Shown in pieces: positions 1 to 64,000 of a DNA stretch of 64,000 nt. The first letter of the stretch is position 1. Each line of letters opens with the position of its first letter. The notes under the pieces were generated by a model, which made no database searches, was not told where the DNA came from, and worked only from the letters and a program-made list of their open reading frames with translations. The stretch comes from Monodelphis domestica (lineage: Eukaryota > Chordata > Mammalia > Didelphimorphia > Didelphidae). Both the position numbers and the translations under genes were made by a program. The stretch is from assembly GCF_027887165.1 (NCBI RefSeq), contig NC_077235.1, positions 49,097,395-49,161,394 of the forward strand. The letters are read 5' to 3'.

Positions 1-1211
1 GAGGCCAGGAGCCCTAGGCCATGCTTGCAGTAAGGACCTGAATCCCATCTTGAAGCAGTCTGTGCAGCATTCCAGGTCTGTGTAAACCAAGAGCTAGGCT
101 TCAGACCCCCCAGTGAAGTCAGTCCCCAGGGTGCTGGCCTGTGAGACCCCAGAACTAGCTAGGCCTTACCAAAGATCAAGGAGGAGCCCTAGGGCAAGGT
201 AGTCAACAGTGTGGCTGACCCAGTCAAGCCCAGAGTAAAACCAAAAGCTCCTGCCCAAACCTGGGGCTTTGAGTTCCATCTTAGGGCAGCTCACAGTGCT
301 CTGAACTCTGTAAGCCAACAGCAGTGTCAGGGAATAATTGAATCAGCAATGGGAGGTGTTTTTTGGAGCTTCCAGCCCATGGGCCAGCATACCACCTTGG
401 AAGAACAGAAACAAGCAGAAACCCAGAAATAAGGCTATCACGGAAGAACTAAAATTTAAGATAGTGCCCTCTCTTCCCTGAGAACCAAGCCCCTCTTTAA
501 AATAAAAGTGAACATCAAGAAAAAGGTTGGGAAAATGATCAAACATCAAAATAAAACACATAACCATAGAAAATTTTTATGGAGACAAAGAGCAAGGCAC
601 AGACACAAAAGAGGACAGTGAAAGCAAAGCAAAAACACTCAAAGCTTCAAAGAAAAATATGAATTAGTCTCAGATTCTGGAAGATCTCAAAAAGGATTTC
701 AAAAATCAAGTAAGAGAATGGGAAGCTGGGTGCACAGTGGATTGAGAGTCAGACCTAGATATAGGTGGTCCTAGGTTCAAATCTGGCCTCAGATATTTCC
801 TAGGTATGACCTTGAGCAAGTCACTTAACCCCCATTACCACTCTTCTGTCTTGGAACCAATACAGAGTATTGATTCTAAGACAGGAGGTAAGAATTTTAT
901 AAGAAATCATTTAAAAGAGGCAGAGGAAAAATGGGGAAGAGAAATTAAAGAAATGCAAGAAGAAATGGACCAAATAAAAATGGAGGGTCAAAAGTTCACA
1001 AAAGAAAATCATTCCTTCAAAATTAGAATTGGGCAACTAGCAGCTAATGACTTCCTAAAACATGAGTAAAACAAAATTAAAAGAAGAACAAAAACAAACA
1101 AAAGAAAACTTGAACTATCTCATTGAAGAAACAACTGACCTGGAAAATGGATCCAGGAGAAACAATCTAAGAATTATTGACCTACCTAAAAGCCATTATA
1201 AAAATTCCTGG
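1..1211 (+). mobile_element. L1 LINE (outer, older copy), 5' part
   Basis: 5' UTR-like sequence (1 to about 650) followed by the start of ORF1. From about 660 the reading is coiled-coil-like and lysine/glutamate rich. From 898 it gives ..EAEEKWGREIKEMQEEMDQ.., and 1062 onward gives ..ENLNYLIEETTDLENGSRRNNLRI.., which is the L1 ORF1p coiled coil leading into the RRM. The ORF1 is broken: a SINE lies at about 720-899, a stop follows at 1067-1069 and the frame changes. The copy stops at about 1211 inside ORF1 and appears to resume at about 8131, because the same ORF1 region continues there after a 6.9 kb younger L1. The short motif TATAAAAATTCCTGG (left) and TATAAAAATCCTGG (right) looks like the target-site duplication of that insertion. 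Confidence 0.8.
720..899 (+). mobile_element. tRNA-derived marsupial SINE
   Basis: Full-length member of the SINE repeated throughout the window: head AGCTGGGTGCACAGTGGATT, central box-B-like GGTTCAAATCTGG, then GACCTTGAGCAAGTCACTTA, and tail TTGATTCTAAGACAGGAGG. It sits in the outer L1 ORF1. TAAGAGAAT (711-719) and TAAGAAAT (900-907) are a plausible short target-site duplication. Confidence 0.85.
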
Positions 1212-2065
1212 GTTTTCTGTGATTGGTGTTCCCTCCTCCTTCTCTGTTCCATTTGCTCTTTGCTCATTGCCAGTATAGAAGCTGTTGATTGTAATTTCTT
1301 TTTTCTTTTTCTGTTGTTTGCTCATATTAACCCCTTCTTTACTCCCTGCAGTTGTCTGCACTCTTGCTCCTCTCATTTTTTTTTTTGTTTTGGGCTTTTC
1401 TGTCAGTCTTCCTTCTTGGTGCTTTGTCAGCAAATCTCTCAGCACAGTCTGTAGGGGAGGGGTGTTGGGGCTTGAACTTCCCTGCCCTCTGGAGGCTTTG
1501 ATTGAATTAAAGTCCAGCAGTCTGTGGGGGAGGAGTGTTGGAGCTTGAGCTTCCTTGTCCTTTGAAGATTTTGATGGGATTAAGTCCAGCTAGGTTGGGC
1601 TGGATGTGCCCTGAGGCCGAAACCTCCTGGAAGAGGGGAGCAATATGGACAGTCTCTGCTGCTGCAATTAGGCTGCCTGCTCTGTGCTCCTTCTCCTTCT
1701 GTTTCTCCACCATCTGTGTTCAATGCTTTGAGCCTGGTACAGCTTTGCCTGAAAGGTACTCCCTCCAGACCAGTGCCTTTGCCCGCCTAGATGTTTCAGT
1801 TGCCACTGGAGGCTTAATGCTCTAGGTGGGGAAGGGGTCCTGGGACCTTCCTCCTTCCTTCCCCTTAAACCAGAGTGTTCTCAAATTCAGGCTTTTGTGG
1901 GACATGCCTTTTAAGTTGAGTCAAGCAGGAGGGATCCTTGGCTTTGTCTTGTTGTTAGTTTTGATTTTCAATCCCCTAGGAGCATTTAGTTTGTAATTGG
2001 TAAGGAAGGGTTTTCAGAGTTCTGAACTTTCGCTGCCTCTATGACACCATCTTGACTCTGCCTAG
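1212..2065 (-). mobile_element. Inverted L1 5' UTR segment
   Basis: Read on the minus strand this begins at about 2065 with a typical L1 5' end (GGCAGAGTCAAGATGGTGTC, allowing its first bases) and runs through a GC-richer 5' UTR to about 1212. It lies inside the same target-site-duplication-bounded insertion as the plus-strand L1 body (2345-8130). The simplest reading is a 5' inversion made during L1 insertion (twin priming). An independent antisense L1 fragment is the alternative. Open frames here on either strand are not conserved coding sequence. Confidence 0.6.
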
Positions 2066-2344
2066 CTTCAGTCTTATAACACCAATTGTCTAATGGACAT
2101 CTCAAATTTGATATGTCTAAACCTGAAGTCATTATGTTTCCCAACCAAATCTACCCCTATTTCTGACGAAGTCTACCAGCTTCAAAATCTCAACACTTCC
2201 CTTCACTCTTCCCTCTTCCTCACCCAACCTGACCAGTCAGTTGTCTATCATTTGCTGCCATTTTCTCCTCTACAACTTGTCTTTTGTCTGACGGCTGTCT
2301 CTCTACTCAGTTACCACCACCTTACTTTAGGCTCAGCAAATTAG
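2066..2344 (+). repeat. L2/CR1-like fragment between two L1 pieces
   Basis: The stretch 2090-2175 resembles the L2 3' ORF region (..CATCTCAAATTTGATATGTC.. then ..GAAGTCATTATGTTTCCCAA..), which in L2 encodes the segment 'MSKTELIIFPPK'. The rest is pyrimidine-rich and unassigned. It separates the inverted L1 5' UTR from the L1 body, an unexpected place for an L2 piece. Confidence 0.45.
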
Positions 2345-2353
2345 ATACAGGCT

Positions 2354-3276
2354 TTGGAAGAACTCAAAATACAATTAAAAACACAATTAAGAGAGGCTAA
2401 AGACAACTGGGAAAAGAATGTAAAAAGTAAGATAAGTAATCTGGAAACAGAACACAGTGTCTTGAAAGCCAAAATAAATCAGCTTGAAAATGAGGCAAAG
2501 GAGATGAAAGATCAGAAGAAGGATGACCAAAAAGCCAGAGATGAAATCTAGTCTTTAAGAACCAGAATACAACAATTAGAAGCAAGCAACTTCACAAGGC
2601 AGCAGGACACTATAAAACAAAATCAAAAGAATGAAAAAAAAATTAGGAAAATATGAAGCATCTCATTCACAAAACAGAAGATTTAGAAAATCATTCCAGG
2701 AGAAACAACTTAAGAATCATTGGTCTACCAGAAGACCATGACAAAAGAAAAAGCCTGGACATTATACTGCAGGAAATTATCCAAGAAAACTGCCCTGATA
2801 TTCTAGAACAAGAGGGAAAAGTGGAGATTAAAAGAATCCACAGATCACCTCCTGTACTTAATCCCCAACTGACAATACCCAGGAATGTTATAGCCAAACT
2901 CAAGAACTATCATACCAGGGAAAAAATATTACAAGCTGCTAAGAAGAAATCATTCAGTTACCATGGAAGCACAGTGAAGATAACACAGGATCTGGCTGCA
3001 TCTACACTGAAGGACCAAAAGGCATGGAATATGATATTCTGGAAAGCAAGGGAACTAGGACTACAACCAAGAATCAACTATCCAGAAAAACCGACTATAT
3101 TCTTACAGGGGAAAGTGTGGTCATTTAACAAAATAGAAGAATTCCAAGCATTTGTAAAGAAAAGACCAGACCTGAACAGAAAATTTGATGCCCAACCACA
3201 GAACTCAAGAGAATCATCAAAAGGTAATTTAAAAAGAGGGAAAAAACTAAACAAACCCCCACTTTTTAGAGACTAA
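2354..3276 (+). pseudogene. L1 ORF1p (RNA-binding chaperone), interrupted
   Basis: L1 ORF1p is the trimeric nucleic-acid chaperone that coats L1 RNA. The first 65 residues (2354-2551) are coiled-coil-like (..LKAKINQLENEAKEMK..) and end at a TAG. The frame then shifts, and 2653-3276 gives 207 residues with the RRM (..RRNNLRIIGLPE..) and the C-terminal domain (..KARELGLQPRINYPEKPTI..). Together this is close to the usual 300-340 residue length. No ATG aligned to family starts is certain: 2354 is only the first ATG, and the reading is open a little upstream. Confidence 0.8.
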
Positions 3277-3946
3277 ATAAGTTAAAATGTTATGTATCCC
3301 TATAAGAAAAGAGGTCATTGGTAACTCTTAAAAATTATTATTATTACTTGGGCAGCTAGAAGAATTACACTTAGAGGGAACAGTGACAAACTGTGTAGGA
3401 TGAAATGCCAAGACATAAATATGTATACAGATATATGTATGCATAAATACATGTATATATATGTGTGTGTGTGTGTGTATACACATATATACAACTAGAG
3501 CTAAAAATAGGTACTAAAAGAAATGGGAAAAGAAACAAAAGGGGTAAATTTATATGTTACAAAGAAGCTTATGGCAGCAGGGGGAGAACATCAATACACT
3601 GGAAGGGTAAAGAGGTTGGAGATAGGAAATCCTCAACTCTTATATGCATTGAAATTGACTCAAAGAGGGAAGAACAATTCAATCCATTGGGGCAGAGAAT
3701 TGACTCGTGCCCTATAGGGAAATCGAAGGGTAAGAAACAGACTGGTGGAGAGGGAAGCAGTACATGGGAGGGAGAGGGGGGATAGTTTTAAAATACTATA
3801 AAGGAAATAAGGGGGAATAAGAAGGGAGGGGGGTAGAAAGGGAAGTAAAATAAGGGTGGGAACTAGGGGGACTGATTAAAAACAAAACATTGGTGTAGAA
3901 TGAAATAGTGAAAAAAGAAAAGGCAGGACTAGGAGTAGAAATCAAA

Positions 3947-6900
3947 ATGTTGGGAAATAAACAGCTGGTAATCATAACTCTGAATATGAATGGAATGAAC
4001 TCACCCATAAAATGCAAGTGAATAGCAGAGTGGATTATAATCCAAAACCCTACCATATGTTGTCTACAAGAAACATACATATAGATACACATTGGGTAAA
4101 AGTTAGAGGATGGAGCCAAATCTATTGGGCATCAACTGAGAAAAATAAGGCAGGAGTCACAATCATCATATCTGACAAAACCAAAGTAAAAATAGATCTA
4201 TTCAAAAGAGATAGGGAAGGTAATTACATCCTGATAAAAGGCAGTATAAACAATGAGGAAATATCAGTACTCAACATGTATGCACCAAATGGCATAGCAT
4301 CCAAATTTCTAAAGGAGAAACTAGGGGAGCTCAAGGATGAAATAGATTAAAAAATTATACTAGTTGGAGACCTGAATCTTCCTCTATCTGAACTAGATAA
4401 ATCAAACCAAAAAATAAATAAGAAAGAGGTAAGAGAAGTGAATGAAATCTTAGAAAAATTAGAGTTAGTAGATATGTGGAGAAAAATAAATAGGGACAAA
4501 AAGGAATACACCTTCTTTTCAGCAGCACATGGTACATTCACAAAGATTGACCATGTATTAGGGCCTAAAAACATTGCAAACAAAGGCAAAAGAGCAGAAA
4601 TAAATGTAACCTTCTCAGATCACAATGCAATGAAAATAATAATTAGTAAGGGTATATGGAGAGGTAAATCAAAAATTAATTGGAAATTAAACAATATGAT
4701 TCTCCAAAATTGGTTATTTAAAGAACAAATCATAGAAACATAACTTCATTGAAGAAAATGACAATGATGAGACATCCTTTCAAAATCTATGGGATGCAGC
4801 CAAAGTAGTACTCAGGGAGAAATCCGTATCCTTGAGTTCATATATTAACAAATTAGAGAGGGCAGAGGTCAATGAATTGGGCATGCAAATTAAAAAACTA
4901 GAAAGTGAACAAATTAAAAATCCTCAGATGAAGACTAAATCAGAGACCCCAAAAATCAAAGGAGAAATTAATAAAATTGAAAGTCAAAGAACTATTGATT
5001 TAATAAATAAGACTAGAAGCTGGTACTTTGAAAAAACAAATAAAACAGACAAAGTACTGGTCAATCTAATTAAAAAAAGGAAAGAAGAAAACCAAATTGA
5101 TAGTATCCAAGATGAAAAGGGAGACCTCACCTCTAATGAAGAGGTTAAAAACTATTATGCCCAAGTATATAGCAACAAATATGGCAATCTAGATGATATG
5201 GATGAATATTTACAAAAATATAAATTGCCTAGACTAACTGAGGAAGAAATAGACTACCTAAACAACCCCATATCAGAAAAAGTAATTGAACAAACCATCA
5301 AAGAATTCCCTAAGAAAAAATCCTCAAGTCTAGATGGATTCACAAATGAATTCTATCAAACATTCAAAGAACAACTAATTCCAATATTATACAAACCATT
5401 TGACAGAATAAGCAAAGAAGGAGTTCTACCAAATTCCTTTTATGACACAAATATTGTACTGATTCCAAAGCCAGGCAGGTCAAAAACAGAGAAAGAAAAC
5501 TACAGACCAGTCTCCTTAATGAATATAGATGCAAAAATCTTAAATAGGATACTAGCAAAAAGACTCCAGCAAGTGATCAGGAGGGTTATTGACTGTGACC
5601 AGGTAGGATTCATACCAGGAATGCAAGGATGGTTCAATATTAGGAAAGCCATCCACATAATTGACCACATTAACAAGCAAATCAACAAAAATCACATGAT
5701 TATTTCAATAGCTGCAGAAAAAGCCTTTGACAAAATACAATACTCATTCCTATTGAAAACCCTAGAAGGCATAGGAATAGAAGGGCCTTTCCTAAAAATA
5801 ATAAACAGTATATATCTAAAACCATCAGCTAATATCATCTGCAATGGGGATAAACTAGAAGCCTTCCCAATAAGATCAGGAGTGAAACAAGAATGCATTA
5901 TCACTTCTATTATTTAACATTGTACTAGAAACACTAGCTGTAGCAATTAGAAAAGAAAAAGAAATTGAAGGTATTAAAATTGGCATTGAGTAGACCAAGC
6001 TATCACTCTTTGTGGATGATATGATGGTCTACTTAAAGAGTCCTAGAGAATCAACCAAAAAGCTAGTCGAAATAATCAACAACTTTAGCAAAGTTGCAGG
6101 ATACAAAATAAACCCACATAAGTCATCAGTATTTCTATAGATCTCCAACACATCTCAACAGCAAGAATTAGAAAGAGAAATTCCATTTAAAATCACCCTA
6201 GACAATATAAAATACTTAGGAATCTATCTGCCAAGACAAACACAGGAACTATATGAATATGACTACAAAACACTCTTCACACAATTAAAAGTAGATCTAA
6301 ACAATTGGAAAAACATCAACCATTCATGGGTAGGATGAGCTAACATAATAAAATGACCATCCTACCCACATTTATTTACTTATTTAGTGACATACCCATT
6401 GAACTACCAAAAAATTTTTTTACTGAATTAGAAAAAACCATAACAAAGTTCATTTGGAAGAATAAAAGATCATTAATATCCAGGGAAATCATGAAAAAAA
6501 TGTGAAGGAAGGAGGCCTTGCAGTACCAGATCTCTAACTATACTATTAAGGAATGATCATCAAAACAATTTGGTACTGGCTAAGAGACAAAAAGGAGAAT
6601 CAGTTGAACAGACTTGGGGTAAGTGACTTCAGTAAGGTAGTCTATGACAAGCCCCAAGATCCGAGCTTTGGGGACCAAAACCCACTATTTGATAAAAACT
6701 GCTGGGAAAATTAGAAGACAGTATGGGAGAGATTAGGTTTGGATCAACATCTCACACACCCTACACCAAGATAAACTCAGAATGGGGGAATGACTTGAAT
6801 ATAAAGAAGGAAAGTATAAGCAAATTAGGTGAACACAGAATAATATACTTGTCAGATCTTTGGGAAAGAAAAGACTTTAAAACCAAGGAAGAGCTAGAAA

Positions 6901-7696
6901 AAAACCACATAATGTAAAATCAATAATTTTGATTACATCAAATTAAAAAGGTTTTGTACAAGCAAAACCAATGCAACCAAAATTAGAAGGGAAGCAACAA
7001 ATTGGGAAACAATCTTCATAACAAAAACCTCTGACAACGGTCTAATTACTCAACTTTATAAAGAGCTAAATCAGTTGTACAAAAAATCAAGCCATTCCCC
7101 AATTGATAAATGGGCAAGGGACATGAATAGGTAATTTTCATTTAAGAAATCAAAACTATTAATAAGCACATAGAAAAGTGTTCTAAATCTCTTATAATCA
7201 GAGAAATGTAAATCAAAACAACTCTGAGGTATCACCTCACACCTTGCAGATTGGCTAACATGACAGCAATGGAAAGTAATGAATGCTAGAGGGGGTGTAG
7301 CAAAATTGGGACATTAATGCATTGCTGGTGGAGTTGTGAACTGATCCCACCATTCTGGAGGGCAATTTGGAACTATGCCCAAAGAGCGCTAAAAGACTGC
7401 TGAGTTTGTATCCCAAAGAGATAATAATGAAAAAGACTTGTACAAGAATATTCATCGCTGCACTCTTTGTGGTGGCAAAAAATTGGAAAATGAGAGGATG
7501 CCCTTCAATCAGTGAATGGCTAAAGAAATTGTAGTATATGTTGGTGATGGAATACTATTGTGCTCAAAGGAATAATAAACTGGAGGAATTCCATGGGAAC
7601 TGGAACATCCTCCAGGAATTGATACAGAGTGAAAGGAGCAGAAATAAGAGAACATTATACACAGAGATTGATATACTGTGGTACAATCGAATGTAA
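3947..7696 (+). pseudogene. L1 ORF2p (endonuclease-reverse transcriptase), interrupted
   Basis: ORF2p nicks target DNA and reverse transcribes L1 RNA. Endonuclease hallmarks: LNMNGMNSP at the start, CLQET near 4060, ISVLNMYAPNG at about 4260, and FSDHNAM near 4615. The reverse transcriptase lies in 4832-5917 and beyond: [40 protein letters not shown], and the catalytic box at 6009-6020, which reads FVDD instead of the usual FADD. The C-terminal end (..MEYYCAQRNN..) reaches a TAA at 7694-7696. Stops and frame changes break it into at least five open stretches, so it is inactive. Confidence 0.85.
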
Positions 7697-10253
7697 TGGA
7701 CTTCTCCATAAGTGGCAATGCAGTGATCCTGAACAACTTGGAGGGATCTACGAGAAAGAACACTATCCACATTCAGAGGAAAAACTGTGAGAGTAGAAAC
7801 ACAGAGGAAAAAACAACTGCTTGAATACATGGGTTGAGGGGATATGGTTGGGGATATAGACTCTAAATGGACATCCTAATGCAAACACCAAGAACATGGA
7901 AATAGGTTTTGATCAAGGACATAAGTAATACCCAATGAAATTGCACGTTGGCTTTGGGAAGAGTGGGTGGAGGGGAGGGAGGGAAATAATGTGATTCTTG
8001 TAACCAAGGAATAATATTCTAAATTGACTGAATAATTTAATTTAAATTAAAAAATAAAATAAGAAACAGATTTATACTTATTAAATATATTTTATTAAAA
8101 TAAAATAAATATAAACCAAAAAATTAAAAAAATATAAAAATCCTGGACACTATACCACTGCCACAAGAAATTATCAAAGAAAACTGCCTTATATTCTTGA
8201 ATAAGAGAGTAAAATAGAAATTGAAAGAATCCACAGATCACCTCCAGAAAGAAATCCCCAAATGACAACTTCCAGGAGTATTATAGCTAAAAGCCCCCAA
8301 TACAAGAAGAAAATACTGAATGAAGCCATAAAGAAACAATTCAAATTCCATGGAGCTACAGTCAGCATTACATAGGATTTAGAAGCCTCTACATTAAAAG
8401 ATCAGAAGGTGTAGAATATGATATTTTGTAAGGTAAAAGATCTTGGTTTACAACCCAGAATCACCTATCTAGCAAAACTGAGTATATTCTTTCAGGGGAA
8501 AAAGGTCATTCAATAAAATAGAATATTTCTAAACATTCTTGATGAAAAGATTAGACCTAAACAGAAAATTTGAAGTCCAAATACAAGACCCAAGTAAAGT
8601 CTAAAAAGGAAAATAAGAAAGTAAAAACATAAGGGACTTAATAAGGTCAAATTGTATATATTCCTACATGGAAAGAGGATATTTTTAATTCTTAAAAATT
8701 TTTTTAATCAGTATTAGAGCAGTTAGAAGGAATATACATAGAGGATGTGGGATTAAGCTAATTGGATGACATTATGCAAAAAAAGTCAAAGGGTGAAAAA
8801 GAGAATTTCACTGAGAGAAAAGGGAAGTGAGAGATGGAATGGGGGAAATTATCTCACTTTATGAGATGTGTAAAACTATTACAGATGAGGGTGGTGATCA
8901 GAAATGCTTAAACTTTATTCTCATCATAACTGGCTCAGAGAGGGAATAACAATCATATTCATTGGAGTATGGAATCCTATCTTACCCTATAAAGAACTAG
9001 TAGGCAAGGGGCAGGGTGATAAAAAGCAAAACATCTGTGAGGAGGGACAGAGTGAAAGGAAAAAGAACAGGATCAAATAAGATAGAAGGGAATACACAGT
9101 TGGTAATCATAACTAGGAATGTGAATGGGATGAACTCACCCATATAACAGAAGTGGATAGCAGAGTGAATTAAAAAACAGAATCCTACCATATATTGTTT
9201 ACAAGAAACACATTTGAGGCACGGAGACACATACAAAGTAAAGGTAAGGGGCTGGAGCAGAATCTATTGGGCTTCAACTGAAACAAAAAAGCAGAAGTAT
9301 CATTTATGATCTCAGAGAAAGCTAAAGCAAAAATAGATCTGATTAAAAGAAATAAGGAGATTACATCTTGCTAAAAAGTACTATAAGCAATGACATAATA
9401 TCAATACTAAACACATATGCACCAAATGGTATAATCTCCAAAAATTTAAAGGAGAAATTAAATGAACTTCAGGAGGAAATAGATAGTAAAACTAAACTAG
9501 GGGGAACCTCAACTTCCTCCTTTCATATCTAGATAAATCAAACTAAAAATAAATAAGAAAGAAGTAAAGGAAGTGATTGAAATCTTTAAAAAGTTAGAAC
9601 TTATGGTTCTCTGGAGAGAATTGATTGGGAATAGAAAGGAATATATCTTCTTTTCATCAATACATGGATTCTACACAAAAAAAATTGATCATGAATTAAG
9701 TCATAAAAACTTCCCAACCAAATGCAGAAAATCATAAATAATAAATGCATCCTTTTCAGATCATAATGTAATAAAAATTATAATCAATGAGGCTCCCTGG
9801 AAAGACAAATAAGAAATTAATTGGAAACTAAATAATCTAATGCTAAAAAGGAGTGGTCAAAGAACAAATTTTAGAAACAAATCAATAATTTCATTAATGA
9901 AAATGACAGAGACAACATATCAAAATTCATGGGATACAATCAAAGCAGTACTTAGGGAAAATTTTAAATCTCTAAACATTTACATCAATAAAATGGAGAA
10001 AATGCAGATCAATGAATTGGGCATGCAACTAAAAAAACTAGAAAAATATCAAAGTAAAAAAACCTCAATTAAAAGCTAAATTGGCAATCCTAAAAATTGA
10101 AGGAGAAATTAGTAAAATTGAAAGTAAGAGAACCATTGAACTACTAAATAAGACTAGGAAGTGGTTTTATGAAAAAAATAGATAAAGCATTGATTAATTT
10201 GATTTAAAAAAAGAAAGAAGAAAATGAAATAATCAGTATCAAAAATGAAAAGA

Positions 10254-10350
10254 ATGTGTATGATCCTGGGCAAGTCACTTAATCCCCATTGTCTAGCCCT
10301 TACCACTCCTCTGCCTAGGAACCTTCTAAGGCAGAAGGTAAGGGTTTTTA
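10254..10350 (+). mobile_element. 5'-truncated tRNA-derived SINE
   Basis: Only the 3' half is present, from GATCCTGGGCAAGTCACTTA to GCAGAAGGTAAGGG. It is flanked by AAAAATGAAAAGA (10241-10253) and AAAAATGAAAAAGA (10351-10364), a good target-site duplication that breaks the outer L1 ORF2. Confidence 0.85.
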
Positions 10351-10798
10351 AAAAATGAAAAAGATGAAGTCACCACCAATGAAGAGGAAATTAAAGCAAT
10401 CATTAGGAGCTATTTTGCCTTACTATATGCCAATAAATCTGATAATCTAAGTGAAATGGATGAACATTTGCAAAAATACAAATTGCCCAGATTAACAAAA
10501 GAGAAAATAGAATACTTAAATAATCCCATCTCAGAATAAGAAATTGTACAAGCCATCTATGAACTTCCTAAGAAAAAATACCTAGGGTCAGATGAATTCA
10601 CAAGTTAATTCTATCAAACATTTAAAGAAAAATTAATTACAATACCACATAAACTATTTGGAAAAACAGGCAGAGAAGGAATCCTACCAAATTATTTTTA
10701 TTAAAAAATATTGTTCTGTTACTTAAGCTAGGAAGACCAAAAACAGAGAAAAAAATTATAGGCCAATTTCATTAATGCATATAGGTGAAAAAAATTTT

Positions 10799-11274
10799 TT
10801 TTCCATTTGAATAAGTTTATTTAGTCAATTTAGAACATTATTCCTTGGTTACAAGAATCACATTATTTCCTTCCCTCCCCTCCACTCACTCTTCCCACAG
10901 CCAATGTGCAATTTCACTGGGTATTACTTGTGTCCTTGATCAGAACCTATTTCCATGCTGTTATTTACACTAGGATGTTCATTTAGAGTCTACATCCCCA
11001 ACCATATCCCTTCAACCCATGTATTTAAGCAATTGTTTTTCTTCGGTGTTTTTACTCCCACTGTGTGCTCTGGATGTGGATAGTGGCTTTTCTCATAGAT
11101 CCCTCCAAGTAGTTCAGGATCACCGCATTGCCACTAATGGAGAAGTCCATTACATTTGGTTGTACCAAAGTGTATCAGTCTCTGTGTACAATGTTTTCCT
11201 GGTTCTGCTCCTCTAACTCTGCATCAATTCCTGGAGGTTGTTCCAGTCCCCATGGAATTCCTCCAGTTTATTAT
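10799..11274 (-). mobile_element. Antisense L1 3' end (first of two)
   Basis: Poly-T at the left edge, then the reverse complement of the L1 3' UTR (C-rich run TTCCCTCCCCTCCACTC) and of the ORF2 C-terminus. Together with the next element it is bounded by GTGAAAAAAATTTT (10785-10798) and GTGAAAAAATTTT (11971-11983), a target-site duplication in the outer L1. Confidence 0.8.
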
Positions 11275-11970
11275 TCCTTTTTTTGAGCATTATTTTATTT
11301 GGTCATTTTCAAATATTATTCATTGGAAACAAAGATCATTTTCTTTTCCTCTCCCCCCTCCACCTCTCCCATAGCTGATGCGCGATTCCACTGGGTATCA
11401 CATGTGTCCTTGATTCGAACCCATTTCCATGTTGTTGGTATTTGCATTAGAGTGTTCCTTTAGAGTCTCTCCTCAGTTATATCCCTTCAACCCCTGTAGT
11501 CAAGCAATTGCTTTTCCTCGGTGTTTTTACTCCCACAGTTTGTCCTCTGCTTGTGGATAGTGTTCTTTCTCCTAGATCCCTGCAGATTGTTCAGGGACAT
11601 TGCATTGACCCTAATGGAGAAGTCCATTACGTTTGATTGTACCGCAGTGTATCAGTCTCTGTGTACAATGTTCTCCTGGTTCTGCTCCTTTCACTCTGCA
11701 TCAATTCCTGGAGGTCGTTCCAGTCCCCAAGGAATTCCTCCACTTTATTATTCCTTTGAGCACAATAGTATTCCATTATCAACAGATACCACAATTTGTT
11801 CAGCCATTTCCCAATTAAAGGGCATCCCCTCATTTTCCATTTTTTGCCACCACAAAGAGCGCAGGAATGAATGTTCTTGCATAAGTCTTTTCCCTTATTA
11901 TCTCTTTGGAGTACAAACCCAGCAGAGCAATGGCTAGATCAAAAGGCAGACGGTCTTTTAGTGCCCTTTG
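11275..11970 (-). mobile_element. Antisense L1 3' end (second of two)
   Basis: Begins with a T-run and repeats the same 3' UTR plus ORF2 C-terminus as its neighbour. The minus-strand frame 11833-11627 gives ..NKLWYLLIMEYYCAQRNNK... Because the outer target-site duplication encloses both copies, one probably landed at the 3' end of the other. Confidence 0.8.
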
Positions 11971-12790
11971 GTGAAAAAATTTTAAATAAAATACTAGCAA
12001 GGAAAGTACAGCAATATATCACAAAGATCATTCGCTATGTTTAGGAGGTATTCATACAAGGAATTCAAGGCTGGTTTAGTATTAGGAAAACTATCAGCAT
12101 AATTGACCATATCAGTAACCAAACTAATAGAAATCACATGATTGTCTCAATAGATGCAGAAAAAGGCTTTGACAAAATACGATGCCCATTACTACTAAAG
12201 CCCTGGAAAGCATAGGAATAAATGGATCATTCCTTAAAATAAGCAGTATCTACCTAAAACCATCAGCAATTATCATCTGTAATGGGTATAAGTTAGAAGC
12301 CTTCCTACTAAGATCAGGAGTGAAATAAGGATGTCCATTGTCACTGCTATTATTTAATATTGTATTAGAAATGCTAGTTTTAGCAATAAGAAAAGAAGGA
12401 AATTGAAGGAATTAAAAGTAGGCAATGAGGAAACTAAACTATCAATCTTTACAGATAATATGATGGTATACTTAGAGAAACATAGAGAATCAACTTAAAA
12501 ACTAGCTAAAATAATTAATAACTTTAGTAAAGTTGCAGGATACAAAATAAACCCACAAAATCATCAGCATTTTTATGTATAATCAACAAAGTCCAGGAGT
12601 AGGAGTTAGAGAAAGAAATTCCATTTAAAATCACTCTAGACAATATAAAATACCTTAAAATCTACTTTCCAAGGTATACATAGGAATTATATGGACACAA
12701 TTACAAAACACTTTTCACACAAATAAAGTCAGATTTGAAGAGCTGGGAAAATATTAATTGCTCATGGGTAGGCTGAGCTAATATAAAAAT

Positions 12791-13174
12791 AGCACTTCTA
12801 TGATGAATAATGTGACTTCAGAAAGAGCTTGAAAGACCTTCATGGAATGATGCGGAGTGAAATAAGCAGAACCAGGAAAATATTGTACCCAGTAATGGCA
12901 ATATTGTGGAATGATCAAATGTGACAGACTTAACTACTCTCCGCAATACAAAGATCCAGGACAATTTGGAAGGACTTAAGACAAAGAAGGCTATCTACCT
13001 CCAGAAAAAGAACTGTTGGAGTCAGAATGCATATAAAAGCATATGCTTTTTCAATTGTTTATTGGGTTTATATTTTGGAGTTTTGGTTTTATAAGATTAC
13101 TCATTTATAAAAATGAACAATATGGATAAAAATAAAACAAATAAAATAAAATTTAAAAAATAAAAGTAAAATAA
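12791..13174 (+). mobile_element. L1 3' end of a different subfamily
   Basis: Contains GATGCGGAGTGAAATAAGCA, AACCAGGAAAATATTGTACC and a long A-rich AAATAAAATAAA tail. This is the 3' end seen in older marsupial L1s. It interrupts the outer L1 between TAATATAAAAAT and GACAGTTTTACC. Edges are approximate. Confidence 0.7.
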
Positions 13175-14200
13175 ATGACAGTTTTACCTAAATTAATTTA
13201 CTTATTCAGTGCCACACCAATCATACTGCCAAATAATTATTTTATAGAACTAGGAAAAATAATAACATTCATCTGAAAGAACAAAAAAGGTCAAGAATAT
13301 CAAGGAACCTAATGAAAAAAAATTTGAAGGAAGGTGACCTAACAATACCTGATCTCAAACTGTTCTATAAAGTAGCAATCATCAAAATGGTCTGGGATTG
13401 GCTTAGAAATAGCTAGATCCATGGAGTAGATTAGATAGACTATATACAGGAGTAAAAGACCTTAGCAACCTAATGTTTGATAAACCCAAAGCCCCTAGCT
13501 TTTGAAATAAGAGCTCACTATTTAACAAAACCTACTGGGAAAATTGGAAAACAGTAGGGCAGAAAGTAGGTTTAGACCAATATCTCATGCCCTATACAGA
13601 GATAAGATCAAAATGGATATATAATTTAGATATAAGGAGTAATACCATAATTAAGTTAGGGGAACAGAATAGTTTACCTGGCAGATCTTTGGAGAAGGAA
13701 ATAAAAAGAGATAGAGAGTATTATAAAGATATAAAATGAATAATTTTGATTATATTAAATTTAAAGGCTTTTATACAAACAAAAGTAATATAACCAAGAT
13801 TAGAAGGGAAACAGATAACTGGGGAAAACATGTATAATAAATTTCTGTGATAAAGCTCTAATTTCTCAAATTTATAGAGAAATAAGTCAAATTTGTAAGA
13901 ATACCAGTCATTGCTCATTTCACAAATGGTGAAAGGATAGGAACAAGCAATTTTCAGATGAAGAAATCAAAGCCATTAATAATCATATGAAAAAAATGTT
14001 GGTTAGAGAAATGCAAATATGAAAACTCTGCGGTACCACCTCACACCAATCAGATTGGCCAATATGGCAATAAAGGAAGTGGTAAACATTAGAGGGGATG
14101 TGGCAAAATGGGGTACTAGTGCATTTTTGGTGGAGTTGTAAATTGATTGGACCATTCTGGAGGGCAATTTGGAACTATTCCCAAAGGACTATAAAATTGT

Positions 14201-14542
14201 TTTTTTTCCCTTTCCCAATCTTTTTTTTTTAATTTTATTATTTTATCAATTAGATTAATTTGGAGCACTTTTCCAGGATTACAAAAATCATGTTCTTTCC
14301 CTCCCCTCCCCCTAACCTCCTCCAATATCCCACGCACAATTCCACAAGGTTTTACATGTGTCATTGATCAGACCTATTTCCATATTATTGATGTTTGCAC
14401 TAGGGTGAACCTTTAGGGTCTACATCTCCAGTCATATCCCCATTGACACATGTGATCCATCAGTTGTTTTTCTTCTGTTTCTTCTCCCACAGATTTTCCT
14501 CTGAATGTGGATAGTGTTCTTTCTCCTAAGTCCTTCAGCAAT
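14201..14542 (-). mobile_element. Antisense L1 3' end with clear target duplication
   Basis: Left T-run, reverse-complement L1 3' UTR with CCCTCCCCTCCCCC, then the end of ORF2. It is flanked by the 16-bp direct repeat AGGACTATAAAATTGT at 14185-14200 and 14543-14558, so the insertion site is exact. Confidence 0.9.
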
Positions 14543-14905
14543 AGGACTATAAAATTGTGCATACTCTTTAATCTAGTAATACCACTACTGGGTCTGTATC
14601 TCAGAGAGATAAAAGAGGGGCAAGGACCTACTTGTACAAAAATATTTATAGCAGCTCTTTTTGTATGGGCAAAGAATTGGAAATTGAGGGGATGTCCATC
14701 AATTGGGGAATGACTGAAGATGATTTCAGAAAAAACTGGAAAGATCTGCAGGAACTGATGCAGAAAGAAATAAGTACAACAGGAAGAACATCGTACACAG
14801 TAACAGCAATTGCACAGTGGTTATCTGTGAAAACTTGACTACTTTCAGGAATGCAATCATCTGGGGAGATTCTAAAAGACTTATGAGGAATGCTATATGT
14901 GGCCT

Positions 14906-15208
14906 GGTAACAGCTCCTTCAGCTACTACAGCCAAAGCTACTGAAAAAAGAAAGTTATTGTCACCAAAATTCTTGGTAGTGTCAAATGACTCAATATCAA
15001 AAACTGATATGATTTTATCAGGAGAAATCGCATTAAAGAAGAGACCTCTGCTTCATGTCTCTGCCCTAAGGACTATGGGACTTTGCCATCAGACTTAGGG
15101 CTGAAACCTTCCCATTAGAGTGAGTTCCTTGAGTGCAGGGATTGTCTTATTTATCTGTCTTCCAGTGCTTAGCACAGAGCTTTGCCCCCAAATGCTTGCT
15201 AAATCTTT
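14906..15208 (+). repeat. Unassigned stretch ending in an L2-type 3' tail
   Basis: About 14906-15105 shows nothing I recognise. From about 15110 the sequence matches the L2/MIR 3' consensus style: GAGTTCCTTGAGTGCAGGGA, then CCAGTGCTTAGCACAGAG, then ATGCTTGCTAAAT. An L2 tail is the likely identity; family assignment needs a repeat library. Confidence 0.5.
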
Positions 15209-15269
15209 CTTTCATTCATTCATTCATTCATTCATTCATTCATTCATTCATTCATTCATTCATTCATTC
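15209..15269. repeat. (CATT)n microsatellite
   Basis: About 15 near-perfect tetranucleotide repeats directly after the L2-type tail. They account for the His-Ser-Phe-Ile repeats of an open frame that crosses them. Confidence 0.95.
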
Positions 15270-15639
15270 TTCTTACACCTTTAATATTCCTTCAACCCAA
15301 ATCCTGGGCATCCTGGCTACCAGAGACAGAATCATACAAGAGACTGCTGGGGATTCCTCAGACTCTCTTTGGAACAGTGACCTCCACCCCTCACTCTGCT
15401 TTATTTTTTTAATTACTTAAACAAAATGACAGTAATGTGAAGGTGAACCCACAGAGAAAGAGTCCATCCTAACCCAGTTACTGTTTCTTTAGCCATTCCT
15501 TGTACACCTTCTTTCCCTTTTCCGTTTAGTCAGACAAACTAAAGGGCAGTTCTAGTTTTCATTTGGATTGACCAAAAAGGTATTTCCACTGTTAGTTTGG
15601 CTGCCAGAATCGATACGATCTCTCTTAATCCTGATTTCA

Positions 15640-16380
15640 GGAAATCAAGATCCCTTCTTAGAATTTTAAAGTCTTTGATTAGCCACTAATTAGGTCTTTG
15701 ATTCAGGTGAAACCAGGGACTTCAGACCATTATTTCTGAATGTATTTTCTTCAAAATCTTTTCCTTTCTCACTTCTGCCATCTTCTGGTGCTTTTTGAGA
15801 TTCGACTCTTTTCTGATGACTGATTCCCTTTCCACCATTAACAACACTTTCTCTCATAGCCCCTGACTCAGTGGTTGTTATAGAGAAACAGGAATGCTCC
15901 TTTACCTCTTTTAGAACCTCCTTCTAATACAACCACTCAACTACTTCTTGTCTCCATATTTCTTTTTTTAAACCCTTCCCTTCCATCTTAGAATCAATAC
16001 TGTGTATGGGTTCCAAGGCAGAAGAGCAGAGAGGGCTAGGAATGGGGGTCAAGTGACTTGCCCAGGGTCACACAGCTGGGAAGTATCTGAGGTCAGATTT
16101 GAACCCGGGACTTCCCATCTCTAGGCCTGACTCTCAATCCACTGAGATACCCAGCTGCCCCCTTGTCTCCATCTTTGAGTTTTAAGCTGTGCATGTTTAT
16201 CACCCAACCCAGATTATTATGACTTTTGCCTATGATCTCCCTGGCCATCCTCCCTCCATTCTTAGTGAGTTCAGTGACTGGCTCATGCTATCTTTCCACC
16301 CCAACTCCTGCCCTCATACTGGGGGATTTTAATATACATATTAAAATCTTATCAAATACTCAAACTTCTCAGTTCCTTAA
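15640..16380 (+). repeat. Old dispersed repeat, possibly L2/CR1 ORF region, split by a SINE
   Basis: 15640-15960 and 16163-16260 resemble 31600-32100: shared GATTTCAGGAAATCAAGAT, TCTTTTCCTTTCTCACTTCT and TTTATCACCCAACCCAGATT. About 16315-16340 has CATACTGGGGGATTTTAATA, similar to the L2/CR1 endonuclease motif (GDFNIH). No open frame survives. Confidence 0.4.
15963..16162 (-). mobile_element. tRNA-derived SINE, full length
   Basis: The reverse complement of the common SINE: TTTAAACCCTTCCCTTCCAT at the left, GTCACACAGCTGGGAAGTAT in the middle, and CCACTGAGATACCCAGCTGC at the right edge. It splits the old repeat pair described around it. Confidence 0.9.
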
Positions 16381-16630
16381 CTGAGTACAGTTCCTCTGGC
16401 CTACTTTTCCACTTCATGACATATGAGGTGTACAAGGAGGATCCTTGCCAAGCCCTTTTCAGGGCTGTCCATCTACCTTTAGTGTCTACCTGTTACCTGA
16501 CTCACCTGTGACTCCAAGCCTCTGTAGCATAAGCAGTGGCTAGACCCTGGCAAAACTATCTGGGTTGAACCAGGTTGAGGGTACCTGACAGGCCTCAAAC
16601 CCCTCGGTGAGTTAGGGGGATGGGGCCAAG
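16381..16630. other. No recognised feature
   Basis: Unique-looking sequence without a convincing coding frame or repeat. Confidence 0.5.
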
Positions 16631-16708
16631 CCCAAGCCAAGTGCAGTAGGCAGGGTGTCAGTCTCATAAGCTGAAAGTCCTGAGTTCGATCCTTAGAAGG
16701 AGGGTGTG
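16631..16708 (+). pseudogene. tRNA-Met(CAU)-like relic
   Basis: From GTGCAGTAGGCAGGGTGTCA through GTCTCATAAGCTGAAAGTCC to TGAGTTCGATCCTTAGA the sequence follows elongator tRNA-Met closely: the D-arm GCAGTAGGCAG, the anticodon loop CTCATAA with CAT, and the T-loop GTTCGAT. The 5' acceptor half (about 16631-16640) does not pair with the 3' half AGGAGGG, so a complete acceptor stem is not seen. It is most likely a tRNA pseudogene or retrotransposed fragment rather than a working tRNA. No runs of internal SINE sequence are attached. Confidence 0.75.
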
Positions 16709-17283
16709 ATATACTGGGAGAGGCTTCTGGAGACCAGAAGAGTCACTTGGTTTGGGCTTGGCTCCACCTAAAGGTGATCATCTTTTACCTCTGGGTCCAT
16801 TATTCAGTCTGAAGCTGCTAGCCTGAGATTCCCTTTGGGGTGGATTCTCTCGGGAACAGGAAACAAATACAAGCTTTGAGGTCTCCAACTTACAATCTAG
16901 TCCTAAAACTTGGGGTTCATCAGATCTTACTAGGCTGCAAGTTTGGGGTTTCTAGATTCCATGTTGACTCACTGAAGTTGTATGACCCTGGAAGAGAGAG
17001 TGAGGCTGACAACTTTGGGCATCTCTCTCTTACTTAGATCCAATTCAGGTACATCGCAAGCCATCACCCCTGATTTCATAGGTCCTCTTTGAAATGAAGG
17101 ATGAGTAACACTCCATGACCTTGATCTTATCTTCTTCCACAAATGTTGATAAACTCTAAAAATTCCTTTATCTGGTCTAAATATTTTTATCATTTCACTT
17201 TCCCTATGCCTTAAGACTTCTAAGCCTGTTATTCATCCTTACCAAGACTTAATTCTTCAACACATCAATACTTTCCTTTCCTT
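16709..17283. other. No recognised feature
   Basis: Short open frames on both strands have no family resemblance, and no repeat is recognised by eye. Confidence 0.45.
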
Positions 17284-17492
17284 TATTTTATCTTTTTTAA
17301 AACCTCACCTTCCATCTTGGGATCAATCCTGTGTATTGGTTCCAGGGCAGAAGAGCAGTAAGGGCTAGACAATGGGGGTCAAGTGCCTTGTCCAGGATCA
17401 CACAGCTGGGAAGTGTCTGAGGACAGATTGGAACCCAGGACCTCCCATCTCCAGGCCTGGCTCTATCCACTGAGCCATCTAGTTGTCTTCCC
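17284..17492 (-). mobile_element. tRNA-derived SINE, full length
   Basis: Reverse-complement SINE: AAAACCTCACCTTCCATCTT, then GATCACACAGCTGGGAAGTG, then CCACTGAGCCATCTAGTTGT. Confidence 0.9.
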
Positions 17493-17869
17493 TTTCAAAT
17501 ATTTTGTCAATCCCCACCCTTAGATTATTGCTATGACATATCTCCTTCAAAGGTGTGCTTTGGCAAATTGAACTCAAGTATTTTATGTATATTATAGTTA
17601 TTTTGAATGTTTTCCCCCCTTTTTCACAGTTTGTCATATAATTTTTGTTATATAGAATGCTATTTTGTGGATTTATTTAGTAGGCTGCTATTTTGTGGAA
17701 GCTTTTGCCTCATTTCGTTTCTATGCTTATTCCCTCGGATTTTCCAAGTAAACCATTATTCTATCAGTAAACAAGGATTGATTTAATCTCCTCTTTGCTT
17801 ATCTTTATAGGAGTAGAACACTGTAATGTCTCTCATGCTTAGCTAAATCGAATGGAGGGATAAACAACA

Positions 17870-18125
17870 GGGAAATATAGAATTGAACAAGTTTCTGGAG
17901 AGTTTAAAGTTAAAATATGTGCAGCATCTACTAAAAAGTAGCATTTATAATCATGTTATCAGAAAAAAAGAAAAAAATCACAGTAGAAATAGAGATAAAA
18001 GAAATTATATTATACTGAAAGAAATCATAGAAAACAAACCAATGCTCATATCAAGTTTACATGCTTCAAATCCATTAGGAACTACATTAATAAAGGAAAC
18101 ATTTGTGGTCTCACCAATTGTCTGA
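17870..18125 (+). mobile_element. Old L1 ORF2 endonuclease fragment
   Basis: Asparagine/lysine-rich reading (..ENKPMLISSLHASNPLGTTL..) matches the old L1 endonuclease segment that normally reads NLYAPN. Similar old L1 sequence occurs at 44575-44720. It is short and broken at both ends. Confidence 0.55.
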
Positions 18126-18245
18126 TGCTGGTAACTTTGATAGTCTTCTCTGATGGATGAGTTCTTCCCCCATAATCTCAATTTGAGGAAGGACTAACTA
18201 ACTATTCACTTCAAACCAGGTTCAGCACATGACCCCTTGTATTGT

Positions 18246-18331
18246 TTTTCTTCTCTTCTCTTCTCTTCTCTTCTCTTCTCTTCTCTTCTCTTCTCTTCTC
18301 TTCTCTTCTCTTCTCTTCTCTTCTCTTCTCT
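18246..18331. repeat. (TTCTC)n microsatellite
   Basis: About 17 pentamer repeats. They adjoin the 3' end of the minus-strand SINE at 18332-18502, so they probably grew from its A-rich tail, read as (GAGAA)n on that strand. Confidence 0.95.
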
Positions 18332-18502
18332 TTAATGCTTTCTTTCTAGTAACTACTCTTAAGACAGAAGAGCAAGGGCTACGGGTAAATGAAACTCACT
18401 TGCCCAGTCATACAGCTATGAAGTATCTAAGGCCAAATTTGAACCCACAACCTCCTGTATTCAGACCTGGCTTGCTATCCATTGTGCCACCTAGCTACCC
18501 TG
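18332..18502 (-). mobile_element. Diverged tRNA-derived SINE
   Basis: CTTGCCCAGTCATACAGCTA, TGAACCCACAACCTCCTGTA and CCATTGTGCCACCTAGCTAC match a marsupial SINE in reverse complement, more diverged than the others in this window. Confidence 0.75.
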
Positions 18503-18667
18503 CCTTGCGTTACTTTTTTATCTCCTTCCCGGTGGCCACTTCATATTGGCATGCTTATACTCTTACAACCTTCTTCATTTATTAGTGAATTTCTAACTGG
18601 AACCTCTATTGAAGGAAGTAATTACACCAGTCAATTGATAAATCAGCAAATATTTATTAATGATTCT

Positions 18668-18845
18668 TTTTTATAGTTTTTTTTTTACCAATTACATGTA
18701 ATTACAAATTTCCACATAGATTTTCCTGTTATATGATCCAAATTGTCGACTTCCTCCTTTCCTTTCCCCTTTCTGGTGTTGGAGGGCAATTCAATCTGGG
18801 TAATACATGTATTATTATGCAAAATTATTTATATATTGTTCATTT
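18668..18845 (-). mobile_element. Old antisense L1 3' end
   Basis: TTACAAATTTCCACATAGAT, the C-rich CTTTCCCCTTTCTGG and AGGGCAATTCAATCTGGGTA match the same 3' UTR type found at 28890-29040. A younger antisense L1 follows it. Confidence 0.65.
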
Positions 18846-21800
18846 TTAAAAATTAAGTTGATTTAATTGAGTAATTTAGCATATTTTCCCATGGTTACAT
18901 GATTCATGTTATTTTCCTCCCCTCCCCATAAACCCCTCCAATATCTGATGCACAATTCCACAGGGTTTTACATGTGTCATTGATCAAGACCTATTTCCAT
19001 ATTATTAATATTTGTACTGGGATGATCACTTAGAGTCTACATCCCCAATCCTATCCCCATCGACCCATGTGATCAAGCAGTTGTTTTTCTTCTGTGTTTC
19101 TACTCCCACAGTTCTCTCTCTGGATGTGGGTACATTCTCATAAGTCTCTCAGAATTGTCCTGGGTCACTGCATTGCTGCTAGTAGAGAAGTCCATGACAT
19201 TCGATGGTGCCACAGTGTATCCGTCTCTGTGTACAATGTTCTCCTGGTTCTGCTCTTCTCACTCTGAATCAATTCCTGAAGGTTGTTCCAGTCCCCATGG
19301 AATTCCTCCAGTTCATTATTCCTTTGAGCACAATAGCATTCCATCACCATCAAATACCACAATTTGTTCAACTATTCCCCACTTGATTTTTTGCCACCAC
19401 AAAGAATGCAGCTATGAATATTCTTGTACAGGTCTTTTTCCTTATTATCTCTTTGGGGTACAAACCCAGCAGTGGTATGGCTTGATCAAAGGGCAGACAG
19501 TCTTTTAAAGCCCTTTGAACATAGTTCTAAATTGCCTTCCAGAATGGCTGGATTAATTCACAACTCCACCAACAATGCATTAATGTCCCAATTTTGCCAC
19601 ATCCTCTCCAGCATTCATTACTTTCCTTTGTTAGGCAATCTGCTAGGTCTGAGGTGATACCTCAGAGTTGTTTTGATTTGCATTTCTCTGATTATAAGAG
19701 ATTTAGAACACTTTCATGTGCTTATTAATAGTTTTGATTTCTTTAAATGAAAATTACCTATTCATGTCCCTTGCCCATTTATCAATTGGGGAATGGCTTG
19801 ATTTTTTGTACAACTGATTTAGCCCTTTACAAATTTGAGAAATTGGACCTTTGTCAGAGGTTTTTGTTATGAAGATTGTTTCCCAATTTGTTGTTTCCCT
19901 TCTAATTTTGGTTGCATTGGTTTTGTTTGTGCAAAACCTTTTTAATTTGATGTAATCAAAATTATTGATTTTACATTTTGTGAATTTTTTCTAGCTCTTG
20001 CTTGGTCTTAAAATCTTTCCTTTCCCATAGATCTGACAGGTAAACTATTCTATGTTCACCTAATTTATTTATAGTTTCCTTATTTATATTCAAGTCATTC
20101 ACCCATTCTAAATCTATTTTGGTGTAGGTTGTGAGATGTTGATCTAAACCCAATCTTTCCAATGACTGTCTTCCAATTTTTCCAGAAGTTTTTATCAAAT
20201 AGTGTGTTTTTGTCCCAAAAGCTGGGATCTTTGGGCTTGTTATAGACTGTTCTGCTGAGGTCACTTACTCCGTCTATTCCACTGATCCTCCTTTCTGTCT
20301 CTTAGTCAATACCAAATTGTTTTGATGACCATTGCTTTATAGTACAGTTTAAAATCTGGTACTGTTAGGTCCCCCTCCTTCACATTTTTTTCATTATTTC
20401 CCTTGATATTCTTGATCCTTTCTTCTCCCAAAGGAAATTTGTTATAATTTTTTCTAATTCAGTAGAAAAGCTTCTTGGTAGTTTGAAAGGCATGGCACTA
20501 AATAAGTAAATTAATATGGGAACAATTGTCATTTTAATTATGTTAGCTCATCCTACCCATGAGCAATCAATGTTTTTCCAATTGCTTAGATCTAGTTTTA
20601 ATTGTGTGGAAAGTGTTTTGTAGTTGTGTTCATATAGTTCCTGTGTTTGTCTTGGCAGATAGATTCCTAAATATTTTATATTATCTAGGATGATTTTAAA
20701 TGGAATTTCTCTTTCGAACTCTTGCTGCTTAGATGTTGGAAATATATACAAATCCTGATGATTTATGTGGGTTGATTTTGTATCCTGCAACCTTGCTAAA
20801 GTTGTTGATTATTTCTAATAGCTTTTTAGTTGATTGTCTAGGATTCTTTAAGCAGACCATCATATCATCTGCAAAGAGCGATAGTTTAGTCTCTTCATTG
20901 CCTATTTTAATAGCTTCAATTTCTTTTTCTTCGCAGATTGCTACTGCTAGTGTTTCTAGTACAATGTTAAATAATAGAGGTGACAATGGGCATCCTTATT
21001 TCACTCCTGATCTTATTGGGAAGGCTTATAATTTATCCCCATTGTAGAAAATGCTTGCTGGTGGTTTTAAATACTGTTTATTATTTTTATGAAAGGCCCT
21101 TCTATTCCTATACTTTCTAGTGTTTTCAATAGGAATGGGTATTGTATTTTTTCAAGGGCTTTTTCTGCATCTATTGAGATAATTATGTGATTCCTGTTGG
21201 TTTGGTTGTTGATATGGTCAATTATGTGGATGGTTTTCCTAATATTAAACCATTCTTGCATTCCTGGTATAAATCCCACCTGATCATAGTGAATAACCCT
21301 TGTGATCATTTGCTGGAGTCTTTTTGCTGGTATTTTATTTAAGATTTTTGCATTTATGTTCATTAAGGAGACTGGTCTGTAGTTTTCTTTCTCTGTTTTT
21401 GGTCTACTTGGCTTTGAAATCAGTACCATATTTGTGTCATAAAAAGCATTTGGTAGAACTCCTTCTTTGCTTATTATGTCAAATAATTTGTATAGTATTG
21501 GGATTAGTTGTTCTTTAAATGTTTGATAGAATTCACTTGTGAATCCACCTGGCCCTGGGGATTTTTGCTTTGATGGCTTGTTCAATTTCTTTTTCTGATA
21601 TAGGATCATTTAAATATTCTATTTCTTCTTCTTTTAATCTAGGCAATTTATATTTTTGTAAATAATCATTCATATCACCTAGATTGCCATATTTATTGCC
21701 ATATAATTGGGCAAAATAGTTCTTAATAATTACCTTAATTTACTCTTCATTAGAGGTGAGGTCACCCTTTTCATCTTTGATAGTGTTGACTTAGTTTTCT

Positions 21801-22049
21801 TCTTTCCTTTTTTTATTAATTAGTACTTTGTCTATTTTATTTGTTTTTTCAAAGTACCAGCTTCTAGTCTTATTTATTAATTCAATAGTTCTTTCACTTT
21901 CAATTTTATTAATTTCTCCTTTAATTTTTATAATTTCTAATTTAGTTTTTTTCTTGGGATTTTTAATTTGTTCTCTTTCTAGTTTTTTAATTTGCATGCT
22001 CAATTCATTGACCTCTTCCCTCTCTGATTTGTTAATATATGCACTAAGG
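18846..22049 (-). mobile_element. Antisense L1 LINE, 5'-truncated
   Basis: Read on the minus strand it has the ORF2 linker (22003-21791), the reverse transcriptase (21609-21067: [39 protein letters not shown]), an intact catalytic FADD in 20986-20729 ([10 protein letters not shown]), the C-terminal region and the 3' UTR. It ends at the hAT element at 22050, at a position equal to about 4840 of the inner L1. The ORF1 and endonuclease parts are missing. Several frame breaks exist. It is similar in state to the inner L1 at 2345-8130. Confidence 0.85.
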
Positions 22050-22998
22050 CAGGGGTCCCCAAACTTTTTACACAGGGGGCCAGTTCACTGTCCCTCAGAC
22101 CATTGGAGGGCTAGCCTATAAAAAAATTAGGAGCAAATCCCTATGCACATTGCACATATCTTATTTTAAAGTAAAAAAAAAAACCAAAAGGAAAACAAAT
22201 ACAATATTTAAAATAAAGAACAATTAAATTTAAATCAACAAACTGACCAGTATTTCAATGGGAACTATGGGCCTGCTTTTGGCTAATGAGATGATCAACG
22301 TCCAGTTCCATATTTGTCACTGCTAGCCATAACAAGTGATGCAAGTGTGCATCAGTTAGTCTAGATCTGGTTGGAGATTTCAGATGTTTCATTCTGGAAA
22401 AAGTCTGTTCACAGACATAAGTGCTGCCAAAGATGGTTGCCATTTTGAGTGCATGGTTCCTGAGATTAGGATATGTCTCAGAGGGGAGAGATGCACAGAA
22501 TTAGGCAAGCTGCTTGACTTGAATGCGTCTTTCAGAGAGTTACAATTCTGCAGTTCAGCTAGTTCCATTTGGTAAATTATATCCACATTTTCAATGTCAA
22601 TAGACAATGGGTTACAGAAAAGCTGTATGTCCTGTTCATGGAGATGAAGCTCTTTAAATCTGAATTGGAACTCCTTTTGCAACTTTTCCAGTGAATCCAC
22701 ACATGTTTCTTTGGGGAATGCAATCAAGGGTTTTTCTGCTAATAGATTTTGAGTTATGGGGAGATGGCAGAAATTTTCCTCCTTTACTTATTTGATGAGG
22801 AGGCCTAATTTTACTTCAAATGCTTTCACATGTGACTGCATATCACAGATGAGATTCCCTTTTCCTTGAAGTTGCACATTGAAACTGTTGAGTAGCTCTG
22901 TTACATCTAGAAAGGTGAGGTGCCATTTCCATTCTGCATCATTGAGCTCTGGTACTTCTCCCACCCCTTGAGATAGTGAGCAATATGGTATCAATTAT
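22050..22998 (-). mobile_element. hAT (Charlie-like) DNA transposon relic
   Basis: The left edge CAGGGGTCCCCAAACTTTTT is a typical hAT terminus, next to a possible 8-bp duplication CACTAAGG (22042-22049). Minus-strand frames give the C-terminal dimerisation (hATC) region: 22443-22255 IFGSTYVCEQTFSRMKHLKS followed by SRLTD. Upstream pieces are 22727-22389 and 22994-22788 (AEWKWHLTFLDVTELLNSFN). The N-terminal part and the other terminus are not seen, so it is a truncated, dead copy of roughly 250-300 transposase residues. Confidence 0.85.
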
Positions 22999-23345
22999 AC
23001 ACACGAAGTAATTTTGAAAATATTTTTGTGTTAGCCATGTTGCAAAAAGGAAGAAAAATAAAGAAAGCAAAAAATATTTTAATCTGTACTCAGAGTTTAT
23101 CAGTTTTCTCTTCAGATGGGCAACATTTTCTGTCCTGAATTCTTTGTAATTGTCTTGAAAAATTATCTTGATCAGAGTATCTAAGACTTTCACAATTGAT
23201 CTTCATTACAATATTGCTGTTACTATGTATATTATTCTGGTTTTGCTCATTTCATTTTTCATCAGTTCATACAAGTCTTCCCAGGTTTTTCTGAAACCAT
23301 CCTGTTCATCATTTCTTATAGCACAATAGTAGAGAAGTATTAGGA
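22999..23345 (-). mobile_element. Old antisense L1 3' fragment
   Basis: From about 23120, GAATTCTTTGTAATTGTCTT, ATATTGCTGTTACTATGTAT and TTTCTGAAACCATCCTGTTC match the antisense L1 C-terminal/3' region also seen at 29230-29340 and 34580-34760. 22999-23119 is AT-rich and unassigned. Confidence 0.55.
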
Positions 23346-24382
23346 TATAGAGTTGAGTTCTGTTATGAGCACATGGAGTGGCTTCATAATTTCTACTCTC
23401 TGTATCTCTTCTTCTCTTTTATTAGTGTATCATATTTTTATATTGTTTGTGTTTGTTGTGTTGTAGATAGCTGAAATTATGCTTACACATAATTCCCATT
23501 TTAAGAGAAGTATGAGAGACTGAAAAGATTAGAGAAAATGTCTAATTCTCCATCTTGTTGGTCACATGACCTTCAATTTCCTCAGGAATTTTTTCATTCA
23601 GTCTCTTGCAAGAGCTGTGCAATGAAAAATGGGGGGCTGCAGAAGTGGAAGCATTATCATGATGAGAAGGCATTTGAGGTGAAGATGAAAATATTAGTCA
23701 TGACAGAAGTAGAGATGGAAGTGAAGCGAGCTAGTGAGAAGGGTCCCAGGCTGGCTCCATCAGTGTCTTAGAGGAGATAACGGTCAGGGTGGTGGTGGTG
23801 ATGGTGGTGGTGGTGAGTGATTTAACTTGCCTGACACATGCTGCCTCCTTTCTCAGGGGGGCTTTGCTTGTCCTGTGTGTGGTAGTCATTTGGGCAGATG
23901 GTAGGGATGGCTGGCCCTTTCTCCATAGGAGTTGCTTCCCTGAATGATGACTGTGAAGCAAGAATGATCTGAGTGCTGTCACTCCTATGGCTCCTGTGCC
24001 AATCTTCCTGTTGTTGGCAATTGGTCAATAGTTATGGCAGTGGTGATTAGTGTGTGAAGGAAATTACTGAGGGGACTTTGATCAGGAGGATAGAATTGAA
24101 TCCCTGATGCCTCCTGTAGGAAAAGTCAGATAATGAGGCAGGAGGCAGGCCGGATATCACCTGGATGGCCCAGGCAAAGGAGAAATGGTGGCAGTTGGCT
24201 CACGAGGTATGATGTGTGGGAATCAGTGGGCAGAGAGCAAGTTTGATAAACTGTAGCCAGACTGGATTGTGGTGTCTCAGCTTCAGTGTTGGAGCTGACT
24301 GGGGGACTCACATGGCTGCTACAGAACAGCAAGCTAAATGGAGAGCTAGATTAGGGTAAATCTTCCCTAAAAGTAATCTACC
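23346..24382. other. Mostly unassigned; short (TGG)n run
   Basis: No coding frame is convincing. 23784-23816 is a TGG/TGA-type trinucleotide run. From about 24040 the style (short purine-rich phrases ending in AGCTAGATTAGGGTAAATC) resembles the tandem array further right and may be its worn edge. Confidence 0.4.
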
Positions 24383-24475
24383 TCTTCTCTCTCTCTCTGT
24401 CTCACTCTCTCTGTCTCTCTGTCTCTGTCTCTGTCTCTGTCTCTGTCTCTGTCTCTGTCTCTGTCTCTCTCATCT
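24383..24475. repeat. (TCTCTG)n microsatellite
   Basis: A pyrimidine-rich run beginning as CTCTCTCT and becoming about ten GTCTCT units. Confidence 0.95.
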
Positions 24476-26206
24476 TTCTCCCCTCCTCCTTTCTGATTAA
24501 ATAAAACCATTAAGTCTATGACCAGACTCTCAATTTTAATCATAACATTAGGAAGGTGGGCCCCCTCTGTACAATGGCTTCTCCCAGATGACTATGGGAA
24601 CTAATCTAAAACCAATTTGTATAGTTTCATCATTTCCAGGGTGAAAAAGCAGTCAGGGGTAGAATTGGGTCAATCTAATTTAGGAGGATCATTTGGAGGG
24701 AAGGATGCTATAGAGAAGAGAGCATGTTTTTCTTGGGTTCTTTTTTCAATTGGTTTTTTCCATTCTGGAAGTTAGCAGTTAGGTAAAGGGGCAACAAGAT
24801 TGGACTCATTTCTAGTTCTAGAAGGCCAATGGGGCAGAGGAAAGAAATTCAGTCAGGAATGTTTAGACTGAGCTTTCATGTAGTGGAGGTTCTAGTAGGA
24901 CCTCATCAATGGGAAGTGTTACCTGCAGTAGCTGAGACTAGGATGAAAAGGCAGCTGATGTAGAGTTAGCTAAATTAGGAGATTTAGCAGCAGAGCCTTG
25001 AAGGAAGTGAGCTGGAGAGAAGGGAATATGTCTGGTCTGGATACTTCCTCAATTGGATTTCCTAGGCTGGAGTTTAGCACTGAGAGAAGGGGGACACAAG
25101 TGTGGATGTATCTTCAAAGTGAAAGGCAGATGGATTGTAGGGGGAAAGAGAAAAGGTGGCAACAGAGCTGGAAATGAATTGAGGTGGAGATAGGTGAGTG
25201 TGTTTGGGGGGGCTGATTACTCCATGGCAATTTTTCAGTCAGGAATTCAGTGATGTAAAGTGGGACAACAAGGCTGGAGGCATCCTTAATGTGAGAAGTC
25301 ACTGGGAGGTAGAGTTAGGTAAATCAAGTTCAAGCAGAGGCTGGCGAGAATTGAGCTGGAGAGAAGGAGACATATTGGTTTGGGGTGCTTTGCCAATTGG
25401 ACCTTCTGCTCAGGAGCTCAGCAGTAGGAGAAATAGGTCACAAAGATGGGAGCATCTCCAGTTTAAGAATACAGCTACATTTCATGAGTTACAGTCTGGT
25501 GAGTCAGAATCATAGTTATTCCATTATGTGCCAGTTTCCTGATATTTACTCTAAATGCCAGCAGGAGAAAGAGAGACAGCATTCCATCACATGCTGGTCA
25601 GCTGGGTTGGCCTGGTCCTGCTTAGAGGGGATTCTTCCTGTCTTCAGGGGATCAGAGAGATAGAATTTCATATAGTGCTGATCCTCTGGCCTGACCTTTT
25701 TCTGTTTGCATTGGAAGTGAGACAGAGGAAAAGAGAAAGAGAAAGGAGGACAGGGAGAACAATTTAGAGCAAGGAAGAGAGAGAGACCTGCATGAACATA
25801 TGCACAAATCATGCCATGCCATTGTATGCCTTTTTTCTCCCAAGTTACCTTCCCATTTTCTAGGGACTCTTCCTGTATTCAGGGGACAGAGAGATATTAT
25901 TTCTGCATGCTTCTGCTTCCTGTCTCCTGACTTGTCTTGCCTGCAGAGAGAGGAGAGAAATGCCTATTCCATAAGCTCTCCCAACTAGTCACCTCATTTG
26001 AGCTGCCTAGCACCCTGAAGGGGACTCGACCTGAACTCATTTCTCAATGATGAACAAACTCCTATCCAGTTATATTTAGCTTTAGTGTTTCCCCAAATGG
26101 TGGTTGTGGGTGGGAATTCAGCAATGTGAGGGAGAATGTAAGTACCCAGTTGAGGGCCTGGTTTTGATATCCGGAAAATCAGGAGCAGAGTCTGAAGGGG
26201 AATGAA

Positions 26207-26257
26207 GGTTGACCTCCCTGGGCCTCCCCGAAAATGAGGCCCCAGCTGGAATTTACC
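26207..26257 (+). other. Strong hairpin within the 24.6-27.4 kb array
   Basis: CTGGGCCTC (26218-26226) pairs with GAGGCCCCAG (26236-26245) with one bulged C around a 9-nt loop. Weaker outer pairing of GGT with ACC extends it. The corresponding place in the next unit also folds (26440-26478). Confidence 0.5.
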
Positions 26258-26439
26258 AATGCTAAAAGAGGGCCTGCCTGGTGGAGAGTTGCTCCAAGAT
26301 GAGAAAGCACCAGGAATAGTTGGATATTCTATGGCCAGGAGGCCGAGAATGCCGAGAGAAGTTCCAGGAGCTAAGAGAAAGTGAGTCATGGTTTTGAAGT
26401 CCAGAAATTTTGGAGAAGTGAGAGGGGAATGAAAACCGG

Positions 26440-26478
26440 CCTTCCTGGACCCCTCCACAAAATGGCTGTCCCAGGAGG
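26440..26478 (+). other. Strong hairpin within the 24.6-27.4 kb array
   Basis: CCTTCCTGGAC (26440-26450) pairs with GTCCCAGGAGG (26468-26478) with one bulge and one G-T pair around a 17-nt loop that carries the array anchor CCTCCACAAAATGG. Confidence 0.5.
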
Positions 26479-27455
26479 AATTCATCAATAGGAGAAAGGA
26501 GCTGGCCTAACAAAGGGCCATTCATGAGTAAAAAGTTTGCAGATAGTTGAATATTCTAAGGTGAGAAGGCTGCAAGGTGATTGGATGGTCCAAGGTGAGG
26601 AGGCCCAAGATGCTAAAAAAGTTGTAGTATGAGATAGCAGTTGGAGACCAAAAGAATGCAGGCATCTCCAGAGTGAGAATGTAATTAAGTGAGAGGTGGA
26701 AAAATCTAGAGAGTCAGAAACAAAGACTACAGAGAAATTAGCAATGTTAACCTGATCCTTTTCAAATGGGCATTTCTCTTAGAAACTCATCAAAAGCTGA
26801 AAGAACCTTTCTAGACAAAGACATCATCATGGTGAAAAGGTGGGTTGGACAGAAGTAGAAAATTTTGCAGTCAAGGGAGTTAAGTATGGTTGGCTTCAGT
26901 GCCTCCCCAAATGGAATTTGTGGGTACAAACTTGCAAATGAGAGGGGAAGGCCAGTTGTTGGCTTGTAGAAAGATCTGATGAGTCAAGACCAAACTTGAC
27001 AGGAATGCTCATAGTTGGTCTAAACACATGGAGCTTCTAAAGAGGAACTGGCTAATGGGAAGATGAAACTGTAAGGGCATGAGTATCTGTAGTGTGAGGA
27101 TACTGTTGCCGTCAGAGGTGGAGGTGGGGGGAGATGTAGAAGATCTGAAGAGCCAGCAGTGGATCAGAGAGTGTTTATAGTTGATATGGATATACCCTCA
27201 AATATAGGTTGGGTCAGAATTTCTCCAGTAGGAAGTGTGTGATGGAGGGCAGAGTTGTAAAAGTTTCCATAGTGACAAATAAAGCCAGGAAGAAAGGAAG
27301 CATAGATGTCCTGGATGCTTCTTCAAACCAAGAATGAACTTGAAAATGTGTAATGGGACCACAGGGATAGAAACCTCTCTAGACTGAGTAGGCAGCTGGG
27401 AAAAATCCAGAGACAACAGTGGAAACAGGAGTGATGTAATCATGTTTGATCTAGA

Positions 27456-27545
27456 TCAGTGACAGCAAACCTATGGCATGTGTGCCAAAGATGGTACTCA
27501 GAATGCTCTTTGTAGCCACATGTGCTGTCACCCACCAGAAAGCTT
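27456..27545 (+). mobile_element. Short hAT-type terminal fragment
   Basis: CAGTGACAGCAAACCTATGG then CATGTGTGCCAAAGATGG follows the terminal pattern of non-autonomous hAT elements. Only one end is recognised. Confidence 0.55.
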
Positions 27546-28889
27546 GGTTTTCTACCTTTGACAACTGTCATTTCCGATAGTATTATCATTTTATTCTTAT
27601 ATATCTATCAATTCTTCATATAAGTTTTGAATAGGAGACCTTCATCAGAGAAACTTACCTCAAATATTTTTCCAGTTAATCATTTGCTTTTTAATTTAAA
27701 CCATATTGATCTTCTGTGCACAAAATTTTAATTATATATAATCAAAATTATGCATTTTATCTTCAGTGATCCTGTTTTATGACCATGATCTCCTTGATCG
27801 AGCAGAACTGGGAAAACCGTTTATTCACTAGCAACAATATTGTAAAATTAACCAACTTTGATAAACTTGGGAACTAAGATAGATGCAATGACTAACCACA
27901 GTTCCAAGAACTCATGATGAAATACGCTCGTCTTCCTCTACATAGAAAGCCGATGGGCTTAAGAGTGCAGATTGAAGCATCTTTCCTTTCTACCTTCCTC
28001 CCTCCCTTCCTTCCTTCCCTGAACATGGCTAATGTGGGAAATATTTTGCTTGATTATACTTATTTCTAATAAGTTCTATTTTTCTTGCTTTCTCGGTGGA
28101 TGGGGAGGAAAGAAGAGAGAATTTGGAATGGAAAAGAAAGTAAGATTGAATTTTTGAAATGATCATGATCTCTTCCCCTCTTCATAGATTTGACAGGCTA
28201 CTTCTTCCTGGGTTCTCTAAATTGTTTATGATGTCTCCTTTTATACCTAAGTCATTTTTCCACTTGGAGCTAACCTTGATATGCCCTGCCCCCTGTTGGT
28301 CTATGTCTAATTTCTAACTATTCCTTTCCAATTTTCCTAAAAGTTTCTGTTAAATGGTGAGCCTTTGCTCCAGTAGCTGGTGTCTGTGTTTAGTGAACAC
28401 TAGATTACTAACTTCTTTGCTTCCATATGCTCTGTACCTAATCTGTTCCACTGATTAATGTCTCTGTTATAATTAGTACCAGGTAGATATGATGATTAGC
28501 GATCTTGTACTGCTATGCTCTCTTTTGCCTTACTTTTTTCATTATTTCCCTCAATATTCTTGACCTTTTATTCCTTTAGATGAATTTTAGTATTGGGGTT
28601 TTTTTCTGATTCTATAAAATAATCTTTTGGTATCTTGATTGGTATTAGCACTGAATAAGCAAGTTAATATAAGTAGTATTTTAATCTTTATTATACTGGC
28701 AAGGCCAATATCTGAGCAATTAATATTTCTCTATTTCAATGTGTCTTAATTTCTGTAAATAATATTTTGTAGTTGAACTTGTATGTTTCCCCATGTGGGT
28801 TTTGGTGGACAGATTCCCAATATTTTATAATTCTGAAGTCATTTTGAATGAAATTCCACTCTCATTCTCTTCCTCCTACTTTATATAAT
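27546..28889 (-). mobile_element. Old antisense L1 ORF2 C-terminal region, with insertion
   Basis: TTTGAATAGGAGACCTTCATCAGAG, ATTATGCATTTTATCTTCAG and, after an insertion at 27796-28160, ATAGATTTGACAGGCTACTT and CCTAAAAGTTTCTGTTAAATG track the antisense L1 ORF2 C-terminal half as at 19800-20700. Identity is low, so this is an older copy. It is continued at about 29480. Confidence 0.7.
27796..28160 (+). mobile_element. L1 3' end inserted in the antisense L1
   Basis: GAGCAGAACTGGGAAAACCG, then AGTGCAGATTGAAGCAT, then GAACATGGCTAATGTGGGAA and a G-rich GGTGGATGGGGAGG: the older marsupial L1 3' UTR, as at 47990-48340. The flanking GACCATGATCTCCTT (27781-27795) and GATCATGATCTCTT (28161-28174) look like its target-site duplication. 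Confidence 0.65.
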
Positions 28890-29480
28890 AACAAATTTCC
28901 ACATAAATTTTCTGAAGTTATCTGTTCCAAATCATCTCCCTCCCCTCTCCCAGAGCTGGCAAGCAATTCAATCTGTGTTATATATGTATCATCATGCAAA
29001 ACATATTTCGATATTGTTCATTTTTGCAAGAGAATAATTATATAAAACTAAAACCCCCAAACAAAACCCCAAATAAACTTAAGTGAAAAATTGTATGCTT
29101 TGATCCACATTCTGACTCCAACAGTTCTTTCTTTGGAGATGGATAGTATTCTTTGTCCTAAGACCCTCAGAATTGTCCTGGATCATTGTATTGCTGAGAG
29201 AGTCAAGTCTATCCCAGTTGAGCATTCCACAATATTGCTGTTACTGTGTACAATGTTCTCCTGGTTCTGCTTATTTCACTTTGCATCAGTTTATGAAAAT
29301 CTTTCTGGTTCTTTCTGAAATCATCCTATTCATCATTTCTTACAGCACAATAGTATTCCATCACCATCATATACCACAATTTGTTCAGCCATTCCCCAGT
29401 TGGTGGACATTCATTCAATTTCCAATTCTTTGCTGTCATTCAAGTAGGTCCTTCCCCCACCTTTAAAAAAACCTCTTTAG
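28890..29480 (-). mobile_element. Antisense L1 3' end nested in older L1
   Basis: AACAAATTTCCACATAAATT, the C-rich CCCTCCCCTCTCCCAGAG and AAGCAATTCAATCTGTGTTA, then the ORF2 C-terminus in reverse (CACAATAGTATTCCATCACC). It interrupts the antisense L1 whose earlier part ends near 28860 and whose later part starts near 29480. Confidence 0.7.
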
Positions 29481-30216
29481 GATAAATTTTCAATTAACTT
29501 TAGTTGATTTTTTAAGATTTGCTAAAAAATCTTATCATGTAACATCTGTCTTGGGGACAGCTAAGTGGTTCAGTGGATTGAGAACCAGGCCCAGAGACGG
29601 GAGGTCCTAGGTTCAAATTTGGCCTCATACACTTCCCAGATGTGTGACCCTGGGCAAGTTACTTAACCCCCATTGCTTAGCCTTTCCTACTCTTCTGTCT
29701 TGGAACCAATAGACAGTAGTGATTCTAAGATGGAAAGTGATAGTTTTATTTTTCTCTTTGCCCATGTTTATTCCCTCAATTTCTTCATATTTTCTTATAA
29801 CTATAATTGCATTCCTTGCACTGTGTTAAATAGTGGTAATAAGGGGCATCCTTGTTTTGCTCTAGATTTTATTATAAACTTCTCTTATATTTCTCCATTA
29901 CATGTAATATTTGCTTGTGGTTTTAAACATGTATTATGTACCATGTTAAGTAAGATTGTATTTATTCTTATTCTTTCTAGTTTTTTAAACATAAAATGGT
30001 GTTAGATTTTGTCAGAAGGCTTTTCAATATCTATTGATGTAATCAGTTTTTGTTATTTTTGTTTTTAATATAGTCTATTATGTTTACTGCGTTCCTGCAT
30101 TCCTGGTATAAATCCTACCTGATTTTAGCATATAATTTTAAAAATATGTTATGCATCCTATTTGATAATATTTCTTTTACTTTGTCATCAGTATTCATTA
30201 GGAATATTGTCTACAG
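29481..30216 (-). mobile_element. Antisense L1 ORF2 reverse transcriptase region
   Basis: AATAAGGGGCATCCTTGTTT and CATTCCTGGTATAAATCC match the antisense reverse transcriptase as at 20990-21280. A SINE lies within it at 29553-29748. No frame survives. Confidence 0.7.
29553..29748 (+). mobile_element. tRNA-derived SINE, full length
   Basis: GGGGACAGCTAAGTGGTTCA, GGAGGTCCTAGGTTCAAAT, GTGACCCTGGGCAAGTTACT and GTGATTCTAAGATGGAAAG. Confidence 0.9.
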
Positions 30217-30310
30217 CAGTGGTGTCAAGCTCAAATAAGAATTGGGAGCCTCTAGATCATTTATAAAGATTCCTATGGGCTACATACTGACTTGGAAGAC
30301 AACACATTTA
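30217..30310 (+). mobile_element. Short hAT-type fragment
   Basis: CAGTGGTGTCAAGCTCAAAT followed by TTGGGAGCCTCTAGATC and CTACATACTGACTTGGAAGA, the layout of a common hAT non-autonomous terminus. Confidence 0.6.
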
Positions 30311-30479
30311 TATGTTCCCAGCTCTGTTAAGAGGAAAATCTGAGGCACATTCTTAGATTCTAGCTCTTTTTTCCTTTTCCCCTTTTCAATATCTTCTTCA
30401 GGATAAGGAAGATTGTTGTACTTAAAATGATTCCCTCCTTGTATAGTTCTTCTCTTTAACAACCTTACTGAGTTTCAAT

Positions 30480-31294
30480 TTCTTCCCTTGAAAACTTCCT
30501 GTTTATGTGTTTTGACCACTTATTTAATGGGGAATGGATCTTATTCCTATACATTTGCATTAATACCTTGGATATTAGATGTTGATCAGAGAAATTTACA
30601 ACATACCATAATTTGTAATAACATAAAAATTTATAATAGGAGATCCAGAATTGCTATTTCCTCTCCATTCCTACTTTAAAAACTTCCAGACCACTTTTTC
30701 TTCCCAATGAATTTTGTTATTACTTTGCATAGCTCTAGAAAATAGTTTCTGGGTAGTTTTATTGATATAACACTAAGACTATAAATTACTTTAGATGGCA
30801 TCATCATTTTTTTTATTACATTGGTACAGCCCAGCCACAAACAATGAATATACTTCCAATAAAAATTGGGGGGGGGGGCAGCTGAGTGACTTAGTGGATT
30901 GAGAGCCAGGCCTAGAGATGGGAGGTCCTAGGTTCAAATCTGGCCTCAGACACTTCCCAGCTGGGTGACCCTGGACAAGTCACTTAACCCCCATTGTCTG
31001 GCCCTTACCTATTCTTCTGTCTTGGAACCAATACACAGTATTGATTCTAAGATAGAAGGGGTAAGGGGTTAAAATTTTTTTTGATGGGATTTTTCTTTCC
31101 TCTTTGGTTTTGTTATTGCTATATAGAAATTCTCCATTCTCAGTTCTGCCTCCTGGCTTTCCTAAAAATTGAGTTCATATTCCACCTTGTGTAGCAGACC
31201 TTTTCCATCCTACATCTTCTTCCCCTTTTCACTGTTGCCTTCTCTTTGAGATTATTTCCATTTAGACTGTACAAATCCTATACATTCATAGTCG
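30480..31294 (-). mobile_element. Old antisense L1 fragment with a SINE
   Basis: CTGTTTATGTGTTTTGACCA, TTAATGGGGAATGGATCTTA and GAGATCCAGAATTGCTATTT resemble the antisense L1 ORF2 C-terminal region. It is interrupted by the SINE at 30872-31078. 31085-31294 is only weakly like L1. 30311-30479 is unassigned. Confidence 0.5.
30872..31078 (+). mobile_element. tRNA-derived SINE, full length
   Basis: A G-run, then GCAGCTGAGTGACTTAGTGG, GGTTCAAATCTGGCCTCAGA, GACCCTGGACAAGTCACTTA and ATTGATTCTAAGATAGAAGG. Confidence 0.95.
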
Positions 31295-31430
31295 TTAACA
31301 TGTTGTCTTTTCTATTAGAATATGAATTTTCTTGAAGAGCCCCTATTTCTGACTCTCTTTATATTCCTCCCTCTACTTGGTACAGTGTTCGACACATAGT
31401 AAGAGTTTAACAAATCTTGTTGACTGATTG
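31295..31430 (+). mobile_element. L2-type 3' tail
   Basis: TATTAGAATATGAATTTTCT, TGGTACAGTGTTCGACACAT and AGTAAGAGTTTAACAAATCT match the L2 3' end (..GTGCCTGGCACATAGTAGGT..). Confidence 0.65.
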
Positions 31431-31599
31431 GTGCTGAAGGTCCAGTTTACTTTAGGTTTACTCAAAAAGAGCAATATAATTCTCTTGAACCCTCAGAGTA
31501 TCTTCTTCAAATGAATTCCTTTATTTTAAACCACTCTCAGGAATCCCCTTTTTCCTGCTGTTAGTTTGCTCTACATACATGAGAATAACTCTAGTAATT

Positions 31600-32100
31600 C
31601 TATTTCAGGGATTCAAGATTCCTTCATAGGATATATAGTCTCTTTTGAGACTTCTTAGGTCAAGTGAGCCCAGGTAGTAGGCCACAACATTGCCTTCATA
31701 GTATTTCTTCATATTTTTCGCCCTCAGAATCTTTTCCTTACTCTCTTGTGCCATCTTGTGGCCCTCTCTGAGAAGAACTGGCTCTCTCCTGATGTTGCTT
31801 TCCCGACATCCTTTTCAACGCTGGCTATACTGAATTTTTTCCCCCATAGCTCACACACAGACACACATATATACTCATTGGTTGTAGGGGAGGAGTTGAA
31901 ATAAAACTTGCTCCTAATGAACACTTCCAAGCTCTTCCTCTACCACTATTATTCAAGTCCTTCTTCACTGATGTTCAAGTTATTGTTATTATTATTACTA
32001 TCATTGTAGTAGTAGTATTCAATATTTATCACCCAATCCAGATTGTGGTGGATGTTACCCACCAGCCCTCAGATAATTTCCCCTCCTTTCTCAGTGAGTT
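31600..32100 (+). repeat. Second copy of the old repeat at 15640-16260
   Basis: Shares TTTCAGGGATTCAAGATTCC, TCTTTTCCTTACTCTCTTGT, the following TGCCATCTTGTGG, and ATTTATCACCCAATCCAGAT with the earlier copy. An (ATT)n-rich run lies at about 31984-32025. Confidence 0.5.
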
Positions 32101-32600
32101 TTGAGAGCGGGCCTGCGGTCTCTCGAAGCCAAGGGTTGCTTCTGACTAGGTGTGGCGACTCAGGCGAAAGATGAGTGGAAGACAGCTGAGTGTTCAGACC
32201 TGGTGCTCAGGTGTCACAAAGCTGTTCTGCCAGGCACAGGGCTCGTGTTTATTATATAGCTAAGTGGTTACATGCTTTTCTGGCGCACATTTTTCAACAT
32301 ACATGATTTCTTGCTGGTAATTGGAAGTTACACATTAACTTCTAATAGATTGTTTAACATTCTATGATCATCTTGTACACCATGTTGCTACAACAAAGGA
32401 ATACATGATAGAGATGAATGACACAGGCAGGGTAACTGGGGTCAGTTCCCCCTGAACTGTGGCATGACCAGCTAAGAGAATTATTGTTGCTTTTAATCAG
32501 CTTTCAGAATCAATCAGAATTACTTAGGAGATAGGTAACAAACATTTGTTGTTAGGTGCAGGGTTAAAGGGCAATTTAAGACAGATCAGAATTAGGAATT
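32101..32600 (-). mobile_element. Probable solo LTR of an endogenous retrovirus (fossil)
   Basis: On the minus strand the block carries a TATAATAAA poly(A)-signal-like motif near 32250, followed by a GC-richer U5-like stretch ending near 32101 in ..CCGCTCTCA. Its base composition differs sharply from both neighbours. No internal retroviral genes are present nearby, which suits a solo LTR. The right-hand limit is uncertain and family is not assigned. A different repeat class cannot be excluded. Confidence 0.4.
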
Positions 32601-33049
32601 TCCTCAATTTCCAACTTTCATTTCTGTTTCATTAAGGCATCCTAGTGATGTTGCTCTGGTTTTTGTACACAAACAGATTTGGTGAAGAGTGTCATAGCAG
32701 CTTGTGCTTACAGGAGTGATTGATGTATCTGTCAGGCTGTGCTTGCAATGGATGTGGGGAATCTGAATATAACTCTGCTGGGAGAGAAAGGAAGGGGATA
32801 GTGGGTGCATGGAATTCTTTAGGTTTTAATTCTGTGAATATGATCTTTGGGGTAGTATTCTGGGGGGATTAAAGTGGGACTTATGTATTAACCCTGAAAG
32901 CATAGTGCTCTCATCTATTTTTCCTGGGCTAAGTAAGAGCAATTCCAACAATAAGAAGATGTTAGTGAGAGAAGTCACTCCTTCAGGAGGAGGACTTCCT
33001 CATCCCCAAGCCACTTGGACCTTTTTCCTCTACCGTTTTCTATTTGGCA
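32601..33049. other. No recognised feature
   Basis: AT-rich sequence without a convincing frame; it may include the outer part of the preceding LTR. Confidence 0.4.
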
Positions 33050-33195
33050 TTTGTCTTGTACATATTTATTTATGTTCCCCTATTAATATGTAAGCTTTTG
33101 GAGGATGGGGCTATTTTAGGTTTCAGCTTTTCCCCCCTCAATGTTTAGCATAATTCCTGACACATAATTAGTGCTTAGGAAACATTGCTGATTGA
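33050..33195 (+). mobile_element. L2-type 3' tail
   Basis: ATTAATATGTAAGCTTTTGG, AGCATAATTCCTGACACATA and TTAGTGCTTAGGAAACATTG follow the L2 3' consensus. Confidence 0.65.
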
Positions 33196-33289
33196 GATCT
33201 TCTTGGCAATAGCTCCATGGCCCTCTTTCCACTCAATGGACCTAGTCCTGGATGTATGCAGTTTATGTTAGATCATTTGCAATGCTGTA

Positions 33290-33930
33290 CACTCACAGGA
33301 GCCACTTCTTGACCTGCCCATACACTTAAGGGCAATTAGTTGGCCATCTTTCTAGCCATATTCCTGACCTTTTCAATTTAGTTTAGATCCATGGTCAATG
33401 CTCCATGTACATTCTCTATCCTATCACTTTTGGGGACTAATCTGTTGCTTTCTTTTTACTCTTTGTACCATTTCTTCACTTGTCCAGTTCCAGAAATCTT
33501 GGATTTCTCTCTACTATCAACACATTCCCTGATCTGTCTAATTGAGATAGATCCCTGTTCCTTTGTCTACATATTTTATGTGTTCTCAAGACCTTTTTTT
33601 CTAATTTGGGAGTTTCCTGTGTACCTGTCTACCTACTAAACATATTCTCTGACTTTTACTAGGGATAGATACTTGACCATCTATCTACACTTTGGATGCA
33701 TTCCCTTACCATTTCACTTTGGAACAGGTCTACATGCTCTAGAGATGTTTGACTTAATCTATTCAATTCATAACTGGTTCCTTTTTGTATCTGAATACCT
33801 CTCATGGGGAAATTGCTGGTCTGTGTATTTTCTCGACACATTCCTTGACCTGTCCAATTTGGGAGAGTTCTTTTGTCTCCACTTAACAAATTTTCTTATC
33901 TATCTAGTTTCATATAAATCACTAACCATA
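33290..33930 (+). repeat. Diverged minisatellite, period about 50-60 bp
   Basis: A core like ACATTCCCTGACCTGTCCAA, then TTGGGATAGAT, recurs near 33304, 33360, 33409, 33472, 33521, 33638, 33697, 33744, 33838 and 33890. Spacing is about 47-63 bp or twice that. Overlapping open frames result from the low stop density of the repeat and are not conserved. Confidence 0.6.
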
Positions 33931-34274
33931 TCTAAGGTATGCAGCCTTTTGCTCCTGTAGATAGCCACTTATCTATTATAAGAAGGGAAGTGTTTCATCT
34001 TTTGATCTCTGTGAATAACAAAGGTTTTTGCAGTGAGTTCCTCTATCAATGTTATTTTAATTCATGTTGTTGTCATTTTATATTTTACTTTCCTGATTCA
34101 GCTTTTTTGTTCCATTATCAGTTATTTTTTATATTTTAAGTTACTAAACATTTATTTTCTTACCCAAAGTGGTTTGACTTGCCTAGGACATGTCACCTCT
34201 TGTCTTGTACTTAGGATGCCTTGCCACTCTTGATCAAAAGGTTCTCATACAAATGCACATATGTTTCTTTGCTT
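33931..34274. other. No recognised feature
   Basis: T-rich sequence leading into an antisense L1 3' end. Confidence 0.4.
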
Positions 34275-37200
34275 TCTTTTTTAAAATAATATTTTATTTT
34301 TCCCAATTGCATGTAAAAACAATTTTTAACCTTCATTTAAAAATTTGGAGTTCCAAATTCTCTCCCTCCTCCCTCTTTCCTGAGATGGTAAGTAATTTGA
34401 TATGGGTTACACATGTGTAGTCATGTAAAACATATCCCCATATTATTAATGTTGTAAACAAAAATACAGACCAAAAACCCCCACAAAATAAAGAAAGTGA
34501 AAGTCGGTATGCTTCATTCTGCATTCGAACTCAACACTATTCTTTCTCAGGTTAGATAGCATTTTTCATCATGAATTTTTTGGAATTGTCTTGGTTCATT
34601 GTATTGCTGAGAATAGCTAAGTCATTGATAGTTGATCCTCATACAATACTACTGTTACTGTATACAATTAATGCACTTCTGGTTCTGATCATTTCATTTT
34701 ATATCAGTTCATGGAAGTCTCCCTAGGTTTTTCTGAAATCATCCTGCTCATAATTCCTTATAACACAATAGTATTCTGTTCCAATCGTATACCTTAACTT
34801 GTTCAGTCATCCCCCAACTGAAGAACATTCCCATAGTTTCCAATTCATTGCCACCACAAAAAGAGCTACTAGAAATAATTTTGTATAATAGGCCCCTTTC
34901 CTTTAAAAAAACTCTTTGAGATACAGAATTACAAGTGGTATTGCTGGGTCAAAGGATATTCCCATTTTTATAAACTCTTTGGGCATAATTCCAAATTGCT
35001 CTTCAGAATTGTTGGATCAGTTCACCTCCAATTTCCCCATATTCCTTCCAGCATTTGCATTTTCTTTTTCTGCCTTAATAGTCAATCTGTTAGGTGTGCC
35101 ATGGCACCTCCAAGTTGTTTTAATTTGCTTTTCTCTAATCAGTAGTAATTTGGAGCATTTCTTCATTTGACTATAGATTGTTTTGATTTCTTCTTCTGAA
35201 AACTGTCTGTTCATATCTTTTGACCATTTACCAATTGGGAAATGACTTATGTTCTTATAAATTTGACTCAGTTCTCTATTTTGAGAAAGAATACCTTTAT
35301 CAGAGATACTTGCTGTGAAAAATGTTTTCTAGCTTTCTAATCTTGACTGCGTTGATTTTGTTTATTCAACTTCTTAATATAATAAAATCAAAATTATACA
35401 TTGTATATCTCATGATGCTCTCGATCTCTTGTTTGGTCACAAATTCTTCCTGGATCCATAGTTCTGATAGGTAAACTATTATATGTTCCTTTTAATTTGT
35501 CCATGGTTCACCTATTGTGTCTAAATCAAGTACCCATTTTGACGTTATCTTGGTAAAAGATGTGAGATGTTGATCTATACCTAGCTTCTTCCAGACTTCT
35601 CCTCTTTTCCCAGAAGGTTTTGTCAAATAGTGAGACCTTGTTCCCAAAACTTGGAGTTTGGGGTTTATCAAACACTAGATTTGTATATAATTTCTGTTGT
35701 TTTTTTATTGGTATGGTCAATTATGCTGACAGTTTTCCTAATATTTAACCAGTCCTACATTCCTGATGTAAGTTCTACCTGGTTTATAGTATATGATCTT
35801 TGTGATATATTGCTACAATCTCTTTTATATTATTTTATTTTAAAATTTTGCATCAATACTCATTAGGGAAATTGGTCTATAGTTTTATTTCTTTGTTTTT
35901 GCTCTTCCTGGTTTAGGTACATGCACCATATTTGTTTTGTAAAAGGAATTTGACAGGATTCCTTCATTGTTTACTTTCCCAAATAATTTATATAGCACTG
36001 GAATTAATTGTTCCTTGAGTGTTCAGTAGAATTCAGTCATGAATCCATCGGGTCCTGGGAATATTTATTAAGGAGTTCATTGAGAGCTTATTCAATTTCT
36101 TTTTCTAAGGTAGGATCTTTTAAGTATTCTATTTCCCAATCTGTCAATATGGGCAATTTACACTTTTGAAAATATTCATCCATTTTGCTTAAATAGTCAG
36201 ATTTATTGGCATATCATTGGACAATATATCTCCTAATAATTATTATAATTTTTCATTGATGGCAAATTCACCCTTTCCATTTTTGATACTGGTCATTTGG
36301 TTTTTTTTTTCTTTTTTTAATCCAATGGCTTATTTATTTTATTGTTTTTTTTCTATAAAAACTAACTCCTACTTTTATTTATTAGTTCAATGGTTTTCTT
36401 ACTTTGCATTTTATTACCCTCTTTTGAATTTCAGAATTTCCAATCTAGTGTTTAATTGGTTTTTTAAAATTTTGTTCTTTTTTACATGAGTCTTGTAACC
36501 ATGGAAAAGTATTCTAAATCATCTAAGTAAATAACATTTTCAAAAAAATGTGTTCTTTTTCTTTTTTTCAGTTGCATGCTCAATTCATTGATCTGCTTTT
36601 TATTTTTATTGATATAAGCATTTAGAAATATTTGTGTTCTCATAAGTATTGCTCTGGCCACATCTCATAAAATTTGGTATATTGCCTCATTGATGTCATT
36701 TTCTTTAAAGAAATCATTGATTGTTTCTATGATTTATTCTTCGACTCACTCATTGTTTAGGATTAGATTATTTAGTTTCCAATTAATTTTTAATCTGTCT
36801 TTTTGCAGTTTTATTATGGAATGCAATTTTTATTGCACTGAGATCTGGAAATGATGCATTTAATATTTCTACTTTTCTGTATTTTGGTTTGGGATTTTTA
36901 TGCCCTAATATATGGCCAGTTTTTTGTGTGGATATCATGTCCTTCTGAGAAAAAAGTATATTCCTCCCTAATCCCATTCATTTTTCTTCAGAGGTCTATC
37001 TTATCTAACATATTTAAAATTCTATTCACCTCCTTAATTTCTTTTGTTTATTTTTTGGTTAGATTTATATATCTAATTCTAAGAGGGTAAGTTGAAATCC
37101 CCCACTAGTATTGTTTTAATATTTCCTTCTGTAACTCATTTAATTTCTTTAAAAATTTGGATGCTATGCTATTTGGTACATAGATATTTAGTATTAATAT

Positions 37201-38280
37201 TCCTTCATTTTCTATGGTACCTTTAGCAAGATGTAGTTTCTTTCCTTATCTCTTTAAATTAGTTATACTTTGCTTTTTCTTTGTCTGAATTCATGTTTGC
37301 TACCCCTTTTTACTTCAGTTGAAGCATAATAGACTCTGTTCTCACCCTTTACCTTTATTTTTTGTGAGTCATTCTGTTTCAGATATGTTTCTTATAAACA
37401 ACCTATTGTAGGATTCTAATTTTTAATCCACTCTATTATCTGCTTCTGTTTTATGAGTGAGTTCATCCTATTCATATTCACAGATATTATCACTATATAT
37501 TTCCCTCCATTCTAGTTTCCCCTTATTTATCCTTCTCTTTCTCTTTTCACTCTGGCCCTCCTCAAAAGTGTTTTGCTTCTGACCACCACTTCCCAAAATA
37601 TGCCCCCCTTTTTATTCCCTTTCCCTTCTTACTTCCCTATAGGGTAAAATAGATTTCTAAACTCAACTGAGTGTGCATTTTATTCCATCTTTGAGCCAAT
37701 TTCCTTGAAAGTAAAGTTAAAGTGTTGACTGCCACCTCCCTCATCTTCACCTTCATTATAATAGCTCTTTCATGCTTCTTTTTTGTGAGATAATTTATCA
37801 CACTCTAACCTCTCCCTTACCCCTTCTCCCATTGCATATCTTTTTCTCACCCTTTAATTTTTGGGGGGATGTCATACTCAATTCACACCCATGACCACTG
37901 TATATGTATACTCCTTCTAATTGCCCTAATAGTGATTAAGTTCTTAAAAATTACAAGAATCATCTTTCCATGTAGGGATGTAACAGTTTAAGTTTATTGA
38001 ATATCTTTTGATTTCTCTTTCTTGTTTACCTTTCTATGTTTCTCTTGAATCTTGTGTTTGAGAGTCAAATGTTCTATTCAATATTTGGAATTTGGGAAAG
38101 GTCACATGTTCCTGCTTTATTTCACCATTATGACTTCACACTTTGTTTCTCTGCTTTTCACAGATTGTTGATTCTTATGCTGCAATAACATTCTATTATA
38201 TTCTTTTGCTACACCTTGTTTCTGCCAGCTTTCCTACCAATTCTTTTTCAATAAGGAATCTTATCCCAGTTATCTTGCTT
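34275..38280 (-). mobile_element. Antisense older L1 LINE, about 4 kb
   Basis: Read on the minus strand from the right: ORF1 C-terminal/spacer region (about 37930-38280), endonuclease start near 37450 (CTGCTTCTGTTTTATGAGTG is its reverse complement), linker, reverse transcriptase (35870-36130), C-terminal region and 3' UTR (34275-34460). A gap near 35690, where ORF2 sequence jumps, marks an internal deletion. It is more diverged than the L1 at 18846-22049. Confidence 0.75.
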
Positions 38281-38335
38281 TTTTATGCTTATTAGACATT
38301 GCATCCATTTATATCTTTTTTTCATGCCTATAGAG

Positions 38336-38640
38336 CAGTGATGGGGAACCTTTTAGAGATGGAGTTCCAGGCCCCACTCCCATTCTACCTCCCACACCAA
38401 GTGCCATGTCTATGCCCCCCAGAGATCACATTATGTGCCCCTCCCCCAAAGAGTGCCAGGAGTATCCTGCTCCCCCCCTTATTCCACCCAGGGGAGGGAG
38501 GAAGCACTCCCATTGGACTGCTAGACAGGAGGACAGGTGATGTTATCAGACTTGGGGAGAGGGAGAGGCATAAACACTCTGCTCCCCTCTAGTTATGTGC
38601 CCCACTGTGAGCTATGATACCCTCAAACCTTGCTCCTCTC
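38336..38640 (+). mobile_element. Non-autonomous hAT-like element, left part
   Basis: CAGTGATGGGGAACCTTTTA is a hAT-like terminus. The C-rich interior includes AAGCACTCCCATTGGACTGC and GATGTTATCAGACTTGGGGA, which recur at 40318-40375. Confidence 0.5.
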
Positions 38641-40204
38641 CAACCTGTATGAAGAGGAAATTGAGGGGATCTTGGAAATTTCAAAGTACATCCTCTTTAG
38701 CCACTATTCAAAGAACCAGGAAGACATTTCAAATGCAACATTTTTATTGAGAGAAAGAGAGAAAGAAAAAGGTGGTCAGAAAAAAATTAAAAATCCCTAG
38801 TTACAGAAAAACCCCTTATATATAGGAAAATATAACCCTCAGGTTAAATGACATCATTCTGACACATTCACCTCATCACATTCCAGTCTTCCTGAAGGGA
38901 GTATCCTCCAAATTAACCTTTTTAGCAAATGGTCAAGGGTTGAAGTCAAGTTTTAATCTGTGTACAAACCCAGAACAGTTTATGATACATTTTGTATACA
39001 GGGCTGATTGGGAGATGCTGTCCTCCATAAAATGAAAGAAGGAAAAAATACACACACACAGAATTTGGAAATAGTCAAGGTATATATTTAAATGTAAATA
39101 GACCAATGAGACCTCAGGAAATTCACAACACAAAAAAGACAACAAATGTTTTCATACTGGTGTTACAAGATTTTACAAGGGTTTACAAGATTTATGAGAA
39201 AGGAAGTTGATTCTTAAGGTTGTTGGTTAAAAAGTGAGATACCTATGTAAAAATGTTTCCTGGAAGATGTAACTTTGTACCTATTCAGGGATCTTCCTGA
39301 ATCTTATCTCATTCACAGGATTTCTTTTCTGGGTGAGAAACTCCTGTGCAATTTAGAAATTTTGCACACTGTCAGTCTCCTCTTCCCTGTAGGAAGCCTA
39401 AGGGATATGTGACATACAACAAAGGTCAAGATATTTAATTCCTTTCCAGATAATTTCATCCCCAAGCCAATTTTCTGAAAGAAGGATCCAGTATAAATCA
39501 ATCTTGTAAATTATTAAATATAGCCATAACAAGAAAATTGCCTTTGCAACCATATCTTGCTATCACTGACCCTGAACCATTGCTCATTGGAATCAGCTTT
39601 GACCATATTCTCATAATTCTCAGGATTTATCATGTCTGATTCCTTCTGGAGATTGCTAATTCCAACAAGCCACTATTGTGTTTTCCAGAGTTTCTAGCCT
39701 ACCTGTTCTCCGTCAGGCAGGCACCCCTTTGAATGCAAATTAAACAAGCTGGGCTAGTAAGAGGTGAAAGGATTTAGAATGCAAATTAAAGCAACCCTAG
39801 GTTGCTTGTGAAAGAAAATGGAGAAGGGAGCTGTAAAACCAGGAAGAGTCTATTAGCCTAGCCTTGGGTTCATAAAACTTATTCCTATACCACTAGACTA
39901 TAGTTTTAAACATTATTCAAGTACAAACTCAAAAGACACATCCCCAAATCCCAAAAATATTTTGTGTAGTAAAGACACTGGATAGTGTCAGACACATAGT
40001 GTCTGATAGTAAAGACATAAGTCGTTTCTGCATCATTCAAGCCAAAGGTAATTAAGAGGCCAGTGTATTCTGACTGGGGTGGGGCAATCTTGTCCTGTAA
40101 GGGGTGCTGTCTTGAAGAGGTCTGCTTACTAATTCCTACTGGGGTCTTAGGCATATTCATTTTGGAGATATTAATATTGCTAATATATTTGAGAATAACA
40201 CACT
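38641..40204. other. Unassigned, between two hAT-like parts
   Basis: No coding frame or named repeat is recognised. The position between related hAT-like parts suggests that a later insertion, possibly itself a mobile element, split or separated them. Confidence 0.35.
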
Positions 40205-40555
40205 AATTTCTCACTGCACACATGGGAATCAGCTTTACGACAAACTTGCAGACTCTGCTGTCTGCACCTACACTGCATTGTGACCTGCCTACTTTACTTC
40301 GCCCAGGGGAGTTATGAAGCACTCCCATTGGGCTACTGGGCAGGTGGTGAGTGATGTAGTCAGACATGGGGAAAGGGGGTGGGGAGCAGCCCAGCTGCAC
40401 CTCCCTCTGGCTTTCTAGTTAGGAACTCTGGTGAACTCTGTGCTGCAGGAACAGGGTCCTTGAGGCACTGGGACTTGGCATGCATTCCCATAGAGAGGTC
40501 TCTGTGTGCCTCATCTGGTATGTGTGCCATTGTTTCACCATGACAGCTACAGAGT
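40205..40555 (+). mobile_element. Non-autonomous hAT-like element, right part
   Basis: Repeats AAGCACTCCCATTGGGCTAC and GATGTAGTCAGACATGGGGA from the left part and ends with a sequence whose reverse complement, GTCATGGTGAAACAATGGCA, resembles the hAT terminus. It overlaps the left part in content, so there may be two copies rather than one split copy. Confidence 0.5.
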
Positions 40556-40594
40556 ATATTCCATTTTTTCTTTTCTTTTTTCTTTTCTATTTGC

Positions 40595-40790
40595 TTTTCT
40601 ATTTTTTAACCAGTTCCAAATAGTTTTAGTGATCACATTTTTATAAAAGATTGACATCTAGTAATAACTAAGCACTCTTTATTTCTACTTTTTTATTATT
40701 TCATTTGAGATTCAAGATTTTTTGTTTCTCAAAATGAATTTTCATCTTATCTAGTTCTATAAAGTAACCCTTTGGAAAAGGAAAGAAATA
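40595..40790 (-). mobile_element. Small antisense L1 fragment
   Basis: AACCAGTTCCAAATAGTTTT and AGTGATCACATTTTTATAAA parallel the antisense L1 ORF2 passage at about 20310-20350. Confidence 0.55.
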
Positions 40791-40977
40791 ACATGGAAAG
40801 AAAACTCACTTATAAAGTACACCAGTAAAGCATTTTATTTTGTGTATGGCTGCAAGCCATGACAGGGAGGAGCAGGGGAATCTCTATGGGACTATAGAGC
40901 TTTTGAATATGAGTCACTTTCCACATATTTTTAGTAACCTGAAATTCATGTAATCACACTGGAGTCACAAATAGTCC

Positions 40978-41562
40978 TTAGGTGCTTAGAACAGGAGTCA
41001 AGGGGATCAGTTGGATGGTGTCATCAGCAGCCTTAGGACAACAGATAACTTTAGATGCTAAAGTACCTGGAGGATGGGATAAACTAAAGGACAGTGGGCA
41101 TGGGAATCCAACTCTTGGCTGAGGGTGTATAGGGGCAGGGGAAAACCAGGGTGAGATTGTTAGGTCCAGGGATCCAAGAAATATGTTCCAGCTTAAGTCT
41201 TTGGCTAGCAACACAGTCTGCAAGTGGAACTTCTGGGAGGAATAGGGGCAGGTTGGTATATCCAGTCTGGGGTCTTTCTCTTTCGTTACAAATGTGGGCA
41301 ACAGCATGGGGCAAAAAGAGATGTCTGGTCCCAAGGAATGATGAGCTTCTTTTGGAGGGCGATGTATGGTTCCGCGTCTGATGGCAGATGGCAGTGTTGA
41401 TGGGCAACAGGATCCGGGATGAATTCTTCCAGTATGATCGAAGGATGCTTTTCTCCCTGATGCGCTCGGTCTCCCAGTTGGACGTGGTGGCAAGGAAGAG
41501 GTGCCAGGTGATCGAGGAAGAAATTCCGATACCTGATAGTAAACAGACTTAAAACATTTCAT
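40978..41562 (-). CDS. Unrecognised 194-residue open frame, possibly an exon
   Basis: The longest open frame in the window that is not clearly LINE-derived. The product is proline/serine rich with no transmembrane segment or motif I know. The stretch retains several CpGs (for example at about 41370-41515), unlike its surroundings. On the minus strand the sequence just before the frame body reads CTGTTTACTATCAG, a plausible 3' splice site, and AATAAA lies about 140 bp past the stop (near 40835), so a terminal exon is conceivable. Against this, a second minus-strand frame and a plus-strand frame are also open over part of it, so the frame cannot be decided. It may be a gene relic or chance. Confidence 0.25.
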   Translation of the reverse strand: MKCFKSVYYQVSEFLPRSPGTSSLPPRPTGRPSASGRKASFDHTGRIHPGSCCPSTLPSAIRRGTIHRPPKEAHHSLGPDISFCPMLLPTFVTKEKDPRLDIPTCPYSSQKFHLQTVLLAKDLSWNIFLGSLDLTISPWFSPAPIHPQPRVGFPCPLSFSLSHPPGTLASKVICCPKAADDTIQLIPLTPVLST

Positions 41563-41984
41563 TAGTGCTTGTACATAGTTAACTGTTTCATCTGTTAGTT
41601 AAAGATCTGTTTGGAATGGGATGTCTATAGCAGTTTTGAGGTATTTGGCCATGCTTTTCTGCCTAGTAAATGCTTGTTAACTGAATTAGAGTTGAAAAGG
41701 ATATTAAAGGAGATAGGGGTGATCAGCTCACTTATATCCAGTTACTGTATAAATCTTAGCTATGTTATTTCTAAGCATTCTATTTAGCCATTCCAATGCC
41801 TCTGAAACTCAGGATGGTGCTAGAGGTGAGAATGCAATTGAAAAATATGAAATTTATCTTTCAGTTTGTTCTTTATATTGAGTTTCTCTACCAATACAGA
41901 CAGATGTAGGGGAATGGGAAATCTGAGTGCAGCTGAACCATTTTTATCCAATTCTTTTGGTATTCTTTCTTTGAAGGACAGATT
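41563..41984. other. Transition into the hairpin array; nothing certain
   Basis: GTAAATGCTTGTTAACTGAA near 41665 resembles an L2/MIR tail. The remainder gradually acquires phrases of the downstream array. Confidence 0.35.
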
Positions 41985-42111
41985 GGTAGAGATAGGATTG
42001 AGAGGGGGTTAAAAAGGAAAGGGTGTCAAGAGAAATAGTGATAAGTCCCAAGTTACAGTTACGGGGAAATTCTAGGGGTGAGAGACTAGATAGGTAAAGG
42101 TAATTCTACAT

Positions 42112-42139
42112 AGGTGAAGCTTCCAAGATTACTCACCCT
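42112..42139 (+). ncRNA. Hairpin core, diverged left-most copy
   Basis: GGTGA (42113-42117) can pair with TCACC (42133-42137). The outer arms have lost most pairing. The family member is recognised by AGCTTCCAAGATTACTCACC. Confidence 0.4.
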
Positions 42140-42841
42140 ATCAATTCCAGCCCATTCTGCCCAAGGCAATGACTGATAATGAGTTAACTCCAGTCAGGAA
42201 GAGCAGGAGGAGGTCCAAAGAGTCTGCAGATGCTCTATATTCAGTCCAGTGACCAGGTGGCAAGAAGCAGGAGAGCGGAATATCTACTGAGTTGAAGCAA
42301 ATTGTGCTACTAGAATTGATTGTATGGTGGTGACAATGGAACTCAGGAAGAATAGGGAGGATTCGGGGAAGAAACATGGGAAAACTCTTAGGAACTGATA
42401 CAGAGGGAAGGAAAAACCAGTCAACCACAATGTCAGCGAAAGTCCTTCAAAGTTAAATGATTGCATTATTTTTGTAATGACCAGGATCTTTGCAGTAGAG
42501 AAAAGCTGAGAAGTCACCTCTGTTCCTTCTACATAAATATGATTATAGAGGCAGATGGTCTGTTTGTGAAATCTAGCATATGCAGACTAACTTGGTGGAT
42601 ATTTTGCTGGGTAGAGGTCTTACTGAACTGCCTACCTCCATTTCTTTTTCTAATTCTTTGCACTAAGGGATGGCTTACTTTGGAAATGATAGGAATGGAC
42701 GGACATATTTGGAAATGAGGGTGATGAAAAAACAAAAAGCTATGAGGACATTGTAAAGATAAAGCCATGGAAAGAAGCAGGGGTGGGCAGTGCTGGCCAG
42801 GTAGTGAGAGTGACGAGAGCCTGGATGGGTCAGAAACTGGG

Positions 42842-42905
42842 TCCTGGCTGGTTCTGGAAGGGTGAGGCTTTCTTGATTTACTCACCCTCCAAACATCAGC
42901 TAGGG
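42842..42905 (+). ncRNA. Putative pre-miRNA-like hairpin H1, triplet 1
   Basis: A 25-nt 5' arm (42842-42866), a 14-nt loop (42867-42880) and a 25-nt 3' arm (42881-42905) align without bulges. About 21 of 25 positions pair, including three G-T: AGGGTGAG with CTCACCCT near the loop and TCCTGGCTGG with TCAGCTAGGG at the base. Size and shape fit a microRNA precursor. The 3' arm CTCACCCTCCAAACATCAGC is the most conserved 20-mer in the array. Transcription and processing are not shown by sequence. Confidence 0.6.
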
Positions 42906-43113
42906 CAGCTCTTCCCCAGAGCCAGTTCCAGCGAGGAGTAGCCTATCTCACTGTGGATGGGGAGAGAGAGGAATGGGAAAGCTGAGGGTCTCTGGTCCTG
43001 GTCCGTTGTTCTGGATTCAAATAGCAGGTCTGTTAGCAGGGTGGATAACAATGGCCCAGGCTCTAGCCTGGGTTTCAGAGGAAGGTTCAGAGACTGGATG
43101 GGTTTGAGTCTGT

Positions 43114-43180
43114 TGCCTGCTGAGTTATAGAAGGGTGAGGCTTCTTTATTTTACTCACCCTCTAAACATCAGCCAGGGCA
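43114..43180 (+). ncRNA. Putative hairpin H2, triplet 1
   Basis: Loop-proximal AGGGTGAG pairs with CTCACCCT, and basal TGCCTGCTGA pairs with TCAGCCAGGGCA with small bulges. The 5' arm differs from H1 and H3 (..GCTGAGTTATAG..), while the 3' arm is nearly the same. Confidence 0.55.
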
Positions 43181-43383
43181 GCTCTGCCCCAGGGCCAGCT
43201 CCAAATGGTTATGAATCTACAACACATAGGAGAGGACCACGGACCCTATAGGGTCCCAACTTTTGGTCTGGTTGGTCTGATGTCAAGAAGCAGGGAGAGA
43301 GAAAGTGAGGTAAAGGAAGAATCCCAGGTTCTATCTTCATGTTCAGAAGTAGGTCCCGGAGACTGGATGAGTCAGAGTCTGAG

Positions 43384-43449
43384 TCCTGGCTGTATCAGGA
43401 GGGGTGAGGCTTACTTGACTTACTCACCCTCCAAACATCAGCCATGGCA
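43384..43449 (+). ncRNA. Putative hairpin H3, triplet 1
   Basis: GGAGGGGTGAG pairs with CTCACCCTCC with one bulged G, and TGGCTG pairs perfectly with CAGCCA at the base. The loop is 14 nt. Confidence 0.6.
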
Positions 43450-44119
43450 GCTCTGCCTCAGAGCCAGCTCCAATGGGAAGTCAATGATCTCCAAAAGGGA
43501 TGCACTCTGATAGGTTCTAATTTTGATCCATTGACTGAGTGCTAATAAGTAGGAGGCTAGAACATCAAATAAGGAGATGTTTAACATAGTATGGTACATA
43601 AACGAAACCCATGATTTCTTCAATATAATAATGTAGTTTACCTAGAAAGGATGGCGGGGTGAGGAAGCATGGGAAGACTAATATCAAATGACAGAGAGGG
43701 ATGATCAGCAAGAAAGGAAAACAATACACCAGATCATTTTAAAAATATTCATGGAAAGAGTGAAAGTGCATGCATTGTAGTCATGAGGCCCAGGGCTTCT
43801 GGTCTTGGACAGGAGCTGAGAACATAAACCTGCTTCTTTGCAGTACAGCCTGGCTGGACTTTGTGTGTAGAATCTTGCACAAAGGATCAGGTATTACTCA
43901 GGTGTGAATGAGTGTTGCTGAAGTGCCTTTTCTGCACTTTTCAATTTATGATATAAACTGTGATTCTCCATGTAGGAGATTGGGAGTGATAAGTTTGCCT
44001 CTGAGGGTGATATTAAGAAATGTTGGAAGTGTTTTGAAATTATCATATAAAAAAGCCAGGGGAAATGGCAGGTGTTTGGTCCTATGCTGCCCACCAAATG
44101 TAAAAGCTAGAAAGCCACC

Positions 44120-44215
44120 GTGTGCATTTGGCTAGTTCTAGATACGTGAGGCTTTTTGGATCAACTCTTTTTTCTAGTTTCTGTCAGGTGAGACCTGCTG
44201 CAGTGCCATTTGCAA
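44120..44215 (+). ncRNA. Degenerate hairpin unit
   Basis: GGCTAGTTCTAGATACGTGA, GGCTTTTTGGATCAACTC and TCAGGTGAGACCTGCTGCAG align with the core of the array, but the loop-side stem is largely lost. Confidence 0.3.
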
Positions 44216-44574
44216 TGGGGGAATTCATCGTTTCCATATGGCATTTGGAGGACCATGGACTTTGGAAAGTGTCTAGTATTGGTCCAGGCATCTGGCGATG
44301 AGAAGTAGGGGAGAGGCACATTGATTGGGGAGTGGTTCCGTGGTACCTAAGTGAAATCCATGATCCCTGTGATAGAAGAAAGAATGCCTAGGAAAGGTAG
44401 AAGGAGTCCTGGAGAAACTGATATGAATGGATGCAGAGGGAAGTTAGAAAAACAATATATATGATTTCTTCAAAAATGTGAATGGAAAGCACTGAAAAGG
44501 GAAAGTGAATGCACTATAATGACAACAACCAAAGATTTTGGTTCTAGAAAAGAGCTGAGAAAATATACCTGCTT

Positions 44575-47095
44575 TCCAATATTTGCAATTATGCTATTAA
44601 ACAAAGCAAAAATAGAAATTCACAGCATGAGATAAACAAGAAAACCAGATAGTGCTGAAAGAAACCATAAACAACAAACTAATATTAATATTTGATTTAT
44701 ATGCTTCACATACCTTAGCATATTAATTTTTAAGAGAAAAAACACTGAATCACAAGAAAATATATACAGTAAAACAATAATCACAGTTGATTTTAATGTC
44801 CCTCTCAGTTTCAGACAAATCTAATAGAAAAATTAAAGAGGGAAGGAATGTAGAATGGAACAAAGTGCAGGTGAAATTAGAACTAAAAGTCTCAAATCAT
44901 CTTCTAAATTGGAATATCAAAGAATATACATATCACTCAGAAGCATGTGGATCTTTTACAAAAATTGGCTGTGTGTGAGACCATAAGAGATAGGAAATAA
45001 ATATAAAAATACAGAAATATTAAACATGTTCTTTATAGACTATAGATAATAATAGGCCATGAACAATATAGAACATAGACAATAAATAATCAGTACAAGG
45101 AGCATATAAGTCAGGTAAGGACAAAGTACAGAAGGAGAACTATAGATCATTAATGAATATAATTTCAACAATTTTCAATAAAATCCTGTCAAACAGACTA
45201 TATAGCGATATATACAAGAAATCACTCATTGGATTTACACAAAGGAAATGAGGATGGTTCAACATTATGAAAAAAATAAATATAATTAATCACATTAAAA
45301 ACACAAATGCATCAAACCACATTATTATCTTAATTGATTATTATCTAGTGGGGAAAACCTTTAATAAAGTAGAACCCTTATTTATGCTGAAAAGCCTAAA
45401 AAGTACAGGCATAGAGAGACTTTTTACATATCACGTATCTAAAACAAAAGAAAACATCATATTTAATAGGAATACACTAGAAACTTTTCCAGTAAAGACA
45501 GCAGTGTGGCAAGGATGACTGCTTATACTGGCAGCAGCATTAATTAATACAATAGAAAGAAATTACAAGTGTTAAGATCAGTAAAGAGAGGACAAGACTA
45601 TGCATATTTACTAATGACATGACAGTTTACTTAGAAAATCCTAAGGAATCAGCACATAACAATTGAGACAATAGTTTTATCCAAATTTCAGGCTACAAAA
45701 TAAATCCACAAAGCCAGCAGAATTTCTATATAATAACAACAAAATCCCAAAGATAATATAGAAAGGGAAATATCATTCCAAATAACTACAAAATGCACCA
45801 AGTTGGGGTCAATCTACCAAAGCAACTAAAATACTTGAATAGATTCAGTTACAAAGTGCTACTGGAAGAAATAAAGACTAGCATAAATGACTGGAGAAAT
45901 ATATACAGTGCTCATGGCTAGACATGCAAATATAATAGATACACCAATATTACCAAAATTAATTTACAAATTTCATGCTGTGCCAATCAAACTATTTGAA
46001 GGGATACTTTACAGAACTTGATAAAATAATACAATTCAATAAGAGATTTTAAAAATCTTGAGTATAGAGGGAAACAATGGAAAATAGGAAAGAAGGAGGT
46101 ATAATACTTCCTAACCACAAAACATATTATAAAACAACAGTCATCAAAATTATTCAGTGATTGGTTAAAAAATAGAGTAGTTCAATGGAATAGAATAAAC
46201 AAGTTAGAATCAGAAACAGTGGAATTCTGTAACTCAGTATTTGATAAATTGAAAACATGAATTACTTAGGAAATAACTCCCTATTTGACAAAAAGCGGTG
46301 AGAAAACTGGAAATCAGAATGGCAGAAATTATGTTTGGACCAACACCTTACAGTATATTACAATATAAATTCTAAATGGATATGTGGCTTTAATATTCAT
46401 GATAATATCATATAATTAAGAAGAAAAGCAGATCATATCTTTCACAGCCCTGGTTAGATTTTTTAAAACCAAACAACAGATAGAGGCAATCAGAAAAAAA
46501 GATAAAACTTGTAACCTTGATCATATAAAACTGAAAAATTTCTGCACAAACAAATAAGTATACCTAGGATAAGGAGAGAAATATTCAATGGAAAAATAAA
46601 CTTTGGTTCTCAGATAAGCATTTGGTAATCAAAATTCAGAAACAACTAACATATATATACACACATATATATTTACAGACAAATATATGTATATGTAAAA
46701 CCAAACGCTATTCCTCAATAAATAAGTAACCAAAGCATGTAAAAAAAAGTTATCCAAAGAATTACAAACTATTTACAACCATATCAAGGAATGATCCAAA
46801 TCACTAATAATAAAAATGCAAATCAAAATAAACTTGAGGTTTTAACTTATACCCTGAAAATTTTCAAAGATGATAAAAGATGATAGAACAATCAATGTTC
46901 AATCAATCAAATGTTCAAAAATGTAGGCATACTAGCATATTGGTGGTGGAGTTTTGAATCACCACAACCACTTTCAAATGCAATATGTAATTATGAAAAT
47001 TAAGTGGCTAAAAATGCTCATACCCTTTCACCCAGAGGTTCCAATACTAGGCTTATACTCCATTGAGGTCATTGATACTTCAACTGGGGAATGGC
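44575..47095 (+). mobile_element. Old L1 (ORF2) inserted in the array
   Basis: Asparagine/isoleucine-rich remains of an old L1 ORF2: endonuclease part (44880-44990, ..WNIKEYTYHSEACGSFTKIG..), reverse transcriptase part (45267-45518, INHIKNTNASNHIIILIDYY, ETFPVKTAVWQG) and the C-terminal region to about 47095. Many breaks; much more diverged than the L1s in the first 22 kb. Hairpin-array sequence lies on both sides, so the array was already there when this element landed. Confidence 0.8.
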
Positions 47096-47642
47096 TAAAT
47101 GCATGTGGTATGTGAATGTAAGTCTTGAGATGAGAGGCTTCCATGATTATCTCACCCTGCCTATATCAACCAGGTCAGTTCTTTCCCCTGGGCCAGCTCC
47201 AGTGGAGTGTTATTAATCCACAACTCAGAGGAGGGAGGGAAGGTGGAGGGGTATCAAGGTTGCTATGAACTCTGATAAACCTCTATTTCTGGTCCAATGG
47301 GTTATTAACCAGAAGTGGGTAGTTTTTAGGGGAAACGGGCAGTCCTAGGTTCTAGCATAGTAATCAGAAATAGAGACCATATACACATGAATCAGCATTT
47401 GGAGTCTATCTAGTTGTAAGGGACGGAGGTATCATTGCATAAATCACCCTGCAATCCTCAGGAAATGCAAGATTTATTTATCTCCACAGTGGTGAGGAGC
47501 ATGGGCTCTGGAGGGATTTTCTCTTAAGTACAGTAGCCTGATGTCAAGAAGCTGAGGAAACATCAGGGTAAATGGAGAGACTTAGGTCCTAATCTAATGG
47601 TCAGAAGTAGGGTCAAGGGACTGGCTGGGTCAGAGCCTGAGG

Positions 47643-47706
47643 CCTAGTTGGATTGGGAGGGGTGAAGTTTGTCCTAGATTTGTTTACCCTCAACTTCAGT
47701 ATGGTT
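47643..47706 (+). ncRNA. Hairpin with a compensatory base-pair change
   Basis: GAGGGGTGAA (47657-47666) pairs with TTTACCCTC (47683-47691) with one bulged G. Relative to the usual GGTGAG/CTCACC, the loop-closing G-C has become A-T through changes on both arms, and a neighbouring C-to-T leaves a G-T pair, so the stem is kept. Confidence 0.5.
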
Positions 47707-47804
47707 ATTTCTACCCTATAATTAATCAGTTACCTCCATCTAGGAGAGGGGTGCCAAGGCCACTAGAGTGGCTCTATTTTGGGTCAAGAAAAATGTCAAG
47801 AAAA

Positions 47805-48273
47805 AAGGCAGCAATGATACCAGTATAAGGACTATACCTCAAAGAGAACAAAGAGGGAAAGGACCTATTTATACAAAAATATTTGTGGTAGCTCTTTTTA
47901 TGGTGACAAAGAATTGGAAACAGAGGGGGACTCAGATGGGGAATGGATGAACAAGTAAAAAATGATGAAGGAGATGGTTTCAGAGAAATCTGGGAAGATT
48001 TGTATGAACTGACACAAAGTTAAAATGAGCTGAACCAGGGGTACAATTTATACTATAACAACTATATTGTATAGTAAATCAACTCTAAAAGACTTTGGAA
48101 ACTATGATGAAATGTGCTACCTACTTCCTAATAGAAAGGAGATGAACTCTGAGTGCAGGCTGAGACATATTTTTTTGAACATGACTAGTGCAGGAATTTG
48201 TTTGGTTTGATTGTACATGTTTATAACAGACTTTATTTTTTTTTTGCTTCCTCTTTGGGGGAGGGGTGGGGTG

Positions 48274-48312
<39 letters not shown>

Positions 48313-48345
48313 GATCTTTACGAAAATAAAATTTATTTTAAAAAA
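47805..48345 (+). mobile_element. L1 3' end inserted in the array
   Basis: AATATTTGTGGTAGCTCTTT then AAAGAATTGGAAACAGAGGG is the L1 ORF2 C-terminus. The 3' UTR follows (GAACATGACTAGTGCAGGAA, G-rich GGGGGAGGGGTGGGGTGGGG), with a (GA)n run at 48276-48309. Array sequence continues at about 48350 (GTAGGCAAGGACATTGGTTGG). Confidence 0.75.
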
Positions 48346-48942
48346 AGAAGTGGTAGGCAAGGACATTGGTTGGTGGCCTGCCTAACAAATTATGCCGCCA
48401 TAATCAATTGCATGATGGTGGTAACCATCCAGGAAGAATAAATAGGAAGGATTCAGGGAGGAAATGTGGCAAGACTCTTAGGAGCTGATGCAGAGGGAAG
48501 GAAGGTAAACCAGGAAAACAGTCTATCCAATGACTATAACAATGTCAATGGAAATCCCCACAAAGTGAAAGAGAGTACAATGTCATTGCAATAACAGAGA
48601 ATATTTTTCCTGGAGACTAGTTGATAAGTCATCTCTGTCCCTTATATGTAGATGACAGGAATCAAGGAGGGTGAAATATTGTATATGCAGGCTGACTTGT
48701 TGGATGAGTTGGCTGTTTTGTTGAATTGCCTTTTTTCCATTTCTTTTTTAATTCTTTGTACTAAGGGATTACTTCCTGTGTTGAGGATGGGAAGGAATAT
48801 ATTTGGAAAGCAGGGTGACATAAAAACAAAATCTCTGATGAAAATTGTACCAATAAAGCAATAGAAAGAAGCAAGTGTGGCAGTATAGAAAAAGGCAAGT
48901 TGGTAAGTGAGAGCAATGAGCCTGGATGGGTCAGAGTCTGGG

Positions 48943-49006
48943 TCCTGGCTGGATCTGGAAGGGTGAGGCTTTCTTGATTTACTCACCCTCCAAACATCAG
49001 CTAGGG
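48943..49006 (+). ncRNA. Putative hairpin H1, triplet 2
   Basis: The same symmetric stem as the H1 of triplet 1, with GATCTGG replacing GTTCTGG in the 5' arm. The 3' arm is unchanged. Confidence 0.6.
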
Positions 49007-49212
49007 CAGCTCTTCCCCAGAGCCAGTTACAGCAAGAAATAACCTGTTTCATTCTGAGTTGGGAGAGAGGACAGAGAATGTGGAGGTTCTCTGGTCCTGG
49101 TCCGTTGTCCTGGATTCAAGTGGTAGTTCTGTTGGCAGGATGGATAACAGTAGCCTGGTCCTTGTCTGTGTGTCAGAGGGAGGGTTGGGAGACTGGATGG
49201 GTTTGAGACCAT

Positions 49213-49279
49213 TGCCTGCTGTGCTATAGAGAGGTGAGGTTTGTTTATTTTACTCACTCTCCAAACATCAGCCAAGGCT
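49213..49279 (+). ncRNA. Putative hairpin H2, triplet 2
   Basis: The 5' arm GAGAGGTGAG faces CTCACTCTC. Compared with GGGGTGAG/CTCACCCT, both arms changed (G to A and C to T) and a stem of about nine pairs is retained in a slightly shifted register. Confidence 0.55.
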
Positions 49280-49468
49280 GCTCTACCCCAGAGCCAGTTC
49301 CAAATGGTTATGAATTCTCTACACATGGGAGAGGCTATAGCCTCTGGAGGATCTCCACTTTTGGTCCAGTGGTTTGGTGTCAAGAGGAATCAGAGTAAAG
49401 GGAGAATCCCAGGCTTTATTCTGATGGTCAGAATGATGCCCCGGAGACTGGATGGGTCAGAGTCTGGG

Positions 49469-49533
49469 TCCTGGCTGTATTGGGAGGGGTGAGGCTTTCT
49501 GGATTTACTCACCCTCCAAACATTAGCCAGGGC
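49469..49533 (+). ncRNA. Putative hairpin H3, triplet 2
   Basis: GGAGGGGTGAG faces CTCACCCTCC with one bulge; basal TGGCTG faces TAGCCA. Confidence 0.6.
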
Positions 49534-50199
49534 AGCTCTGCCTCAGAGCCAGCTCCAATGGGGAGTCAATGATCTCCAAAAGTGAGTTGGCCACAAACTC
49601 TGTAGCAGCTCTATTTCTGATCCAGTGGCCAGGTATCAAGGAGTATATGAAAGGGATGTCAAATGGAAAATGCCTGAACATACTCTGGTACACCAAAATG
49701 AAGCTTATGGTTCCTGTGATATAAGGAAAGAAGCCCAGGACGGATGGAGAGAGGAATGGGAAGATTGTCATCAACAGATAGAGAGGGATGGTCATGAAGA
49801 GAGGAAAAGAGTGTACACAATGTCAACAGAAAGCAACAAAACTCGAAGTGCATGTATTAGGATCTTTCTCCTGGAACAGAATTAAGACAATGCACCTACT
49901 TCTTTTGGGAACAGAGCACCTGGACTTCGGGTGTGGAATACTGCCCCAAACATCAGAAGCAGCTTCTGTGTGGTTTAGTTATGCTTAAGTAAGTGCCTTT
50001 TTTGCATTCCTTGTTTCATTCTATTATTTAAAGGGTAGTTCTCTGGAAGGGGGATGAGGAAACGGAAGTGATCTTAAAACGAAAGATATTACAATTGTTT
50101 TACATGATATAAAGAAACAAGGTCAACAGTAAGGCAAATTTGTTCCAAAGTAGGCAAAAGGATCAGTAGTTGACCCTATGCTGTAGCCCAAATGGAGAT

Positions 50200-50290
50200 G
50201 TTAGAAATTGACTGGGTCAGAGTCTGGCCTCACTTGAGGTGAGGTTTCCTGGATGAACTCCCCGTCCCAGTTTCAGTCAGGGCAGCTCTG
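50200..50290 (+). ncRNA. Degenerate hairpin unit
   Basis: GACTGGGTCAGAGTCTGGCC, TGAGGTGAGGTTTCCTGGAT and CAGTCAGGGCAGCTCTGCTT identify the unit. The 3' arm CTCCCCGTCCCAG has drifted and pairs poorly. Confidence 0.3.
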
Positions 50291-51236
50291 CTTCAGTGCC
50301 ATTTATGATGAGTAATTTCTTGTGTCCATGGTGAAAATGGGAGTCCATGGAAATAAAATGTGTCTACAAGAAGCAGCAAAAGTCACATTGACTGCTGGGG
50401 CTTTAAGTGCTGTGGTACGCAAATGAAGCCCATGATTCAGTTAAGGTGAGAAAGAATCAAAAAGGACAGGCAGAGGCTTGGAAAGACTAATATCAATTGA
50501 TGCCAAGGACAGTCAGAAAAACAGGAACCAGTATTAATGATGACTCCAAAAATGTGAATGCAAAATGCTCTAAAAAGGGAAATTAAAGGCATTTTCTTGA
50601 TAATGACCAAGAAGCTCGGTCCTAAAGCAAAGCTGAAAAAATGTACCTTCTTCCATGCTCTGCAAAGGGGAGAGACTATATCGGTGTGGAACGTGGCAAT
50701 ATGATCAAACTCAATATGTTGTTTGGATTCTAGAAGTACTTTTCTGCATTTCTGGGTTCTAAGGGATGGTCCTCTGGGTAGGGGATGATGAGGCAAGATA
50801 TATGTGGCAGTGATGGTGACGTGCAATAAAAATATTTCCATGTTTGTGGAAGAGGTTTGTCATATATATATATACAACAAGGAGATCTTCAGGAAAATGA
50901 CAAGTCTCTGATCCTAATATATTGAGCAAAGGTAGAGGCTAGAGCCTGAGTGCACATGTGGATGGTCTGAGTATGAAATACTGCATAGGCAGGCTGATTG
51001 GTGGATGTGTTGGTTGGTTTTGCTGAACTGCCGACCGCCATTTCTTTTCTAATTCTTGGTACTAATGGACGGTTTGTTTTGGAAATAATGGGGACGGGCA
51101 TATTTAGAAATGAGGGTGATGAAAAAACAAAAAGCTATGAGGACATTGTAAAGATAAAGCCATGGAAAGAAGCAGGGGTGGGCAATGCTGGCCAGGTAGT
51201 GAGAGTGACGAGAGCCTGGATGGGTCAGAAACTGGG

Positions 51237-51300
51237 TCCTGGCTGGTTCTGGAAGGGTGAGGCTTTCTTGATTTACTCACCCTCCAAACATCAGCTAGGG
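51237..51300 (+). ncRNA. Putative hairpin H1, triplet 3
   Basis: Identical to the H1 at 42842-42905. Confidence 0.6.
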
Positions 51301-51508
51301 CAGCTCTTCCCCAGAGCCAGTTCCAGCGAGGAGTAGCCTATCTCACTGTGGATGGGGAGAGAGAGGAATGGGAAAGCTGAGGGTCTCTGGTCCTGGTCCG
51401 TTGTTCTGGATTCAAATAGCAGGTCTGTTAGCAGGGTGGATAACAATGGCCCAGGCTCTAGCCTGGGTTTCAGAGGAAGGTTCAGAGACTGGATGGGTTT
51501 GAGTCTGT

Positions 51509-51575
51509 TGCCTGCTGAGTTATAGAAGGGTGAGGCTTCTTTATTTTACTCACCCTCTAAACATCAGCCAGGGCA
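51509..51575 (+). ncRNA. Putative hairpin H2, triplet 3
   Basis: Identical to the H2 at 43114-43180. Confidence 0.55.
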
Positions 51576-51778
51576 GCTCTGCCCCAGGGCCAGCTCCAAA
51601 TGGTTATGAATCTACAACACATAGGAGAGGACCACGGACCCTATAGGGTCCCAACTTTTGGTCTGGTTGGTCTGATGTCAAGAAGCAGGGAGAGAGAAAG
51701 TGAGGTAAAGGAAGAATCCCAGGTTCTATCTTCATGTTCAGAAGTAGGTCCCGGAGACTGGATGGGTCAGAGTCTGAG

Positions 51779-51844
51779 TCCTGGCTGTATCAGGAGGGGT
51801 GAGGCTTACTTGACTTACTCACCCTCCAAACATCAGCCATGGCA
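51779..51844 (+). ncRNA. Putative hairpin H3, triplet 3
   Basis: Identical to the H3 at 43384-43449. One of the two base differences of the duplicated block lies just upstream (GATGAG versus GATGGG). Confidence 0.6.
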
Positions 51845-52816
51845 GCTCTGCCTCAGAGCCAGCTCCAATGGGAAGTCAATGATCTCCAAGAGATGAGAAC
51901 ACGGACTCTGGAGGGTATCCAGTTTTGGTCCAATAACCAGGTATCAAGGAGCAATGAATAGGGACATAAATTGAGGAATGGCTCAACATATTGAGATACA
52001 TAAATCAAGCCCACGATTACTATCATATAAAGTCATTTGCCCAGGAAGGATAGAGAGAAGTATGGGAAGATTGATAGGAAGTTGTGAAAAGAGATGGCCA
52101 GCAACAAAGGAAAACAGGGTATTCAATTCCTCCAAAAAGGTGAATGAAAAGGAGCAAAAAGAAAATGTGAAGGAATTATAATGATAATAACCAAGGATCT
52201 AGGTCCTAGAAAACAGTTGAGAAAAGGTGCTTTCTCCTTTGCTTTGCAATGGTGTAAGTCTATGCATGTGGAATATTGCATACAGGTTCAAATTCAATTA
52301 ATGTGGCATTTGGTTGTGCAGAGGTGCCTTCTCTGAATTTATTTCCCTATTCATGGTTATAAGAAATGGTTCTCTGGGCAGGGGGTGACTAGGAAGGTCA
52401 TATATTTCATTAATGGTGATATATAAACAAAGGATCTCCCCATTTGCAGAAAAAACAGCTTTATGGTAAAGATTCATGGATGACCTTCAGAAAAAATGGC
52501 AAGGCTAAGGCCTGTTAGACAAAGGTAGAGATTAAAGGCAAATTGAGTATGTCTGAGCAGTGTTTTTTTCTAGAGATGAAAGGCTTCCTCCCTCCAAATA
52601 TCAGCCAGGTCAGCTCTTCTCTTAGACCATCTCCAATGGTGAGTTAATACATAGCTCAGAAAGAAGGGAAAGGGAGGTTGCTGTGGATTCCAGAAGGCCT
52701 CTACTTGTGTGTCTAGAGAGCTCATTATAGAAGTAAATAGAAAGTCCTAGACTCTGGTCTGATGGTCAGAAATAGGGCCTAATTACAATACGGGTCAGAG
52801 TCTGGGTTCTACTTAG

Positions 52817-52857
52817 CTGTAGAGGAGTAATGTGTAATTAAATGAATTACTCTACAG
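52817..52857 (+). ncRNA. Sequence-diverged hairpin with an intact 12-bp stem
   Basis: CTGTAG (52817-52822) and AGTAAT (52826-52831) pair exactly with ATTACT (52846-52851) and CTACAG (52852-52857). The upper arm has a 3-nt bulge and the loop is 14 nt. This subtype is also seen near 47415 and 56330, where the arms read GGTG/CACC. Confidence 0.5.
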
Positions 52858-52904
52858 TCTCAGGCAGGGCAGCTTTGGCCAGGAGCTAAATTAATTTAGG
52901 ACTT

Positions 52905-53390
52905 ACTCAAGCTGAACTGCCAAGCATTCAGACTGTTGCAGTGAGCACAACTTCAATGGGCTAGCTGTGATGCTTGAATGCCAAAAGCAGGTTTGCCTAA
53001 AAGACTATTTTACAGAGAGCTCACACAAGGCAGATGCTCATAGAGAGTTCAGAAGAAATAATACAAGGACACTCTGAAAGTCTCTCTGAATAATTTTGGT
53101 ATTGACTGGGAGACATGGGAGATCCTGGCACAGGACCGTCAAGCATGCCTATCCATGCCAAAGAAGGTGCTGTGTTCTAGGAGCAAAGCAGAATTACAGC
53201 AGCTCAGAAACTGGAGCTGTACAAATTTGGCGATCGCTCTATCTCAAATGTTCACACAGACTATTTGCGCCTGATCTGTGATAGAGCCTTCTGAGCAAAT
53301 ATGGGTCTGGTCAGCCACAATCGGACTCACAGTACATTGACCCTGATATAGTGATGTCATTTTGGTCCTCTTTGAGTATGAAGGACAACA
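52905..53390 (+). mobile_element. RTE-type LINE 3' end inserted in the array
   Basis: GATCCTGGCACAGGACCGTC (the WEILAQDR motif), CTATTTGCGCCTGATCTGTG (the C..C of a C-terminal zinc finger) and GGTCTGGTCAGCCACAATCG (GLVSHNR) match the C-terminus of RTE-type LINE ORFs, followed by TGATGTCATTTTGGTCCTCT. No single frame is open throughout, so it is an old broken copy. Array sequence resumes with GTGATCTCCACAAGGG. Confidence 0.65.
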
Positions 53391-53555
53391 GTGATCTCCA
53401 CAAGGGAGAGGAGGGGGCATGGACTTTGGAGAGACTCTCTTTCTTTTAGGTTCAGTGCCCTGATGTCAAGAAGCTAGGGAGGCATCATGGCAAATGGGAA
53501 GACCCTGGTCATATCCTGATTGTCTGGAGTAGTCCAGGGACTGAATGGGTCAGAG

Positions 53556-53622
53556 TATGGGACCTGGCTGGATTTGGAGGGGTAAAGTTTGTCATTGATT
53601 TACTCACCCTCTAAACTACAAT
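53556..53622 (+). ncRNA. Diverged hairpin unit
   Basis: GGAGGGGTAAAG opposite TTTACTCACCCTC. The unit is easily recognised, but a G-to-A change in the 5' arm leaves an unpaired position in the stem. Confidence 0.4.
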
Positions 53623-53849
53623 TTGGGCATCTCTTTCCCAGGTCAGCTTCCATGGTCAATCAATTAGCTGCACCTAGGGGGCCCAAGGACTCTGGTGGGC
53701 TCTCTTTTGGGTACAGTGGCAGGTTGTCAAGAACCAGCTGAGAGTTGGACATTGATTGGAGGAGTCATTTGCGTGATAGTGGCAACAGATTCCAGGAGGA
53801 ATAGGAAGGATTTAGGGAGGAGGAATGGGAAGACTCTTAAGAGGTACTG

Positions 53850-53962
53850 GTATCATTTAGCAAATAGCTAGTACGTGCCCAGATCCTATTAGAGATTATG
53901 AAGACATGTTTAACACATTTACTTAGGTGACCTTGGGCAATTGCTCAACCTATCTGGTTGCA
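53850..53962 (+). mobile_element. MIR-like SINE fragment in the array
   Basis: AGTACGTGCCCAGATCCTAT then GTGACCTTGGGCAATTGCTC and AACCTATCTGG match the MIR layout. It splits the array landmark: ..GACTCTTAAGAG to the left and TGCAGAGGGAAGGAAGG to the right. Confidence 0.6.
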
Positions 53963-54430
53963 GAGGGAAGGAAGGAGAACTAGAAAATCAATCTTCCGGT
54001 GACTCCCACAATGTCAGTGGAAATCCTCACAAAGTGACAGTGAGTACATTGATATTGTAACACTAAAGAATCTTGTTCTTCTAGACAAGTTGAGAAAAGT
54101 TCTCTCTCTCCTTTCTATGGAGCTATTGGGGAAATATGAGTATATAATATTGCACATGAAGGTTAACATAATGAATTAGTTGGTCATTTAGCTGAATTGC
54201 TTTTCAACTCCATTTTTTTCTAATTCTTTGTACTACTCAAAGGCTTATTTTGGAAATGATAGGGATGGGCATTTTTGGAAAAGGTGATGTCAAAACAAAG
54301 GCTATAATGAAAACCATAAAGATAAAGCAATGGAAAGAAGCAGGGGTGGACAGTGTAGAAAAGGCAAGTTTTAGAACTTAGTGAGGTTGTGAGTGAGAGA
54401 GATGAGAGCCTGGATGGGTCAGAGTCTGGA

Positions 54431-54494
54431 TCCTGGCTGGATCTGGAAGGGTGAGGCTTTCTTGATTTACTCACCCTCCAAACATCAGCTAGGG
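54431..54494 (+). ncRNA. Putative hairpin H1, triplet 4
   Basis: The 5' arm ATCCTGGCTGGATCTGGAAG (upper part) faces the standard 3' arm. Confidence 0.6.
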
Positions 54495-54682
54495 CAGCTC
54501 TTTCCCAGAGCCAGTTACAGCAAGAAGTAACCTGTTTCATTCTGAGTTTGGAGAGAGGACAGAGAATGTGGAGGTTCTCTGGTCCTGGTCCGTTGTCCTG
54601 GATTCAAATAGCAGATCTCTTAGCAGGGTGGATAACAGTGGATAACAGGGAGGGTTGAGAGACTGGATGGGTTTGAGTCTGT

Positions 54683-54749
54683 TGCCTGCTGTGCTATAGA
54701 GGGGTGAGGCTTGTTTATTTTACTCACCCTCCAAACATCAGCCAGGGCA
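54683..54749 (+). ncRNA. Putative hairpin H2, triplet 4
   Basis: GAGGGGTGAG faces CTCACCCTC with one bulge. The 3' arm is the array consensus. Confidence 0.55.
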
Positions 54750-54951
54750 GCTCTGCCCCAGGGCCAGCTCCAAATAGTTATGAATCTATTACACATAGGA
54801 GAGGACCACAGACTCTATCGGATCCCAACTTTTGGTTGGGTGGTCTGATGTCAAGAAGCAGGAGGTAAGGAAGAGAGGTAACGAGAATATCCCACGTTCT
54901 ATCTTTATGTTCAGAAGTAGGTCCCGGAGACTGGATGGGTCAGAGTCTGGG

Positions 54952-55017
54952 TCCTGGCTGTATTGGGAGGGGTGAGGCTTGCTTGATTTACTCACCCTCC
55001 AAACATCAGCCAGGGCA
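54952..55017 (+). ncRNA. Putative hairpin H3, triplet 4
   Basis: GGGAGGGGTGAG faces CTCACCCTCC; CTGGCTG faces CAGCCAGG at the base. Confidence 0.6.
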
Positions 55018-55217
55018 GCCCTGCCTCAGAGCCAGCTCCAAATGATTATGAATTCTTTACACATGGGAAGAAGTCATGGACTCTGGAGGGTCTCTACTTT
55101 TGGTCCAGTAGAATGGTAGCAAGAAGCAGGAGTTGAGGCATCAGGTTAGCAGAATACTAGGTTCTAGCCTGATTATCAGAAGTAGACCCCAAGCACTGGA
55201 TGAGTCAGAGTCTGGGT

Positions 55218-55282
55218 CTTGACTGTATCAGGAGGGGTGAGGCTTTTTTATTTACTCACCCTCCAAACATCAGCCAGGGCAG
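55218..55282 (+). ncRNA. Putative extra H3-like hairpin after triplet 4
   Basis: GGAGGGGTGAG faces CTCACCCTCC with a T-rich loop (GCTTTTTTATTTA), 265 bp after the preceding H3. This makes a cluster of four. Confidence 0.6.
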
Positions 55283-55764
55283 CTCTGCCTCAGAGCCAGC
55301 TCAAATGGGGAACCAATGATCTCCAAAATAGATGAGGCCATGGATTCTGGAGGGTTTGTACTTTTAATCCAGTGGCCAAGTGTCAAAACGTACCTAGGAA
55401 AGGCATTGACGGGGAATTATCTCAATATATTATGGCATGTGAATGAAATGATTGACTTCTACAGTATGAGAAAGGATGCGTAGAGTGATGAAGGAAGACT
55501 GAAACAAACTGATACAAAGGAATGTTCAGAAAAAAAGGACCAGAATGTATATAGTGACTCCAAAAATGTCAATGGAAAGCAATAAAAAACAAAGTAAAAA
55601 GACTAGAATAGTAAGGTCTACGGATCTGGGTCCTGAAGAATAGTTGTGAAAATATCTGCTTTTTTTGTTTTGCAGTAGTGAGGGACTGTGGGTGTAGAAT
55701 ATAGTGTATAGAGTCAAATATGGTTGAGGGGAAGTTTGATTTTATCAAAGTGCCATTTTTGCAA

Positions 55765-55848
55765 TTCTTTTCTTAATAATAATAATAGCTAGCATTTACA
55801 TAGTACTTCCATGTTTGCAAATCACTTTACATTCTCTTTTATAAGGGA
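55765..55848 (+). mobile_element. MIR-like SINE fragment in the array
   Basis: AATAATAATAGCTAGCATTT, ACATAGTACTTCCATGTTTG and CAAATCACTTTACATTC are typical of an old mammalian SINE. It interrupts the unit phrase between GCAATTCTTTTC and TTATAAGG. Confidence 0.6.
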
Positions 55849-56049
55849 CATTTCTATCAGCAAGGAATGATAAGAAAAGCTTTATATGGCAGTGATTACA
55901 ATATAGGAACAAAAGATTTCACATCGGTGAAAAAAAAGATTGTAATATAAAGACACAAGGGATGATCATCAAGAAAGTGACACATTCCCTTGGGACCCCA
56001 AGTTCTTGGGCAAAAAGGCTAAGGACTGGTTGTGTGTGTTTAGCCTGGG

Positions 56050-56100
56050 TTAATTCTCTACATGTGAGACTTCCTTGACTATCTCACCATCTCAGTGCCA
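56050..56100 (+). ncRNA. Diverged hairpin unit
   Basis: GTGAG (56064-56068) faces CTCAC around a 14-nt loop. Only five loop-side pairs remain. Confidence 0.35.
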
Positions 56101-56329
56101 GCCAGGTTAGCTCCTCCTCTGGGCCTGCTCCAATAATGAAATAACAATCCCCAGACCTGAGGGATGAGGGAGGCAGTGGGGGAGGAGCAGGGTTGCTATG
56201 GACTCTAGAGGATATCTATTTCTGGTCCAATGAGCTCATGACAAGGTAATAAATAGGTAATTTCAGGTTGTAGTCTGGTGGACAGAAATAGGAACCAGAT
56301 AGAGCAAGGGAAAAGAACTTAGGGTCTAT

Positions 56330-56395
56330 CTAGTTGTAGAGAAATTAGGTGTCATTGAATAAATCACCCTGTAATCCTCAAGCAGGACAGGTTTG
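56330..56395 (+). ncRNA. Diverged hairpin unit (subtype with GGTG/CACC)
   Basis: ATTAGGTG faces CACCCTGTAAT, with GGTG/CACC and ATTA/TAAT pairing around a bulge. The same subtype occurs near 47415 and 52817. Confidence 0.35.
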
Positions 56396-56599
56396 CCCCA
56401 GAGCCTAGTCAATTAAGGATTAAATTACCTCCACAGGGGAGGAGAGGCATGGGCTCTGGAGGGATTCTTTTTCTCTCTCTCTTAAGTCCAGTGCCCTGCT
56501 GTCAAGAAGCTGGAGAAGCATCAGGCTAAATGGAAAGACCCAGGTCCTATCTTAATGGTCAGAAGTAGAATCCAAGGACTGAATGGGTCAGAGTCTAGA

Positions 56600-56668
56600 G
56601 CCTAGTTGGACTGGGAGGAGTGAGGTTTGTTTCAGATTTACTCACCCTCTCAACTTCAGTATGGGCAC
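56600..56668 (+). ncRNA. Diverged hairpin unit
   Basis: GGAGGAGTGAG faces CTCACCCTC. GTGAG/CTCAC is kept and one position is mismatched. The 5' phrase GCCTAGTTGGACTGGG links it to the copy at 47643. Confidence 0.4.
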
Positions 56669-57329
56669 CTCTGCTGCAAGGCTAGGTCCCACAGTCAATT
56701 ACCTATGCCTGGAGTGGGGCAAAGACCCTGGAGGAGATATACTTTGGGTACAGTGGCTAGTTTTCAAGAAATAGCCAATATCGATTGGAGGAAGGCTTAA
56801 ACAAATTATACATTTTATACAAAATTAATTAATGCTGTTGGTAATGGATTTTAAAGGGAATAGGAAGGATTTAGGGAGGGGAAACGGGAAGACTCTTAGT
56901 AGATAATGCAGAGGGAAGGAAGGAGAACTAGGAAAACAATATAATCAATCACTACCACAGTGGAAAGCTTCTCAAAGCAAAAAAAGTGAGTGCATTGTTT
57001 ATTGTAGAGACCAAGGATATTCTCGTGGACTTGCGAAAAATCATCTCAGTTCCTTCTATATAGATGTGGGAGAAATATGTTGTTCCTGGTGGGACTTAAC
57101 AGAACCACTTTAGCTTCATTTCTTTAATCTGATTCTTGTACTAAGGGATGGCTTAGAATGGAAATAATGGGGATGGGTATATTTGGAAATGAAGGTGATG
57201 TAAAAACAAAGGCTATGACGAAAATTGTAAAGATAAAGCAAAGGAAAGAAGTAGGGTTAAACAGTTCAGAAAAAGGCAAAGTCCAGGTCCTATTCAGATG
57301 ACGAGAGCCTGGATGGGTCAGAGTCTGGA

Positions 57330-57393
57330 TCCTGGCTGGATCTGGAAGGGTGAGGCTTTCTTGATTTACTCACCCTCCAAACATCAGCTAGGG
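57330..57393 (+). ncRNA. Putative hairpin H1, triplet 5
   Basis: Same arms as the H1 of triplet 4. Confidence 0.6.
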
Positions 57394-57592
57394 CAGCTCT
57401 TCCCCAGAGCCAGTTCCACTGTACATAGCCTATTTTGTTTTGGACTTTTAAAGGGGGTAAGGAAAATTGAGGATCTCTGGTCCTGTGTCTTGGATTCAAG
57501 AAGCAGATCTGTTGAACAGTTGGATAACAATGGCCTAGTCCTTGCCCGAATGGCAGGTGGAGAGTTGGGAGACTGGATGGGTTTGAGTCTGT

Positions 57593-57659
57593 TGCCTGCT
57601 GTGCTACAGAGAGGTGAGGTTTGCTTGATTTACTCACTCTCCAAACATCAGCCAGGGCA
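57593..57659 (+). ncRNA. Putative hairpin H2, triplet 5
   Basis: GAGAGGTGAG faces CTCACTCTC, the same paired variant as in triplet 2. Confidence 0.55.
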
Positions 57660-57846
57660 GCTCTTCCCCAGGGCCAGCTCCACATGGTTTTGAAATGATT
57701 ACACATAGGCAGAATTCCTACTTTAAATGACCAGCTTGTTGTCAAGAAGCAAAGCTTTGGTTAGGCACCAAGGTAAAAGGAAAATCTGGGGTTCTATCCT
57801 GTTGTTCAGAAGTAGGTCCTGGAGACTGGATGGGTCAGAGTCTGGG

Positions 57847-57911
57847 TCCTGGCTGTGTCAGGAAGGGTGAGGTTTACTTGATTTACTCACCCTCCAAACA
57901 TCAACCATGGC
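57847..57911 (+). ncRNA. Putative hairpin H3, triplet 5
   Basis: GGAAGGGTGAG faces CTCACCCTCC. Basal TGGCTG faces CAACCA, which keeps most pairing. Confidence 0.55.
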
Positions 57912-58559
57912 AGCTCTGCCTCAGAGCCAGCTCCAAATGGTTAAGAACTCTCTACACATGGAAGGGACGGTCCTTATTTTTGATCCTGTAACAAGACATC
58001 AAGGAATCGGGAAAGGTACATGGACTGGGGAATGCCTCAACATACTCTGGTAAGTGAGGGATAACCATGATTCCTGCAATATGAGAAAAGATGTTTAAAG
58101 GATGTAGGGAGGTATGGGAAGACTGAAATGAAGTGATCCTGAGAAATACTCATCAGGAGAGGGAAAGAATGTATACAGTGATTCAAAAAATATCAAGGGA
58201 AGACATTAATAGGTGAAACTGCACGTAAAAATGGATCTTGGTCATTGAGGAGAGATGAGAGGAGGGATGCCCTTAACTAAGTAGAAAAAAGAATGGTAGG
58301 GACTTAGTTGTGGACTCACTAACTCTCAGACACAATTTCTATGAAGATGACAGGCAAAAAAATGTGTTTTTTAGTCTTTGAACAAATTCTGGCTCTCTGG
58401 CTAGGGAAGGGAAAAGTAGGAATACAATTGGAAATGAATGTAATAGCAAAATGAAAAGTATTAGAAATATCTCGAATTTATCAAATGAAGAAGTTAGGGG
58501 AAACAATCAATCTCTGGTCTTATGCCAACTTAGGCCAGCTGTAGATTCAAGTTGGGTCA

Positions 58560-58650
58560 AAAATTGGGTGGTTCTTAAGAAGTCAGATTACCTTAATGAA
58601 CTCCTCAGCTTAATCCAGGGCAGGTCTTCTATGGGCCATTTTCAATGGTC
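58560..58650 (+). ncRNA. Degenerate hairpin unit
   Basis: The position in the unit and the phrase GAACTCCTCAGCTTAATCCA identify it, but little stem is left. Confidence 0.25.
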
Positions 58651-59584
58651 AGTTGATTATATGGGTACTGTAGTCACATGGACTCTGGATAATATTTCAT
58701 TTTAATTCATAGGGCTCCTCTGGAGAAGCAAGGCTGAAGCACATCAATTAAACATTAGCTCAATCCAATATGGTAAAGAATAAAAGTAAAGATTCCAGCA
58801 ATTTCAGAGAAGACAATTTGAAAATTTGAAGACTGAAACAAACTGATTAAGAGAGATGCTCAGCCACAGAGGAAAAGATAGTATAAAGTAACTTTAAAAT
58901 ATAACAGAAAAGACTAATAGGTGTAAGGAAATGCATTATGACTATAATGAGCAAGGATCTTATCCTGAAGGAGATTGGAGAGAAGGAATTTACCTGCTTT
59001 GACTAGTTAAAAAATGGTGAGACATTAGTTGCTGAATATTGCCTAAATATTCAGACAAAGCCTAGGCAAGGGTGCGTTTAGGTAAAGTGTTTTTTCTTGC
59101 ATTTCTAATTTATTCTTTGAGATAAAAATTGCTCATGGTGTTAAGTGAAGGTGATGTCAAAACAAAGGATATTAAAAGTATTTTTGAAATTTTGGTATAA
59201 AGAAATAAGGTCATTGGTGGGTAAAATGCAGCTTCTTTGGTGATCTGTAGAGCTCTGGGACACTGAGTGTGAAATAATTCTGAAATTGTCAGTCACAACT
59301 TACATTTAGGTGAGTTATTTGAATTTTATATATATATATATTTCTCTTATCTTTTGACACAAATTCTGGGTCTCTGGCTACTGGAAAAATGGGAAGGGAT
59401 ATAATATATATGCATTAGATATACACATATATATGGAAGTGAAATTGATATCTAATTAAAACATGTGAGAAATATTTGAACATTATGGTATTAAGAAAGA
59501 GTTTCATCTGTAGGGAAAGTGATATAGCCCTAGTCCTCAACTGTTGACCAAGTATGAGTGCTAGAAGACCACTTGGTCAGACCT

Positions 59585-59640
59585 TAGCTTGTTCTGGAAA
59601 AATGAGGCTACTTTTATTCTTCCCAGGTCCATCAGGGTTA
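59585..59640 (+). ncRNA. Diverged hairpin with a different stem sequence
   Basis: TGGAAAAAT (near 59597) faces ATTCTTCCCA around a 12-nt loop: about eight pairs with one bulge and one mismatch, although the arms no longer read GGTGAG/CTCACC. Confidence 0.4.
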
Positions 59641-61267
59641 TTTGAAATGGGGAACTTCTTATCTCCCTATATAGGCTCTAGTCAGAGGGTTTTAAAATTT
59701 TGCTTAAGTTCTGTTCTCAGGCCTACATTGGAGAAAGAGGGTTAGAAGCACTTGGAGAAGGTATCTCATCATGTGAAGGTATAAAAATTAATTACATGTC
59801 TTCTGCATCATCTTTGGTACCTGAATGAAACATATGACTTCTGTAAAATAAGAAAACAATGCTTTGAAGGTTGAAGAAAATCAAGAAAAGACGGAAACCA
59901 ACTAGTGCAGAGGGACACTAACCAAGAAAGCAAAACATTATATATAAAGCAACTTCAAATATAATAAGGGAAAGCACTGAAAGATGAAATGAAATGCTAT
60001 AACCACGGCGATGGGCAAAGATCTTTTCTAAAAGGAGAAGGGAGAGAAGGAATGCAATTGCTTTGGTTAGATATGGACATTGGTTGGGAAATATTGCCTA
60101 AATGCAAAGACAAAACCTTGGTAGAAGCGTTTAGGACTGAAGAGTCTTTATTGCATTTGTAGTTTCATTCTTTGATAGAAAAGTTGGCTCTCTGGGAATA
60201 TGATGGTAAAGGATATGTTTATAAATGAAGGTGATGTCAAAAGAATGGCAAAGTAAGTATTGCTGATGTTCTTTTATAACGAAACAGGGCTACCAGTAGG
60301 TTAAATTCTCCTGCTTTTATTGTGTAGAAAGTTATGCCATGCTGGATGTGGAATATTTCTGAAATTGTCAGTCGCATGTGTAAGTTATTTGTAAATAATG
60401 TTATGTGTAAGTAATTTTGTGTGTGTGAATTTAATGAATTTTTTTGCTTGATTCAAGTTCTGCTGCTTGGGTTAATGAAGGAAGATCAGAAGTATACCTG
60501 TATATGTATATAGCTATAGATACATAGAAATGTATGTATATGTGTGTATAGAGATGTATGTGTGTGTGTCTAAGTGAAGATAATGCCAAAAAATAGTAGA
60601 TGACTTTTTTACACTCTAGAGTAAGGGATATCAAGGGGTAAATTACAGAGTTGTCTATGCATCTTTGGGCCAGTGAGTATAGAATATTTGGGAAATTATC
60701 AATTTCATATTATGTTCAATTGATTTTTCTGAAGTGGATTTAATATATTTTCTTTTTCATCTTTTGATGCAAAGTCTTCTTCTCTGACTAATGAAAGAAT
60801 ATATAGTGACACATTTGGAAATGAGGGAGATATCCATGCAAAATGCCAGAAATGTCTAGAAATTTATTAACATTGTTAAAATACCAAAACAAAGGTTATT
60901 AAAAGGATTTTGACATTCTGATAGAAAGACAGAAGATAATCATTGAGAGAAATGGCTGTACCTTGTTATCTGGGATATTAAAGATGGAATGTTCCTGGAA
61001 ATGTTAATCATAGCTCATATGTAGTTTACTTTATTTGGAAATAGATTTAATACATTTTTTTTTATTTTTTTAAAATAAAAACGTCTGCCTCTCTGACTAG
61101 TGAAAAGATGAGTAAGTATGTATTTGGAAGTGAAGGTGTTACCTAAACAAAATATATTTGAAATGTGTTGATGATAACAAAGAACAGGTTCATCATTAGG
61201 GAAAAATCACATCCCAAGTCCTCAGCTATTAGCCAACTGTGTGTCCTAGAAACTGGCTGAATCATGG

Positions 61268-61335
61268 ATTAGCTTGTTTTGGAAAAGTGAGCCTACTTTC
61301 ATGAACTCCTCTTCCCATCTCCAGACAGGGCAGCC
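61268..61335 (+). ncRNA. Diverged hairpin with a different stem sequence
   Basis: TGGAAAAGTGAG faces CTCCTCTTCCCA: about ten pairs with one bulge and two mismatches. Confidence 0.4.
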
Positions 61336-62517
61336 CAGCCTTAGGGACATTTCTAAGCGAGAACTCGGTATCTCCATTATAAAGACTGTGTTTTAGAGAT
61401 TTTACTCTTAGACCTGTGTTGGAGAAAAAGGGAGCACCTGGATTTGAAAACATGTCACCATTTCATGGTACATGAACAAAGCCCATGTCTTCTGCAGAAT
61501 AAAAAGAATTCTTGGAAAGATAGAGTGAGTCATGGGAAGAATGAAACAAACTGATTCAGAGGGATGATCAGTAAAATGGGACTTGAAAATATTAAGGAAA
61601 AACACTAATAGGTATAACAAAATGCTATTCAATTTTAATGAGCAAGATGTTTTTTCCTGGAGTCGAAATGAGAGCAGGAATGCAATTGCTTTGGTTGGTT
61701 ATAGAGCTGTGGGATCTTGGTTGTGAAATATTGCCTAACTGCTCTGAGAAAATTTAGGTGAGGGTATACCACACTGAAGTGTCTAGTGAAATTGTAGTTT
61801 CATCCTTTGATAGGAAACTTGCCTTCCAGGAGATGAGATGGAGAAGGACATATTTGTGAATGAAAGTGATGTCATGTAGATGAGAAGTATTGGTGACATT
61901 TTGTTATAATTAAACAGAGCCATCAGTAGGTAAAATAATCACTTCTTGGTTACTCATAGAGGTCAGGAACACTGGATGTCAAATATTTAAGAAACTGTTG
62001 GTCCCACTTTATTTGTAGGTAATTTTTTAAAAGCCCATTAAACACTTTTCATTCTTGTTTCTTTGATTCAAGTTCTGGTTAGTGAAGGATGAGAAGGGAT
62101 ATTTTTTTAAATGAAAATGATGTCAAAAGAATATTAGAGGTATTTTTGGTATCGTGATAAAAAGATATAAGGTTGTCAATAGGTAAAATGGCCCCAGTGT
62201 ATTCATCTATAAACCTCTGAGACACTGGGTGTGGATTTTTTCTGAAATTCTCAACCACAGCTCATGTTAATTGATATTTTTCAAGGATATTCAACACATT
62301 TTTTTCATTCTGTGATATCAAGTCTGGTTCTAGGTGAATTTTGAAGTAAAGTGATATTTTGAAAAAGCAGAGGAAAATATCCAATGTATGTTAGAAATGG
62401 GCTGACATTATAATATCAAGGATAAGGGTCATCAAAATGGAAAGGGAAAGGTCCATAGCCCTCAGCTCTTGGCCAAGTGTACGTGCTAAGAAACAAATTA
62501 AGTAGAGTTTAGTCATT

Positions 62518-62580
62518 AGAGTTTATCAAGGAGCAGGGTTACTTTCATTCTCTTCCCAGCTCTAGACTCAGGACCATTTG
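62518..62580 (+). ncRNA. Diverged hairpin with a different stem sequence
   Basis: GAGCAGGG faces CCCAGCTC (one mismatch) around a 16-nt loop, with outer GAGT/ACTC pairing. Confidence 0.4.
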
Positions 62581-63484
62581 CAATGAGGCATTCATGTTCT
62601 CCATTTATGAACTCTGAGGAAAGGAATTTGGGCATATGACTAAGTTTTGTCCTCAAACCTGCTTTGGAGAAAGAGGGCTGGAAGCACTTGCATTTGAAGG
62701 CATCTGATGGTATGGGAAGGAATCCCATGACTTCTGCATTATAACAAAGAATGCTTGGCACCATGGAAAGAGTCATGGGAAAGCTGAAACAATGTGATGC
62801 AGAATGATGCTGGGCAACAGAAGACAACAATGCATGAAATGACTTCAAGCATATGAAGGGCAAGTCCTAATAAGTGAAGTGAAATGCAAAGCTGTTATAA
62901 TGAATGAGGATTCTTTCCCAGAGAATTAAAAGAAGCAATGCAATTACTTTGGTTGGATGCACTTCTGTGGAACACTGATTGTGAAACAATGCCTAAACCC
63001 ACAGTCGGAATTTTGATGAGGGAGATGTTGGTGGACATGTCTTACTTGCATTTTTACTTCCATTGTTTGATAAAAAGAAAAATTGGTTCCCTGACAACAG
63101 TTTTATGAAGGACTTGTTTATTAATACAGATGTCAAAAAATGCCAAGGAGAAGACTTGTCATTGTTGTGGAAGGAAACAGGGCTACCAGTGGGCAAATTG
63201 CCAATGCTTTGGTTGTCTGTAAAGGTCTGTAACAGTGAAAGTGGAATTTCAAACAGACCTTTTGCTTATGTTGATTTTTTTCAATTTTGTTTTAGTCCAA
63301 TTTCTTTTCTCTTTGTTTGATTTGGGCTATTTAGCTAGCGAAAGGAAGTGAAGAGACGTACCTAGAAATGAAGGCGTTATCCAGACAAAATATAGTAAGC
63401 ATGTTTGGACCTTATGATATCAAAGAAAAAAGTAATCTGTGGGGAAAATTATTTGTCCCATGTTCATAGCTGTTGAATAACTGA

Positions 63485-63570
63485 GTTGGTTACATTATGG
63501 CTTATTGTAGAAAGGCGGGGCTGCTTTCATGAACTGCTCTCTTCCCAGCTCCTGCCATGGTGACCTTGAC
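63485..63570 (+). ncRNA. Diverged hairpin with a strong basal stem
   Basis: GGTTACATTATGGC faces GCCATGGTGACC: about eleven basal pairs, including one T-G pair and a small bulge. An inner GGG/CCC stem lies around the loop. Confidence 0.4.
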
Positions 63571-64000
63571 TCAGGGCCATTTTCAGAGGAGAATTCATGA
63601 TGATATATGGGCTGTGATCACAGGGACTTGAGATTCTGCCTAAGGTTCCTCCTTAGGCCTGTATTGGAAAAAGAAGATTGGAAGCTCTTGAATTTGAAGG
63701 CATCTCATCATCTGATTGTATGAGAAGGAATCCCAGGACTTCTGCAGTATAAGAAAGAATGCTTGGCCAGATGGAGGGAGGAATAGGAAGACTGAAACTA
63801 GTTAATGCTGGAAAATGCTAAGCAAGAGAAAAAAGTGTTGTATAAAGTGACTTTGAACCTATGAATGGAAAAAAGTAACAGGTGAAACAAAATACAATTC
63901 AATTATAATGAGCAAGGATGCTTTCCTGGAAGAGAACTGAGAGAAGCAATGCAATTACTTGCGTCCACTACACCACTGTGGAACATTAGTTGTGAAATAT

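Follow-up and report, generated by a model that had tools for sequence, protein, structure and literature searches.

Organization of the array

The window analysed here, a 64,000-nucleotide stretch of Monodelphis domestica DNA, contains in its right-hand part an array of a recurring hairpin core. An iterated nhmmer profile search of the window recovered 33 plus-strand copies of this core at E < 1e-3, spanning 42,079-63,601, so that the core recurs, always in the same orientation, between about 42 kb and the neighbourhood of the window's right end, as the original prediction of a tandem array has it. In total the profile gave 43 matches at E up to 1. Seven weak minus-strand matches (E 0.003-0.61) all sit on top of strong copies, as a palindromic core would give, and three matches lie beyond the array (E 0.38-0.75). 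The exact pattern GGGTGAGGCTT..CTCACCCT occurs 13 times in the sequence and not once in 100 shuffles. The predicted hairpin was also recovered, its arms being about 24 nt long and its loop 14 nt, or 13 nt in one copy. After corrections, the observation of a recurring hairpin core is genuine.

The 16 intact hairpins fall into five groups, S1-S5, of three or four modules each, in which neighbouring modules are spaced 253-273 bp from loop to loop. Each group is a triplet of classes A, B and C, and S4 carries an additional module, C'. Their foldbacks are given here without strand. S1 consists of class A at 42807-42940 (loop 42867-42880), class B at 43080-43213 (loop 43140-43153) and class C at 43349-43482 (loop 43409-43422). 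In S2 the corresponding foldbacks are found at 48908-49041 (loop 48968-48981), 49179-49312 (loop 49239-49252) and 49434-49567 (loop 49494-49507), and in S3 at 51202-51335 (loop 51262-51275), 51475-51608 (loop 51535-51548) and 51744-51877 (loop 51804-51817). The cores of S3 A and S3 B are the same as those of S1 A and S1 B, and S1 and S3 form a pair of recent duplicates. S4 has class A at 54396-54529 (loop 54456-54469), class B at 54648-54781 (loop 54709-54722), class C at 54917-55050 (loop 54977-54990) and the extra C' at 55182-55314, with the 13-nt loop at 55242-55254. S5 has class A at 57295-57428 (loop 57355-57368), class B at 57559-57692 (loop 57619-57632) and class C at 57812-57945 (loop 57872-57885).

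These groups alternate with three diverged triplets and with diverged single copies, all on the plus strand. The triplet at 47119-47741 (copies at 47119, 47388 and 47614) has no significant hairpin; those at 52544-53675 (52544, 52791 and 53534) and 56020-56707 (56020, 56314 and 56572) were found by the profile search, as were single copies at 42079-42189, 44128-44240 and 50202-50329 and five further single copies between 58551 and 63601 (58551, 59575, 61246, 62512 and 63493). Instead of the simple repeat unit of 1-1.3 kb that had been proposed, the array is built of 253-273 bp modules in triplets among diverged copies. Repeat units related to the array extend to the right edge of the window, and the spacers look like a dispersed repeat of the same window. 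The array is broken up by an L1-like insertion on the plus strand at about 44600-47110 (ends placed by eye), within which 45251-46853 holds stretches resembling L1-like sequence to the left of the array.

Folding of the copies

When the copies were compared with shuffled sequences, the check proposed with the original prediction, 16 of the 33 had a better hairpin on the minus strand and 13 on the plus strand (z < -2), while 17 had no hairpin beyond shuffles on either strand. Hairpin copies thus exist, but the 'about two dozen' folding copies first reported become 33 detectable copies, 16 of them with a significant hairpin. In all 14 distinct strong copies the arms form 18-22 Watson-Crick pairs of about 24, and consensus pairs span columns 16 to 120 of the 135 columns in the foldback alignment. 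Three class B foldbacks have low plus-strand values, those of S2 (z -1.1 plus, -3.5 minus), S4 (z -1.7 plus, -3.8 minus) and S5 (z -1.0 plus, -2.5 minus), which ranks last in significance among all 16.

We also scanned the window for hairpins in 85-nt windows with a step of 12, keeping only those at or below -18 kcal/mol and with z < -3 against 40 shuffles. The left 41.5 kb held 32 such clusters and the 22.5-kb array 30. Half of the array clusters (15 of 30) correspond to strong copies, and the density of the remaining 15 is roughly that of the background; the S5 B hairpin was not picked up. A SINE-like stretch near 30,973 has a hairpin with z -8.5. Folding energy alone was rejected as proof, since hairpins of comparable significance are present in other parts of the window. 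In two other hairpins, an inverted-repeat search found nothing. The comparable hairpins elsewhere, together with the 17 of 33 copies that have no significant hairpin, are what would be said for a neutral tandem repeat in which the inverted repeat is fortuitous. Against this, variability in the conserved arm described below is about six times lower than in the spacers and nine times lower than in the columns outside the foldbacks taken together, across four groups that are 29-35% apart. A neutral satellite, named as an alternative from the start, fits poorly with the conservation of the arm over the spacers and over its partner, and we regard it as highly improbable.

Conservation of the hairpins

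Conservation within classes was measured as the mean pairwise difference among S2-S5, which are 29-35% apart overall. The plus-strand 3' arm, called here the conserved arm, has a difference of 0.043, with 72 of 78 columns invariant, followed by the partner arm (0.079) and the loop (0.119). The inter-hairpin spacers differ by 0.27 and all columns outside the foldbacks by 0.39 (Fisher p 2e-10 and 5e-24 against the conserved arm, respectively), and the ends of the foldback are where conservation drops. Inside classes there is no significant difference between the conserved arm and its partner (Fisher p 0.30). Across classes A, B and C the conserved arm differs by 0.06 versus 0.27 for the partner arm (Mann-Whitney p 0.002, 13 copies with S1 left out), 0.19 for the loop, and 0.56 and 0.58 for the far flanks, and it stays much the more conserved of the two even where it faces the most variable part of its partner (AAACAT). 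In microRNA genes the mature arm is more conserved than the star arm, the loop and the flanks, and the difference between the arms across classes is as would be expected of a guide strand. In S3 class A a run of 61 nt, 51248-51308, is invariant at every position among S2-S5; this does not look like coding constraint. Gene conversion might imitate part of the conservation.

The same data bear on two further explanations in which the array is transcribed. One is that the core recurs as a structured part of a long non-coding RNA, or as an RNA hairpin bound by protein, which acts within the transcript and is not processed to small RNAs. The conserved foldback exceeds a minimal microRNA precursor, its outer stems being conserved as well (0.12 and 0.14), and long non-coding RNAs with repeat domains do exist, an example being the marsupial RSX. 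A purely structural role, however, would not predict that one arm is conserved far above its partner across classes, and in 17 of the 33 copies the fold is not significant; we consider this explanation unlikely. The other is that the array gives rise to a different class of small RNA, either hairpin siRNAs or germline piRNAs, whose loci typically feature long foldbacks and tandem repeats. In this array, however, one arm barely varies from class to class, and piRNA sources are not known to require a conserved 22-nt arm; we consider siRNAs or piRNAs very unlikely as the product. As a separate observation, the foldback is longer than a typical primary-microRNA stem, which speaks against a microRNA.

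Covariation between the arms

Over 33 rows, of which 31 are distinct, changes on both sides of a pair fill 56 cells as against 37 for shuffles, none of 500 reaching that level, and the score for covariation is above that of every slid version; both results are inflated by the kinship of the copies. Of 500 shuffles, 20 matched the level of 'pairs changed on both sides' and 47 that of 'further pair types', and RNAalifold on 14 strong copies found a double change in 2 of 28 pairs. In a swapped-arm test there was no co-evolution within the strong copies (12 distinct, p 0.46) or within the diverged copies (17, p 0.32); the p of 0.004 over all 29 is due to the class split. As the tests within groups are negative and related copies inflate the counts, covariation was rejected as support.

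Strand and candidate product

The evidence on strand is mixed, and we lean only slightly towards the minus strand. Its z is below that of the plus strand in 15 of the 16 copies, which are related so that counts are not independent, and three of the 15 differences are 0.14 or less and so within shuffling noise. Raw folding energies are divided 8:8 between the strands over the 16 related copies; the plus strand has the lower energy in 6 of 14 distinct copies, every class A copy among them. Of the 15 strong copies in the window scan, seven were found on the minus strand only, eight on both and none on the plus strand only. Among inner-stem mismatches of these related copies, plus-strand G-T versus A-C is 10 versus 26, leaning towards the minus strand, while over the whole 60-nt arms the two are about even (40:37), again among related copies.

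Such evenness, with energies that show no strand preference (8:8), arms that do not co-evolve and the recent S1/S3 duplicate pair, would also be found if the core were a DNA-level element with no RNA role, either a palindromic site for protein binding or recombination or the outcome of short-tract gene conversion. This we hold to be rather unlikely, for the inner-stem mismatches are uneven (10:26, though the copies are related) and the half-sites are unequal across classes (0.06 vs 0.27), where a symmetric binding site predicts equal ones.

The 3' arm of the plus strand had been proposed as the microRNA product. This is the conserved arm, but the evidence on strand leans slightly to minus, where the same arm is 5p. 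The candidate product of the conserved arm would be a minus-strand 5p of about UGAUGUUUGGAGGGUGAGUAAA or, if the plus strand is used, a 3p of about CUCACCCUCCAAACAUCAGCCA. If processed, the minus-strand 5p would start UGAUGUUU, with a predicted seed GAUGUUU in 15 of 16 copies, S2 class C being the sole copy among the 16 with AAUGUUU (minus strand). The Drosha motif CNNC is expected at 16-18 nt; on the minus strand CNNC lies 18-20 nt from the predicted cut in all 16 copies, which does not exactly match that distance, with the 5p start at U or one base before. The overall odds given to a microRNA cluster do not depend on strand.

Comparison with known families

Rfam gave no match at the gathering threshold in the window, and the six matches up to E 5 in 41,500-64,000 seem chance-like, none lying on a strong copy. 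A likeness of the arms to miR-506-family sequences was considered and dropped, as it had no support in the Rfam scan. No tRNA was found in a tRNA search. Pfam matched 3 of 10 frames scanned in the window (two L1-type, one hAT) and none of the other seven; SLITRK2 and FMR1, the neighbours of MIR-506, were not recognised among these 10 frames. A short open frame at 41.4 kb matched no PDB chain. The arm strings, sought in the main texts of open-licence papers, were found only as one 14-mer in six papers, seemingly unrelated by title and abstract, and no description of the array was recognised among the literature matches listed, again from the main texts of open-licence papers.

Several described systems resemble the array in part. 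The MIR-506 family is a eutherian X-linked microRNA cluster for which a transposon origin has been reported and which, like the array, consists of multiplied, fast-evolving hairpins (PMC11031087). Unlike that family, the array has no match to any Rfam family, and its spacers resemble a dispersed repeat of the window, in a comparison confined to the window. By its title, the nearest described system is the Monodelphis domestica X chromosome microRNA cluster of Devor et al. 2011 (PMC3156565; cited in PMC9290354). NOVEL-16 (MirGeneDB Sha-Novel-16) of the Tasmanian devil and thylacine is a multi-copy microRNA family with subtle differences between copies (PMC10552650), and the name P11 suggests eleven or more of them; its likeness to the array, as a multi-copy marsupial family, is by description only. 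The marsupial RSX is a tandem-repeat non-coding RNA that has four repeat domains and in koala measures 30 kb (PMC12287537 and PMC11112854); both it and the array are tandem-repeat, RSX being a single RNA, and they too are likened by description only. Other papers report 244 predicted novel microRNAs in the devil (PMC3281993) and mostly novel alignments in the tammar (PMC3277949). As many novel marsupial microRNAs have already been published, it is a live possibility that the array is an already annotated marsupial microRNA family.

Possible origin and function

On sequence evidence, the conservation is best accounted for by a microRNA-like cluster that grew by tandem duplication, because the arms are far more conserved than the spacers and one arm lies above its partner and the loop across classes. 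The array is therefore probably a lineage-specific microRNA cluster, as was originally suggested from its tandem duplication and hairpins; the arm conservation speaks for this as well, but only 16 of 33 copies fold beyond shuffles. A foldback of about 130 bp, lying in spacer DNA partly from a dispersed repeat, may have been multiplied by tandem duplication, with 16 modules still forming a primary-microRNA-like hairpin and the remaining ones dead or diverged. Drosha and Dicer would process a long transcript, with the minus strand slightly favoured, to RNAs of 22 nt, and the conserved arm would be loaded into Argonaute and repress transcripts carrying seed-matched sites; one seed in many copies would give a higher dose. 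For this array, transcription, strand, processing, guide choice and function are all inferred. More tentatively, we speculate that it is a marsupial microRNA cluster not described so far, where a single 15-kb stretch, which may go on past the window's edge, holds at least 16 intact copies of one guide arm (seed GAUGUUU if minus). The hairpin would have grown inside a transposon-derived spacer, with selection keeping one arm almost fixed while the partner and spacers drift, so that the cluster would amplify the dose of a single guide.

The best-known examples of rapidly expanding microRNA clusters lie on eutherian X chromosomes. The array yields a sharp prediction, of 16 loci, one conserved arm and two named candidate guides, that is checkable in existing marsupial small-RNA libraries. 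Apparently live and dead copies stand side by side in it, which offers a view of the birth, upkeep and loss of a cluster. Among the 17 diverged copies, the one at 56572 has the best arm duplex, and in the copy at 52,791 the stem has been re-formed with different bases, the clearest such case.

Organization of the hairpin array

Searching the 64-kb window with an iteratively refined profile recovered 33 copies of the core, the repeated microRNA-like hairpin sequence (E < 1e-3). Every one lies on the plus strand, within 42,079-63,601. Seven weak minus-strand profile matches sit on strong copies, those with a significant hairpin, and are the palindrome itself; three core-profile matches outside the array have E values of 0.38-0.75. 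When the central region of each copy (usually 81 nt in strong copies, with a range of 53-83 nt over all copies) was folded against shuffled sequence, the threshold of z < -2 was reached by 13 of the 33 copies for the plus strand and by 16 for the minus strand; the others fell short of it. The original prediction of a hairpin array holds for part of the copies: the array exists and goes beyond a chance palindrome, and the 16 minus-strand hairpins are exactly its modules of classes A, B and C.

Self-comparison of the window shows that the array is layered. Hairpin modules are spaced 253-273 bp apart, loop to loop, and are grouped as A-B-C triplets: S1 (42.8-43.5 kb), S2 (48.9-49.6 kb), S3 (51.2-51.9 kb), S4, which has an extra module C' (54.4-55.3 kb), and S5 (57.3-58.0 kb). 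Diverged copies, in three triplets and as singles, lie between and beyond these; most of them may best be seen as dead modules. S1 and S3 are a recent duplicate pair: they match at 89% over 1.18 kb, and in the alignment their A cores are identical, as are their B cores. The mutual difference among S2-S5 is 29-35% over the aligned stretch. Together with the conservation described below, the pattern fits a candidate microRNA cluster that expanded in tandem and holds both live and dead members.

Scanning the window at z < -3 found 32 clusters in the left-hand 41.5 kb and a further 30 within the array; 15 of the 16 strong copies are among the latter. Significant folding therefore marks the A, B and C modules inside the array, yet is not unusual in the window. 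The most significant cluster of the scan (30960-31080, z -8.5) is not the array's core; its sequence looks like a tRNA-derived CORE-SINE.

Conservation of the arms

Conservation was measured over the gap-free columns of an alignment of S2, S3, S4 and S5 that starts 600 bases ahead of each triplet and ends 250 bases past it; S1, being a duplicate of S3, was excluded. Mean pairwise difference came to 0.39 across all columns outside the foldbacks, to 0.27 in the inter-hairpin spacers, to 0.28 and 0.32 in the flanks (61-110 nt from the loop) and to 0.12 and 0.14 in the outer stems. Further in, the loop gave 0.119, the plus-strand 5' arm 0.079 and the plus-strand 3' arm 0.043. In the 3' arm 72 of 78 columns were invariant. 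The proportion was lower outside the foldbacks (330 of 930, Fisher p 5e-24) and in the spacers (120 of 221, p 2e-10), and did not differ significantly in the 5' arm (67 of 78, p 0.30); since alignment columns share ancestry, these p values describe the contrast and not independent events. The longest invariant run, 61 nt, spans the class A hairpin. A short segment at 51384-51408, lying between the hairpins of classes A and B, is likewise well conserved among S2-S5 (0.05 over 19 columns).

With the classes pooled (13 copies), the difference was 0.062 in the 3' arm and 0.271 in the 5' arm (Mann-Whitney p 0.002). The AAACAT of the conserved 3' arm does not vary in these copies, though it faces the most variable part of its partner. 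A guide strand is expected to be conserved beyond the needs of pairing, as this arm is; short-tract gene conversion could contribute to the contrast. Shuffle-based covariation was raised but is confounded by the relatedness of the copies, and RNAalifold found double changes in 2 of 28 pairs among 14 strong copies. Within neither the strong nor the diverged set did exchanging arms between copies have any effect. Copy 52,791 stands apart, its stem having been re-formed through several paired changes.

Strand and predicted products

The original prediction read the hairpin on the plus strand. The evidence on strand is mixed, and we lean only slightly towards the minus strand as the one that would be transcribed. 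In counts drawn from related copies, z is lower on the minus strand in 15 of 16 strong copies (three of these 15 differences are within noise), and of the 15 found by the scan seven pass on the minus strand only and the other eight on both strands, so that none passes on the plus strand alone. When the inner stem of 14 distinct copies is paired in a strand-neutral way, it shows 10 plus-strand G-T wobbles and 26 A-C mismatches, an excess that counts for the minus strand because plus-strand A-C becomes G-U in minus-strand RNA. Most class B and C copies have internal loops of 5-7 nt in the plus-strand fold that are absent from the minus-strand fold, the exceptions being B1 (the S1 copy, whose core is the same as that of B3) and C5. 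Against the minus strand, raw energies split 8:8, six of the 14 distinct copies, every class A copy among them, have the lower energy on the plus strand, and G-T and A-C counts are even over the full 60-nt arms (40:37).

The predicted minus-strand 5p product is UGAUGUUUGGAGGGUGAGUAAA, with minor variants among copies and the seed GAUGUUU in 15 of 16 copies (AAUGUUU in one). Were the plus strand transcribed, the predicted 3p product would be CUCACCCUCCAAACAUCAGCCA or close variants.

Comparison with known systems

The array is probably a member, new or already catalogued, of the known kind of clustered, fast-evolving microRNAs. Searching the 64-kb window against Rfam gave no family match at its threshold, and nothing pointing to the X chromosome was seen in the window, where three of ten frames scanned had Pfam matches (two L1-type, one hAT). 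In the literature consulted, the nearest described systems are the Monodelphis X-chromosome microRNA cluster and NOVEL-16, a multi-copy microRNA family of dasyuromorph marsupials, likened by title and by description, respectively, and not by sequence. For the MIR-506 family, a similar mode of growth is described (PMC11031087); membership of the array has no sequence support.

Repeats in and around the array

At about 44.6-47.1 kb the array is broken by an L1-like insertion (self-comparison, ends by eye). A second, dispersed-repeat insertion, within the array at 47817-48111, resembles 14579-14718, 23318-23168 and 34902-34794. Five sites left of the array match a profile built from nine of the spacers; the best is the minus-strand site 29,405-29,240 (E 1.3e-9) and the weakest has E 0.055. 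The element shared by spacers and sites is presumably a common marsupial repeat. Directly left of the array, a short plus-strand open frame (41400-41537) looks coding by eye and had no match in Pfam or PDB. Frames at 2647-5914 on the plus strand carry L1 ORF1-type domains and reverse transcriptase, and a minus-strand frame at 22255-22497 carries a hAT dimerisation domain (PF05699, E 1.6e-5), which may be a hAT transposon remnant or a domesticated gene. At 10893-11757 a 477-bp unit is present in 1.8 tandem copies with 84% matches.
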